Shown one piece after another: positions 1 through 64,000 of a DNA stretch of 64,000 nt; position 1 is the first letter of the stretch, and each line of letters starts with the position of its first letter. The stretch is taken from the NCBI RefSeq assembly GCF_019059575.1, contig NW_024881968.1, forward strand, positions 124,001 through 188,000, read 5' to 3'. Source of the stretch: Amphibalanus amphitrite (Eukaryota; Arthropoda; Thecostraca; Balanomorpha; Balanidae). The notes below the pieces were generated by a model. That model had not been told where the DNA came from. It made no database searches and saw nothing but the letters and a program-made list of their open reading frames with translations. A program made the position numbers and the translations under genes.

Positions 1-402
1 TTGAAAGTCTGAGCGGTCACTGGCCTGGTCGGACCACTGCGGGATTTATGACCCGTCTCTATAGTGACCTCAAAGCCTCTCAGAAAAGACGGAAGTAGCG
101 ACTAGCGCCGTCACTTGGCGGCGATTGAAGGGGACAATGGGCAGTAACCCTTTGTGTGATGAATCGTTATTCATGAACCCGTGACAGATTGTCTAGCTTT
201 TCTCGCACTTTGCACTGCAGCACGCAGCATTCATGACTGAAATCAGCGACACTGAAATCCCGTTTGGTCTGGTGCTAACAGCTAGGGAGTCCACAGTGAA
301 AATATGCGCGCAAACTGCAAAAGAATGGCTAGAATGTTCTGATGTCACCGACTACGGCCAGCTATTACCGTGGGTATGCCTCAACTCTCCAAAGCTCTCC
401 CC

Positions 403-505
<103 letters not shown>

Positions 506-1121
506 CAGCTCTAAGCAGCTTCCTGCTCTGCTCTCCGCAGCTCTCTCCAGCTCTCCCCAGTCCCCACAGGCCACAGCTTCGTAAAAGCTCCCGCAGCTCT
601 GTAATAATTGTTTTTCCCCGCTACATGCTCTCCGCTACTGGTTCACAGCGGCTGGCGCCTCCGACAGATGACGCGATTTGTGGGGAGCCTCCGCGAGCCA
701 TACGGCGCTCGGGAGTGTTTCAATGACCGCAGGCTGTTTGAAATATAATTAGACAAACACTATTCGTTAGAATTGCGTTTTTCTATTGAAAAACAATCAG
801 AGCAGTTCTGGTGTGAAGGGATAGATGTATGTGTCTTATGATGAATGTGCATCAATATACATCCACGGGCAAGGTGGCCGGTGTAAAGCATACTCAATCA
901 CTTTGAACCTGTCTCGAAAATCATCTTCACCCAACCTCTGTCTCTGAAATAATACACCTCACCTGATGGTGAGCGCTGTACCAGCCGCGGGACAGGGGCA
1001 CCACCCGTCGGCAGGGAAACACTCCGTGACGGCCGCGGTACGCGCCGAACCACCAACCTGGGGGAGGGATGGGGTGGTTAGGGGGAGGTGTGGGCACCGG
1101 ACGGTACGTCTCGGTACTGGT

Positions 1122-1325
1122 GAAAAAACGACACTCACGAGTCACGAGAAGCAGAGCTGAGAGCTGGCACCTCTGACTGCTTGACACTCTGTTCCGAGTA
1201 GGTACAGACTAATGATACACTTAGCGAGAAAAAAACGACACCCACGAGAGGCAGCTGAGAGCTGGCAACTCTGACTGCTTGACACTCTGTTCCGAGTAGG
1301 TACAGACTAACGATACACTTAGCGC
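1122..1325. repeat. Two-copy direct repeat of about 100 bp
   Basis: The block from the GAAAAAACGACAC start to the GATACACTTAGCG end occurs twice head to tail, at about 1122-1226 and 1225-1325. The copies differ by a few substitutions and a short indel near the start. This is a recent local duplication with no coding content seen. Confidence 0.9.
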
Positions 1326-2382
1326 TGTTTGCATTCACTCATTCTCATTCATTCATTCACTCATTCATTCATTGTTTGTACATTTAATGTCCCATGAGGA
1401 AGCTTTTACGTGGTCATTCCGTGTCATAAAGGCCGCTTAGTTCCTCGAACATGGGTAAGTGGTAACGGCCGTACATGCCACACAAACCATACCTCACATA
1501 GTTATAGCCATTCCATCACCGCTGTGTCATAACTGCCCGCTCGACCTCCGCTGTATGCGCCTCAGACCTACATTCTCTGTGAACGTGCCGCCCGCTGGAC
1601 AGCTGATTCAGCGCCAGCTGCTGCTGCTGCTGCTGCGGTACCGCAGACACCACTAGCGGCAGCCGTAGCGGTCCGCCTGTCTGCCAACCACCAGCGGCGG
1701 CTCCCGCCGCTCCGATCCCGACGCACGGCGGCGTGTGCGGCGCGCCAGCTGACGCCCGGCGCGGCGGTGGCGGCGCAGTGGATCATAACGCGCCGCAGGA
1801 GACGCTCGGCAGATGTTGTCCGCAGTCCGCGGCCGGTCTGTGGACCGTTAGGTGCGCAGGAACGCAGACGAACAGACGGCGGGGTCTGTGTGTGCCATAC
1901 AACAGCTGAATGCCTAGCGAGCGTGTGAATCAGCCAATCAACCGGTAATTAACCGTTACCAACCGGTAATCCAGTTCCATGACTGATGATAAGACGTTAC
2001 TCAGCACTGCCTTTTTGCAATAGGTAGGTGTGGCCACTGGACGGAGCCCAATGCCTATTGTTTAGTTGATAGCACTCACATCTAATGCAGACCCCATCCA
2101 ATACGGGCCTAGACGGACCAGGTGCCTCCAGCCTCTGGGTCCAGAGACGATCATTTCGTAGCTTTGGGTCATACGAACGGGCCCGTGGGGCTCAGTTGCC
2201 AACACTGGGTAGAGTTGTAGGCCCAAAAGCATATGCTGCCGGCATTGGGTCACGTATCGGTCTCTCCGCTTCTCAGCGAGTAGCAGATGTTGTGACGCGG
2301 CACAACTCATTGTTTGTGCTGTCAGCGCGGCACACAGTACCTCTGTATGTGGCGCATACGGAGCTTCAGCCAGGTGCCGCAA

Positions 2383-2740
2383 ACAGGGAGTGGGTTATCA
2401 GTTACAGTGACTAACCCACTTACTGTGGAGACCTGAGGGAGTGGGTTATACCTGCAGTTGCAGTGACTAACCCACTTACTGTGGAGACTTAAGGGAGTGG
2501 GTTATACCTGCAGTTGCAGTGACTAACCCACTTACTGTGGAGACCTGAGGGAGTGGGTTATACCTGCAGTTACAGTGACTAACCCACTTACTGTGGAGAC
2601 CTGAGGGAGTGGGTTATACCTGCAGTTGCAGTGACTAACCCACTTACTGTGGAGCCACCTGAGGGAGTGGGTTATACCTGCAGTTACAGTGACTAGCCCA
2701 CGTACTGTGGAGATCTGAGGGAGTGGGTTATAAGGCTACC
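2383..2740. repeat. 56-bp tandem satellite array, about six units
   Basis: Unit boundaries (start GAGTGGGTTA) fall at 2388, 2439, 2495, 2551, 2607, 2665 and 2721. The period is 56 bp, with a short first unit and one 58-bp unit. Each unit holds an inverted pair, GTGGGTTA and TAACCCAC, so each repeat can form its own hairpin. Identity between units is high, with scattered single-base changes. Confidence 0.95.
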
Positions 2741-3539
2741 GTGACTCGCTGTCAGGCAAGGAGGGAATTGCGCGGTTCAGTATAGCTTATAGCCAGTTCA
2801 GTATACCGAGAGGACTTGGTTAGTTTTGCTTCTGTTGAGCTTTGTTTCGTTTGTTTTGTCAGGTTGTGCAGTTTGTTCGTCTCTTTGTTTGCTGTTAAGT
2901 TTTGCTGATTTGATTTTTGTGTTATTTCTCGATATGCAAATAGCTTACCATTTGGACCATCTTCACAAAAGACAAGGGTAGCATTGCTTATTTCCCAATT
3001 TGCCTTCCACCGTCTTGGATTAGGTATACGAGTATATGGAACAATGGAGCATCCGATCGGCTATCGGTGTCGCCCCGCTCCGCCCTCATCCCTGCAGCTG
3101 CCGTTATACAGTCCCATGGTGCAGGTGCCCGTCTTACACGGCACCACCTACATACAACAGCCCGCTGCTAACGCAGGTGGTGCGCCGTCCGCCGTCACCA
3201 CGCTGTGCTGGTGATTGGTGATCGGTCTCACGCGCTGCACTGGTGATTGGTGTGAGATCATACTGCGGTGCAGACGCACCGGTACAGAACACCAACTCGG
3301 TTTCGGAAATGGGTACGTCTCACTGGCGTGTGAACGAGACTTCAGAGGCTCGAACTGGGATTTATATGGAGAACGGTGAGAAATGCGTCGTTCGGCAACT
3401 GGTGAGGCGAACAACCCCGATTTCTCCTGTAAGATGTGAGAAATTTGCCTTTCGAGAGATAATTGTTTTGTGGTTTTCATTTCAAGTGAACTCTTGGAGG
3501 CTTGCCCTGCATTGCATACAATATAAAATAAAATAGGCC
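2741..3539. other. Stretch with no supported gene
   Basis: It has T-rich sequence to about 2940, then mixed sequence. Several overlapping open frames on both strands (2984-3597) show no family signal, no splice logic and no codon bias. I see nothing convincing. Confidence 0.4.
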
Positions 3540-3612
3540 CATTGCCCCCCCCCCCCCCCCCAACAGGACGTGGAACGGGGAACCTGCCAGACCTCAACGA
3601 GGCGCGGGTTAA
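3540..3612 (-). mobile_element. Truncated solo end of the TTAA/G-hairpin element family
   Basis: A C-run of about 17 bases is followed by a CAACAGGACG segment, then by CAACGAGGCGCGGG and a terminal TTAA (3609-3612). This is the same layout as the doubled end of elements A-E: C-run, inner tag copy, spacer, outer tag copy, GCGCGGGTTAA. No partner end and no AGGTCA-rich interior is present upstream, so this looks like a truncated copy. Confidence 0.55.
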
Positions 3613-4010
3613 CTAGCAATCGGTACAGAAAACCGTTCGTTGTGATGTGCACCAACTAATTTCGTGCGAAGAAATGAAAATGTGCAAAAAAAGTTATGGT
3701 TACTCTGATCGGTATATCAGATAGTACCTACAGGTGTCCCATCGTCCCACCTCTCCCACTTTACTCTAATTGTAGCCAAGTTTCAAGGGCCTTTCTTGTT
3801 CGATATCTTCCTAGTTTTGATTTATTCACTGGAAATCTGCTCGCCTTTTCAGGAGAGATAGTAGCTGCTAGCAAGCAAACGAAAATCAGCCAACATCTAA
3901 GGCTAGAGACACCAGTCGGCAGCCAGAAGTTGGCGAGAAAAGTCGGCATCTGCCCAAAATCATTTAGCTTCGGTGTGTTCAAGCAGCGCACTCTCCTCTG
4001 GCTCTCCCAG

Positions 4011-5592
4011 AAAGCCCAATGAAATCCAGCTTGCCTGGTACATCCCACCACATGACACGGACGAAACGACCGATGGCGCTCCCAAACGAGGAGCCGAAGA
4101 CGGATTGGGCGGTGCACGCGCAAAGAGCGGCAGGGGAAAACTGCTCGGAGTGGTGATTCCGCTGCTCCGCTGGATGGTCCGTCTCCTGCTACTAGTATAT
4201 CTCTTTCAGAAGCTGCATTCGCAGTATCAGGACTACCTGTTCCAGCCCGTAGTAGTCAAGTCAATCGTGTTCCAGCGGCAGGCCCCGTTCCCACGTCTAA
4301 CAATTTGTCCCTCTTCGGAACTGAGGGACACAGAAATGCTCAGCGACATGGAAAAGAATCTCACTCAGGACGAGATCACACTGGAGCAGTTTTACAACAT
4401 GACGACAGTGGATTTACTGGAGACGAACAAATGGGAAGTCAACAATATGCGCCTTTACTACAGAGAGACCACGGAACAATTTAAATATCACACATTCCCA
4501 GGCACAAGTAAGCTGGGGCGGTGGCGCGCGCGCTACTACTTGACACTGACCGAACTTGACGAGAAGTTGATTCCGACACTCTGTCTGACTTTCGAGCCGA
4601 GCGAATACCTGAGAAACCGGGCCAAAAGCGACGTCAACCTGGTGCTGAATCTGAAGGTCACGGAGCTCTTCAAAGGAGGAGGCATAACCTACCACCTGTT
4701 TCTGCACGAGACTGAGGAACCGAATGTCGGCGATCTAGCCGCCGAAGCGCTGGGCGCGGACATTAAGCAGACCGTCTCGGTGGACCTGCCCCTGAAGAGA
4801 GACCTCACGCTGCGTCTGACTGCCCGCATGCTCAGCATGGTGAATGTGCGGCGCCGGCCGTGTCGGGAGGACCCCGGCTACTCTGCCATCCAGTGTCTGA
4901 AGGAGTGTCTGTGGAGTCGTCTGGCGGCCAACATCTCCTGCCGGTTGCCGCACATGGTCGGCGCCGGGGTGTACCTGCCCGACATGAGCGGACCGCTCGA
5001 CCACCTGCCACTCTGCGCGAGGCCCGTGCAAATGAAATCCAGCAAGAATCGAAGAATTAACCGGCTGTGTGAGCGCATCGAGGAGACTTGCGCATATAAC
5101 GATTCATACAGATGGTACAGGCCGACCAAGCTCCCAACTCCAGAGGACGAGGTCGATCCGTTTTCATTTTTCTATAAATGGAGATACAGTCGGAAGACAC
5201 AGCCCGCTTCCATCAGACTAGAGCCCACAGAGAATACTCAGGACAAACTGGCCAACATCAACGACTGCACAATACCGAAAGACCTCGAAACGTTCGTTGA
5301 TGACCGCCTGGCCACCGACACACAAGGCTGCGATTGCCCACCTGCCTGTCGGCAAACATTCTACCAGCTATCGGACTGGTCTCCTGGGGACGACAAGAGC
5401 AAGGACAGCTGCCGGCAGGTGCTGACACTGTCCGTCAGCCTGAAGGCCGATGAGGTCAGCGAAGCCATCTCCTTCACCCTGCCGACTCTGCTGGCCAACA
5501 TCGGAGGCACCAACGGCATCATGACCGGATACTCGCTCTTCACCCTGACGGCGGCTGGCGAGGCGCTGGCGTGGAAGCTTGCCCGGAAATAA
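4011..5592 (+). CDS. DEG/ENaC-family sodium channel (pickpocket-like), last exon
   Basis: Probable subunit of an amiloride-sensitive, trimeric sodium channel at the plasma membrane. A first membrane helix (about 4141-4210) is followed by the family signature APFPRLTICP (about 4285-4315). A long cysteine-containing extracellular loop comes next, including a CDCPPACRQTFYQLS motif. The second helix ends in NGIMTGYSLFTL, where G-Y-S (5527-5535) occupies the G-x-S selectivity-filter position. The cytoplasmic tail is very short. The open frame begins after a stop at 3904, and its first methionine lies inside the first helix. The true N-terminus must therefore come from an upstream exon. A pyrimidine-rich acceptor, ctctcccag at 4010, gives the start used here. 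The usual N-terminal His-Gly gating motif is not seen in this exon. The ligand and tissue cannot be inferred. Confidence 0.9.
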
Positions 5593-5593
5593 A
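5588..5593 (+). terminator. Poly(A) signal overlapping the channel stop codon
   Basis: AATAAA at 5588-5593 contains the TAA stop (5590-5592). If used, cleavage would leave a 3' UTR of only 10-30 bases. A second AATAAA lies near 6066, about 470 bases downstream, and may be the functional one. Confidence 0.4.
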
Positions 5594-6396
5594 ACAGGAG
5601 TCGGTGGTGAAGTCAACATCACATTCGCGGACTGTTCTTATGCCGTTTCAGGTCTGTGATCATCTTTTTCTCAGGTTACCGACAATGGGTACACTAGTTA
5701 TGTAGCCGGCTGCATAAAATCATCAACACAGGCTGCGAGTGCCATGACCCTGTTTCACGGCATGCTGCCAGCCGCTACTTGCGCTATTGCGCATTCGGTT
5801 TCCATGGAAACATCAACAACTTTCGTTGTGAGCGTCCGCGTTTGTTGATGCTGGAAACTGAAAGCGTAATAGCGCTAGCCACTAGTAGCATGCCTGCGAA
5901 ACAGAGCCCCTGCCGTCAGCCACCAGTTCCTGTTCACGGTTCACCAGTGTAGGTAGCGCTGTGAGCACAGTTTTATGTAGGTGGCGCTGGGTGCAGGAGG
6001 CGGTGACAAGAGATAATGCCTGGTGCTCAATGTCCGCTCGAGAGTTGTCTGTTGTCTGTCCGGACCAAATAAAGAGACTAGTGCACTCTGTGTGCGCCGT
6101 GTCTGTGTCTGGAGTAGACACATAATTCAGGCGACTTTTGTCTTGTGAGTTATTATCATTATGCTTGTAGCAAAACGGCCAGAGCTCAGCGTGCGTGCAT
6201 TGTCTGCCTCGGGAGCAGATCGCGGGCTCAGTGCTCACCGCGTGTCTCATGTAGACACACGAGACACCCGTTGTGGTCGAAAAATGGATGAGACAGCGGA
6301 CAACATCTACCCTATCTGTGCTGTCTGTCTCTGAACCAGACAGCGGCCCGCACCCTGTCTTTGCTGTCTGTAGATCAGACAGCGGACAACACTCAC
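5594..6396. other. Intergenic stretch
   Basis: No supported coding exon. A 205-codon open frame on the minus strand spans 5882-6499, but only its first part (the candidate exon at 6397-6514) has splice signals. The rest shows no bias or domain. Confidence 0.4.
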
Positions 6397-6514
6397 CATG
6401 TCTGTGCTGCCTGTGTTTGGTGAAGACGCGCAGAACGGCCTCCTCCGGGAAGCTGAGCAGGGCGGGGTCCTCGCTGGAGTGTTCCTCCGTGGCCCGCATC
6501 AGGTGGTGGCGGCC
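6397..6514 (-). CDS. Candidate internal exon, protein unrecognised
   Basis: On the minus strand an acceptor (ccgtcggcag) precedes GRHHLMRATEEHSSEDPA, then LLSFPEEAVLRVFTKHRQHRH. The exon ends at a strong donor, CATG|GTGAGT. It starts in phase 0 and ends in phase 1. The SEDPALLSFPEEAVLRVF stretch has the look of an SH3-like strand pattern, but I cannot name the family. The exon at 14711-15940 ends in phase 0 on the same strand, so the two could be consecutive exons of one gene with an 8-kb intron that contains the lectin gene. The joining is inference. Confidence 0.4.
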
Positions 6515-6990
6515 CTGCCGACGGCGGAGCGAGGTCAGGGCCGGGCCAGGGAGGTCAGGGGCCGGTCAGGGCAGTCAGGGGTCACTCAGAGTCGGGGATA
6601 GTCGAGGTTCCGTTGGGGGCTAGTCAGAGGTCAGTCAGGGCCAGTACGAGCCGATCAATTTTCAAACTCACAGTCGTGAGCCGAGAAGGGGCCAGTCAGG
6701 TCATGTCTTGGGAGCTAGTGGAGCCGCGTTGAGCCTAATATAGGCGAGAAAATAGTCGGTCCGTGCCCGTTCCAGCAAAAATACTTCCAACATTGAAGGG
6801 CAATGGGACTCAGTGATGTGAATGTATGATTAATAATTATATCGTATGAATATAGAGATCCTAAGTGCTTATGTGTTTTATGTACCGCGAGGATGAAAGG
6901 TAGTTTTCGTTCAGACGGGTTACATTACGATTTCTATGAATATGGCGATAAGCCGATACAAGCACTTCATTGTAACGAATCCATGACAGA

Positions 6991-7170
6991 TGTAAAATGA
7001 CGACAAAGCTTCGATACATAAAGTACCTATCTTGATCACTGTCAATGAGATGTAGAATATTTGAAAATAGTCGGGGTCTCATTGACAAATGGTCTCATTG
7101 ACAGTGATCGAGATACTTTATGTATCGAAAGCTTTGTCTTGTACAATAAACTTGAGTTCGTCATTTTACA
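6991..7170. repeat. Fold-back inverted repeat (MITE-like)
   Basis: The arm at about 7003-7050 (ACAAAGCTTCGATACATAAA onward) is the reverse complement of about 7091-7137, with few mismatches. The pairing resumes at TGTAAAATGACG (6991-7002) against CGTCATTTTACA (7159-7170). A 12-base direct repeat, TACAAGCACTTC, lies at 6957-6968 and 7167-7178. No coding potential. Confidence 0.75.
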
Positions 7171-7517
7171 AGCACTTCTGTTAGGAGCTGAATGTGACCA
7201 AACAGCTCCAAACGTCAGAGGTCAAGGTCACTCTCCACAGAGGCCAGCGTCACAAACAACAACAATGGCATTGTTCCCGGCATTGTTTCGGCTCCCTCAG
7301 CCGTAGCTCGCCTTGTGCCCCTTAGTGTGTAAATGTTTTATTAAGTTGAAGTTAGCCGTTATAGTGGTCTCCGTCAGCTAAGAGTGCCGTCACATATATT
7401 TTCGTTTTTTGGGGGTAATATGCCACGTCTCATTTGAGTGAAGATTGAAGGCATCGTGTATAATTTCAGTTGAATACATTTTTAGCTTTCAGCAGGCCAA
7501 AAACGTTCTGCGAACTC

Positions 7518-8436
7518 TTAACCCTCGCCCGCACATGGGGGGGGGGGGGGGTGGTTGCCACCCCCCCAGGTAGTCTTTCTGCTCTGCACTCAACATTTTT
7601 AAAGCTAGAAGGCTGATTTTTCGTATAGCTGCTCCTCTATCCTTTCTTGATGTCCACTGAAAATTTCAAGTTTCTGTGATTTTTGGTTTCGGAGATATGA
7701 CCTTGTTTTTCAGGTCATGTCATGACCCAAATGGCCAATTCTCAACATCTTGCGTTTGCCATGGGCCTTATGAGCTTTTGACACCCTGATTTCGGCCTTT
7801 TTTGCCAGTCTTACCTCCTACCTATCATGGAACATGTTGTTCGACGATGTACAGGGGTCAAGGTCAGGGTCAAGGACGGTCAACCTAGGTCACCTAAGAT
7901 AATTGCGTTTTAGGCAAGCTGAATTTACTTTTTTTGAAGTTTTTTGACTGCATTTTTGGTAAAAGCTTCTCAGATCATGATTTCATGTAATATGGACCCA
8001 AAAACAATCGGTGCACACATCAGTATACACACAGACACACACAGACATACAAACACATATAATTGACCTTGACCTAACTTGACCTGAAATGACCTCAGCA
8101 GCAAAATTCTGGTCGGGTAGTGTGACAAAGAGGTTCTAGCTGCCTTGGCACCAGAAAACAGCATCGTCATCGGTAATTGATAAGCAGCACACTTGATATC
8201 CAACGGTGACCCAAAACAGCAACATTTTTTAGTTTGACCTGACCTGGAAGGTCAATGACTGACCTGAGAAGGTAAAACTGGGTATCATTGGATTCGTCTC
8301 TTCCCAAAGAATCTTTTTGGTCTTTACTGCTAAGCTCTATCTCCAACAGGAACGAAATGGCGCGGGGGGTGGCAACCCCCCCCCCCCCCCATGTGCGTTC
8401 TAGGATGGGAAAATGGCATGTGCGGGCGAGGGTTAA
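7518..8436 (-). mobile_element. Element A: TTAA-flanked, G-hairpin, AGGTCA-rich non-autonomous element
   Basis: Flanked by TTAA at 7518-7521 and 8433-8436. The outer ends are CCCTCGCCCGCACATG and its complement. A G-run, the palindrome GTGGTTGCCAC and a C-run follow inside the left end. The right end has the same tag twice (GCACATG) before its own stem-loop. The interior contains many TGACCT/AGGTCA hexamers (for example 7858-7900, 8064-8095, 8236-8266) and a short CA-type run. There is no transposase. Strand is assigned by placing the doubled-tag end first. The superfamily is probably piggyBac, based only on TTAA plus CCC. Confidence 0.8.
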
Positions 8437-8775
8437 TGTCGACGGGAAAGCCTGAAGCTCGAAGCAGATAGGCAAGCCATTATCCCTCAGGGAGACTTAT
8501 GCATGTAAGTACTTCAACGACGGTGAGCCATCGATAACAAACAAAATAATCAATGGTCCCTCGTAACTCGTAAGTTAAGTAATGAAATCGTTGAGGACTG
8601 CACACGGCGCAAACGAAACATGACCATTGACCAATGCCACAACATCAGTATTTTTCATTTCATTTTTAGTGAATTCTCATGTCGGAAGTTATCTTGAAAT
8701 AACGCTCTAGGATGAAGAACAATAACACTCGCGAATTCAGTGTAACTAAAAACAGCAGTTGCTGAGCGCCGATGC

Positions 8776-8781
8776 TTTATT
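8776..8781 (-). terminator. Poly(A) signal of the lectin gene
   Basis: AATAAA on the minus strand, about 65 bases beyond the stop codon of the fibrinogen-related gene. The position and spacing fit a functional signal. Confidence 0.6.
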
Positions 8782-8843
8782 TGTATCAATCGTTGCGACA
8801 TGATACCACCGTGCCGAGTCAAGTCGGCTGAGGTTTTGGACGT

Positions 8844-9626
8844 TCACGCCTTCTTTGTTGGTCTGATCTTCATGGTCGTGGCGTTCAGGCAGTACTCTTC
8901 CCTCCATTCTCGCCACATGATGCCCGTCCAGTCACACGATTCGGAAAGGTACCTGCCGTTCAGGTTCGAGGTGTAGCAGTAATAGTACCACCAGGCTCCC
9001 TGCCACTCAGCTGCACAGCTCTCATCCCAGGCGTCATGGTCCCGGTCAAACGTGGAGAATTGCATCCCGTTGTGGTAGCTTAGACTGTCCCCGGCGTTTC
9101 CCGCGTAGTCGGTAAAGTCCAGTCGGTAGCCGTCAGCCTCGGACGCGATGGTGAACTTCTGGTAGGTGGCGTACCTCGTTTGCCCGTCCCAATCCCAAAG
9201 ATCGACCCGCAATTCGTACTCGCGATCCTGCTGGGAGGTCAGCTGCCAGAGGTAGTGAAGTCCCCACCAGAACTCCCCAACGAAAACTCCCAGGCCCCAC
9301 TTGTAGGCCTCCCAGTCCTGGAAGAAGTCCTGCCTTGGTGTGATGTCGGCTCTTCTTTGGAAGACGGTCCATCCCTCGCCGTCGTCCATGTCACAGTAGG
9401 CTGGGGTCGGAGTCACACCATCAGGTTTGATAAAGTATGCCCCGCTGGGGGATCCTAAGGGCACGTCACTGCAGTCGCGCACAATCGAATCTTCCTGCGG
9501 TGTACCGTCAGTAGCAGACGTCAGCTCAGAGGTCATCTCAGAGGTCAGGTCAGCGGCTGAACCAGAGCTGCACATCAGCAGCCAGAGGACGTTAATCACC
9601 ACTGGGAGACATGACGGTAGCTTCAT
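8844..9626 (-). CDS. Secreted fibrinogen-related protein (ficolin/tachylectin-like lectin)
   Basis: Secreted protein of about 260 residues in a single exon. The family binds acetylated sugars on microbes or acts in adhesion. The ATG at 9626 begins MKLPSCLPVVINVLWLLMCS, a clear signal peptide. A Ser/Thr/Glu-rich linker follows, then a whole fibrinogen C-terminal domain. Its landmarks include RDCSDVPLGSPSGAYFIKP, YCDMDDGEGWTVFQRR, GEFWWGLHYLWQLT, the RVDLWDWDG region, YHNGMQFSTFDRDHD and CAAEWQGAWWY, ending near MKIRP. The D-R-D-H-D segment is the usual calcium-binding loop, and the CAAEWQGAWWYYYC region is next to the ligand pocket. There is no collagen stalk and no coiled coil before the domain. 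Arthropod genomes often carry many such genes, and the particular paralogue cannot be named. Confidence 0.94.
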   Translation of the reverse strand: MKLPSCLPVVINVLWLLMCSSGSAADLTSEMTSELTSATDGTPQEDSIVRDCSDVPLGSPSGAYFIKPDGVTPTPAYCDMDDGEGWTVFQRRADITPRQDFFQDWEAYKWGLGVFVGEFWWGLHYLWQLTSQQDREYELRVDLWDWDGQTRYATYQKFTIASEADGYRLDFTDYAGNAGDSLSYHNGMQFSTFDRDHDAWDESCAAEWQGAWWYYYCYTSNLNGRYLSESCDWTGIMWREWREEYCLNATTMKIRPTKKA

Positions 9627-9675
9627 GGTGCTGCACAAGGAAGCATGTGTTCACCTCAGAGGACCAGTCGCCTTC

Positions 9676-9714
9676 ACTGAAGGTGTGGTCGCCGGTCGGT
9701 CCGTCCGTCTTATA
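9676..9714 (-). promoter_or_regulatory. Putative core promoter of the lectin gene
   Basis: On the minus strand TATAAGA (9714-9708) is followed 36 bases later by TCAGT (9680-9676), the arthropod initiator pentamer. That leaves a 5' UTR of about 50 bases before the ATG at 9626. The TATA-to-initiator gap is slightly longer than the usual 30 or so. Confidence 0.4.
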
Positions 9715-9918
9715 CCGCCTCACAGGTGGCTGGCTCACATCCACTACCGTCATGATGTGTGACCCAAAACAACTGTTGCAACAACATTATCTATCTTTAG
9801 TGAGCCGGGAAAGAACCAACCAGGAAAATAAAACAGACTTATCGGAATTCACAGCGCGAACGCTCCCTCAAATAAGTTACAGCTTTTAGACGGAGGGGTT
9901 CATGAAGGCATCAATAAA

Positions 9919-10809
9919 TCTATATTACTATTTGAGTCTCAGCTCGATCGGGTCGATAGGGAGCGCGTGGTGCGTGCCCAAAAAGTGCAAATTCGCGTCA
10001 TAGACTTTACATGTATAAATCGGCGTGCGAAATCGGGAGAAAACGGCTAATTTTGGCCGACACTGGTCCGGTTCCGGCGCAATATCTTGGTGACCAGGGG
10101 TCCGACCGGCACGGGGAAAACAGCATCGTGTAGATAATTGAATGGGCAATTGAATGGTGTGCGATGCAGTGGATGGCACGTGCCACGTGCACCGGGGAGG
10201 GCACTTTTGTTGAAAAATTGCGGTTTTGGGCGGATTTTGGAATTGATTTTATTTTTAGGTGACAGTTAAATGGAGCGAGTTGAATCAACGCCTATTTGCA
10301 AGAGAAAGGTACCGCCTCTCATATAAAAATTGTGAAAAGCTGATTGATCCAAATCAAGGTGGTGCAAATCACAGGAGAAAATGGTGTTTGTCAATTTTGT
10401 GCCAGTTTATTAATCACACGGGGTTTGCTGCATAACCTGATACCTTTGGCAATTGAATATGGTACCATTGGATAGAGCATTCAATTCTGTCCAATATTCA
10501 CTCTTCATTTTCGCATGATTAGCAACAGTATCCTTAAAAAATGTAAATGTTCCAAACCATTACATTGTCATTTTTAGCGAAATTCATCGATGGCCCTCAA
10601 AAGACTTCACGCCAGTTTTCGAATCATTCTTAAGTAGAACGCATGATAATACGACAGGGGCACCTCGATGCGATGTATCTTTTTTGTTTTGGCCATCAAA
10701 AAGCATTCGAACGAAATGGATACCAACCAAATCGACACAGACCAACCCAATACCCACGGGTCACAAATAACCCTTCTTCGCGTTGCGGAGCACGCGGGTA
10801 ACCCTAGTA
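9919..10809 (+). mobile_element. Helitron-like non-autonomous element
   Basis: The 5' end reads A|TCTATATTACTATTTG and the 3' end reads CTAGT (10805-10809). A short stem, CGCGT and ACGCG around TGCGGAGC, lies about 10 bases before that end. This TC...hairpin...CTRRT arrangement is typical of Helitrons, which leave no target duplication. The base after CTAGT is A rather than the expected T, so the insertion site is not perfect. The interior is AT-rich and non-coding. Confidence 0.5.
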
Positions 10810-11649
<840 letters not shown>

Positions 11650-11767
11650 AAGCGAGAGGAGGAAAAGAGGTGGCGAAGAGCGAAAAAGAAAGAGGTGGAG
11701 CACGACCGGTGATGTCGATCAGAGGAAAAGGAGAGAGGAAGGAAAAATAAAAGTACCTATCGAAGGC

Positions 11768-11930
11768 CATAGGCGGCGGAACGGGGGGGGGGGAGGGGCA
11801 CCGGGGCACCGTGCCCCGTTGACTTTGCCATTTCAACATTAGACCTATGGGCGTTGCATGGAAAGAATGGGACCAAAAGTCGGCAGTGCCCCCCCCCCCC
11901 CCCTTAATTGAAGGTGTTCCGCCGCCACTG
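11768..11930. mobile_element. Miniature hAT element, 163 bp, with exact 8-bp target duplication
   Basis: The left end CATAGGCGGCGGAAC and the right end (read inward) CAGTGGCGGCGGAAC form terminal inverted repeats. The element sits between two exact copies of TCGAAGGC (11760-11767 and 11931-11938). An 8-bp duplication is the hallmark of hAT transposition. The interior has a G-run and a C-run near its ends and no coding sequence. Confidence 0.85.
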
Positions 11931-11938
11931 TCGAAGGC

Positions 11939-14710
11939 TCGCGACACAGTATTATCAACTGCTGATCTGTTGGTGGTTTTAACAAGTGACATTTAAGATG
12001 TCAATATTTACCAATAACCACAATTACCCAGCCCATTTATGAGAAACACGAACTATGCCTGGTGCTCACGCCCACAATTTTCCCCTTTCTATACCAGACT
12101 CCGAAATTTATTGGCCGATCACGCGGTTACCTATTGGTCTAGACAGGCCGTGTTTCGGAGACAGCTGAACACGCTCAACTGGGCGTCACGAACGCTGATT
12201 GGGTGACACACCGTGACGTCACGTGTCATTTAGTGTGACGTCACGAGCCACCGTCCTGAGGCACATCGTTACTTCTAAAAGTAGAAATAGCAAAGGAATG
12301 ATGCGACACAATTAGCGGAGGACTCATGAATTTTTAGTCGCTCGAGCAGCATGTCTGTGCCTATCAGGCTTCTCAGGACTTATCAGGATTATGTGTCGTT
12401 TATGGCGGCAATGAGCCAGAGTTTCAGCGAGGCATCATATGCTTTCTGTCACTTCGGCATGCACGGGATGTGTGCGCGCCTGTATGACTACATGGGTCAT
12501 CCCGAAATCCACTGATCACGTGACTACCATCGCGCCCCGCCCCGACCTCTATCCTGTCTGGATCACGTGACCACAGGGCGTGACGGAGGCCGGATCACAC
12601 CGGATCCTGTCCCTCCCCCTCCCCTCGGGCCCTCTGCCCCTCTGCCCCCCCCTTGCCCCTCTGCCCCTCATGACCTGCCTGCGCATCAAATGCAGGGTGG
12701 AGCGCGACGGAAATAGCTCAAAATCGTACGCTTTGAGTGACGTGCCGACGTGCATGATTTGATGCAGCATGATGGGCAATAGACAGCAGACATGGAGTCT
12801 TGGACAATAGATAGAGGGCAAAGACAGGTGCTATCGAGACACACGAAACATCCAGCCGGCAGAGCATCGAGGACTGATCGAGCACATACCGTCCACTGAG
12901 CGAGGAAGACTACTTGTGGTACAGCGAGTGGAGATAATATTTCAAGTAGAGATGGAAAAGCGTAGACATGGAACTTTCTTTTAGTGTGCGCTTACTGGCT
13001 TAAGTGAGACTGTTGAAAAAAGCAAGCAGTTTGAATGACACGCATGCCTTTTTACTAATTGAGGAATGAAAATCCTTCAGCTTCTTCGTAACGGGTTTAG
13101 CAACAAAGGTTTCTTTTCCGTCTGCTTGGGTGAAGCTAAAACGTATGCTAGTCAGTCCTTCTTTTTACCGTATTGAAGACATACAAAAGATGCATAGACT
13201 AACACCCACGGTATTTTTGTTTCAAACTTATCATTTGCTTTCACACGTTGCGTAATGGCAAAGCAATGCTAGTGCAGGCGGATTTCCATAAATCCGTATT
13301 TCGGGCTCACCCCTTGCAGTTACGCTTCCTGCACGTCCTAATTAAACGAGCGCGCAGTCCGTGTAAGCCAATGCTTCGTGAAAGCCAAACATGTCGATTT
13401 GGCGGGCGCCGGGCGACTCGGGGCAGGGCCCGGCTGGGCCCGCACACATGAAGGTCATTAGTGAAACGATGCGTCGATAATTTCTCTGATTTCACGCGCT
13501 ACGTATTGCTGGGCGTTTCACGCTGAAAGAACGGTTGTCTGTTTGAGCTGCTCGCTCGGCCCACGGAGTAGGTAAGTTCAAGATTTTAGGTCCCATGGAA
13601 TGACGACTCTTCATTGTTAAAATAATAAATAGTTCAACATCGTTCCAAATGTTCAAGCCCGAAGAAAAATCACGCAAAAAGTTTATAGAGTAGCGCTTAG
13701 GAACATCAACCAATAGCGAAGCGTTTATTACCTTCACTCGTCACGCCTCAAGATTGTAAACGCTCGAACAACAACGGAGGGTGAAAATGACAAGCTGTCA
13801 CAAACTGTGCAGCGATAAGGGCGGATGTGGTGCTACAACAGCGACATCAGCTAGTGCTACCCCAGCTGCGACGCGGCGATTGCTGTTGGTGGTGAACCGC
13901 CTGTGGTCGGTCTGACCGCCACCTCGGAGACGCACAGGAAAGCGTCCCCACTCGCGTGACCTCACGGCACAACAGCTTACAAGGACGCGTGCAGGCTTTC
14001 GTTACAAGAGAGCACTGCAAAAACCACCTCTCGCTACGGCAGACTTCCGCTGTGGAACGGATCTAACAGAGTGTCAGGAGAGTCATCCCGACACGGAATG
14101 GTGCAATGGCTTTGGATGGGGATGGGGACGGGAGCGTGACCTGAGCGTGCGCCGTGCACCTCCTGTTGGTGCCATCACCAGCGCACCGTGGGAGGTGCAC
14201 GCAGTCACTTTCACGAACCGCTTGCAACAGCCTGGAGAAATTCACGATCAACCATTATGACGATCGGCGCTTCTCACATTTCATAACGTTTTCAGAGACC
14301 ATAAAGAATAGGCAACTGATGGTAGCATAGATAACTGAATGTGCAACCTTTCTCGGGATATTTTGCAGCGATTGCGTATAATGGTTCAATTGCATTTTTT
14401 AATCAGTTATATTGCCTGTAGGTGTATTAAAATATGGAACGTCGCTCAATAAAATGATAAGACTGAACTTTTCACCCACCTTTAATGTGCCATTCATTTT
14501 GTCCTTGGCCTCTTATTGTATGTGCTAATTCATCATAAACACAGCCCTCATTGTTGTATCTTTTTGTTGGGTACGTCATAACCCAGTTTAACGTCAAAGT
14601 AACAACAAAGACCCGCCCGTCCGTCCCCAAATCCTTGCATCACTCCCCTCCCCCTCCCACACACACACACACACAAACATATGTACAATACCCCCTCCCC
14701 CAGCACTGAC
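11939..14710. other. Long non-coding stretch
   Basis: No supported exon. It could be an intron if the exons at 14711-15940 and 6397-6514 belong together. A CRE pair lies at 12214-12243, a CCCT-rich patch near 12610-12670 and a CA run at about 14655-14675. Confidence 0.4.
12214..12243. promoter_or_regulatory. Paired palindromic CRE sites with an E-box
   Basis: Two exact TGACGTCA octamers at 12214-12221 and 12236-12243 are spaced 22 bases start to start. CACGTG overlaps the first (12220-12225). TGACGTCA is the CREB/ATF site and CACGTG the bHLH E-box. No start codon or exon is evident close by, so the target is unknown. Confidence 0.45.
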
Positions 14711-15940
14711 CTTGAAGAGTAGTTTGGCCAGTGTGACCGGGTCGAGTCGATCGTGAAGTCCCCGGTACAGCGGCAGGATCAGACCCAGCCGCCTGGCCGC
14801 CGACACCGCCTGGTACCAGCGCTTCAGCGAGGGCGGCGTGTTCACCAACTCGTCCAGCAGCGTCTCCAGCTGCCCCTCCTCCTCCTCCTCCGCCACTCCC
14901 GGCAGGGGGACACTCCAGGAGGGGGCCCGAGAGCTCCCCTGCTGGGCCGACTGCGGTGGGGTTGGACGTCTCATGACGTCACATAGCTCCGCTGCCAACT
15001 GTCTCTGCTGTTTCACCGCGCGACGCTCCGGAGGAACGTCCTTCAGACGAGGGAGGTCTCCGTCCGTACGTTCATCAGCCTCACTCTCGGAGATTAGTCT
15101 GGCGCCGGCGCCAGGGGCGCTACTTCTCTCCTTGTGTGAGAAGAAGCGCACCTCTCCCAACTCCGTGGCAGAGAGGTACCCCAGGCTGCGAGCTTCCTCC
15201 AGCAGGTCATGTCTCAGCACGGCGATATCCGCTGCCGTCGGCCGCGCGGCGCGGGACTCCCTCGCGCGCCCCCGCTCCCTCCGACGAAACTTCTGCAGGC
15301 TGAGGAAGGACTTCTGGACGGGCAGGTCGGCCGGAGGCCAGCAGGTCTGCTGGCCTCTCCGTGGCGTCGGCAGCGTCCGGAACTGGGGGTTATACCGCGA
15401 GAACACAAACCTCGGTCGGCTGGGCGTGCCTCCGTACCGATCGGGCCCGCGGCGCCGGAGGATCCCCCGCACTGGACGATCAGAGGTCTCCAGAAGGTCG
15501 TCCACGCTGGAGGTCTTCCGGACCGGGTGGACGTGCTGGAGGTCATGTTGGTTGTCCTCTTCCGACGCCAGGTGCTCTGCGCTGCCCCAGACGCCGCTGT
15601 GTCTCTGCAGACGTCTGTGGCCCTCCAGTGAGTCTGATCTCTGCCGGTCGGCCGCCGGGCGTCTCCTCGCGTTGGGCACCTTCAGCGCGCTGTGTGAGGA
15701 AGCCTCGCTGCGAGGGACGGCTGAGGTATCCGTGCACGCGGAACACCCAGAGGACACGTTCGACGGCTGTGACGAGGTCAGGGAGGCGCTGTCGGTGGCC
15801 TCCCGACCGCTGTCCGTACACTCGCCGCACATCTCGGATTCCCTCGCAGCCTGCTGAGGTCCCGGGTTCGAATCCACCCCCGAGCGCGTCTCTTTGTCCG
15901 CCTCTGAGAGACCGAGCTCTGACCGGCGCCACTTGAGCAT
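14711..15940 (-). CDS. Large coding exon of an unrecognised, mostly disordered intracellular protein
   Basis: From a genuine ATG at 15940 the frame runs 410 codons to a donor, CTTCAAG|GTCAGT, at 14711/14710 (phase 0). The open frame continues about 38 codons into what looks like intron. The protein begins MLKWRRSELGLSEADKETRS and is rich in Ser, Arg and Pro for its first 280 residues. It then carries charged helical stretches (AAELCDVMRR, an EEEEE run). It ends in a denser, probably folded part containing SLKRWYQAVSAARRLGLILP and LDPVTLAKLLFK. No signal peptide or membrane helix is seen. The rest of the gene must lie at lower coordinates; 6397-6514 is phase-compatible. I do not recognise the family. 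The opposite-strand frame of 339 codons is a GC-composition shadow. Confidence 0.65.
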
Positions 15941-18595
15941 CGAGTGTTGGAATCTGGAGTCCAGGTGGTGTATTCAGGAGCGGTAACAGACCTCCGTGAA
16001 ATACAATGTCTGAAGACGGCGTCCCAGGTTACGAGTAGTCCTTGTCCGTTAATGTAATCGAGCGGGCACGTGCCAACACGGCCTAAGACGGCACGTCTCG
16101 TGATATTCCGTGTTGGAGATCGAACACGTGCACTACAGTTAACGTTTAAACACGTGCCCTTATCGGGTTTGAATAGTTTCTTGGAACGGATCAGCGTGTA
16201 GAACGGCACACGTTTGGGCAGCTGTCACGAAATGATTATGGCGTATTTCAACTATTCGTTCAATGCCAACCCTCAATTCATGATTGTGAGACAATGCGGC
16301 ATAGCCACTGGTTTCTTTACCACAATGTCTATCAATTCATGAGTGAACAATTGCCAAAATCAGCACAGCAACTTGTCACTCCATTGTTACCAGCACTATC
16401 ACTAACAATGTGACTGACTGCGATACTGACTGGTTGACTGACGGACTGATAGCGCGACTGACAGCGTGACTGACCGGCGTGGAACGCGGCGCCACCCGGG
16501 GTACAGCCCCCACCCTCCGCTAGCTTCCGGTCAGCGCGGGTGCTGTGCGGAGGGGGAGGGAGGGGAGGGTGCGGTGTGTGTGCCACACCCTGGATACGGA
16601 CACGGACTGCCGCGGGTGAAGAGCTGCGGACACAGCGGGTCCGGGGACACGGTGTCCGGCGGATCTGAGGACACGATATCTCTGACGGGGCTGTGGACAC
16701 AGTCCACTGTCCGGTAGACCTGAGGACACGTGTTTGACGAATACAGCTGAGGATACGTGCACCCGCCAAAGCCGAGGGAACAATCTGTCCGATCCACGTG
16801 CTAGTGCTGAGCTGGGAGCTGTGAAACGTTTTCTCTTTAGTGTTTCTGTGGATCACCGGCTCATGACGATCGAACAGTGAATCCAGGAGGCGGTGAGTCG
16901 GATCATTTGGGACGGTGATTTTACATGCACCAGTGGTTTCTTCACTTTTCTCCTGGCTTCGCTCGTTTCTGGATATGGCAGCAGTTCTCTTCACGGGCTT
17001 GTTTGTTGACCGCAAACTGTCAATGTCAGTTTGACAGTGAGTGTCAATTCAAATCTTTGAATTGGCCTCTGCCCTCAATCTTTTACAAATCGGAGCACAT
17101 CTATCCTCGGTAAAACGACGAATATAGCACTCGCACTAGCACCAAATCACGCCACCACTGGCCACAATAGTTTCACGTCAGCACACCACTCCCTTCCACG
17201 TGTCCCGCTGTTTCGTACCTCGGCTCACTGCTTCCCCGTCCGTTCACCGTACCGACGCTGCCTCGTCCGAGTGTCACACTCACGGCACCACCCCTGCCGC
17301 CTGTCACCCGGGCCCCCGCCGCCGACCGACTGTGTGTCACGTATAGGACCCGACTCCGCCCCGACGGTGAAACGCCCGGGGCACTGGAGCGGCACAGCGC
17401 GCGAGCCGACCGCCCGGCTAGCGCCCCCGACAGAGGATAATGGGAGGGGGGGGGGGTTGTAGTGAGATTATCCGTAGGATTTGTGTCATGAGAAGAGCAG
17501 TAGGATTGACTGTGAGGTGGGGTTGATGGTCGGATCGGGTATCTTGTGAAGGGAGTTGAAGGGAATTATTTTGTCGTGATGTGAGATGTAGGAGTGGTAC
17601 TTGATTACAATGTATGGTAAGTGTTACGGTGAATATTTTTTGATGAGTTATGAGTTAGCCCTTTTACCCAAGAATGGAGATGCTTTATTGCCTATTAATT
17701 GAAGGATATGTGATTGACTCAAACTAGATTTGGCTATATCCGATTATAAGGACAAGATAGGCATGATTTATTTGAAACGACAATTTAGACAGCGACTATC
17801 AATAATGGAGGTCTAAAAATATTTTTATTGGATATACATATCTATTATTCATGCTTTACTTGCCCATAAAAGTTTGACGCTCCATTCACCGAGCTCAGTT
17901 ACATATCCATGTAGAAACTCCTCGACTTTCACCTTCACTACCGCGAAAAAGTTATTCGTGTCATTCAAACACAGCGCAAGGTCGCACTCTACAGCTCACC
18001 ACCGTGACGAAAACAAAACAAACAGAATAAAGCAGACTGCGGCTGATTATAATTGCACGGGCCGCGTCCCCGGTATCACCCCACGTGCAGGTCGTGAATG
18101 CAGCATTGGCGGCCGGGCAGCCGTGACAAGTTTCACGACCCCAAAGAACCGAGACAGAGAGGTATGTATGACGGAACGCGCCGGTATTGGCGACATCACG
18201 CAGCGCGACACAGTCGCCATTGTTCTCACTTTTGACCAAACCTAGCGAAAGTCGATATGTAGATGAAGATGAAAGTTTTCGGCGGGCTCTGTTCCACGAG
18301 CCTATCGGGCTGTTTTCAATTTTCAGCAGCCTCCTCGTGACATCGACATGAAATGGATGGAGCGTCATGGTCATGCCCTGTCATGGGCATTGGGATGTAA
18401 AGTTAAGACTTCGTGTGTGAGTAGTCTTAATTGTCAATACCAGTTGCCTTTCGATCGTTTTCATCATCAGTCAGTCTCTATTTTTGTTTTTCAGCTCTCT
18501 TCGAGACTTCCTACGCACAAAAACTGGAGGAATGCTTTAATGGATTGCTTTATAGAGTCATTTTGTGTAAAAATAGCATTTTAAGGTCTTCCGTC
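15941..18595. other. Stretch with no supported gene
   Basis: The part at 16450-16760 and 17220-17440 is GC-rich with overlapping open frames on both strands but no domain or splice signals. The remainder is AT-rich. Part may be promoter or 5' UTR of the minus-strand gene at 15940. Confidence 0.4.
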
Positions 18596-18667
18596 GCCGC
18601 CTTAGCTCAGGGGCAGAGCACCTGTCTCGTAAACAGGGGGTCGTGAGTTCGATTCTCACAGGCGGCA
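18596..18667 (+). tRNA. tRNA-Thr(CGU): tRNA-Thr(CGU)
   Basis: A 72-base cloverleaf. The acceptor stem GCCGCCT/AGGCGGC is perfectly paired with discriminator A (18667). The D stem is GCTC/GAGC. The anticodon stem is CCTGT/ACAGG with loop CTCGTAA, giving anticodon CGT. The T stem is GTGAG/CTCAC around TTCGATT. The internal A box (TAGCTCAGGGG) and a B-box variant (GAGTTCGATTC) are present. A T-run at about 18681-18686 would terminate RNA polymerase III. No intron; CCA is not encoded, as usual in eukaryotes. Confidence 0.95.
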
Positions 18668-19121
18668 GGTCGTTGCCCGATCTTTTTGTCTCTTAGGTGT
18701 TCTGTTGCTTAATCATTTATTTCGGCAAACGCGAGGCACGAGAAACGTTTAAAATAGCGCAAAGCTGCGAATAACTTCGCTCAATTTAATGTCATGAAAC
18801 AATTCGATTATGATTTTCGTTGATGCACGCTGCACAGAGCAAAGCATGGTAGGTATGCCTAAAACTCTAACCAAAGTGCATATTGCAGTGCACAGTGCAC
18901 ATGGCCTGCGAATGGATATAAACTAATGAAAGCGGAAGGTTTGCTAAATACCGATTGAGTCACTGTATCTGAAATTTTCATCGTAATTATGGTTTAGTTA
19001 GTGTTCCTGCTAAATCATATCCCACTAAACTTACTAAACCATAAATCTACTTACATATAGCGTTCCTTGCCTGTCGTTCGGTTTTTGTTGATGCAAGTAT
19101 CATTACCCGCCCTACCTTATC

Positions 19122-19194
19122 GACTCCGTGGCACAACGTAGCGCGTCTGATTCCAGATCAGAAGGTTGTACCTATTTTCAAATCACGTCGGGTC
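19122..19194 (+). pseudogene. Decayed tRNA-Trp(CCA)
   Basis: The D arm and anticodon arm are well preserved (TAGCGCGTCTGATTCCAGAT, anticodon CCA). The variable region and T-arm entrance carry extra bases (GTTGTACCTATTTTCAAATC where a normal gene has about four fewer). The 3' acceptor strand has lost one G. It cannot form a normal T arm. It could also be the head of a tRNA-derived SINE, but no tail was recognised. Confidence 0.7.
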
Positions 19195-19413
19195 CAAATG
19201 GTTTATATTTACATAATGCATCCATCCACACTTCCATCCTCGTTTATTTACATTTTACTGACAGACTGAAGAGAACTACTAACGAGCAGCTTGCCAATGT
19301 GTCAGGAAGGGTACCAACAAAACGGCGCGTGGCTTCAGCAGACCGTCACTCACCATTGCGAGTTATCAAGTCAAGAAAGAATCGAACGGCAAACGACTTA
19401 TACTTTCCGGTTT

Positions 19414-20799
19414 TCAGTTCTTACAACCATCATGAGACAGCGGCCGTTGGTGCCACGTGGACAGTGATGTGAAACACTCATTGATCGCGTCAGTTACTTC
19501 GGCGAACTTCTCAGAACACGCCGCCTTCATCTCGTCAAGCTTATTCACAGTCTCTGTCTCAACTTCCCCCAACTGGTTCTCAATTTCAGCCACTTGTGAA
19601 AACGTTCCATTTAGTTTATCTGCCAGAACAGATAACTCAACGTCGAAGTCAATGGCCAGGGAGAGCCATAGACCGAACTGAATCTTCACATCGGCCGCCG
19701 CCTCTTCCATCAGAGTCACCAGGCCACTGACTGTTTGATTGCGCTTGCTATCGATCTCCGAAAGCAGGACGCCTTCAGCCGCAGTCATGTCCTCCAAGAA
19801 CGCCTCCTGCCCGGCGGGGAGCTCCGCGAAATCCTCCGCCACCTCCCTCTCCACCTCTTTGAGCCGCTCCTTCATTGCCGCCTGGCCGCTGAGGTAGATC
19901 TCCGTCTCGCAGCCCGCGTCTGCCGCGGTCCGCAGCTCCTGGGCAGAGCTCTGGGACTTGTCGATGTTCTCCAGCGGCTGAAGCACCTCCGGCCACGAGG
20001 CTCGCTCTGTTCTGAGCCGTAGCAGCAGCGTGCTCTGGTCGCTGGTGAGCCGGCTAATCCTACCCTCCAGCGAGATCATCTCGTGGAGGATGCGGGAGCT
20101 GCACCTCCGCGGAGAAGGCTTCCTCTTCTTCTTCTTCTTCTTCATCCAGGAGATGATGAAGCGTTCGTCCCTATCCTGGCGGCTGGCGGTATCGGCGCTG
20201 GAAGGGGTCCTGACGTCGACGGCTGCCGGTGTGGTGGTGTTATGATCCAGCCTGATGTAGTCCTTGATGTAGTCCTGACAAAGACAAACAGAATGTCAAG
20301 AGAATCTGCTAAAAGGATCCGGCACTACGGGATTCAGCATTGATACATTTCATGATTAACGTTTGCTTTGGCATTTTGTTCGCACGTATTCAAATATTTA
20401 GAATATGAATCATTCACGAGTGAACAAGCATAACTAACGAATGAATGAAAGAAGGGACAACCAGCGGACGAAACAAATGAGCGTGAAACATACCTCTTCT
20501 CCAAACAGCTCATCGTGCTCCTGATACACCGCAACCTCTTCGAACTCTCCTGGCTGCGGCGGGCTGACGTACTTCACAGACAGCTGGTGTGACGGCATGT
20601 TCAGCAGCAGGACGGCCAGCAGTGGCGTCAGCAGACGGACCGGCGGGCGGAGGGCGGCTGACACGGTGACGGGAGGCCGCGGACTGGCGCTGACCGTCGG
20701 AAGGCAGAGTCCGGCAGGGCTCAGAGGTCCGGTCTGAGGAGGGCTCGATGGTAGGGGAGGAGGAGTGGGAGGAGTCAGGTGATGAGGTAGAACGGTCAT
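19414..20799 (-). CDS. Two-exon coiled-coil protein of unknown function
   Basis: Exon 1 is 20799-20494 (102 codons) and ends GEE at a donor, GAAGAG|GTATGT. Exon 2 starts at 20274 after tttgtctttgtcag and reads DYIKDYIRLDHNTTT onward to a TGA at 19414-19416. Both junctions are phase 0, giving about 388 residues. Exon 1 is Pro/Ser-rich. A second methionine (MPSHQLSVKYVSPPQ, 20598) could be the real start. Exon 2 carries a Lys6 run from a GAA/AAG trinucleotide repeat, a nuclear-signal-like basic patch, and then long heptad-like helices (EGRISRLTSDQSTLLLRLR, AAMKERLKEVEREVAEDFAE, VAEIENQLGEVETETVNKLD). The tail is uncertain because GTAAGA at 19424 could be another donor. I do not recognise the family. 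Confidence 0.65.
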
Positions 20800-22063
20800 T
20801 GGACGAGACGGTGACCAGCGTTGGAGAGGATGCCCTCCCCTGCCTCACTTCTTATCTCTTCCCTGTCTCTTAGACCGATGACAAAGGCGCTTCATCTAAT
20901 CTCACATCTTAATCAACCCGAAACTCTGGGAGGTCGGTCGAAATGTCATCAATGCGCCCGAGTCATCTCCCTGGTCTTGCGTCTCTGGGGCGACATGTAA
21001 TACACCTTCTGATCAATGAGAGGAGCAGACCTATCAGTCATGTAAATCAGGCATGCCACACAGGTAGCCGAGGCGTCACAACCGGAGCGTTTGTCTCTAC
21101 GCACTCCGTTCATTGTAGACATTCCGTGGGCGTGGTGGGAGACGGTGGGACGAGATCCCAGTGTTGTTTGGTGGTAGAGATACTGAGAGTAGCGGCAGTC
21201 GGCCATCAGAGAGGGTCGTGTGGACAGAAAGGACCGGGCAGGAGGATTAACTAGGACTACGGGGAACTTGAGGGGTGGGTACGCAGAGACGATCTAAAAC
21301 TGGTGGGGAGGTGAGGGTTTGGCAATCCCTGTAGTCGCTGTGTCGCGTTACTACGTGTATGACAACTGCAGCAACTGTGACGGTTATGGAACTGCGATGG
21401 CTGTGAAATTAGATTTGACATTCGAAATATGTCTCGTTCAAGACATTCTGAGATAGGCATTAGGTATGTACACCATGATTCTGCTCAACGACCGTTCATT
21501 CCTATTGATATTTATTATTCATTCATGTGATAGTGCCGGTAATCGTTAAAAGACGTTATTGATAGCACACAGTAAAGGATAGTCGTCTAATTTATTGAAG
21601 CTATTCTAGGCTAAAATGCAACCCCTTTAAACATTTCACACATCAAAATATAGTATATCAGTTCTGTTCTGTGCATCCCGGCGCTTATCACATCCGACAT
21701 CACAGCTGAATGCCCTCACAGCCAGATCACTGGCATCCGCCTAAAAACTCCCAACGACGCCAAGCCTCGGTGCCGCAAACATCACTGACGCAGCTCACCG
21801 GGCCTGGTCCCCTGACCCCCCCCCCCTCCCCCTGCCAACCTCGGGCCTTTGCACCGACACTCTTCTGATGCTAACTCCCTGACACTTTGTCTCTGGGTTT
21901 GTCCAAGCCAGGTCTCTAATAGGTGGCAATTTTCCATGTGTAGAGCACTGCCTCGCAATTTATAGGTGGCGACTTGTGATTCGCAGGTGCCGCGTCCTCA
22001 TTCAGAGCTTGTGGATCGTGACTCCCAGGTGGCGTTACGCTCTGCAGTGAGATGTCCGGTCCC
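20800..22063. other. Intergenic stretch
   Basis: No supported coding exon. A minus-strand AATAAA at 21591-21596 is about 470 bases beyond the helicase stop and may end its transcript. A short C-run lies near 21819-21828. Confidence 0.4.
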
Positions 22064-24364
22064 TCACAGGCGACATTTGCGCGCCGATCGCACCTCGCCG
22101 TTTCGCCGCAGGTGCGTGACCAGCGAGGCGAGTACCTCGTCCGAGGAGACCGTCTCCGTGTCGCAGACGACGCACAGCTGCCGACGCGCGCGCGTCACCG
22201 CCACGTTAATCCGTCGCTTGTCGCCGAGGAAGCCCACGTCTCGGTTCGGGTTGGAGCGGACCAGGGACAGTAGGATGGCCTCCTTCTCGCGGCCCTGGAA
22301 GCCGTCCACGGTGTTGACCTCGACGTCGGGGAGCTTGTGACGCCGCAGCGCCGCGCGCACGGCCGCCGTCTGAGCCGCGTACGGGGTGATGACTCCCATG
22401 TGCTGCTGGAGGAGGCCGTCGGCCGCCAGCGCGGCCGCATGTGCCGCCACGAGCGCCGCCTCGCCGAGGTTCTGTCTAGAGCGGGTCTGGTCGGGGGTGG
22501 ACTCGGCGAGGCGACAGCCGGCCGTGTCGATCAGCAGTAGCGTCGGGCCGGTCTCGGCCGTGTCCCGGACCCCAGGCAGCTGGGAGAGCCGGTGGCGCAG
22601 CACGTGCGGCGCCGCCGAGAGCAAGCCGCCGTAGTAGCGGTCCGACGACCACTCCTGGATGTGCTCGTTCATCCGGTACTGGACGCCGAGCTTACACACC
22701 AGCGCGTCGCCGTGCAGCTGCAGCTGGCGCTCCATCAGCGACACGGACAGGCCGCCCTTCTCGGCCGACTTGTTCCGCAGCATCGGAGACAGCTGCTCCG
22801 GATCCCCGAACATGAGCACTTTCTTGGCGCGCGGTATGGCGAGCCAGCAGGCGGCCTCCAGCGCCTGCGTGGCTTCGTCGATCACCAGCAGGTCGAACTC
22901 ACCACCCTGTTTGGTGATCTTCAGCGGCCCCTGCTCGCTGGCCGTTGCCAGAGTGCACAGCACCACCTCCGCGTCTTCGATGACCTTTCTCTTCAGCTGC
23001 TTTTCGTTGGGCATGTCGTTCCAGTCCTCGCCCAATCTCTTCTCCCAGTCATCGAGAAGGTAGGCGGCGCATTGGTCAATCCAAAAGTCCAGCAGGTTCT
23101 CCTGGATCCTCGCTGGATGTCCCAGCCGGACCATGCTTCCCAGCTCGGCCTCCCACAGTTTTTCTAGCAGGTTGTCCACGGCAGTGTTGGACGGCGCGCA
23201 CACCAGCACCCGCTGACCTCGCTCCACGTGCTGCAGAATCGCCTCCACCGCAGTGGTGGTCTTCCCGGTACCGGCCGGTCCGTGGATGATCGCCAGCCGC
23301 TGCTGGCGCAGGGTGAACTCCACTGCCGCGCGCTGCGACGGGTCCAGCAGGGTGTTGAAGAGCCGCAGCTGGCCGCTTTCGTCGAGGAGCTGCGGCGGCA
23401 GCTGCGCCGCCGGCGGCTCCAGCGGACAGGCGTCCTCGGCGAACAGGGTGGCCCGGAGACGTCCCACTGGACCGGACTTCAGCGACGGGAGGGCCTTCAG
23501 GGCGGCGCACATCCTCTCGTGGGTGCTGTCGTCGTGCATCTTATGCACGTCCACGAACGTGTGCAGGGGGACGTGTTTACTCTTGTTCTTGTCCATCACC
23601 AGAGTGAGCTCGAATTCCGTCTTGTGCCGGACGACAGCCGTGGGCCACCGCTCGCCCACCCGCACCCTGACACTGTCCCGGCTGGAGATGCAGTTTCTGG
23701 GGAACATCGCGTCCCGACCGGCGGCGGGTCGCAGCAGCAGCTCGTGGAAGCGGTGCCGCGTCCTGCGCTGCTGAGCCACCAGCAGCCCCGGCAGCTGGTC
23801 GCGGCCGTACAGGCGCCGGCGGTCCCACACCTCCGTCCTGTGCTCCTTCTCCAGCAGATGGAGGTGCAGCTTCACCAGCTCCTTGCAGCTCAGCGGCTTG
23901 GGCGGCGGCGGCTGAAACCGAAAACGAGGGGACCATCAGTGGTCTGTCTTCCTGTTCCCTGCTAAAACGTCTTACTTGTTCTCTTTCGCAACTCTCTTCA
24001 TTTTCTGTGATGGACCTTCTTTCCACCTCCGCCTGTGTCCAAAATCCCTCTAGGTTTTACGCCAGAACTCCCTCCCCGTTCTCTACCAGTCTTTCTGCAG
24101 TGTAACTGCACGCCAACAATAAGCCGATCATTATTGCTGAACTGGTCTACACATTGCCAGAGGGACACTCACCTCAGAGGGAGGACCAGGTGCCGGCTGC
24201 GAGGGAGGATCTGGCGGCACGACATCCGGCTGGGAGGCGACGCCCGCCTTGGAGACCGTCCCCGTCGCGGCGACGTCGGCGGTGGTGTCCGCCTCTTTCC
24301 TGTTCCTACTCTTGGCTCTGGCCCGGCTGCCACCGCCCCGGGTCTCTGATCGCGACTCCCTCAT
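22064..24364 (-). CDS. IGHMBP2: Superfamily 1 helicase, IGHMBP2/SMUBP-2-like
   Basis: ATP-dependent 5'-3' RNA/DNA helicase of the UPF1-like group. The vertebrate relative associates with ribosomes and tRNA factors. Exon 1 (24364-24173, 64 codons) starts at an ATG and ends E|GTGAGT. Exon 2 starts at 23911 after cggtttcag and runs to 22064. Both junctions are phase 0, giving about 679 residues. Motifs in order are Walker A GPAGTGKTT (about 23281-23254), CAPSNTAVDNLLEKL, the DEAT box LLVIDEATQALEA (about 22870), GDPEQLSP, VQYRMNEHIQEW, VNTVDGFQGREKEAI and RRINVAVTRARRQL. The N-terminal half retains the LHTF...LLDPSQRAAVEF layout of the family. The R3H and AN1 zinc-finger domains of human IGHMBP2 are absent, because the frame stops soon after the helicase core. 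The start at 23875 is GTG and is internal. Confidence 0.93.
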
Positions 24365-27300
24365 ATTACACGAGAGCTGGCACCGTCAGAGCTCCTGCAG
24401 ACAAACGGAACGCAAAAAAGGCGCTTATCAATAATGGGGCTTGAACCCTACATAAGTACACGCTAAATTTCTCTTATATCCTTTGACATTCAAGGTAATA
24501 TAATCGCACCTTCAAGGTCTTCGCAGATTAAATGTAAATATTATATTCGGGTGTGAGGGCTCAGCGCTCCACCTATATGTTTATACATGACTGAAAACGT
24601 GTGACTGCTCATGGACTGAGTATTATTCCCAGTAGTTGTTTGCAAGGCATAAGCGCAGCTCTCTTTAATTTCGATTACGAAGCAGTAGACTGGTGTGCCT
24701 AGCCATGTCATTTTGGTAACTGTGTCTGCATCTTTGATAACATTGGGTATTCGCGAGACGGTCCTGAACGCTTTCATAGATCACTATCAATTAATAGATA
24801 CTGAGCAGCTTGATACGGCCTGTCAGCATGTTGTGCGCAATGCAACGTTCAAAGTCCCCACCGCGATAGCTTATCTGTTCCGTAACGTGGCCGCCTGATT
24901 ATACGAACCACTTTGCTTCAAGTCCGGGATACCGGTCAGGGGTGCGGTTATTTAGGAGATTGACGAAAGGATTTCGAGACCCTCGCTAGTCGCTTCATTA
25001 AATATTTATCGTGGAGCACTACTGTCGAATTCAGGAAGCACGACACAATGCTGCTCCTGAAAGGATGTAGTGAAATCTTTACCTCTCTCAAAAACGATAC
25101 CTATCAGGATGCACAAACACTAGGTTAAGTCTCCAAAGTCGGCGCCTACCCTCAACAGCTTTTTTATTAGACCAAATTTGCTGGCTGGATAACTTCAAGA
25201 ACCGGATTGACTGAACTAGGAAAATAAGGGAATCATAGAAATTCGGATAAAATCTGAACTTCTAGCACACAGAGCGTAGCCGAAAATGAGCTCCACCCTT
25301 TAGCGCGGCTGCGGGGACCGCCTCATCACCCTATACCGTGCTGAGCTGTCGTCAGCAGCTGTTTGTTGCAGAGTCGACCTTGGCCGCAGCACATTGCATC
25401 TGCATGGCGCGGTGCGTCATAGTAGGAATACGTCACCGGTGTTCCCACAGGCGTTTGTTACAGGGCGGCTGTGTCAGCAGGAAACAGGCCGAGGTAACGT
25501 GTCTCTGTGAGTGTGGCTGGTTATTTGGTGTTCTACTTCTCCAGCCGGTGAAGTGCGGAATGCCATCCCCTCCCCCGGGGCAGCTTTGATCATTATCTGA
25601 GGACCTCACGGGCTGAGGAAGGCTTGACGGCTGATGAGCGGTGCATGTCTCGCTCGCTGTGAGCGCCGTCACGAGAGCGTACCGAGAGTGACCGTCACGG
25701 TTATCACGTGTTCGTGAAAACAGCTGACTCGCCGGTCGTGACTCATAGGCTACACTGCCGACAGCGGTATAGCATTGGCTCTGTAGCCGTGAGTTGCTGA
25801 CTGAATTATCCATCCGTAGCATTTTCTGTTTTTCTTTTTTAACGATACGTTACAAGCGAAGAATTATTTTCGCTAGTAGATGTCGTTATTAGTGGTAATG
25901 GTCGGTGGTTTTACAGAGAGAGCTGTCTTAGCGCTTGTGATCACGTAAAATAGATGTCAAAAGTGCCCGTCAGTGACTTCCCCGGCGGCGACAACGCAAT
26001 CACCTAACATTTATCTTGTACTTACTAGAGTTCGTCGCAATGGGCTATTGCTAGGGTGAACAATTAATTTTGATGTTGATTACAACGCTCAGATAGTGGG
26101 CACTCATATTTTCCGTATCCTAGTGAAAATGGAAGCGAAATTGGCAAGATTCTGCACCACATAAGAGGGATTCGTGCTAGCAAATAACATGGTAACCATA
26201 TATATCTAATAATTGGATACAGAAGGTTACGATGTTATCTGGATCTGGATATTATCCTCATCACCAGTCACACTCGAATGCATTTCAGGCTTCAAAAATT
26301 AACTGGTGAGCAATTCCAAAAGATAACACATATTTTCCCCACAAAAATGCGGCAAACTGACAAAATTACACACACGCTGTACTAACCGTGGTGTCCCAGT
26401 GTCGCACTCTGCCGTCTCCGCTACTCCCTGCCTCCCCGCCCGGCGGCCACAGCTGCGGCCTCGGCCGGCGCTCACCAGCGGTGCACCATGTGGGCACAAA
26501 ACTGGTCCGTGATCCCCACCGAACCGTATCGCCGCGCCCCAGCGGCGGACTCAGTCCCGGCGCCGCGGGCTCTCTCAGCTCGCAGCGGATTTCCGAGGTC
26601 TCCTGAGACACTCTGAGACACTCTGAGACACTCTGAGGCACCCTGAGACCTCTTACGGCCTTCTAAGGCGACCCGACAGGTCAGACCCTACACCCACAGC
26701 CCGCCCCAGACCCACCTATAGACCAGAGGAGATCGCTGAGGCCGTGAAGAGACGCTCCGTATAGACGCTGCTGAGAGACGCTTCAACAGTCCAGGTTCGC
26801 TGAGAGTCGCCCTTCTGAGTCTGGATTCCGCTACGACTGCCAGGCCTGAGGCTGTCTGTGTCCTATGCCGTCCGTCGTCCCCTGGTGCCACCGCGGCCTT
26901 GTTGTATGCCCGGCGCCGCCCGTGCCGCTGTGTGCCCGGCGCGGCCCTGTTCCGTGGTCTCAGGTCTGACAACTGACGGCGGTATACCCACGGAATGGTG
27001 CAGCCTCAGCGCGCGGGGCGGCGGGTCCGCCGGGACCGGCAGTTCCGGCGGGGTTCCCCGGGCGGCTGACGGGGCCCGTTCCCCAAACTGACCTCCACTG
27101 ACTGGGTTATGAGCGCCCGGCACGGTAGGGCGGGAGGGCCAGGCCGGGAAATTGTGTGTTTGTGTGAGAGACTTTCTGATACGTCAAATTCATCACGGGA
27201 TGGAGATATACAAAGCGTCTCGATGTGGGAAAGTCTGGTAAGTAATGCGAACTGAAACCTACATAAATAAGGAATCTGTTGGAAACAAGGAACTAAAACA

Positions 27301-28366
27301 AACAAAAAGGGGATAGGTAGAGTGATCAATGATGTGCTTCAGAGTACCGTCTCACCTGGGCAATGCTACCAACTCCTCCAGCATACATACAAATTACAAC
27401 GTACATACATATATCCCCTTTAATTCAATATACCGCCCAGCCTCATTTTATCTCATAGCTTCAACGTCTCTCAAACGCCATAAAACTATAGGATGCAAGT
27501 TTTAAAGAAAATTGAAATTCAATATTTTTTAGAAATGTATTTTGCAGTTTTCTCTGCAAGAGTTCATGCCAGAAATATTTACGTTTGACATGCCAAAGGA
27601 TGCAATATAGCCAAACGAAACGTCCCGTTTAGTTGACTGAAAAACCATAATCCTTCAATACTATGTAATCCATGGTAGGTAATGGTAATCCTATGGCTTT
27701 GTTTTCAAACTGTTCGTTGTTTCACCGATAGCTAAAGAAAAAAAACTATAAAGGTAGACATTGAAGCATAGTTAAAACATCATCTCTCGTAGCTGCAAAA
27801 TTATACCTGTGTCCAATACGGCTCCTAATCACATGAGTCGCAAATCGCAACTAATTGCCTTATTACAATATCAGGTATATTTCAGCAGCAACGCAAATAT
27901 TGTTCGTCGATTGACTTGCTGATAAATAATAAGTCATTCAAACATCAAAACGCTTTTGCATCCGTGGAATGAGCCGTATATCCATTGACGCGGACCACCA
28001 TGACCTATTATACACTCGTAATAAAATACCCACGGGCATAGAACCATTTCAGTCACTATCTCGACAAAACATCTCTGCCCAGCGAAAAAAAAAAAAACAA
28101 TAAAAAACATTGCAAACCGCCATTTCCTCCAGCAGGTCTATATTATTTCTTCGCTTCTCTCTGCCCTGACCGATTCTCTAGTGACCACGCTGTCTCTCGG
28201 ATCCTTCTCCCCTCTCCCTTCCCTCTCTCCCACTCTCTCCCTCTCTCTCTCTCTCCCTCTCCCCCACTCTCTCCCTCTCCCCCACTCTCTCCCTCTCTCT
28301 CTCTCCCACTCTCTCCCTCTCCCCCACTCTCTCCCTCTCCCCCACTCTCTCTCCGTCCACTGCCGC
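24365..28366. other. Long stretch with no supported gene
   Basis: Mostly AT-rich unique-looking DNA. The block at 26390-27150 is GC-rich with overlapping open frames and a 10-base repeat (TGAGACACTC) at about 26602-26640. It could be a CpG-rich promoter but no coding exon is evident. A CT-rich low-complexity tract at 28200-28352 makes artificial frames just beyond the protease gene. Confidence 0.4.
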
Positions 28367-29436
28367 TCACATACAGAGAGGCTCTCCGAAGAAGGGTGTC
28401 GACTGCTCCACCATCCTGGTGACGGTCCTCTCCAGCCAACAGAACGTGTCTACGTCTGCCATCCTGGTATACACGTCCGGCCAGCCGAGCAGGCCGCGAC
28501 ACGCGGCGTTCCAGGAGAGCAGGCCGACCAGCACGGTCCGGCCGGGTCGCGCCGGGTCATCGCAGGTCAGAGGGGCCCCGGAGTCGGTCTGGAGGGGAGA
28601 GGGGAGGTCAACGGGGGAGGGAGGGTCAGCGCAGGTCAGAGGGGCACCAGAGTCGATCTGGAAGGGCGGGAAGAGAGGGGGCAATGTTAATAACAGAGAG
28701 ACATGGTGATGAAAGATAAATAGTCGTCGTCGTCTAAATTCCAAGTTCTAGCCAACAACCAACAGCCAACAGTCCACAGCACACAGTACTCACAGTCCTA
28801 TAGTCTACTACCCTTACTCCGCACTCCCTAGTCTTTACAGTCGTTAATCCACAGTCTCCACAATCCACAGTGTCGCCCCACAGTCCCCACTGGGCACTGA
28901 CCCGGCAGGCCGACTCGGAGCCCGGTTCAGTAGCGGCGCAGATGAACGAGTAGTGGAGTCCGAACGTCTCTGGCAGTTTACCGGTGGCCTTTAGACCCTC
29001 CTCGCACTGATCTCGCGTCAGGAGGTGGACCGAGGTGGCTCGGACTGAGCTCGCTCGCTCCTCTGGGAACAGAGAGGGCGCCAGGGGTCACCAATGGACA
29101 GAGGGGGGCGCCAATGACCCCCATTAGACAGAGAGGGTCTCCATTGACAGAGCAGTGGTGCGGACTGATCTCGCTCGCTCCTCTGGGAACAGAGAGGGCG
29201 CGTGGGGTCACCAATGGACAGAGGGGGGCGCCAAATGGCGCCAATGGCCACCATTAGACAGAGAGGGTCTCCATAGACTGAGGGGTGGTGCGGACTGAGC
29301 TTGCTCGCTCCTCTGGGAACAGAGAGGGCGCTAGGGGTCACCAATGGACAGAGGGGTCACCATAGACGGAGAGGGGTAGCGCGGACTGAGCTGACCCGCT
29401 CCTCTGTGGACAGAGGGCGTCAGGGGTCATGCCAGA

Positions 29437-29532
<96 letters not shown>

Positions 29533-32500
29533 GAGAGAGGAAAAGGAGAGGCTAGGTGTCAAGATAAAGAAGACAAGAAAATATCACGAGTACCTACCTA
29601 CGACAGCTTGAAGTTCGACTGAGTCGTTATAGCTATAGTTCGATCATATATCAGGAACCAGCACGGGAAAGAGCTATGATGCCGTTACTTGGCTCGTGGC
29701 ACGTGCTGTGTAACACGGGGAGTGGGACTGTGCATTGGTGTAGTTTTTGGGAATGTGGAGTCCACTCAGTGATCCGCGATTCCCCAACAATTCGCGAATG
29801 AGCGAAAATGGAAGGGCACGAAAGTTATGCTGTCGATTGACGGATATGGTACAGTTATATCAATACCAGGAGCCAGAGGAAAAATCAATTTCGGAAGAAA
29901 CGACTGTATGCTTCTGTTTCGCATCAAGTTGTCGGAAAGCTAAAAATGATGCACATCAAACGTTCCGACAGAGACGCCGAACTAGCCTTACAGCCGTTCT
30001 CTCGTAGAAAACAGGCCCACTTCGGCTTCAGTCGGTCACGCCACACCATTCAGCCGTACCCTCCGCAACCACAACACGAAAACACGCAGAAGGCGCCCTA
30101 ATCCGGCGGATCTAATCCGCCGCGCGCCTTACCGTCGATAATCTGTACGGTCTGACAGCCGGTGAGTTGGGAAGGTTCGCCGGGGTCCAGTGTGGCCGGC
30201 CCCAGGCAGGCGGGGGTCACAGATGGACCGATTGGGACGGCCTCAGAGAGTCGCAGCACCGCCAGGTCGTGGTAGCGCGCCCTGCCACCCCAGTCGATGT
30301 GCAGTACGGACTCGGCCACAGTGAGGTCGCCACCGGCGCCCGAAGGCAGGCGGACCACGAGAGACTCGACCGGCTCGCTGTGGGGGAATTGTCAGAGTTT
30401 ATATCTATTTTCTCTTACGAGCATCAAAGCCGAAACAATAATAAAGGTAATTGTGGTATCATATTTAGATCAAACCTGCTTTACTCTGTCACCGACAAAA
30501 ATCGAACGTCAGGACAATTAGGTACTGAGTAAGTATATTTGGCCTGACTATCATCAGATACTTTTGAGCTACATGTATGAACCGTGAACGTCAAAACGTT
30601 TAAGCGAATGTAAGTGAGCCACTATTAACGACAATAGATGTCAAAAGAGCCTAGAAATGTGCGCAGGCTTCCCTTCCCAAATACGAAAAAAGATATTATC
30701 GGATTCGAAAAGCAAGCTTTCTCGTCAATTCATCATGTCTTACTCTTCGACGATGTGCGCGGCAGTGACGACGATCTTGGAGTGGATGAGGACCCCGGCC
30801 CCGCGCAGATGGGTCCCTCCCTGCTCCCAGACGGTCACCAGCCACGGAAACTGGCCGGGCGTCACCTCGTCGCCCTGAAACACACCGCAGATTGTCAGAA
30901 ATACACACGGTGATCAGCCGCAGAAACTTTGTGCGAGCAATCGAGACCAGAGTTGTGACATCTTCTGTAGCCCACATAGGCTTTCGGCAGATAGTGATTC
31001 ATTAGAAAAAATGAATGGAGGACACTGCGCCTCTGACAGCAGACTGTCGAGCAGCTATCTGAAGCAAGCTGTCGCTGCCTGTCATCTTTACACAGCGTTA
31101 TGTCTGTGCTTCTGACAGGGAGCAAACAGGATGGGGCACATGATTATTCCCTGTAACATACCACAACCACATACGCCGTTATCAGTAAAGCCACGGAGAA
31201 CGCTTCACTGATACATCACGTCGGTGCATTTCGCCTCTAAGCCAAAAATGCTCATTACAACTTGTCAGGACACTACAACTTGAGCTGACAACAACTTGTC
31301 AACAGTGATCAAACTAGAACATCACAGAGCACCGCTAGCCTAATCCCTGGACATGAGCACGCATCGCCTGACGAATGGCGTGCCAGGGGATCGGCATGCG
31401 ATTGGAATTAGAAGCACGAACGTAAGATTTAAAGCGTAACTGAATGTCAGGTAAATCTAACATGAGATCTAAATTCAACTGAAGGTAGGTCCTAAGAAAA
31501 TCAAAACGTCTGATGAGTGTGGGGTGGGCGTTTATCACGGTTATGTTATCATAAATGCGCATCAGTGGCCAAAAGATTAAGATGCGTCCTGGTGATAGCA
31601 ATAGCTATAAGATCACGCCAAAGCATAAGTTATCTGGCATATCTATGGCCTCGTAGCATGAAGACCATTCAACAGTTAAATGCTGTTGAGCGTATCAAAG
31701 TTGAGCCATCATGAAATTGCGCTAACACTTTATAGTTTTTACCGACTGTCAGTATGCCGAGACTTACTAGAGCCAACTTACATGGCTTGCGACGCTGGTT
31801 CTTGTGCCGCATCCTGGCTCCTGAGACAGCTTTGCTGTCCCGTTCTGTAGGTGCAAAACGTGTCATTATGTTGTAAAAAAGTAGTCAATAGATTTCAATC
31901 CTGACATGGACCAAATTCATAATCGATCGCAATTTTAAGGAATCTTTCGTACTTCATTGTATTTGTTGAACGTTCATTGTGACATGTATGACTAGATAAG
32001 TGAAACTTTTTTAAATATAAAGGTACTGTATTATAGAAAGCCTTTGCAAACGCGTTTCGAATATATCATCTTCAGTGCTAGCTTCCCATAATACAAAAAG
32101 AAAAAAATCTTTTTTTTTCTTTTTGTATTATGGGAAGCTAGCACTGAAGATGATATATTCGAAGCGCGTTTGCGAAGGCTTTCTATAATACAGCACCTTT
32201 ATATTTAAAAAAGTTTCACTTATCTAGTCATACTTCATTGTATCTTTTATGCCTACACACGTTTGGTGTATAATCGTCGACGTGATTCGTTAAGGTGACT
32301 CATTTCGAATCTTTTCACTGATATGGCGACTAAGATATTGATCCAAACGATACAAACATTATAAAAAGGAGGACAGAACTTCCCTCATAGCCAGATTCGA
32401 GCCATACCATTTTCTTCTCAGCCTGGACCCGAGATACCCACCTTTGAGTCTCCGTCTCCCTGCCGGCATTGGGTGCCGTCCACAACCTCCTCGGGCGGAC

Positions 32501-32807
32501 AGCACACGTTACCCCGTCCCCGACAGCCCGCGGCCGGGGCCGAGTGACCTGACCTCTCGTCCAGCTGACCGCTGCCCGACACCCGGGCCGGGGTCAAGGT
32601 CACGTCCTGACCGCAGCAGCCGGCGGGCACACACCGACAGGCCGGGACGGGGGCGGTCTCTGAGGGGGCGTCCGCCGCCACCTGAGCTGCGGCCGAGGAG
32701 AAAAAGTCCTCCAGAAAGGCCTGGTCCTCAGCCGTGAGGGTGGCGGGAGTCGTCGGTACGCCGCAGGTCACCCGGAGGAGGACCAACAGCCAGAGGAGGG
32801 CGGCCAT
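28367..32807 (-). CDS. Clip-domain serine protease homologue, five exons
   Basis: Secreted protein of about 374 residues. Exons (minus strand) are 32807-32442, 30874-30744, 30377-30133, 29062-28902 and 28588-28367. Donors and acceptors are canonical and phases agree at every junction (0, 2, 1, 0). Exon 1 encodes a signal peptide (MAALLWLLVLLRVTCG) and a clip-like cysteine cluster (CRCVPAGCC to NVCC). Later exons give the fold: GQFPWLVTVW, TAAHIVE with the catalytic His, HDLAVLRL with Asp, LHYSFICA, ACRTDSGAP with Ser, and WPDVYTRM. The layout matches arthropod prophenoloxidase-activating-factor/masquerade homologues. Two features question activity: GDSGGP reads TDSGAP, and exon 2 starts GDEVTPGQFPW with no IVG before it. 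A small unseen exon in the 1.57-kb intron 1 could supply IVG. Role in the melanisation or clotting cascade is inferred from family. Confidence 0.87.
28519..28657 (-). repeat. Duplicated 3' splice site and start of the protease last exon
   Basis: Two cag|A(T/C)CGACTC acceptors lie exactly 69 bases apart (exon starts 28657 and 28588). About 35 bases after each are near-identical and encode IDSGAPLTCADP and TDSGAPLTCDDP. Both are in the same frame with no stop between. Use of the upstream acceptor would insert 23 residues carrying a second DSGAP. Confidence 0.8.
28658..28901. other. Protease intron 4
   Basis: Short intron with a low-complexity run of CAGTCC/CACAGT-like words (28765-28890). No other feature seen. 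Confidence 0.6.
29037..29420. repeat. Minisatellite copying the acceptor of protease exon 4
   Basis: The block CGGACTGA..CTCGCTC..CTCCTCTG..GACAGAG occurs at about 29041, 29161, 29290 and 29382, in units of roughly 90-130 bp. The first copy contains the true 3' splice site of exon 4 (exon start 29062). The two next copies keep an identical ttcccag|AGG acceptor in the intron. Confidence 0.85.
29440..29526. repeat. (GA)n microsatellite in protease intron 3
   Basis: About 87 bases of GA, giving CT on the transcribed strand. It lies directly upstream of the duplicated acceptors in transcript order. Confidence 0.96.
31986..32233. repeat. 248-bp near-perfect palindrome in protease intron 1
   Basis: The arms 31986-32109 and 32110-32233 are reverse complements with about three mismatches and essentially no spacer (centre AGAAAAAAATCTTTTTTTT). 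The 13-mer TACTTCATTGTAT occurs beside both ends (31950-31962 and 32231-32243). No coding potential. It may be a fold-back element or an assembly/polymerase fold-back artefact. Confidence 0.9.
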
Positions 32808-32959
32808 CTCTGTGGAGTTGACCGCAGGTCAGTCAGTGGTCGACGATGCTGGGTTACGTTGCGATAACGTATAGAAGGACGTAAAAGAGTGAAATGTTCG
32901 TGATAAGTGCACACTGAATGCTGAGCACCCTTTTGAGAACCACTGTGTATGTCAATGAA

Positions 32960-33970
32960 TTAACCCGCGCACCGACGGGGGTCTGCGCCAACTTCGCACC
33001 GACGGGGGGGGGGGGCGGATGACCGCCCCCCCTGAGATCTCGAGAACGAAGCAAGATAGCGACAAGCGGTAAACGGCATCGGATACGCACGGCCAAGATC
33101 TACAATTTTTACTAAGGTCATTTTCAGGTCAGGTCAAAGATGACGTCACAGGGGTCGAAAAAGTCAAAATGGCGGCGCTAGATATGGAGAGAGTTTTTCT
33201 CGAATAACTTTCTAATTAGTCAAGATAGGAACAAACTAAGGGCAGCATCGTGATCCTCTCGTCAATCCGCATCGAATGATATATACGTTGACCTCGAAAG
33301 GTCAAGGTCAAAGGTTGACCTCAGGTCACGTGACCTCGAGGTCATCATGTATCTCATTCGATGCGTCTTGACGAGCTGAACACAATGAGACCATCCACGC
33401 GTCTGTATCTTGTTCCTGTACGGAGTTATTGGCCAAAAACCTTTGGTGACCTTTGATGACGTCACATGACCTCACAGCTGCCCAACAGCAAAACAGACCT
33501 CAAGGTAGTGAAGGTTGATCGTATATGAAGTCATGTATGGTATATGGGGCCATTCCGACCCGTTTTAGTGGTAAAAACAGGGAGTTGATTTTTCCCCCAT
33601 TGACTTATAATGGGGAGGTCGCGAAATTGACCTGACCTTAGGTCACCGATATCAAAATTCCGAGATATACAAATTGTAGCTACTAATGACCTAATAGTAT
33701 CCTGCGACTTTCAAAGGCCTCCGACATCTACTGTAGCTCTGGCACGGTGACAAAGTTGCAAAAAAGTGACTTGAGGTTGGGTCATTCAAAGTGACCTGGT
33801 GACCTGACCTTAAAAGGTAGGTGGTTGAAACTTGCACACCATGTGTAAAATTGATGAGGTTATAGTCATACCAAATTTCGCGGCGCTACGCGCCGCGGTT
33901 TTCCCGCTATTCGCGAAAAACCTCAGGGGGGGGGGCGGATATCCGCCCCCCCCGTCGGTGCGAGGGTTAA
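32960..33970 (+). mobile_element. Element B: TTAA-flanked, G-hairpin, AGGTCA-rich element
   Basis: TTAA at 32960-32963 and 33967-33970. The tag CACCGACGGGG is doubled at the left end and single at the right (CCCCGTCGGTGCGAGGG). The stem-loops are G-run GCGGATGACCGC C-run (left) and G-run GCGGATATCCGC C-run (right). Inside the right stem-loop is the TTTTTCGCGAATA segment shared with elements C, D and E. Inside the left is GAGATCTCGAGAAC, shared with D. AGGTCA/TGACCT hexamers occur throughout (33114-33130, 33296-33345, 33450-33475, 33628-33647, 33787-33820), with two TGACGTCA sites. No transposase. Confidence 0.85.
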
Positions 33971-34370
33971 ATTCACTTGATCTCATTAAATAGATAAGCG
34001 ACCAAAAATACGACCATAACTAAACGAGATGTTTTCGGCTCGTGCTTTTTTAACTGGTTGGAAAAAGGATAATTTTTATTCTCCCCGATAACTTTCGGCT
34101 GCTGTTATAGAAACTTTATTAATTATAAAAATAAAGAAATGTATTTTAACACGCGCAGTGGACCGCGCACGTAGTCTGTGGACCGCTTTACCTATTGCAA
34201 TCACGGAAAGAGGTGCAATTCATTTTAAGGCTGGTGCTGAAAATTTGGCGTTCATAGAATGACTACGGCGTGAGATATTTGAAAAAGAAGACGGGTAAGC
34301 GAAACCCGCTCCCCTTTCACTGCGCGTTGTAAAGGGGTACCCACTACTTGTCGTTATTTAACAGACAATA

Positions 34371-35558
34371 TTAACCCGCGCCCCGCTGGGCTATTCAGCC
34401 ATACGCGCCCTGCTGGGGGGGGGGGGGCAGATTCTGCCCCCCCCCCTGTCTAACTTCCGAACCGATGGTCGTAGAAAGACGGGGAAAACGGCAATCGAAA
34501 GCTCTCAACAAGGCGGATCTTAAGAGCCCAAATTTTTTTGCTTAAGTAGGTCAGAGGTCAGGTCAAGGTCAGGTCAAGGGTACAAAATGCAAGTTTCTAC
34601 AGTATCGGCCTTGCACCGTAGTTGCCGAAGAATGGACTGAGACTGATTGCCCAAAACGTGTTCTTAGACTACCAAGACAATATTCGTTGAACACAATGTC
34701 ATTCAAAGGTCAAGGTCAAGGTCAGGTCAGGTCAGGTCAGGTCACCAAAAACAAAATATAGAAAAGGGCATGTGCGACACATGTTTTATGGGTCATTTTA
34801 CTCATGGAATTCAATAGGCACACTCAATAAGTGATATGGACCACCTCTGGATGAATTTCAGGTCGAGGTCAGGTCAAGGTCAGGTCAAGTGAGGTCAAAT
34901 TTTGAAGTTGGTTGTTAAGGCCTAAAAAGGTGTCTATCCGATGCAGTTTTTCACGGCGAATCGAATGGTGCTATTTTTATTTCCGTACGAGGTCTAGAAC
35001 TTCCAAAAAATCATTTTTCAAAATTTTGGTGTGTCGTGACGTCATAAAATTTTGAATGACTCCCACATTTTTGAACCGATTCTTCTAAAAATTGGTATGT
35101 AGGTGCACATAGAATACTTCTTTGACATATATTCCGGTTTTTTCGATAAACTCAAAATTTTGGATTTTATAAATATTTTCCCGAAAAAGTCAGTTTTTTG
35201 GAAAAATTTTGGCCAAAATCCAAAATTTTCAAAAAAACCGAGATAGCCATTTGATAGACAAAGTAGAATCACGTATAACCTTTTTTGTTACGTCTTGATT
35301 CCTTTAAAAATGAGGAAGTTAGCGGCGTTTGAAATTTTGCCGTTTTTTAGGCGAAAATGGCGAACATGACGTCACTAAAACGGCAATTTCTCAAAAAATT
35401 TCCGACGGATTTCGCTCCAATTTTCAGGGAACGTGTCAAATTGATGTATGATAAGGTACTGAAAGTTTGACGTCGCTGGCGTAACGCGTTTAGAAGCTAT
35501 TGGCGAAAAACGGGAGGGGGGGCAGATTCTGCCCCCCCCCCAGCGGGGCGCGGGTTAA
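34371..35558 (+). mobile_element. Element C: TTAA-flanked, G-hairpin, AGGTCA-rich element
   Basis: TTAA at 34371-34374 and 35555-35558. The tag GCCCCGCTGGG is doubled at the left (second copy GCCCTGCTGGG) and single at the right. Both stem-loops are G-run GCAGATTCTGC C-run. Tandem AGGTCA arrays on the plus strand lie at 34549-34580, 34704-34745 and 34859-34900. The second half is AT-rich. It ends with the TTTTTCGCCAATA-type segment next to the right stem-loop. It lies 400 bp from element B in the same orientation. Confidence 0.85.
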
Positions 35559-36200
35559 TGCATTAAAACAGCTTTGGTCGTGTCAAACTACGTCTAACAT
35601 GTTAATTAGTTATGTTGGTTGATCGGTTATTCAACTAGTTTATTAGTTATGCTAGTCACCGAAAATGGGAAGCCAGTCAGCATCGATATAGCTTGGAGTT
35701 GAAGGCTTGGTAAAGGTTTAAAGCCAACTCAGTCTTGAACCCATTGAAGATACGCTATGAGGTTTTTTGTAAAAGGGCTTTGACCTTGAGCAGTAAAACT
35801 GTGACATGGAACAGCATATTTTAACTGCGAGTCGCTAGATTCGATAGATGTGAAAGCAGTTTTTGGGTGTCTTACGACATCGTTAAAAATTAGGATGAGT
35901 AGGCAGTAGGCACTAAGTAACATGTGTTTTTGTTGCAGTTTCAGCAAACTGCTTACATTAGAATTTCGATATTTTGCCAGATAAAATAAACTTTTATGAC
36001 AAATCAACTACCTGCGCGTCGGAAAGATACTCACCACAGGAAATAATGAATAAATAGAAAAATAAATAAATAGATAAATAGATAAATAAATAAATAATTA
36101 AATCAACAGAAACATGAAATTTTACCCCAGAAGCTGAGATCAGAGTTAGAGGGCACATAGCAGAGGACAGCAGAGATCGAATAGCGCACGGCCTCCTCAC
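35559..36200. other. Stretch with a TAAA-type microsatellite
   Basis: No supported exon. An AAATAAATAGAT-type run at about 36050-36103 is the only notable feature. Confidence 0.5.
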
Positions 36201-36393
36201 CTGCTTCGGAAGGGACGTGCTCCCGGCTCCGCAGACGCCGCCGTTCTGCCGCCGTTCTGGCGTACTGACCGCCGTACCAGCCACGATTGGTGCCGGGTCT
36301 CACCCCCCATGCAGTCTCACCCCCTTTGACGACTACCCCCCCCCCCTCTCTGTGGTCGAGACTGACAGGCGCCTCGCAGATGCACACACCCAT
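36201..36393 (-). CDS. Candidate first coding exon beginning MGVCIC
   Basis: An ATG at 36393 in a favourable context (AAAATGG) opens 64 codons that end at a strong donor, GAAGCAG|GTGAGG (phase 1). The N-terminus MGVCICEAPVSLDHRE has Gly2 and two nearby cysteines, like N-myristoylated and palmitoylated signalling proteins. The remainder is Gly/Arg-rich (GTNRGWYGGQYARTAAERRR). No downstream exon was identified. A G-run sits inside the frame, so a homopolymer length error could break it. I do not recognise the protein. Confidence 0.35.
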
Positions 36394-36832
36394 TTTACGA
36401 CCGGTCGCGAGTGGCTTCCTGGAGCGGATCCGGGCGGATCCACCTCCAGATCCATCTCCGGATCCAGCTATGACGAGCCGGCGGATCCGGGGGACCGACC
36501 GCCGGTGACATGGCGCTCACTCACGATGCCATCCTTCATCCTCGACGCGAGCCGGCTCAGCGAGCACGCTGTGAGTTGCATCACCATGTTCCGATGCACG
36601 GTGGGTGCTGTTTGGAAATAAATCGTCACGACTGTTCGCTGTCAAGAGGGTCGTCCTAGCCGCTGGGCGCCCGGTGAGCTGCTCGTGGCAGGGGTGGCTC
36701 AAGGTACCTCACTGTCGCCGGTGTTTTTTATGCAGAGGAGGCGCTCGCTCGGTCACGAGCTCGGCCGGCCTCGGTCGCCGGATATCCGTTCTGAGAAGGG
36801 GTGAGACGGGAGTCAGACGACTTTATCAGAGG

Positions 36833-37731
36833 TAGGGGAGAGTGGGGCAAAGCGGCCACCCGGGGCAAAGCGGCCATCCATCGTTTTAGCCCTCCACATC
36901 TGGCGTCAGTTCCAATTTATGGTTTCTAATTATACTTCTCTTCGCGGCCGTTCGAATGAGCCAGACCGTGGTTTCACGCCCATCGCCATTGTTCTGTGAA
37001 ACACGGAAAAGCATTTCTTGCCAGGTTACCAACTATGTTTACAGTTTTTAAATGTTATTTTATTCCATAACCATTTGTAATTTTTATAAGCGTTCTTGTC
37101 CATGCATTGTGTGGATATCGTACATGACTCCTACCAATTTTAATGCTTTTTACTCCACTTATAGCTGAGCTGGAATATTTTTGCCTCGGACGGTATGCGC
37201 GGGGCAAAGTGGCCGGGGCAAAGTGGCCAGACCCCAATTGGCCATAACTTGTTTCCATCTGGATAAAAACATTATTTATATTCCAATGTGTCGTCAGGTA
37301 TTCAGTTTGACCATTTTTCGGTTACAAGAGTTACCAAATAATGCAGTTAATTGTTTTTCCATGAAAATCCTTTATTTGTTTATCTACAGGTGGGAAAATA
37401 ACTAAGTAAACATCCATCCTCACTTAAACTTTGTCACCATCAAATACCCTAGTCGTATATGAGGCAACTATTCATTTTCTCATATCGGGACTTGAGAAGT
37501 CGCCGGTGGCCGCTTTGCCTCAGGGATGGGGCAAAGTGGCCAATATGCTATAGGTTTAAGGTTTTGTCAATATCTCCCATATGTGAACGCCTTTGTAAAT
37601 GAAACGCAGTTGGAATAAAAGGCAATTTAATAGGGATCACATTGGTATAGAAAGAATCTTTCCAAGTTTAGAAATCAAGCGTCGGCATCGTAAGAAGCGT
37701 TAGGGTGGCCGCTTTGCCCCACTCTCCCCTA
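36833..37731. mobile_element. TA-flanked element with GGGGAGAGTGGGGCAAAG ends
   Basis: It begins TAGGGGAGAGTGGGGCAAAG and ends with the exact complement CTTTGCCCCACTCTCCCCTA, extended by GCGGCCA. The end word GGGGCAAAGTGGCC recurs inside (about 36864, 37201, 37214, 37528). TA is the only visible target duplication. No transposase is encoded. The superfamily is not certain. Confidence 0.8.
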
Positions 37732-41767
<4,036 letters not shown>

Positions 41768-43012
41768 GTAACCCGCGCCCTGATGGGGGCCATTTTGGCC
41801 CCCCTGTGGTTTTTCTTAAATAGCGAGAAAACGGCGGCGCGCAGCGCCGCCAAATTTTAAGTACCTTACCGGGCATCAGTTTGACACCTTCACACAAAAT
41901 TTCAAGTCACAGGTCACCTCAGGTCAGGAGTTATTGAGGTCAAACTGAGGTCATGTTCGAGAAAAAATGAGCAAAAAACATGACATCTTGAAACGCTCAC
42001 CAATTCTACAGTTAACAAGCAATTTTAAAGTTTTTTATGTGGTTGTGTAGAAAAAAGACAGCGCTACAAAACTGTTATCTTGGATTTTCGATTTTTTTTT
42101 ATTTAGACCCCTAAAAATAAAAAAAAATGATTTTTTTTAGAAAAACTCAAAAAATTTCCAAAAATTTTTCGAATTTCAAAAAAACGGAATGTATGTGATA
42201 ATCCCTGCGCTCTTCGATATACATACCAAATTTGAGATCGATAACTCTTTTTTGGCCAAGTTATAGCGAAAAAAAAAAACTTAAAAATTGATGACGTCAA
42301 ATTTTTGAACTCAATTTTTAGCAATTCTAGACCTCGTAGCGCAAAACGGAGACCACCATTGAACTCCCCATGACGAGCTGCATCGAAACGATACTCATTT
42401 TATGCAAAAATATCAATTTTGAAATTTGACCTAATTTGACCTGACCTTGACGTGACCTTGACCTGACCTTGACCTGACCTTGACCTGACCTTGACCTGAC
42501 CTTGACCTGACCTTGACCTGACCTTGACCAAAACGTGACCTAAGCTAGTCCAAAAGTCTGCCTGACCCACATAATCGCATTTGTCATGTAGGTAAAATGG
42601 ACCATAAAACATGTATCACACGACACTTTCATATTGTGACCCCCCCCCCCCCCCAGTGACCTGACCTCTGTGACCTGACCTGGTATCAGTGACCTCAAAT
42701 AGCAAAATATGTGTTTGAAGAAAATTTCCCCATCGATAATTTTCAATGAAATGCATTTTACTCCATTTTACAACGCATTTCTTGAAATGCCTGTAAACGG
42801 TGAAAATTCGACCTTTGCCCTGACCTGTGACGTCATCGGTTTGACCGAGGTCAATGAAATCGGGTCACAAGGAAGTTCCCCGTTGGGGCTATCCAACGCC
42901 GTTTACCGCTTGTCGCTATGTTGCGTGGTTCTCGAGATCTTAGGGGGGGGGCCAAAATGCCCCCCCCCATCAGACCGCGTTGCTCGGCAGACCCCATCAG
43001 GGCGCGGGCTAA
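41768..43012 (-). mobile_element. Element D: G-hairpin, AGGTCA-rich element with an 11-bp half-site array
   Basis: The ends read GTAACCCGCGCCCTGATGGGGG (left, single tag) and CCCCATCAGGGCGCGGGCTAA (right, doubled tag). The flanking TTAA is mutated to GTAA and CTAA. The stem-loops are GCCATTTTGGC (left) and GCCAAAATGC (right), between G- and C-runs. About 42429-42530 is a run of TGACCTTGACC-type 11-mers. The right interior matches the left interior of element B (GAGATCTCGAGAAC, then the CGACAAGCGGTAAACGGC stretch), so D is inverted relative to B. Two TGACGTCA sites are present. Confidence 0.82.
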
Positions 43013-43155
43013 GGGAGCAGCGGCTGCGAATTGGATAGTGACTACCTGAAACCCATTCTTTGCTTGTCTTGACTGTGCTGGCGTTACTGTTAGTTGCGTA
43101 GTCGACAATAAGTCGCCTCCCTTTTACGGATGCATCAAAATATATTCCTGCCCGG

Positions 43156-43270
43156 GGCCGGGATGATTCAATAAATGTCACCGAGGTTTTTTAGCGAAAA
43201 CTCCGAGGGCCGTTAGGCCCGAGGTGCTTTTCGCTAAAAAAGCGAGGTGATATTTATTGAACTCCCGGCC
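43156..43270. repeat. 115-bp palindromic element
   Basis: GGCCGGGA at the left pairs with TCCCGGCC at the right. The arms pair through TTCAATAAAT/ATTTATTGAA, TTTTTTAGCGAAAA/TTTTCGCTAAAAAA and CGAGGGCC/GGCCCGAGG, with a 4-base loop. It lies between elements D and E. Non-coding; probably a MITE. Confidence 0.85.
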
Positions 43271-43609
43271 TTAGGGCTGGAAGGTGTTTCCCATACCTGC
43301 CAAAAAGCTCACAACTATAATTGATAGTGACGTCAGCAGCCGTGTGGTTCAACGCGTTTAACCGCACCCCTTGAACCACACGGCTGGCAATATTAAATCA
43401 CTGCATTAAACTTTGAAAAGTGTGGTACAGTGCACGTGCCATTAAAATGCCTGGATGTCTCGATTTAATCATGCAATGTAGCAGGTATGGGAAAGCAGCA
43501 AGCAGCACGATGGCAAATGAAATGTGCAGTGTGCAATGTGCATCGTGGCTATAGTGACACAAATTAGTCGGGAAAAACGGCGAAATTCAGAATTGCAGCG
43601 AAGTTCATT

Positions 43610-44497
43610 TTAACCCTCGCCCGTATTGGTGTTTTTCCAGCCGCGAACGTATAAGGGGGGGGGGGGGTCCGTTGGACCCCCCCCTGCCGTTTCGCCCCTG
43701 ATCGAGCTAGAGCTTCGCGGAAAAAACGAGCGTGTTGCCCGTGACGAGAGGAAGCCGATGATACCCAATTTTAAGGTCCTAGGTCATTGGTTGACCTTGC
43801 AGGTCAGGTCAATGACCCCAAAGGCGGGAAAATCGGGACCTGTTAGAACGTCGTAAAGTGTAGCTGCTATGGGGTTTTTCGGGGTGCTGATCACGAATAT
43901 CATGTTAGTTTTGATCACAGATGATGTCTTCATGTATTTAGGCCAGGTCGGGTCAGGTCAGGTCAGGTCAACCAGTAAGGGTATTCGTAGTAGGTGGCAA
44001 CCGCCTCTGACAGCTTCGTAACATGTTACGAAGGCACCAAAACTACTTCGTAAATGTTCATATGGTTGCTAAATTCGAATTCAGCTCCAAAAACTGACCT
44101 AGAAACATGTAAAACTCGAAAAAGTGAACCGATGTCATCAAAGGTCAATGACCTGACCTGACCTTCAGGTGACCTTGACACCCACCCTAATGCATGGGGG
44201 CAACATCATATCACATGTTTGAACGCTTGAAACCACGAAAAGACTGCAAACGCGCGGCTAATGCGAGCCGACATACGCCGAATCGCGATTCCAGCCAAAC
44301 ATGGTCTCGAAAAGTAGGTCACAGGTCAAAGGTCATTTGGGTCAGGGTCATGAAATTTTCAGGGTAGGTGTGAAATTGATGAACGCGAGGCTACTGAGAG
44401 TTTCGTCGTGATCGGCCGCTTTTTACGTGAGTTATTCGCGAAAAACCATGGGGGGGTCCGTTCGACCCCCCCCCCCCCCTATACGGGCGAGGGTTAA
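43610..44497 (+). mobile_element. Element E: TTAA-flanked, G-hairpin, AGGTCA-rich element
   Basis: TTAA at 43610-43613 and 44494-44497. The tag CGCCCGTAT is followed by a second copy, GCGAACGTATAAGGGG, at the left. The right end carries the tag once (TATACGGGCGAGGG). The stem-loops are GTCCGTTGGAC and GTCCGTTCGAC between G- and C-runs. Half-site clusters lie at 43793-43814, 43947-43972, 44143-44178 and 44317-44350. TTTTTCGCGAATA lies next to the right stem-loop. No coding sequence. Confidence 0.85.
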
Positions 44498-45600
44498 GAT
44501 GAAATTCATAAAATCGTTCCTCAAAACACAATAATTGGTAGATAGTAGAAGTTCTCATTAAACCCTTATCGTGCTTATAAATGAGCTGTATAGGAAGTGA
44601 AAAAATCATTTGAGTTTTACAAGCAGTTTTAAAACGCAATAAGAATGCCATATGATTAAAACTTATCGTGATACGCTTGGATGTGATACATCGCCAATTG
44701 ATGCGACTACAGTTGCCTTTGCAATGTCTATATACTATTGTCTTAATGTTTGTCTAATCAATGTTTCGCCCGCATTTCATGTCATTGCAGCTTAATTGGA
44801 ATCACAAGGCTGTCGATCACAAGAAGGCTTGATCACTTTGCAAAACAATTGTTTATTGAGGATGAAAAACGGACATCGAACATATGTGACATAGAACCGG
44901 TGGCTTTAACTATGATGTGGGCTGTGATTGAATAGCACTAAAGTCGAGCCTGTAGGATCGTTGTAAGAGCACAAATAAATGCGACACGAGAAGAGCAATA
45001 GGAGAGAATAGAAAGTACAAAGTAAAGTCAAGGTAGGACGATATTTTTAGCTAGAAAGTGGTTAATGTGTTGAGGCTTCACGTGCGCTTTTCATTAAAGA
45101 TGAAGCGATTGGACAGGCATCCGACTGGACAGAAATCCACCATCCATTGGACAGAAATCCGACTGTAGCTGTTCATCACTTTATCGGAGGACATCCTCCT
45201 ATAGGTTCTCATATCCTTGAAATGGCTTCTGTACATTCTATTATAGTCCTGTGATCAAATATTTTGCTGTTAACACCCAAACACGCTTTGAATTTGCAGT
45301 GTTTTACTAGTGGCGACAGAGTGTCCTTGCAGTACCCCGCGCGGCACGTGTCACAGTGGCGGATGGCGCCGCCTTTCGCCACACATTCCTCACCTAACAA
45401 CCCTCCGCGACAATCTCGGCGTGCGGACATCTGACCTGGCGACAGATCGGAGCGGCAAAGCCGGTCTTACGACCCCAGATTTACACTTTTCTTAAGGGAA
45501 CCGGTCGCCCGAGCGGTTGATTGTCGCCGAAATGAGTGCGTGCGATGACCAGGGCGGGACCGGAACTCTGCGTGTGGGGACTGGGCCGGGTCACGCGCAG
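44498..45600. other. Stretch with no supported gene
   Basis: AT-rich. A minus-strand Cys-rich frame at 45209-45430 (CDTCRAGYCKD) has no clear acceptor and is not called. The last part is probably the upstream region of the cysteine-rich gene. Confidence 0.4.
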
Positions 45601-45636
45601 TATTTAACCGGCCACCCCCGGACTGATTGGCGCAGT
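45601..45636 (+). promoter_or_regulatory. Putative core promoter of the cysteine-rich gene
   Basis: TATTTAA at 45601-45607 is followed about 33 bases later by GCAGT (45632-45636), an initiator-like pentamer. The ATG lies at 45676, so the 5' UTR would be about 43 bases. A second initiator-like TCAGTT lies at 45664. Confidence 0.45.
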
Positions 45637-45675
45637 GGCCATTGGTTTGGGTGACGGGGACGGTCAGTTGGAGAC

Positions 45676-48600
45676 ATGCTGCTGCGAACGTGTATCGGAG
45701 TGTTAATTGTGAGTGCTATGGGGAGAGACGGACAGTTGGTAAAGGGTAACGGTAAAGAGAGTGTATTTACCAATATTTCACCTTAGCATGGGATCATGTT
45801 GACAGGCGTTCAATTCTCTCTTTCTTTCCTTCTTTCTTTTCAATTGCTTTTTATTTGTCTTGGTTTTTTAATAGATAAAGATGTCATAAAATGTTAACTA
45901 TAGAGGCAATAAAAATGTTAGCTAAAATTATCATCACTTATAGGAAGTGGGAATAAACATCAGAAGTTGAGCATTATTGGATTTTTTACCTCCGATCCAA
46001 TGACCCGACTTTGACTTTCCTTTTTTCTGCCAGGTGGTGTGCGTTGCAGCCGACACCCAAAACTCCACAGAGACGTCCAGCGGCAATGGCACAGAGACCT
46101 CCCACCGTAGTGGACGGTACCTCTTCCAGTACATCCACAACTGGCTGGGCCTGACCACCACCACAACCACCAGCCGACCCATAGTCAAGTGTCAGGTGAG
46201 AAAACTTCAGGAAAACCGAAAGGGGACCTTTAGTGTGACGCCTTGGGTCTTGTGTTCTTGTTTGTCAAGCGTGACCGCCGAGGTCTGTAATTTGTGCTCA
46301 ATATTGTGCTATTTTTTAACGTTTAATGTGGGCTGAACTTCAAAGGACAAACATATTTTTATGATTGGACACTAATTGATATAATGATTCAAAATGTGCC
46401 GTATACCAGTCCATAACATGTCCCTGTCGGTTTTTCAGGGCGCCGGATGCGGCGGCGGTGAGATCTCCGTCATCCCCGTGGTCTATGTGCCGGCCAAGAC
46501 GAAGGAGTGTGACTACTCCCGTCCCTGCGCCAACGGCCACTGCCTCTCCGGAAAGTGTGTGGCCTGTTCCAGCAGCGCCCACTGCGGCGCGGGACTGGTC
46601 TGCAGTAACTACAAGTGCGTGCCGTGCTCCAATGATCACCAGTGCGCCGGAACCTCTGTCTGCGAGCACCACAGGTGTGTCCAGTGCCGCTCCCAGGGCG
46701 ACTGTCCGTACGGCCAGACATGTCTCCAGAACAAGTGCAGGACGGTGGTGCAGATCAGTGAGTGCCAAACCGACGCCGAGTGTCAGCTGGGAAAACGCTG
46801 CTTGCAGGGGAAGTGCACGGCCGTTCAGGTCATCCAGTGCTACAGCGACGCCAACTGCGCTTACGGTCAGCAGTGTCAGAATTTCCAGTGCAGGCAGAAA
46901 CTGACCAACCAGTGTAGCAGCCACGCAGATTGTCCTTACGACCAGCAATGCCAGAACTACCGGTGTACGGTGGTGCTAGTGCAAACTCATCAATGCAACA
47001 GCAACGCAGAGTGTCCTTATGGCCAGCAATGCCAGAACTATCAATGCACGGTGGTACCGGTGGTACTAGTACAGACCCATCAATGTACCACCAACGCAGA
47101 GTGTCCTTACGGGCAACAGTGCCAGAACTACCAGTGCAAGACGGTCCAGACTCCCCAATGTACCACCAACGCAGAGTGTCCCTACGGTCAACAATGTCAG
47201 AACTATCAGTGCAAGACGGTCCAGACTCCCCAATGTACCACCAACGCAGATTGTCCCTATGGGCAGCAATGTCAGAACTATCATTGCAAGACGGTGCAGA
47301 CTCCCCAATGTACCACCAACGCAGAGTGTTCCTACGGTCAACAATGTCAGAACTATCAGTGCAAGACGGTCCAGACTCCCCAATGTACCACCAACGCAGA
47401 TTGTCCCTATGGGCAGCAATGTCAGAACTATCATTGCAAGACGGTGCAGACTCCCCAATGTACCACCAACGCAGAGTGTCCCTACGGTCAACAATGCCAG
47501 AACTATCAGTGCAAGACGGTCCAGACTCCCCAATGTACCACCAACGCAGAGTGTCCCTACGGTCAACAATGCCAGAACTATCAATGCATACCGGTACAAA
47601 CCAGTCAATGTCGCACCGATTCCGATTGCCCACAGGGTCACCGTTGTTTGCAGGGTAAGTGCGCAGCCGTCCAGCCCAACGAGTGCAACCATGATGCCGA
47701 ATGTCCTCTTGGACACCAATGCCTCCAGAACCAATGCAGGCCGGGACAGGCCAACCAATGTTACAGCGACTCCCAGTGTTCCCACGGACAAGTCTGCAGG
47801 GCGAACCAGTGCACGGTTGTTCAGACTGGACAGTGCCAGAAAGATACCGACTGTCCCTTCGGCCACGCCTGCTGGGAGAACGAGTGTACCCCGGGTAAGT
47901 CGAAGAAGTGCCACAGCGACTCAGAGTGTGGTGTGAACCAGAAGTGCCGGGACGGCGCGTGCACGGATGTGACGGGGCGGCATAAGTCCTGTTCGATCAA
48001 GGTACCTTGTCCGCCCGGCCAGAAGTGTCGCGACGGTGTCTGCCAGGAGGCGGACGACGACTCGAGCATCTCCTGCTGGCAGAACTCCCAGTGCAAGTCT
48101 CACGTGTGCAGCAGTCGCGGGTTCTGCGCCGAATGCTCCAACGACGACCACTGTGCGCTTGGCCACTTTTGCCACAACTACCGCTGCGAGAAGCGCCTGC
48201 CGACTCTCAGCAAGTGCAATGCCAACAATCAGTGCTGGTCGGACATCTGCAGTAACGGTCTCTGCGTCAACTGTCGCAGCTCCTCCGACTGCCCCGGTCA
48301 CCAGTTCTGCAACGTGTTCAAGTGCCAGGCGCTGGGTCTGTACAACGAGGGCTGCCGCGCCTATAGTCACTGCCAGTCCGGCAAGTGCAGCAAGCTCAAC
48401 ACCTGCGTGCACTGCAAGGGGCAGGCCGACTGCCATCCGGGGGAATTCTGCAGCTACAAGGGCCTCTGCGAGACGAAGGCCGACCTTCTGGACAACTGCG
48501 AGTCCAACACTCAGTGTGTGAGCGGCCTGTGCGGGTACAGCGGCTTCTGCGTGCAGTGCCGCGTCAACGCCGACTGTGCCGCCCAGGAGCGATGCAAGGA

Positions 48601-49075
48601 GTCCGTCTGCCGACCCAAGCTCTCGCTCGGACACTCCTGCAAGCACGACTCGGACTGCTCCTCGAGCAAGTGTCGCGGCAACGTGTGCGTCCAGTGCACC
48701 AGCCGCTCCCACTGTTCCCGCGGCGAGTTCTGCCAGGCGGGCGTCTGTCAGGCCAAGAGTCCCCTCGGCGCCAAGTGTGAGGAGGACGACCAGTGCGCCT
48801 CCACGCACTGCAAGCGCGGCCTGCGCGAGTGTGTGGCATGCACGAGAGACGTCCACTGCGGCTCCGGCAGGTTCTGTATCGACGACAGGTGTCTGGAGCG
48901 GATCCCCGTCGGCAACTGCTGCCGGACCTCCGCCACGTGCGAGTCGGGAGCCTTCTGTGACTCTGAGACGGACGGCCCGGCCCTGGCGCGGTGTACCTCC
49001 CAGAGTCAGCGGGGAGTGTGCGCCTTCCAACCGGACGGCGACGGCACGGGGATGGATGACAGTGGACGCAGATAA
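45676..49075 (+). CDS. Secreted cysteine-rich tandem-repeat protein, three exons
   Basis: Exons are 45676-45708 (11 codons, donor ATT|GTGAGT), 46034-46195 (54 codons, acceptor ctgccag, donor CAG|GTGAGA) and 46439-49075 (acceptor tttttcag). All junctions are phase 0, giving about 943 residues. The signal peptide MLLRTCIGVLIVVCVAA is split across exons 1 and 2. A Ser/Thr-rich segment with a Thr run follows. The rest is Cys-rich repeats. The first half has units like CTTNAECPYGQQCQNYQC, four cysteines per 25 residues; at 47084-47590 these are nearly identical. The second half has longer units of the form C-x5-C-x4-C...FC. It resembles Dickkopf-like/EGF-like disulphide repeats but matches no family I can name. 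It is probably an extracellular matrix, adhesion or structural protein; that is inference. Long antisense frames across the array are shadows. Confidence 0.85.
47084..47590 (+). repeat. 75-bp coding tandem array inside the cysteine-rich gene
   Basis: Seven consecutive 75-bp units encode the 25-residue repeat. Two sequence types alternate: NAECPYGQQCQNYQC and NADCPYGQQCQNYHC. The order gives a near-exact 150-bp higher-order repeat in the middle, with one unit reading ECSYGQQC. The low divergence indicates recent unequal exchange. Confidence 0.9.
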
Positions 49076-49444
49076 GGTGGGATTGTAAACGGCTGGAAAC
49101 CCACGGTAAACTATTTCCTTTAAGAGATCTTCGACATTAACGAGAGGTGCGAGGCCATGAATGGAGGAAGTCATCTGAGAAACAAATGATCGAAAGACCA
49201 GTACTTGATGGAAAAATGATAGACTCCGCGAGCTCTAGACCCTTTAGGTTTATCACGTTCTTGAGAAATAAGATTAATGTGTCTCAGGCGCCACTGCACT
49301 GCAGAGGCATAGTTGTTAAAGGATTTTAGCCTTATTGTCCCATATGTTTATGGCAATTGTTGCTTGTTTTGCCACACTGTTTCGTTGGCGTGCGCTTATT
49401 TGTGCTTTTGTTCTTGTATGCATTGTGTGTCCTGCATCGTACGC

Positions 49445-49450
49445 AATAAA
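49445..49450 (+). terminator. Poly(A) signal of the cysteine-rich gene
   Basis: AATAAA about 370 bases after the TAA stop (49073-49075), the first such hexamer in a plausible position. Confidence 0.55.
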
Positions 49451-49543
49451 TATTTATTGAACTAGCTTTGGGTTTGATCGAAGTTGACACTTGAAGATAG
49501 CCTATTGATGCACCCAGAGAGCGGCATTATACATTGCAGGAGC

Positions 49544-49660
49544 CAGGGGCGGATCCAGGAATTTTCGGGAGGGAGGGGGGCGGCAAGTCGAAATAGGGGC
49601 GACCTGGCATCCGGGGGCGCTTATACGAAGGAGCGCCAAACCGTCAAAATCGAAAGTTTA
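49544..49660. mobile_element. Truncated hAT-like end (CAGGGGCGGATCCAGG)
   Basis: The first 16 bases match the end of the complete element at 52120 (CAGTGGCGGATCCAGG) with one change. They are followed by the same AATTTTC and GGGAGGGG-type sequence. No right end and no 8-bp duplication were found; the sequence runs into a LINE fragment. Confidence 0.55.
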
Positions 49661-49669
49661 AAACTCGCT

Positions 49670-50058
49670 CCGTGCTGGGGGAGGCCCGAGGCGCTTATGA
49701 GGAACCGGGTCGAAAGCTTTTGCAAAGTCAAGTTTGCATACGTCAAGTGGTTTGTCGTCCTCAATAGCTGCGCTCCAGTCGTCCAGAACTTCCCAAGAGC
49801 TGAGACGTACAAGACCGCTTCGGCAGAAACCCATACCTACTGAGCTGGGTGCAGCAGGCCATGGTCAGTCAGGTGCAGGATCAGCCGGTCCCTCACTATG
49901 GACTCGAGCACCTTGGAGGGGACCGAAGTGGGGCTCACTGGCCGGTATTTTCCGGGGGACTGTTTGTATCCTTTCTTGTGGATCGGGGCCACATTCCCAG
50001 TCTTCCAGTCCAGAGTAAGCATTCCGGAATCCAGCGACTTCCTGAACAGTGTGCACAA
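49670..50058 (-). mobile_element. LINE reverse transcriptase fragment (Jockey/CR1-like), inactive
   Basis: Read on the minus strand from 50058, the frame gives DWKTGNVAPIHKKG, KYRPVSPTSVPSKVLESIVR and LILHLTDHGLLHP, then a stop. After a frame change the sequence gives YGFLPKRSCTSQLL and LDFAKAFDPVPHKRL. These are the finger and palm motifs of non-LTR reverse transcriptases. Both ends are missing and the frame is broken, so this is a dead fragment. Confidence 0.88.
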
Positions 50059-50736
50059 TAGGAGAGGAAGACTATTTGCAGAATGCAGAATCTCGGAGGG
50101 ATGTTGGATGAAGGTCGGCTGCGGAGGTCGGTTTACAGTAGCCTTACCGGATTACCAGTAAAAATAGGTACCTTTGCTGTAATGAACTGAAATTTAAGGC
50201 TTCCATCAATTAATTTAGGAAAGTGATGCCCGTGTAGTGCCTGGGTGTGGCAGGCAGTTATGCTCGTGTCAGACGTCCGTAAACTGGGTCTGTAAACAGG
50301 GTAAAATAGCAGCTCTAAATCGTACCACCTGCGGGTTCAGGTTAGGTGTGGTGCTTAAAAATGAATGTTTTTATGTGAATCTGTTTCATTCATAAATCGA
50401 AAATTTATTGAAATATTTTGCGCTGTAATATAATACGAAACTGAGAACGAAAATGTGTATTGTTTTTCAATATTTAAAAACCTGGTGGAGAAATAAGTAA
50501 ACAAAATGCGAGCTAAATGGAACTTGTGCTTTGTGTGGCCGTTTTTTAGTTTGTTTCGTTGGGATTGTGCGGGTGTGCTTGCGCGTTGTTTTTGAAAAAG
50601 TGAATCAATTTACAATGATAGACCGCTATAGAGTGATTGTTGTGGTGTGATTTGAACTGTTGTGGCGTGATAAACTCTGTTATTAGGCTTTTAAGTGACG
50701 GTGATTAAGACTTCAAGTTTCGAAGTCGTCCAAAAA
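50059..50736. other. Stretch upstream of the candidate exon at 50737
   Basis: AT-rich sequence, then a GT-rich part from about 50500. No supported coding exon. It may hold the promoter and 5' UTR of the next gene. Confidence 0.4.
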
Positions 50737-50778
50737 ATGGCGGATCTTGGACCCAACAACTCGTTTCTAGGCGTTCAG
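50737..50778 (+). CDS. Candidate first coding exon, MADLGPNNSFLGVQ
   Basis: The ATG at 50737 has a strong context (AAAATGGCG) and opens 14 codons ending exactly at CAG|GTAAGA (phase 0). Short first exons of this kind are common, but 14 residues do not identify a family. No convincing second exon was found in the remaining 13 kb, so the gene would have a long first intron extending out of the window. Confidence 0.45.
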
Positions 50779-52119
50779 GTAAGACATCTTGACGACCCAA
50801 TCCATGTATTAGGATCAGGTTTCATGTATTTTCATATTTTACTTAGTTACTGCATCACAGAATGATTCGGTGGGCCCATTTTCATTTACATTTTACTGTG
50901 GCAATTATGGCGCAATCAAAAGCACCTACAAATTTTCACAATTTTCTAGTCATCATGTGGAAAATAATCGAGTGATTGAAGACATAAGTGAATTTTTAAA
51001 TATTATGCCAAAAAACGATTGTTCACATTGTGTTTGTCCTCTCTCCACAAGCTACAAGTGCATCCTGGTTTTCGTAACACTAAAGAAGGCAAATTTGCTA
51101 CTTATGATATCTTAGTTTGCAACACACAGTGAGGTGAAAGAAAAGGTATTTGTTTAACTATAATTGTTTTCTGCTGAAATTAATGTAATAGCTAAATTTT
51201 ATTAAACACATCAGCCCATGTCAATGAAAAATAGACCTATCCAGTCCACCTCCCCGGCGCAGGTGACCGTCTGTTGCTGCCGTAAAGTCAGATAGTGTGC
51301 TTGAGGGCGGGGGGAGCACAGATTTGGAGTGCTAGAAAACCCACAGTTTTTTACGATGCTGCTCTACCCTGTTTAACCTGATTTTGGTCCTCAATTAAAA
51401 AAAAAATTAGATATGCCCAAACCTTCCATTTTATATTACCGGCAGTGTAGCTGATTTGGCAAGTTTGAAATGTTTCCAGTAATGGTCCTGCCAACCTAAT
51501 TTATGCATCAGCTCACTATGCTATGAGCTGACCACTCACTCCATTTTATAGATATGGACTCTCAAAGCTGCCACAGCTTCTTAAACCTGACTTGAATTTA
51601 TCAGTGTTCGCTGTTGAAATGATGGGATGTGAGAGGTGAAAGTGCTGCTCACATATTTCTTTTTGGTTGATGCTGGCCATATTTCCTTTTCTACCATTCT
51701 CTATGTCATTATTGTAGCATGTGTTTGTTTTTTATTCAGAAATGAGATCTTAGACCCCTGCTTGTGCAGACTAGAGGACAGGTTATATAGCAAATGAAAC
51801 ATAGCTTGTTAAAAGGCTAGACATCAGATCCACCTTATATGCCACTAGCATGCTTTATCACTAATTGTATTCCTTGATTTGATAACATAGCTCGCAAGTT
51901 ACATATTTGTTGAAGGTTGTTTTGAAGCTGATTTGCACAACTGACAATATTCATATTCAGGCAATAGTACCTGTTTTGTATCTTGCACATGCTCTGGTGT
52001 CAGATGCTTTAAATGTGCCTATTTTGACGAACAATATATGTATGGTGGTGCCATTCCCACTATCAACTTTGTTCTATTAAACCATTCACTGGAATCTGCT
52101 AGTGACAAAGTGATCTCCT

Positions 52120-52465
52120 CAGTGGCGGATCCAGGATTTTCACTGGGGAGGGGCTGCAGGTCATAATTGGGCGCCACGCCCCGGATGGGCGCCATAGTCG
52201 CATCGTATTGGCGCTGAAATATTGGCGCCCAGTGGCCCTGACAAGAGGCGCCCAGGATCAGTATGTACAGTGACACCACACGATTGGAAATATCGGTGCG
52301 GAGCGTACTGAAACGACGTTATTCGACTGATTTTTGCATCCTAGTCCTAGTATGCGGCACTCCGATGAGTTGCGAATTGAAAATTGGCGCCGCGCAGTTG
52401 GCGCCAGTTTTCCTTGGGTGGGGGCTGCCAGCCCCCGCAGCCCCCCCCCCCTGGATCCGCCACTG
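52120..52465. mobile_element. hAT-type MITE, 346 bp, with exact 8-bp target duplication
   Basis: The terminal inverted repeats are CAGTGGCGGATCCAGG (left) and CCTGGATCCGCCACTG-type (right). The element lies between identical GATCTCCT copies at 52112-52119 and 52466-52473. The interior has repeated TTGGCGCC/GGCGCC words and a C-run before the right end. No transposase. Confidence 0.9.
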
Positions 52466-53177
52466 GATCTCCTGCTCCTACTCACTCACACCTTTCAATG
52501 CATAGTTTTTGGTACTCATGAAGAATGTGCTGGCACCTATCAGTTATCCTGTAATGCACCTTATCCTTGCTCCAACATGGCACATGTTTGATGTGCTTAT
52601 CTGTATTTGCATTTTGCACCATTGGCTTGTACAGGAACCTTTATGTTGAATGTATGTTGCAACATCCACTCAACACCCAGTATTTAACAAATATTACTTG
52701 CTGCCTAAGCATCTGCTGGTGGGATTTCATTGAAGCAATATGCACTGAGAAGTTGTTTCACATTCCATTTAGTTTCTTAGTTCTCAGACATTCCCTGAGT
52801 CTTGAGCAATTCACCAGATTTCCTTTTTCAATATCCAATCCTCTGCTCTCCTTGCCTCTGCATCTACCTAGGACACTGCTCTGTCTATTCTCTGTCCTAT
52901 GTGCCACCATACTGTCTGGCCGGCACCTCGCAGTGTCTTTTTATGTTTGCATCAAACCGTAGCTGGGATGCTCTGTTTCCTAATATCTCCAAGTGTCCCC
53001 CCCCCCCCAATGTCACCCTGTGTCTCTCCTAGCGCGTATGTCTCGCCATAGCTGGGCCACTCTGTCCCATCTCCGTGCGTCTCTCAGTGTCCCTTAGCAG
53101 CTCCCAATGTCTCCCAGTGTATGTGCTACAACGCTGGGTCACTCTGCTTCCTATCGCCTCCTAGTGTCTCAATGGGT

Positions 53178-53339
53178 CTGTTCCAGTCGCACTTCATAAC
53201 ACCTCTAAACTCCTCCAAGATTGCTTTCCTGTTCCAGTGGCAGCTCTAGCCCCTACAAAGCCAAGGAGGGCCCTGCTCCAACCTCCTCCATCTTGCTCTG
53301 GGAGGAGTTTAGAGGTGTCAGGAAGTGCGACTGGAACAG
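53178..53339. repeat. Fold-back repeat with about 40-bp arms
   Basis: CTGTTCCAGTCGCACTTC..ACACCTCTAAACTCCTCC at 53178-53217 pairs with its reverse complement at about 53300-53339, with few mismatches and an 80-base loop. No coding content. Confidence 0.8.
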
Positions 53340-54586
53340 TCTCTCGACCATAGTCTCTCTAATTGTGTTCAAAGTATCCGTCTCCTGGCGTCTCTCGACT
53401 CTCCCAGTATGTCTGCCCTCCATAGCCTGGTCACTCCAATGTCTCTCTCACTCCCCACAGTGTGTATGCGCGGCTGCACCGGCCCGTGTCGGTGCCAGTG
53501 CGGTCCGCCGGTACCATAAACACTGGACAGCGCCCCCCCCCCCCTCCTGATGCAATGAACGAGTACTCCCGTGGGGGGAAGGGGGAGGGAGGAGTATTGA
53601 AGGGTGTGGTAGTGTGTGGTGTCTCGAAATTGATAAACATGCGTGATTGATCCATAAGATTGATAAGCATGGTTAGGAAGGTTAGTGTTAGTTGAATATC
53701 GTTATTTATTTTTTCATCTGGTAGTGTCGAATGGTGTAAAGAGTTCGCTGTCCATGACGGTGATATAAATGGGCGAAGGTGCAGTTTGAGTCTCGTTACA
53801 ATGAAGTTTGAGTGACCCTCTCTTCCATGGACGTCCTCCGTGGTCACTGTGGGGAGACCCGCCTCTCTCCACGGCCCGTGTTGTGACAGGCGCCGTGTGC
53901 CATCCACTGCCCCCGGCCGGACCCGCCGCGGGCCGTAACCCGACCCGACCCGGCCCCGGGCGGATGTTTGTGTTTGGCCCTGCTCTGGCCCGCGGCGGTC
54001 ACTAATTTTCGGACGGAATGGCCGGCTGGACGGCCGCTCAGTGATGCATTGCATGGGTCGTTTGTGTACATGTCGGTTGCCGTCCGCCTGTCGTGTGGGC
54101 CGGTGTCAGAGGGGTCACTCTGGTGTCACTGTGAGGCGCGGAGACTGGCAGGCTGTCAGTAACGGCTGTTGAGATGACAGACATTGATGCTGGATGCCAT
54201 TGTGAAATTTCAGCTACACCTCCTAGTTGCAGGCATCACATCCTATTGGTTGCAGCTATTTCAGACTTGCGGTCACCCCTTCTACTTGTGCCGCTGAATC
54301 AAGCACATTCTGTCCGATCTTTTGGCACAAGTAGCCCAAGTAGGAAATATGCCATAAACCTGATCCTAAATCCTGATCCTGATCCTTATCCTGAAATCCT
54401 AAACCTGAGAGGCTACCACCAGCAGTCTGCTCACACCAGCCTGCATGTGTCCATACGCATTACGCAAATCTCTCTCTGCATGTGTCCATACCTAAGTCTC
54501 TCCCCCTCTGCTGCCGTCCTGCAGCAGCGGTGTCGGTACGATCACTGAGGAGGCGGCGTCTGTGGCCTGTTTGCCGGCCGCTGCTC

Positions 54587-54665
54587 GGGTGTGACCGCCC
54601 GTCGGCGCTGTGACTGGGGTGTGACCGCCCGTCGGCGCTGTGACTGGGGTGTGACCGTCCGCCAG
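54587..54665. repeat. 30-bp tandem repeat, about 2.6 copies
   Basis: The unit GTGTGACCGCCCGTCGGCGC plus TGTGACTGGG repeats exactly once, then a third partial, diverged copy follows. Confidence 0.85.
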
Positions 54666-54714
54666 TGAAGCGTCCGAGCGGCGCCGGGCGGCTCTGTGTC
54701 ATCACTCAGCGCGC

Positions 54715-55110
54715 CGAGACGGGCCCGGGAGCAGACTATATACCGGCGACAGGCCCGGGAGCCGACTGTATACCGGCGGCAGGACGGACTATACTGGCGA
54801 CAGGCCCGGGAGCCGAATGTGTATAACGTACTCGAGGGACATACTGTAACCGGCGAGAGGACTGGGAGCCGACTGTGTATAACGTACTCGAGGGACAGAC
54901 TGTATAGTGTATACTTAACTCGAGGTTCAGACTGTATACCGGCGAGAGGCCCGGAAATCGACCGTATATACCAATTAACATACACTTGAGACTGGCCGTA
55001 TATTTCAAGCTCCAGGGACCCACCGTTTATTGTCCGTGTATACCAGATACCGGAGGTATATCGTATGTAGAATGTATGTACCGTACTCAGGAGACTAACC
55101 ATTTACAGAC
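54715..55110. repeat. Degenerate minisatellite with ACTGTATACCGGCG units
   Basis: Words such as GGCCCGGGAGCCGACTGTAT and ACTGTATACCGGCGA recur irregularly about every 30-60 bases. Two copies include a CTCGAGGGACA segment. The open frames across it have no family signal. Confidence 0.75.
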
Positions 55111-55773
55111 CTTGTATACGGTATAGCGTATAGCGTTTATAGTATACAGGCTGCACATGCTGCTCTCTGGAGACGGACCGTATACCGACTGCTGAGACGG
55201 CGGGGAAGACCGTACCTCGGCTTTAGGTTCGCTCGGAGCCCGGAGGAAACTGCGTGCCAGCGGCGCCGAGCGCCGGGTCATAGCGGGATCGGCGGTGCAA
55301 AAATCACTGTCCCAGACTGTGGTGGAAAGACGGTACTGCAATGGGAGGAGATTTCCTGACACTTTGGACACCCGTCAGTCGTCTGAACCGCAGCGCCACT
55401 GCGGTGGACGGTGGAGGCTGTAGTTGCAGATCACCCCGCTAGATGGTGCGCAGGGTCTGTCGCCTGCCTGGCTGGCTGAGATCGTCTGATAACAGATAGC
55501 GACATTCAGAAGATTCCTTGTGGGTTTGGCCGCTGATATGGCGCTGTTTGCCACCTGATAGTTCGAGACTTTGGTTACTTGTCCGCTGCCGGGTGTTTAG
55601 GGAATGTTCATACTGAGATGTCCGTGATACTCGCTGTTCCTCCAACACATGTTGTGAATGTTTTACGGTAGAATAAGTGAAAAGATAATAGTTCTCTGGG
55701 TCGGTCTTGATCTATTTCTTTTATCCCATGACCGAGCTGCGGCAGTTACTGGCAGCTCTACCTACGTCCTGGG

Positions 55774-55927
55774 TGACGTCACTCCAGGTCCTGGATGACG
55801 TCACCCTCCGGGCATTACCAGTGATGCCTTGCTGTTGCCCGGAGCCAACTCCTAATTCCTCGGTCCGGTTTGATGACGTCACCCCATCTGCCGCCGGTAT
55901 GATGACTTCAGCTTCAACGTATGACGT
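55774..55927. promoter_or_regulatory. Cluster of CRE (TGACGTCA) sites
   Basis: Exact TGACGTCA octamers lie at 55774-55781, 55796-55803 and 55874-55881. Related ATGACTTCA and ATGACGTCT words occur near 55902 and 55920. The first two are 22 bases apart, as in the pair at 12214. No gene start is evident nearby. Confidence 0.4.
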
Positions 55928-58644
55928 CTCTCAGCCCATCTCGTTGATCCAATCAACCCCACCAGTGTCCTGTTACAGTCCATTGGGGCTGTTGAGCTGT
56001 GTCCTGTTCGGTGATATGTGGTCCTTTGCTGAATCCGAAGATGGGTGGATGTGGACATACCGTCAGAGAAGTGAGAAACCCCGGATAGTCTGTGATGTGC
56101 TGGAATGAAAAGGGGGGATTTTCTGAGTCACTGGATATCGTTATAATCGGAGTGTGGTACAAAAGAAGGACTTCATGCTTCCCTTCCACTACCTCTCGGG
56201 GACTTAATGCTTCGAGTCTGCTTCTGTTTCAAATTTGAGTCTTGTAGGATATATTCTAGATATCGAGCCTGGGTCCATGATAAGGTTTGTATCCGCCGCT
56301 CCTGTCCGCCGTTTTACTGCCCTGACGATGACCACCAGACCCAGTGACCCTCCATCACCCATCTCCGGTGCCCCCGGCGCCTCTGCAGCCACTCCGGTGA
56401 TGAGCTCCGCCTCTGTCGTGACTACCCCACTCCCCCCCCTCCAGCTCACAGCACCTCCGTTTTTGCCCACCTGACGCCGCAATAATGGATTTCTGTTTCG
56501 CAGTGCGCGGCGCTCCTCTCTCTGAGTATGCACGTGCGTGGGCGGGCGGTACTTCTGCCGTTGGCGCTCCCGCCCGGCCGTGTTGGGCGGGGGCGGGGGC
56601 GGCTGGCTGGGCGGGGGCGGCTGTTGGCCAGGCTATTTACCGGGCTATTACCATGACATGCGAGCCGTTGCCGCCGTGAGAACGGCTCCAGAGCCGGTGA
56701 GGAGGTGTGGAGGTGTGCCTTCCTACACTGAGCTGTGGTGTGGTGGTATGGTGCTGAGGAGGGCTCTGGCTGACCCAGAAGAGGAGGTCAGCGCTCAGGG
56801 GAGTTGTGTGTGACTGAGGGTAATGATTTCTGACTCATGGCTGCAGCGTGGCGTGGCGTTGAACTCAGATGCGTTCCATAGGGGAGCAGGAGAGCAGCTG
56901 AAGTCACTCATGGTCTTGTTTCGGCGCTGAACTTGGACCAGTGCCGAACTCTGTGGTATGGCACAGAACTAAGCAGAGCTACGCTTAGCCCTGGATAGCA
57001 GTGCATCTTCAGAGCCCAATCTAAGCCACCGAACTTCTCATCTCTACTCCTTGCGCATTGTCCCTGACGCTTGTTCCACTACACATGCGTCCAGTGTCAC
57101 ACCGTGACTGCCCGGTGCCGTCTCCCGGGTCTTCAACTGCCGTCCGTCCGTTCCGACGCCCCGCCGGCCGCCCCGCTGGACGCCCGGGGAAAGTCTGACC
57201 ATCAATCCTCGCCGCCACCGCGCTCTTCCGCCCAGATCGCCCGTTCGCATGATCATTTCACGACGGATTGACCAATGCGGACGCGCTATTACGCAGCAAA
57301 TGTGCTGGCTACGGCTATTTAAAACCAATCTTCTATGAACCAAAACTACGGCTGATGCGGTATGGAATTTTGAGCGTTCGACCCGCGAAGCTTACTCTTC
57401 ATGCGTATTTATCGCACCCAATCATGTATTATCTTCGATTGGACATGGGTATTTGGTAATCGGGCAGATCTAAACATCTTCCCCGCTCCGGGGCTAATGC
57501 TCGTGCGCCGCTCAGTTTCTGACTGTGATGGCCTCTGATGGGCCGCATCGGGACCACTGATGTGAGCAGTGATGCAAGCGATGATGTGGCTAGTGATGCG
57601 GCTACTAAATGGTTGTCTGATATTGATGTCGCTAGTGCCGCTGATGTGGATGATGACGCGGCTACATCAGGTACTATTTTCTGTAGAAAGTCATCAGACA
57701 GCTGCGCCGGTAACAAAAGAGAAACAGCAGACGACTCGGGGTCTGTGCTTTACGGCACTGACTTGACTTGACCTGGACTAGCGTTGAACGTCCGTCGCCA
57801 TGCGTCTTTCTCCCGTCGAGTGCAATTGGCACAGCTTTGGCTATGCCCGCAATGAACAGTCACTGAGCGATATCACACCATGGAAACTTACCCACCACGT
57901 CTCTGGCCCCTGCGGGCGGGAAGGTGACGCCCCCACCTATCCGAGAGATCAGCTGGGCGGAGTGTGGCCGCTGCCGCCGGCGGCACCTCTGTTCAGAAGA
58001 TGTTGTAACAGCCTCATCCATCTTACAGCCAACCGACCGACCGACTGGCCGATCGAGCTAGCGAGAGAAGAGCCGGCGGTGGCGGGGTGTCTGATGTCAG
58101 ATGACTGATCGGGATACCCGCGGTGTGATTTGACAGACCGCTCTCGGGGTTGACGGACTAGTTTTGACGGACTGGTTACTAGGCTAAGAGACTAGTCTCA
58201 CAGTTGACAGATTGGTCGCTAGGGTTGACAGAACTCCTCTCTCTGGGTTGATCGGAGTCTGAGTGTCTGGGTTATTCTCCATTGCAATCCGGGACCACCT
58301 CACCCTCCTATTGTATTCAGGGACGGTGAAATTCCACCTCATTTTCCACTCTATCCTGATCAGACGGCCGCCGCCTGACGTGACCTGTCTCCTGGCCGGC
58401 GTGGGCTGGAGAAAATCGCACCCCGCTCATACAGGCGAAATGGCGCCGCTCCGTCCGGCGAGAGGTGCGCCTCCTTTTCTCCGGGAGAGCGGAGTTCCGC
58501 GCGGAGTCCGCTCGGAGTTCCGCTGGCGGAGATGGGCAGCCGGAGCGTGGGAGCCGCTGCTCGTGCTGACCCGGCAGACTTTCACCGGTCATCTCGCGGC
58601 GAGCGGCGGCGCGCCGGCGGCCAGCGCGGCGCGCGCCACCGGCA

Positions 58645-58740
58645 CACGCTAATGGGATGAGCCACGAATGTCGACGGATGCTCTGAGAGCGCCACGATCG
58701 TCGACGTATGCTCCCAGCGCGCCACGATTGTCTAGCGTGC
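58645..58740. repeat. 30-bp tandem repeat, three diverged copies
   Basis: The units begin GCCACGA(A/T)(T/C)GTCGACG..ATGCTC and are spaced about 31 bases. No coding content. Confidence 0.7.
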
Positions 58741-61700
58741 ACAGAGGTTTGGTCTAACCTTTACCTGCTCGCCAGGCATATTTTCGTCAGAGAACGGATG
58801 GCAAAGCTGACAATGTCTTCCCTTCTTTAGTCATCAGAATAGTGCATCTATGGTCGCTCAGAACTAGAGGGAATATGATGGAAGGGTCTCGAGCCAGTCT
58901 GCTCAGCAATACTTGGTTGATACCATATTATTAAGCAGGTCAGGCTGGCAGAACGTTGCTAACAGTCCGCTAACAGTATCCGAGTGCAGCCAACCGGATC
59001 ATAGGTGTGCCGGCGGGCAGCTGCCCTGAACTCTGTGATGGAGCAGTGGGGGCCAGCATAAAAGTCGTGGCACCGTGCAATTCAAATTATGGCAACAGCA
59101 TGGCAGTTGCACCCTGGCGGGCCTAGGGGAGACCGAACAGTGTAGACTGTAGAGCAAGCATCCAGGTGAAATATTGAGAAAGCCATGGGAGAACTATGGG
59201 GAAAGAGTGGATGAGCGGTAGAGGCTAGAGCGCTGGGGAAAGGGGAAAGGCGGCGTGGCACCGGCCGATGTCTGGTGACCTCACCGCAGGCGCGTGCCAT
59301 TCTCCGTCCAGCGCCGTCCGCGGCCCATTTCACAGCGGCGGCGGTGGCCGGTCAGATACGGCCCGCGGGTCAGAGCTGGCCGGTGGGGTCGGAGAGACTT
59401 CTTACAGACTGGCTCTGCCCTGTCCGGGGGAGGTATTTGCTCTGTCGGGAGAGGGGGCGTTACCCCGGTCATAGCACTCTGGCTGTTATTGGAAGTACCA
59501 GGGTACGCCGATATTTTAGGTTATCATGATTCGTTTACTGTGGTGCGGCCTGTGGCATATCTTGGGAAACAATCATTACCAAGCTGAACTAGGTATGTGG
59601 GTTTGTCGAAAAACGGCTGTACCATGAATGAATTTTATAGGTCAGTTGGGAAATGTTGCGTTAAATTTATTACCTGTAAAATGTGATAGGGGTCTTCCGG
59701 CCCGCATTTTTTGCTATCGCTACCCATAGATCAACAATCATAAACCAAATACCTCATGCATCACACCACACCATCCTCGAGCGCGCACTTTTTGCCTTGC
59801 GCAGTATACTTTTACGGTCAATTTATCTCTCTATTGAGTAGCTCTGGATGGCGCCGGCAGCACCCCCGCGGCGGCGGCTGTCCGACGTCCGGTGTCGGCC
59901 CTCGGCTCACATACCGTTTGACCGGTGACCTGGGCTGGCCGCTGAGCCCGGCCCGGTCCGGCCCGGCACGGTTGGCGCCGTCTGCCGAAATTACTTGTCC
60001 GTTAGCGCTGTAGCGGCGGCGGCGGGATAGGTGGCAGCGGAGGTGGTGGCGGTAGAGGTGGTGGTGGTGTGAATGCGGACCAGCTGACTGGTGACCTCAG
60101 ACCCGCCGGGCCGGGTCGGGTCGTCTGAGACGGGCCCGTGAGGAGTTTTGAATGGTCGCACGGCACTCATGCGGGTACCCGGTCTACCTGCCGATGTTGT
60201 TCAAATCAGGCTCTCGAGGATTTCCGGTGCTCGGTGAGATTGTCAGCAGTGCCGGTTGAATGATCTCGCTATTCATTGGCAGCTCGTTGAAGTTCTGTGG
60301 CCTTTGACCTGTGAGAAGTTTGTCTGCCTGTTCACGAGCTTGCGGACCACGTGCTGTAGTCGGTACCGGTGACCGGTGTGAGGCGGATCTTTTCTGACCG
60401 GTGTGAATCCAACCCCCACCGCTCTGACCGGTGTAAACCCGGCCCTCTGACCGGACGTGGCCGCCACCGTGCCGCTATGCAGTGCATCACGGGGTGGTAA
60501 CCCGTTACCGGAGTGGCACCTCCGGGCTGACCCGCCGTGACCTCCGGTGACCCGGCGTGACCCGGCGGTCAGCCTGAGACCGAGCGGTGGAGCCGAACCC
60601 GCCAGCGGAGCCGGCCACTGGGCCCATTCTTTCCAAGTGGCGCAGTTATCTTTGCAAGTGGCGTAGTTAGTTTGTTATTCACACCGTTTGGCAGCATTAA
60701 CAATGATGCTGGAGAGCACCAGCTCTGGTGAATGGGCATCCACGTCAATTGAATGACTCATGACAACGCCAAGTTCTGATGGACGTAGACGCTTGCGACA
60801 CATTTTGCAGTAGCTTTTTAGCTTCAACCAGTGCCTCCCAAATCCTCTCCACGCCACTTTGTAAGATTGCTTCTACTGCCAACAGGGTGCCGGATGTAGC
60901 GGCTGTGCCATCTGTGTCCATTCCATCTGTCCCTGGTCTCCCCTGTTCCTTGTCACCCCTTCTGACACGTTAGTCCGTCTGTGTTTTTATGACTGTCAGC
61001 TAGAGACAACCCACAGAACATGGCCACAATTCGTACCAGGATTTAGAGTTTGTGACGGTTAGAGGGGGGTTGTGGGTGCGCAGAATAGCAGGCCCAAGTG
61101 GTGTGTATATTTGTGGATCCCGCAGACTGTCAGTCCTCAGTCAGGGAGTCCTCAATCAATTGTCAGCGAGAGCACTTCATTCACTTCATGGCTGCCTTTA
61201 CTGTCGCTTACTGGCGCAGGTCAATCGCCGCTGCTGGCTGATCAGTCGAGTCGTGATCGCAATGGGTCGCGTGCCATCCCAATGACAAAAGGAATGAGAC
61301 GAGGTGAGAAATGACGAGATTGGGCAAGACAGGACAAGAGAAGACGGAACAGAGCAGGACATGACTGGAGGAAACATTTGATTAGACGAGACCAGACATG
61401 GCCAGACTTGACTCCTCTCAATTCCACTTGACTTCATAGGTTTTGAGACCAGAGGCCACCCGGTCAGTTTTGCACAGCAGGCGTGGGTGATCCGGGATTG
61501 ACCTCTCGACTGACCGCGGCAGACGAGGAACGAACGGAGAGCTCAAGTGGCCGCTCAGGCCGGCCGGTCTGCCGGACAGGGCGGGGGTGGGAAGGAATGG
61601 TCGGGGAGTGCCGGGACGGCGGACTGCGGACTGCGGACTCACCCGGATCTGTTGCACGGAACGCCGCCGGCGGGCGCATGGTGACTGGAGGTGAGCTGGG

Positions 61701-61871
61701 TCTGATGGCTCTGCTCACTGTGTATGACCATTGACCAGAGCTAGCTGAGTCCGAAAAGTCTGTACCTACCTGCATGTGTATGACCAAAGATGAGCTGGGT
61801 CCGGCTGGCGCCAAAGCTTGTATCGCCATTGATAACTCATGAGGAACGAGACATGAAGCGTAGAAGCATGC

Positions 61872-63164
61872 TACGAGGGGGTATCGAAAAGTTCTGATCA
61901 TCACATAGAAGATATAGACCGATTTTGATGATTTTTGGTTGGTATTATATTTGGTTCTTAAGAACAATGTTCCCGAAAAGAAAATCCTGAGAAGTGGTTT
62001 TATCTTATGTAGGAGAGACTTAGAAGTAAAAAAGATGAGTATTGGGCCCATTGAGGAGCGAACCGTCATCCAACTAATGCATTTGAGACGGTATCACACT
62101 GAGAAAATACATCAAGAACGTGAAATTAGTTTATGGCGAGGAAACCCCATCTCATGCACTTACCGAAAATGAAGAAATAATTTTCAACTTGGTTGCATGG
62201 CCCTTGCAGGGGAGTCAAGAAGTGAGTGACTACCAGTGACCGACAAGGTGGTGACTGTGAAGGAAGTGGAGGACCTCATCCTTACAGAGCGTCGTGTGAC
62301 CTTTCAGATGATTGTGCAACAGAAAGGTCTCAATGCTGGCAGTGCCTGAAAATATTATCAGCGAAGAACTACGGACTATAAGGGAGTCAGCCCGCTTAGA
62401 AGTTCGTGTGCCTACTTTGTTCAAGAGAAAAATGCGTCTTGGCCTTTCGAAATAAAAACTAGGCCTTTTTAAGGAAATTGAAGACATCTTCGATCATTTG
62501 ATGACTTGTGACGAATGCTGGGTCTATGTGTATGATTCAGAGACAAAAAGATGATCAAGAAGTTTAAGTACGGCACATCTGTCCTTCTTAAAAGGCGAAG
62601 ATGCAGAAGCCGATATGGAAGGTCAATGCTGTCAGTGTTCTGGATCTGGCCTAGGATAGTCATTACCGACTGTCTTGATGATGGTCGGATAATGATAAGC
62701 AAGCACTACTGCACACTTTTGAAGAAGTTGCGAGATGGCCTCAAGCAGAATCGCCGCAAAAAAGCCCAAGAAAGATGTTTTATCCGCACCGACAGCGCCC
62801 CCGCCCATCCGTCCTGAGTTGTGATTGAAGAAACAACATGATGTGGACATTAAATCCTACCGTATCTAAGAAATTCACCTGGCCGGGTATTAACTGACTC
62901 TTGATTGTTACGGGAGATGAAGAATTCACAGTATGGCCGGTGATTTAAGGACAGATATGACGTCATTGATGAGGTGGAGCAGTGATTTACGGGACAGTGC
63001 AAAGGTCCTACAATGATCGCCTGAGGCAGCTCAAGAAACGATGCAATAAGTTTGCGGTCGTGTGTGGTGACTTGTAAAGGAGTAATGAACATCATGTAAA
63101 AAAATCAAATTTCTATCACATCTAATTCATGGTGATGATCAGAACTTTTCGATACCCCCTCGTA
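61872..63164 (+). mobile_element. Mariner element with intact ends and dead transposase
   Basis: The 33-base terminal inverted repeats, TACGAGGGGGTATCGAAAAG plus 13 more bases, are identical at 61872-61904 and 63132-63164, including the TA target dinucleotide. Broken transposase frames on + begin MSIGPIEERTVIQLM near 62035. They include TCDECWVYVYDSETKR (first catalytic Asp), KHYCTLLKKLRDGLKQNRRK and RTDSAPAHPS (second Asp). Several stops and frameshifts interrupt it. The expected third-Asp YSPDLAPCD motif is not found. The size, 1293 bp, is usual for mariner, so decay is by mutation rather than large deletion. Confidence 0.93.
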
Positions 63165-64000
63165 CATGGTACGACGCCAACGACGCCATTCATGTTAGGC
63201 ATGCATCCTTCATAGAACGCTGGAATAACTATTCTAGCTGACGATCGGTGGGACACTGGGACAGGTTCAGGTTGTGGCTTGTGCGCCTCCCAGTCTTGCA
63301 TGTCCTTCGGACTCTCCCGACAGTCTCTGACTTCTAGTCTAATGGACTGACTCGTTAACCTCTCAGTCTCTCTCCCAGCCTCTGAGCTGTCCTTTCTGGT
63401 ACACCGACCCAGCCTCTGAGCTGTCCTTTCTGGTACACCGACCCAGCCTCTGAGCTGTCCTTTCTGATGCACCGACCCAGCCTCTGAGCTGTCCTTTCTG
63501 ATGCACCGACCCAGCCTCTGAGCTGTCCTTTCTGGTACACCGACCCAGCCTCTGAGCTGTCCTTTCTGGTACACCGACCCAGCCTCTGAGCTGTCCTTTC
63601 TGTCAGACCGACCCAGTCTCTGAGCTCCTACGTCCGTCAGCGTACCGTCACCACACGATCCCCGCTAATGACCCGGCCAGTTAGCCGCGAGCGTAAACAG
63701 CAAGGTCCTATATACCGTAAACAGTGTGCCGACGGGGCTCCACTGTCCATCGTTGGGCGGCGTCGGACTCACAGTGTGTTTTTTCAGGGTGATAGGTGAC
63801 GGGTGACGCCGCTGAACAGAGGAAACCGGCCGGAGCTGGATCTAATGCCGAGGCTTTGTGATTAGGGGATTTTCGATTCGTCGACTCTTTTTGGCTGACA
63901 CTTGATTTTATGTGATTATATGTAGGGAAACTTGGACTTGAGACATAGATGCAGAGTTCCTTTGATAGATGTTGGTGCATCTGGGTAGTGTAAAACAGAA
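63165..64000. other. Window end, repeat-bearing non-coding DNA
   Basis: Apart from the 34-bp array there is no supported feature. Confidence 0.4.
63379..63625. repeat. 34-bp tandem array, seven copies
   Basis: Units start CCTCTGAGCTGTCCTTTCTG at 63379, 63413, 63447, 63481, 63515, 63549 and 63583. The period is exactly 34 bp, with only GGTAC/GATGC-type differences between copies. Because 34 is not a multiple of three, the minus-strand open frame across it cycles through three readings of the same DNA. Confidence 0.96.

Follow-up and report, generated by a model that had tools for sequence, protein, structure and literature searches.

piggyBac transposases are much used in genome engineering. 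The element of Trichoplusia ni has a 35-bp LE and a 63-bp RE, with bp 34-63 of the RE almost identical to bp 7-35 of the LE; according to the available passages of the same source, the RE carries a 17-bp insertion and a duplicated motif, and a palindromic repeat is bound by a CRD dimer (PMC7351741). The CMITEs of Acropora, as excerpted, have an internal region common to several families and form tandem arrays (PMC2872659). Here, we analyzed a 64-kb window of a barnacle genome (the whole stretch of 64,000 nucleotides), in which five elements are found (Table 1). The window also encodes ASC channel and fibrinogen-C proteins, which suggest an animal.

All five elements delimited by the first-pass annotation were recovered exactly, base for base. 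Their flanks had been described as TTAA, mutated in the fourth element; they are intact on both sides in four of the five and decayed on both sides in element 4. The proposed layout of the ends, in which CCC(G/T)CGC is followed by a tag and then by a core between a G-run and a C-run, recurs in 10 of 10 window ends, and the CCC/CCY tips are in inverted orientation in all of them. Outside the elements, a loose G-run/C-run pattern matches the window only at 29103 and 52420. The ends of each element are asymmetric: the short one reads TTAACCC..tag, followed by the G-run/C-run palindrome 13-15 bp in, and the long one has an extra copy of the tag and a palindrome placed 27 bp further in. This long-minus-short shift is 27 in all five window elements and 26-28 in 19 of 19 parsed elements (20 given), where L042, entered in the wrong orientation, is the unparsed one and the 26 of L066 is really 27, its end having been set one base too far. 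It is very improbable that these ends act as insulators or G-quadruplexes, as their runs of 5-15 G might suggest, since run length varies among copies of one code and each G-run has a C-run as the opposite arm of its palindrome.

Table 1. Elements, terminal palindromes, and AGGTCA clusters in the 64-kb window. The strand of an element is its short-to-long end direction.
Feature	Positions	Strand	Description
Element 1	7518..8436	+	919 bp; short end left; tag CCCGCACAT, core TGGTTGCCA
Element 1 short-end G-run/C-run palindrome	7537..7567
Element 1 lattice	7698..8265		clusters 7698-7717, 7861-7892, 8064-8095, 8235-8265
Element 1 long-end palindrome	8364..8390
Element 2	32960..33970	-	1011 bp; short end right; tag CACCGAC, core CGGATATCCG
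Element 2 long-end palindrome	33004..33032
Element 2 lattice	33115..33810		clusters 33115-33136, 33289-33344, 33447-33472, 33628-33692, 33792-33810
Element 2 short-end palindrome	33926..33953
Element 3	34371..35558	-	1188 bp; short end right; tag CCCCGCT, core CAGAATCTG
Element 3 long-end palindrome	34415..34446
Element 3 lattice	34548..34897		clusters 34548-34576, 34707-34744, 34866-34897
Element 3 short-end palindrome	35516..35541
Element 4	41768..43012	+	1245 bp; short end left; tag CCCTGAT, core CCATTTTGG; flanks decayed, GTAA (left)/CTAA (right)
Element 4 short-end palindrome	41785..41804
Element 4 lattice	41911..42853		clusters 41911-41953, 42427-42541, 42657-42695, 42821-42853
Element 4 long-end palindrome	42943..42968
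Element 5	43610..44497	-	888 bp; short end right; tag CCCGTATA; core TCGAACGGA (short end)/TCCGTTGGA (long end)
Element 5 long-end palindrome	43655..43684
Element 5 lattice	43781..44335		clusters 43781-43811, 43955-43970, 44095-44175, 44316-44335
Element 5 short-end palindrome	44450..44479

On sequence evidence, the five elements are non-autonomous piggyBac elements of a very large family. Their assignment to piggyBac, which the annotation had proposed from TTAA and a CCC start, is now backed by TTAA junctions, empty sites, and copies that have PF13843 transposases between the same kind of ends. The prediction that the family is dispersed also held, as the end pattern has 29,558 forward matches in the 807.55 Mb of the genome; the reversed-pattern control has 0 forward and 0 reverse. 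The reverse-strand matches number 88,189, which is probably too high because one end can match at more than one gap placement, and we therefore used the forward count alone. Pattern scans revealed no relatives elsewhere: viral contigs gave one match, on a contig with phage-type genes, and contigs of prokaryote genomes gave six, in bacterial contigs. Duplication of the TTAA target is supported by comparisons with paralogous sites, nine of which were chosen from spanning rows. In four of these (L028/L052, L053/L033, L053/L050, L050/L032), an empty site lines up with the joined flanks, with one TTAA at the junction; in four others (L028/L019, L028/L009, L060/L039, L033/L031), TTAA is lacking at that place in the paralogue; the ninth, of an ordinary piggyBac, gave no alignment. 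Within the window, there are no empty sites of the five elements.

No transposase was found in the window elements, in line with the view that they are non-autonomous, and transposase-bearing copies with the same ends exist in the genome. Among 30 transposase loci read from a longer list of matches (L008-L015 and L046-L067), G-run palindrome ends flank the transposase in seven (L053, L055, L057, L058, L060, L066, L067). A further pattern, TTAACCCATTA-type tips beside the transposase, occurs in 13 of the 30 (a single tip was seen in L010, L054, and L056), and no matching pair of ends was recognized in ten. PF13843 (DDE_Tnp_1_7) was found in the proteins tested from L057, L060, L066, and L067. 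The L057 transposase (PF13843, E 2.4e-69) aligns with piggyBac (PDB 6x67) over residues 116-665 (E 2.2e-78), including the stretches around D268, D346, and D447, which we take to be the piggyBac catalytic aspartates. At this locus, the same ends occur on a 948-bp element and on a transposase-bearing copy of 3,971 bp. Element 5 and a decayed autonomous copy in L067 have identical short-end tags and cores, and their long ends differ by single bases. Element 4 shares its core with L066, and L060 has almost the same one, but the tag of element 4 matches neither. For elements 1-3, the 30 loci include no transposase copy with the same ends.

The tag and the palindrome core are alike at the two ends of an element and vary from one element to the next, as tested on 19 codes. 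Identity to the element's own other end, compared with the ends of other elements, is 6.53 vs 3.15 of 7 for the outer tag, 5.05 vs 2.12 of 6 for the inner tag, and 0.86 vs 0.44 for the core (0 of 20,000 permutations in each case). In line A, the match between the tags of the two ends is weaker, which counts against the explanation that we favor below. The cysteine-rich C-terminus is present in transposase copies A-E. Copies C and D have near-identical cores, yet only 20 of 47 residues of their cysteine-rich domains are identical; hence, the likeness of these domains does not simply track the core. We rejected co-evolution of domain and core as a simple rule, which C and D argue against, and five transposases are too few to establish it.

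The interiors had been described as packed with AGGTCA/TGACCT, and the counts bear this out: 92 hexamers in the 5,251 b inside the elements vs 56 in the 58,749 b outside, where the busiest of 538 1-kb windows has six. Dinucleotide shuffles of the elements average 2.6 (maximum 9 in 300). The density is also high in other copies, with an average of 15.7 per kb in 28 complete short elements (the window five included), the lowest having 6.5 and 7.4 per kb. In unmasked alignments, 62 of the 100 hexamers counted across 10 pairs fell in columns that align well, which suggested conserved positions. We nevertheless dropped the claim that hexamer positions are conserved because alignments blind to the hexamer did not support it (7 of 186, vs 103 of 1,146 for control words, a figure that covers the first 40 of 45).

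AGGTCA is the half-site of nuclear receptors. It is thus possible, although we hold it as a tentative reading, that the clusters are nuclear-receptor response elements, in line with the hormone-receptor-type sites proposed by the annotation, and act as enhancers, either for the element itself or for host genes, with a spacing set by the nucleosomes between them. The 92 sites would fit such a role, as would the TCA that precedes 16 of them. However, no single receptor-dimer spacing prevails: among the 67 neighboring pairs at most 12 bp apart, most are overlapping (26) or abutting (12) direct repeats, which tandem slippage also yields. This reading and that of a nucleosome array are compatible and can be true together.

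The clusters are regularly spaced. Among 19 representatives picked by code (of which L042 and L044 are close), 83% of the 59 gaps between clusters are within 140-205 bp, when the null is 21%. The best lattice period is 173 bp, with a coherence of 0.72, and 500 random placements reached at most 0.24 and 34%. The underlying set of 29 elements consists of 28 of 37 listed pairs plus element 4; L018, L024, L038, L049, L055, L058 (1655), L060 (710), and the mispaired L050 6661 and L058 1396 were left out, and L042 was entered in the wrong orientation, which affects its tip distances only. Distances between hexamers over 343 kb (four near-duplicate loci omitted) peak near 170, 350, 510, and 670, with deep valleys between, and TGACCTGACC..TGACCT at gaps of 155-185, the single range counted, has 59,547 forward matches genome-wide. 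Where a slot of the lattice is empty, TGACGTCA tends to take it: of the 20 empty slots interpolated, 11 have it within 35 bp (2.4 expected on average under the null; 0 of 5,000). Element 3 has three such slots nearer its short end, and TGACGTCA is present in two, at distances of 188 bp and 518 bp from the short tip. In element 4, the interpolated slots are 347 bp and 531 bp away from that tip, and the latter has TGACGTCA.

Alternatively, the elements might be ordinary piggyBac MITEs. In this view, monomers of ~170 bp with one AGGTCA cluster apiece once formed a tandem repeat, the interior descends from it, and the regular spacing is a fossil that no longer has a use. Satellite monomers of ~170 bp are common, the period is uniform with long gaps near its multiples (345, 513, and 550 bp), and the lines have partly homologous segments in common. 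We nonetheless consider this origin unlikely. In 360 comparisons between segments of the same element, the mean score is 15.5 vs 14.7 for shuffled sequences, with three reaching 40, which leaves a simple tandem-unit origin unsupported. The segments between clusters fall into 21 groups mutually lacking detectable homology by blastn at E 0.01, a threshold at which older shared homology may have been missed, and the spacing is kept across them (median gap of 140-205 bp in 18 of the 21). An old tandem repeat would also need a separate cause for the rhythm of 10 bp found in these segments.

The AGGTCA-free segments are ~136 bp long and have an AA/TT/TA periodicity, absent from nearby DNA, that peaks at 10.0 bp in the spectrum from 5 to 20 bp. 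With one segment from each of 20 groups, the power at 10.1 bp is 0.557 vs 0.175 in controls (0 of 2,000 samples), and the 14 segments of the window elements alone give 0.553 vs 0.174 (0 of 5,000); control windows with long CT/GA runs were omitted from these tests. Relative to dinucleotide shuffles, z is 6.3 at 10.2 bp. The rhythm is missing in three of the four segments of element 2 (0.14, 0.17, and 0.09) and in the 5' non-coding region of the autonomous copy A (0.185), its phase at segment centers is weak (resultant 0.26), and WW/SS antiphase is present in control DNA too (0.34 against 0.59). Nematode germline genes carry periodic A/T clusters. By analogy, the spectral peak might reflect a rhythm whose role is not to phase nucleosomes but to protect the element against silencing in the germline, an idea that we find quite improbable and that leaves the 173-bp spacing of AGGTCA unexplained.

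Both sequence features of a nucleosome array are present, i.e., a spacing at the nucleosome repeat length and a 10-bp WW rhythm in between, and it is from these that we infer nucleosome occupancy. Our preferred reading, with a probability of about 0.62, is that the elements are non-autonomous members of piggyBac lines with their own end codes, and that the sequence of their interior would encode a nucleosome array whose linkers contain AGGTCA. An animal piggyBac lineage would have split into many lines within one genome, the transposase of the matching line recognizing its own end code. The DNA-binding/catalytic part of the transposase may contact the tip-adjacent tag, and its cysteine-rich domains may bind the G-run/C-run palindrome as a dimer. 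The transposase would pair one short and one long end and insert at TTAA. Inside, nucleosome-sized segments with the 10-bp rhythm would be divided by AGGTCA clusters (or TGACGTCA) about every 173 bp. A host AGGTCA-binding protein, perhaps a nuclear receptor, could occupy the linkers and maintain the phasing of the array, and the array might keep the element and its ends accessible or evenly packaged. On a broader scale, we see roughly even odds that tens of thousands of copies carry their own chromatin plan, that a host factor reads the AGGTCA linkers, and that each insertion plants a phased array, with ~19 or more lines having separate, end-matched codes. If nucleosomes sit as the sequence suggests, this mobile element would dictate how it is packaged, and its tens of thousands of copies would be the replicates of a natural experiment, across the genome, on how sequence encodes nucleosome spacing. 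Together with the transposases from the same genome, the many end codes are a natural library on end recognition by piggyBac transposases.

Among the literature matches listed, neither this family nor a transposon with such spacing is described in any title or opening abstract. Like the barnacle elements, the CMITEs of Acropora are TTAA MITEs linked to piggyBac, in several families with different terminal repeats; unlike them, they are ~100 bp long with a conserved interior of 75 bases, and the excerpted text describes no AGGTCA, G/C-run palindromes, or regular spacing (PMC2872659). In piggyBat of Myotis lucifugus, a repeated motif and an imperfect palindrome form the transposase binding unit, a role that is putative here, whereas its right end has no such palindrome in the passages at hand (PMC11707139). 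The L057 transposase aligns with that of piggyBat over residues 120-565 only (E 3.4e-30). LE35/RE63 of T. ni piggyBac is also among the closest known systems. The interior lattice has no counterpart there, as far as the excerpt goes, and the barnacle palindrome differs in consisting of a G-run, a core, and a C-run, with core and tag specific to each line (PMC7351741). Both systems have a TTAA target, a CCC tip, asymmetric ends, and a related transposase with a C-terminal cysteine-rich domain, and in both the tip-proximal motif is duplicated in the long end, with a shift of 27-28 bp and a palindrome after it (PMC7351741).

All five AGGTCA-rich, non-autonomous elements that the first-pass annotation had placed in the window were recovered, with TTAA on both flanks in four of them and GTAA and CTAA in element 4. 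The elements contain 92 AGGTCA/TGACCT hexamers in 5,251 bases, against 56 in the 58,749 bases of the window outside them. Dinucleotide-shuffled elements contained a mean of 2.6 hexamers and a maximum of 9 in 300 shuffles, which bears out the claimed enrichment. The hexamers form 25 separate clusters (at most 8 in dinucleotide shuffles), and alignments of the elements did not demonstrate conservation of AGGTCA by position.

The clusters are regularly spaced. Among 29 complete elements, 79 of the 106 gaps between clusters are within 140-199 bp. In 19 representatives (59 gaps), the median gap is 171 bp and 83% of the gaps are within 140-205 bp, against 21% for random placement (maximum 34% in 500). 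The best period in these representatives is 173 bp, with a coherence of 0.72 vs at most 0.24 for random placement. Outlier gaps of 345, 513, and 550 are close to two and three times this period, and TGACGTCA was found within 35 bp of 11 of 20 interpolated slots lacking AGGTCA (2.4 expected, 0/5,000). Distances between pairs of hexamers peak near 170, 350, 510, and 670 in a set of 1,228 hexamers and 343,081 bases that includes the elements tested for spacing. Genome-wide, pairs of TGACCTGACC and TGACCT at 155-185 bases number 59,547 forward and 75,777 reverse (59 and 84 in backwards-read controls), by itself no proof of spacing. The AGGTCA-free segments that separate the clusters form 21 groups with no homology detected between groups, and the median gap is within 140-205 bp for 18 of these groups. 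The likeness among segments of one element is slight (360 comparisons, mean 15.5 vs 14.7 shuffled), with three comparisons reaching 40, vs none for shuffles.

The segments of 90-190 bp, whose mean length is 136 bp, also have an internal rhythm: a scan from 5 to 20 bp showed a peak of AA/TT/TA periodicity at 10.0 bp. For 20 segments, one per homology group, the power at 10.1 bp is 0.557, vs 0.175 in 420 control windows outside elements, and none of 2,000 equal-sized control samples reached this value. The departure from dinucleotide shuffles is z 6.3 at 10.2 bp, and the window elements, with 14 segments, give a similar result by themselves (0.553 vs 0.174, 0/5,000). The power is 0.22 in eight other piggyBac loci and 0.11 and 0.13 in the coding parts of the transposase-bearing copies A and D; their non-coding parts vary (0.185 and 0.674 in A, 0.368 in D). 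In element 2, the rhythm is absent from three of four segments.

Regular spacing and a 10-bp AA/TT/TA rhythm are expected of a sequence-encoded nucleosome array, and 173 bp is within the usual range of nucleosome repeat lengths. Judged from sequence, the spacing of about 173 bp and the segments of about 136 bp, unrelated by our tests but sharing the rhythm, would look like such an array with marked linkers. Because spacing and rhythm are those that an array of this kind would have, we read AGGTCA as linker sites, which would be putative sites for a host protein between predicted nucleosomes. Against this reading, besides the three segments of element 2 that lack the rhythm, the phase at segment centers is weak (0.26), and WW/SS antiphase is also seen in controls, though weaker (0.34 vs 0.59 in segments).

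The assignment of the family to piggyBac stands, given the TTAA flanks and the transposases matching PF13843, the piggyBac transposase profile, inside the same kind of ends. Hormone-receptor, insulator, and G-quadruplex roles are hypothetical. The profile search of the genome gave 116 scored matches out of 232 candidates. Among the 30 loci read, the transposase is flanked by G-run palindrome ends in seven (lines A to E in the table). PF13843 is matched by L057, L060, L066, and both pieces of L067, and A matches piggyBac (PDB 6x67/6x68) with E 2.2e-78 and piggyBat with 3.4e-30. In 13 of the loci read, TTAACCCATTA-type tips adjoin the transposase; these look like ordinary piggyBacs.

Table. Coordinates and loci of the features
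Feature	Location	Observation
Element 1	window 7518-8436	
Element 2	window 32960-33970	
Element 3	window 34371-35558	
Element 4	window 41768-43012	
Element 5	window 43610-44497	
C-run stretch	window 3546-3612	long C run plus GCGCGGGTTAA, no partner end seen; may be a decayed solo end from the window elements' family
Open frame	window 8844-9650, minus strand	fibrinogen C-terminal domain
Palindrome	window 31986-32233	near-perfect, arms 2 x 122-bp, 98% complementary, 4 nt between; perhaps a fold-back element
Open frame	window 46388-49075	cysteine-rich, 895-aa, matches DUF7107 and Dickkopf_N, 75-bp tandem repeat
Line A	L057, L055, L058	G-run palindrome ends around transposase
Line B	L053	nested short element; short tip decayed
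Line C	L060	contains nested element
Line D	L066	G-run palindrome ends around transposase
Line E	L067	tips decayed, frame break; short-end tag and core those of element 5
Head-to-tail neighbors	L057 671-1618 and 1615-5585	one common TTAA
Head-to-tail neighbors	L058 1655-5631 and 5628-6806	one common TTAA
Ordinary piggyBac	L049 2663-5343	TTAACCCATTAGTGCCC tips, nested inside a G-run element; 604-aa transposase family with many equal-scoring copies in the PF13843 search

Among nine chosen comparisons of joined flanks with paralogous sites, four align over a single TTAA with an empty site, and in four the paralogue has no TTAA there; in the ninth, an ordinary piggyBac, the flanks did not align. 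The search covered 807,550,619 bases in 2,644 contigs of one genome, in which the window is C471:124001-188000, a small part of the copies being read. The end pattern had 29,558 forward and 88,189 reverse matches (controls 0). If each strand is credited with the forward count, strict ends number about 59,000, and therefore elements an estimated 30,000 or so. The same pattern had one match in viral contigs and six in prokaryote contigs, with no relatives among them. A bacterial repeat carrying TTAACCCGCGC together with a G6/C6 palindrome was matched once per contig in four contigs from a single Oscillospiraceae genome bin (L003-L006).

Every window element pairs a short end with a long one, and when all are aligned in the short-to-long direction, homology is seen near both ends. 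In the short end the G-run begins 13-15 bp past TTAA, and in the long end 27 bp later (5/5), because the tag occurs twice there; in element 5, the tag copies are 26 bp apart. Tag and core are alike at both ends of one element and unlike between elements, and the true end pairing in the window ranks best of 120 for each of them. The end-code test was given 20 elements, of which one was not parsed; across the 19 codes, the outer tag, the inner tag, and the core are each more alike between an element's own two ends than between ends of different elements (reached by 0 of 20,000 permutations), the two ends matching most weakly in line A. The direct repeat in the right end (RE) of piggyBac has a period of 27. 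The published account gives 35 bp for the left end (LE) and 63 bp for the RE, where 17 bp are inserted and a motif is duplicated, and two cysteine-rich domains bind at the palindromic repeat (PMC7351741). In the same account, bp 34-63 of the RE are nearly identical to bp 7-35 of the LE (PMC7351741), positions that imply a shift of 27-28 (34 minus 7, 63 minus 35). The published piggyBac ends (PMC7351741) have the same construction as the short and long ends of the window elements.
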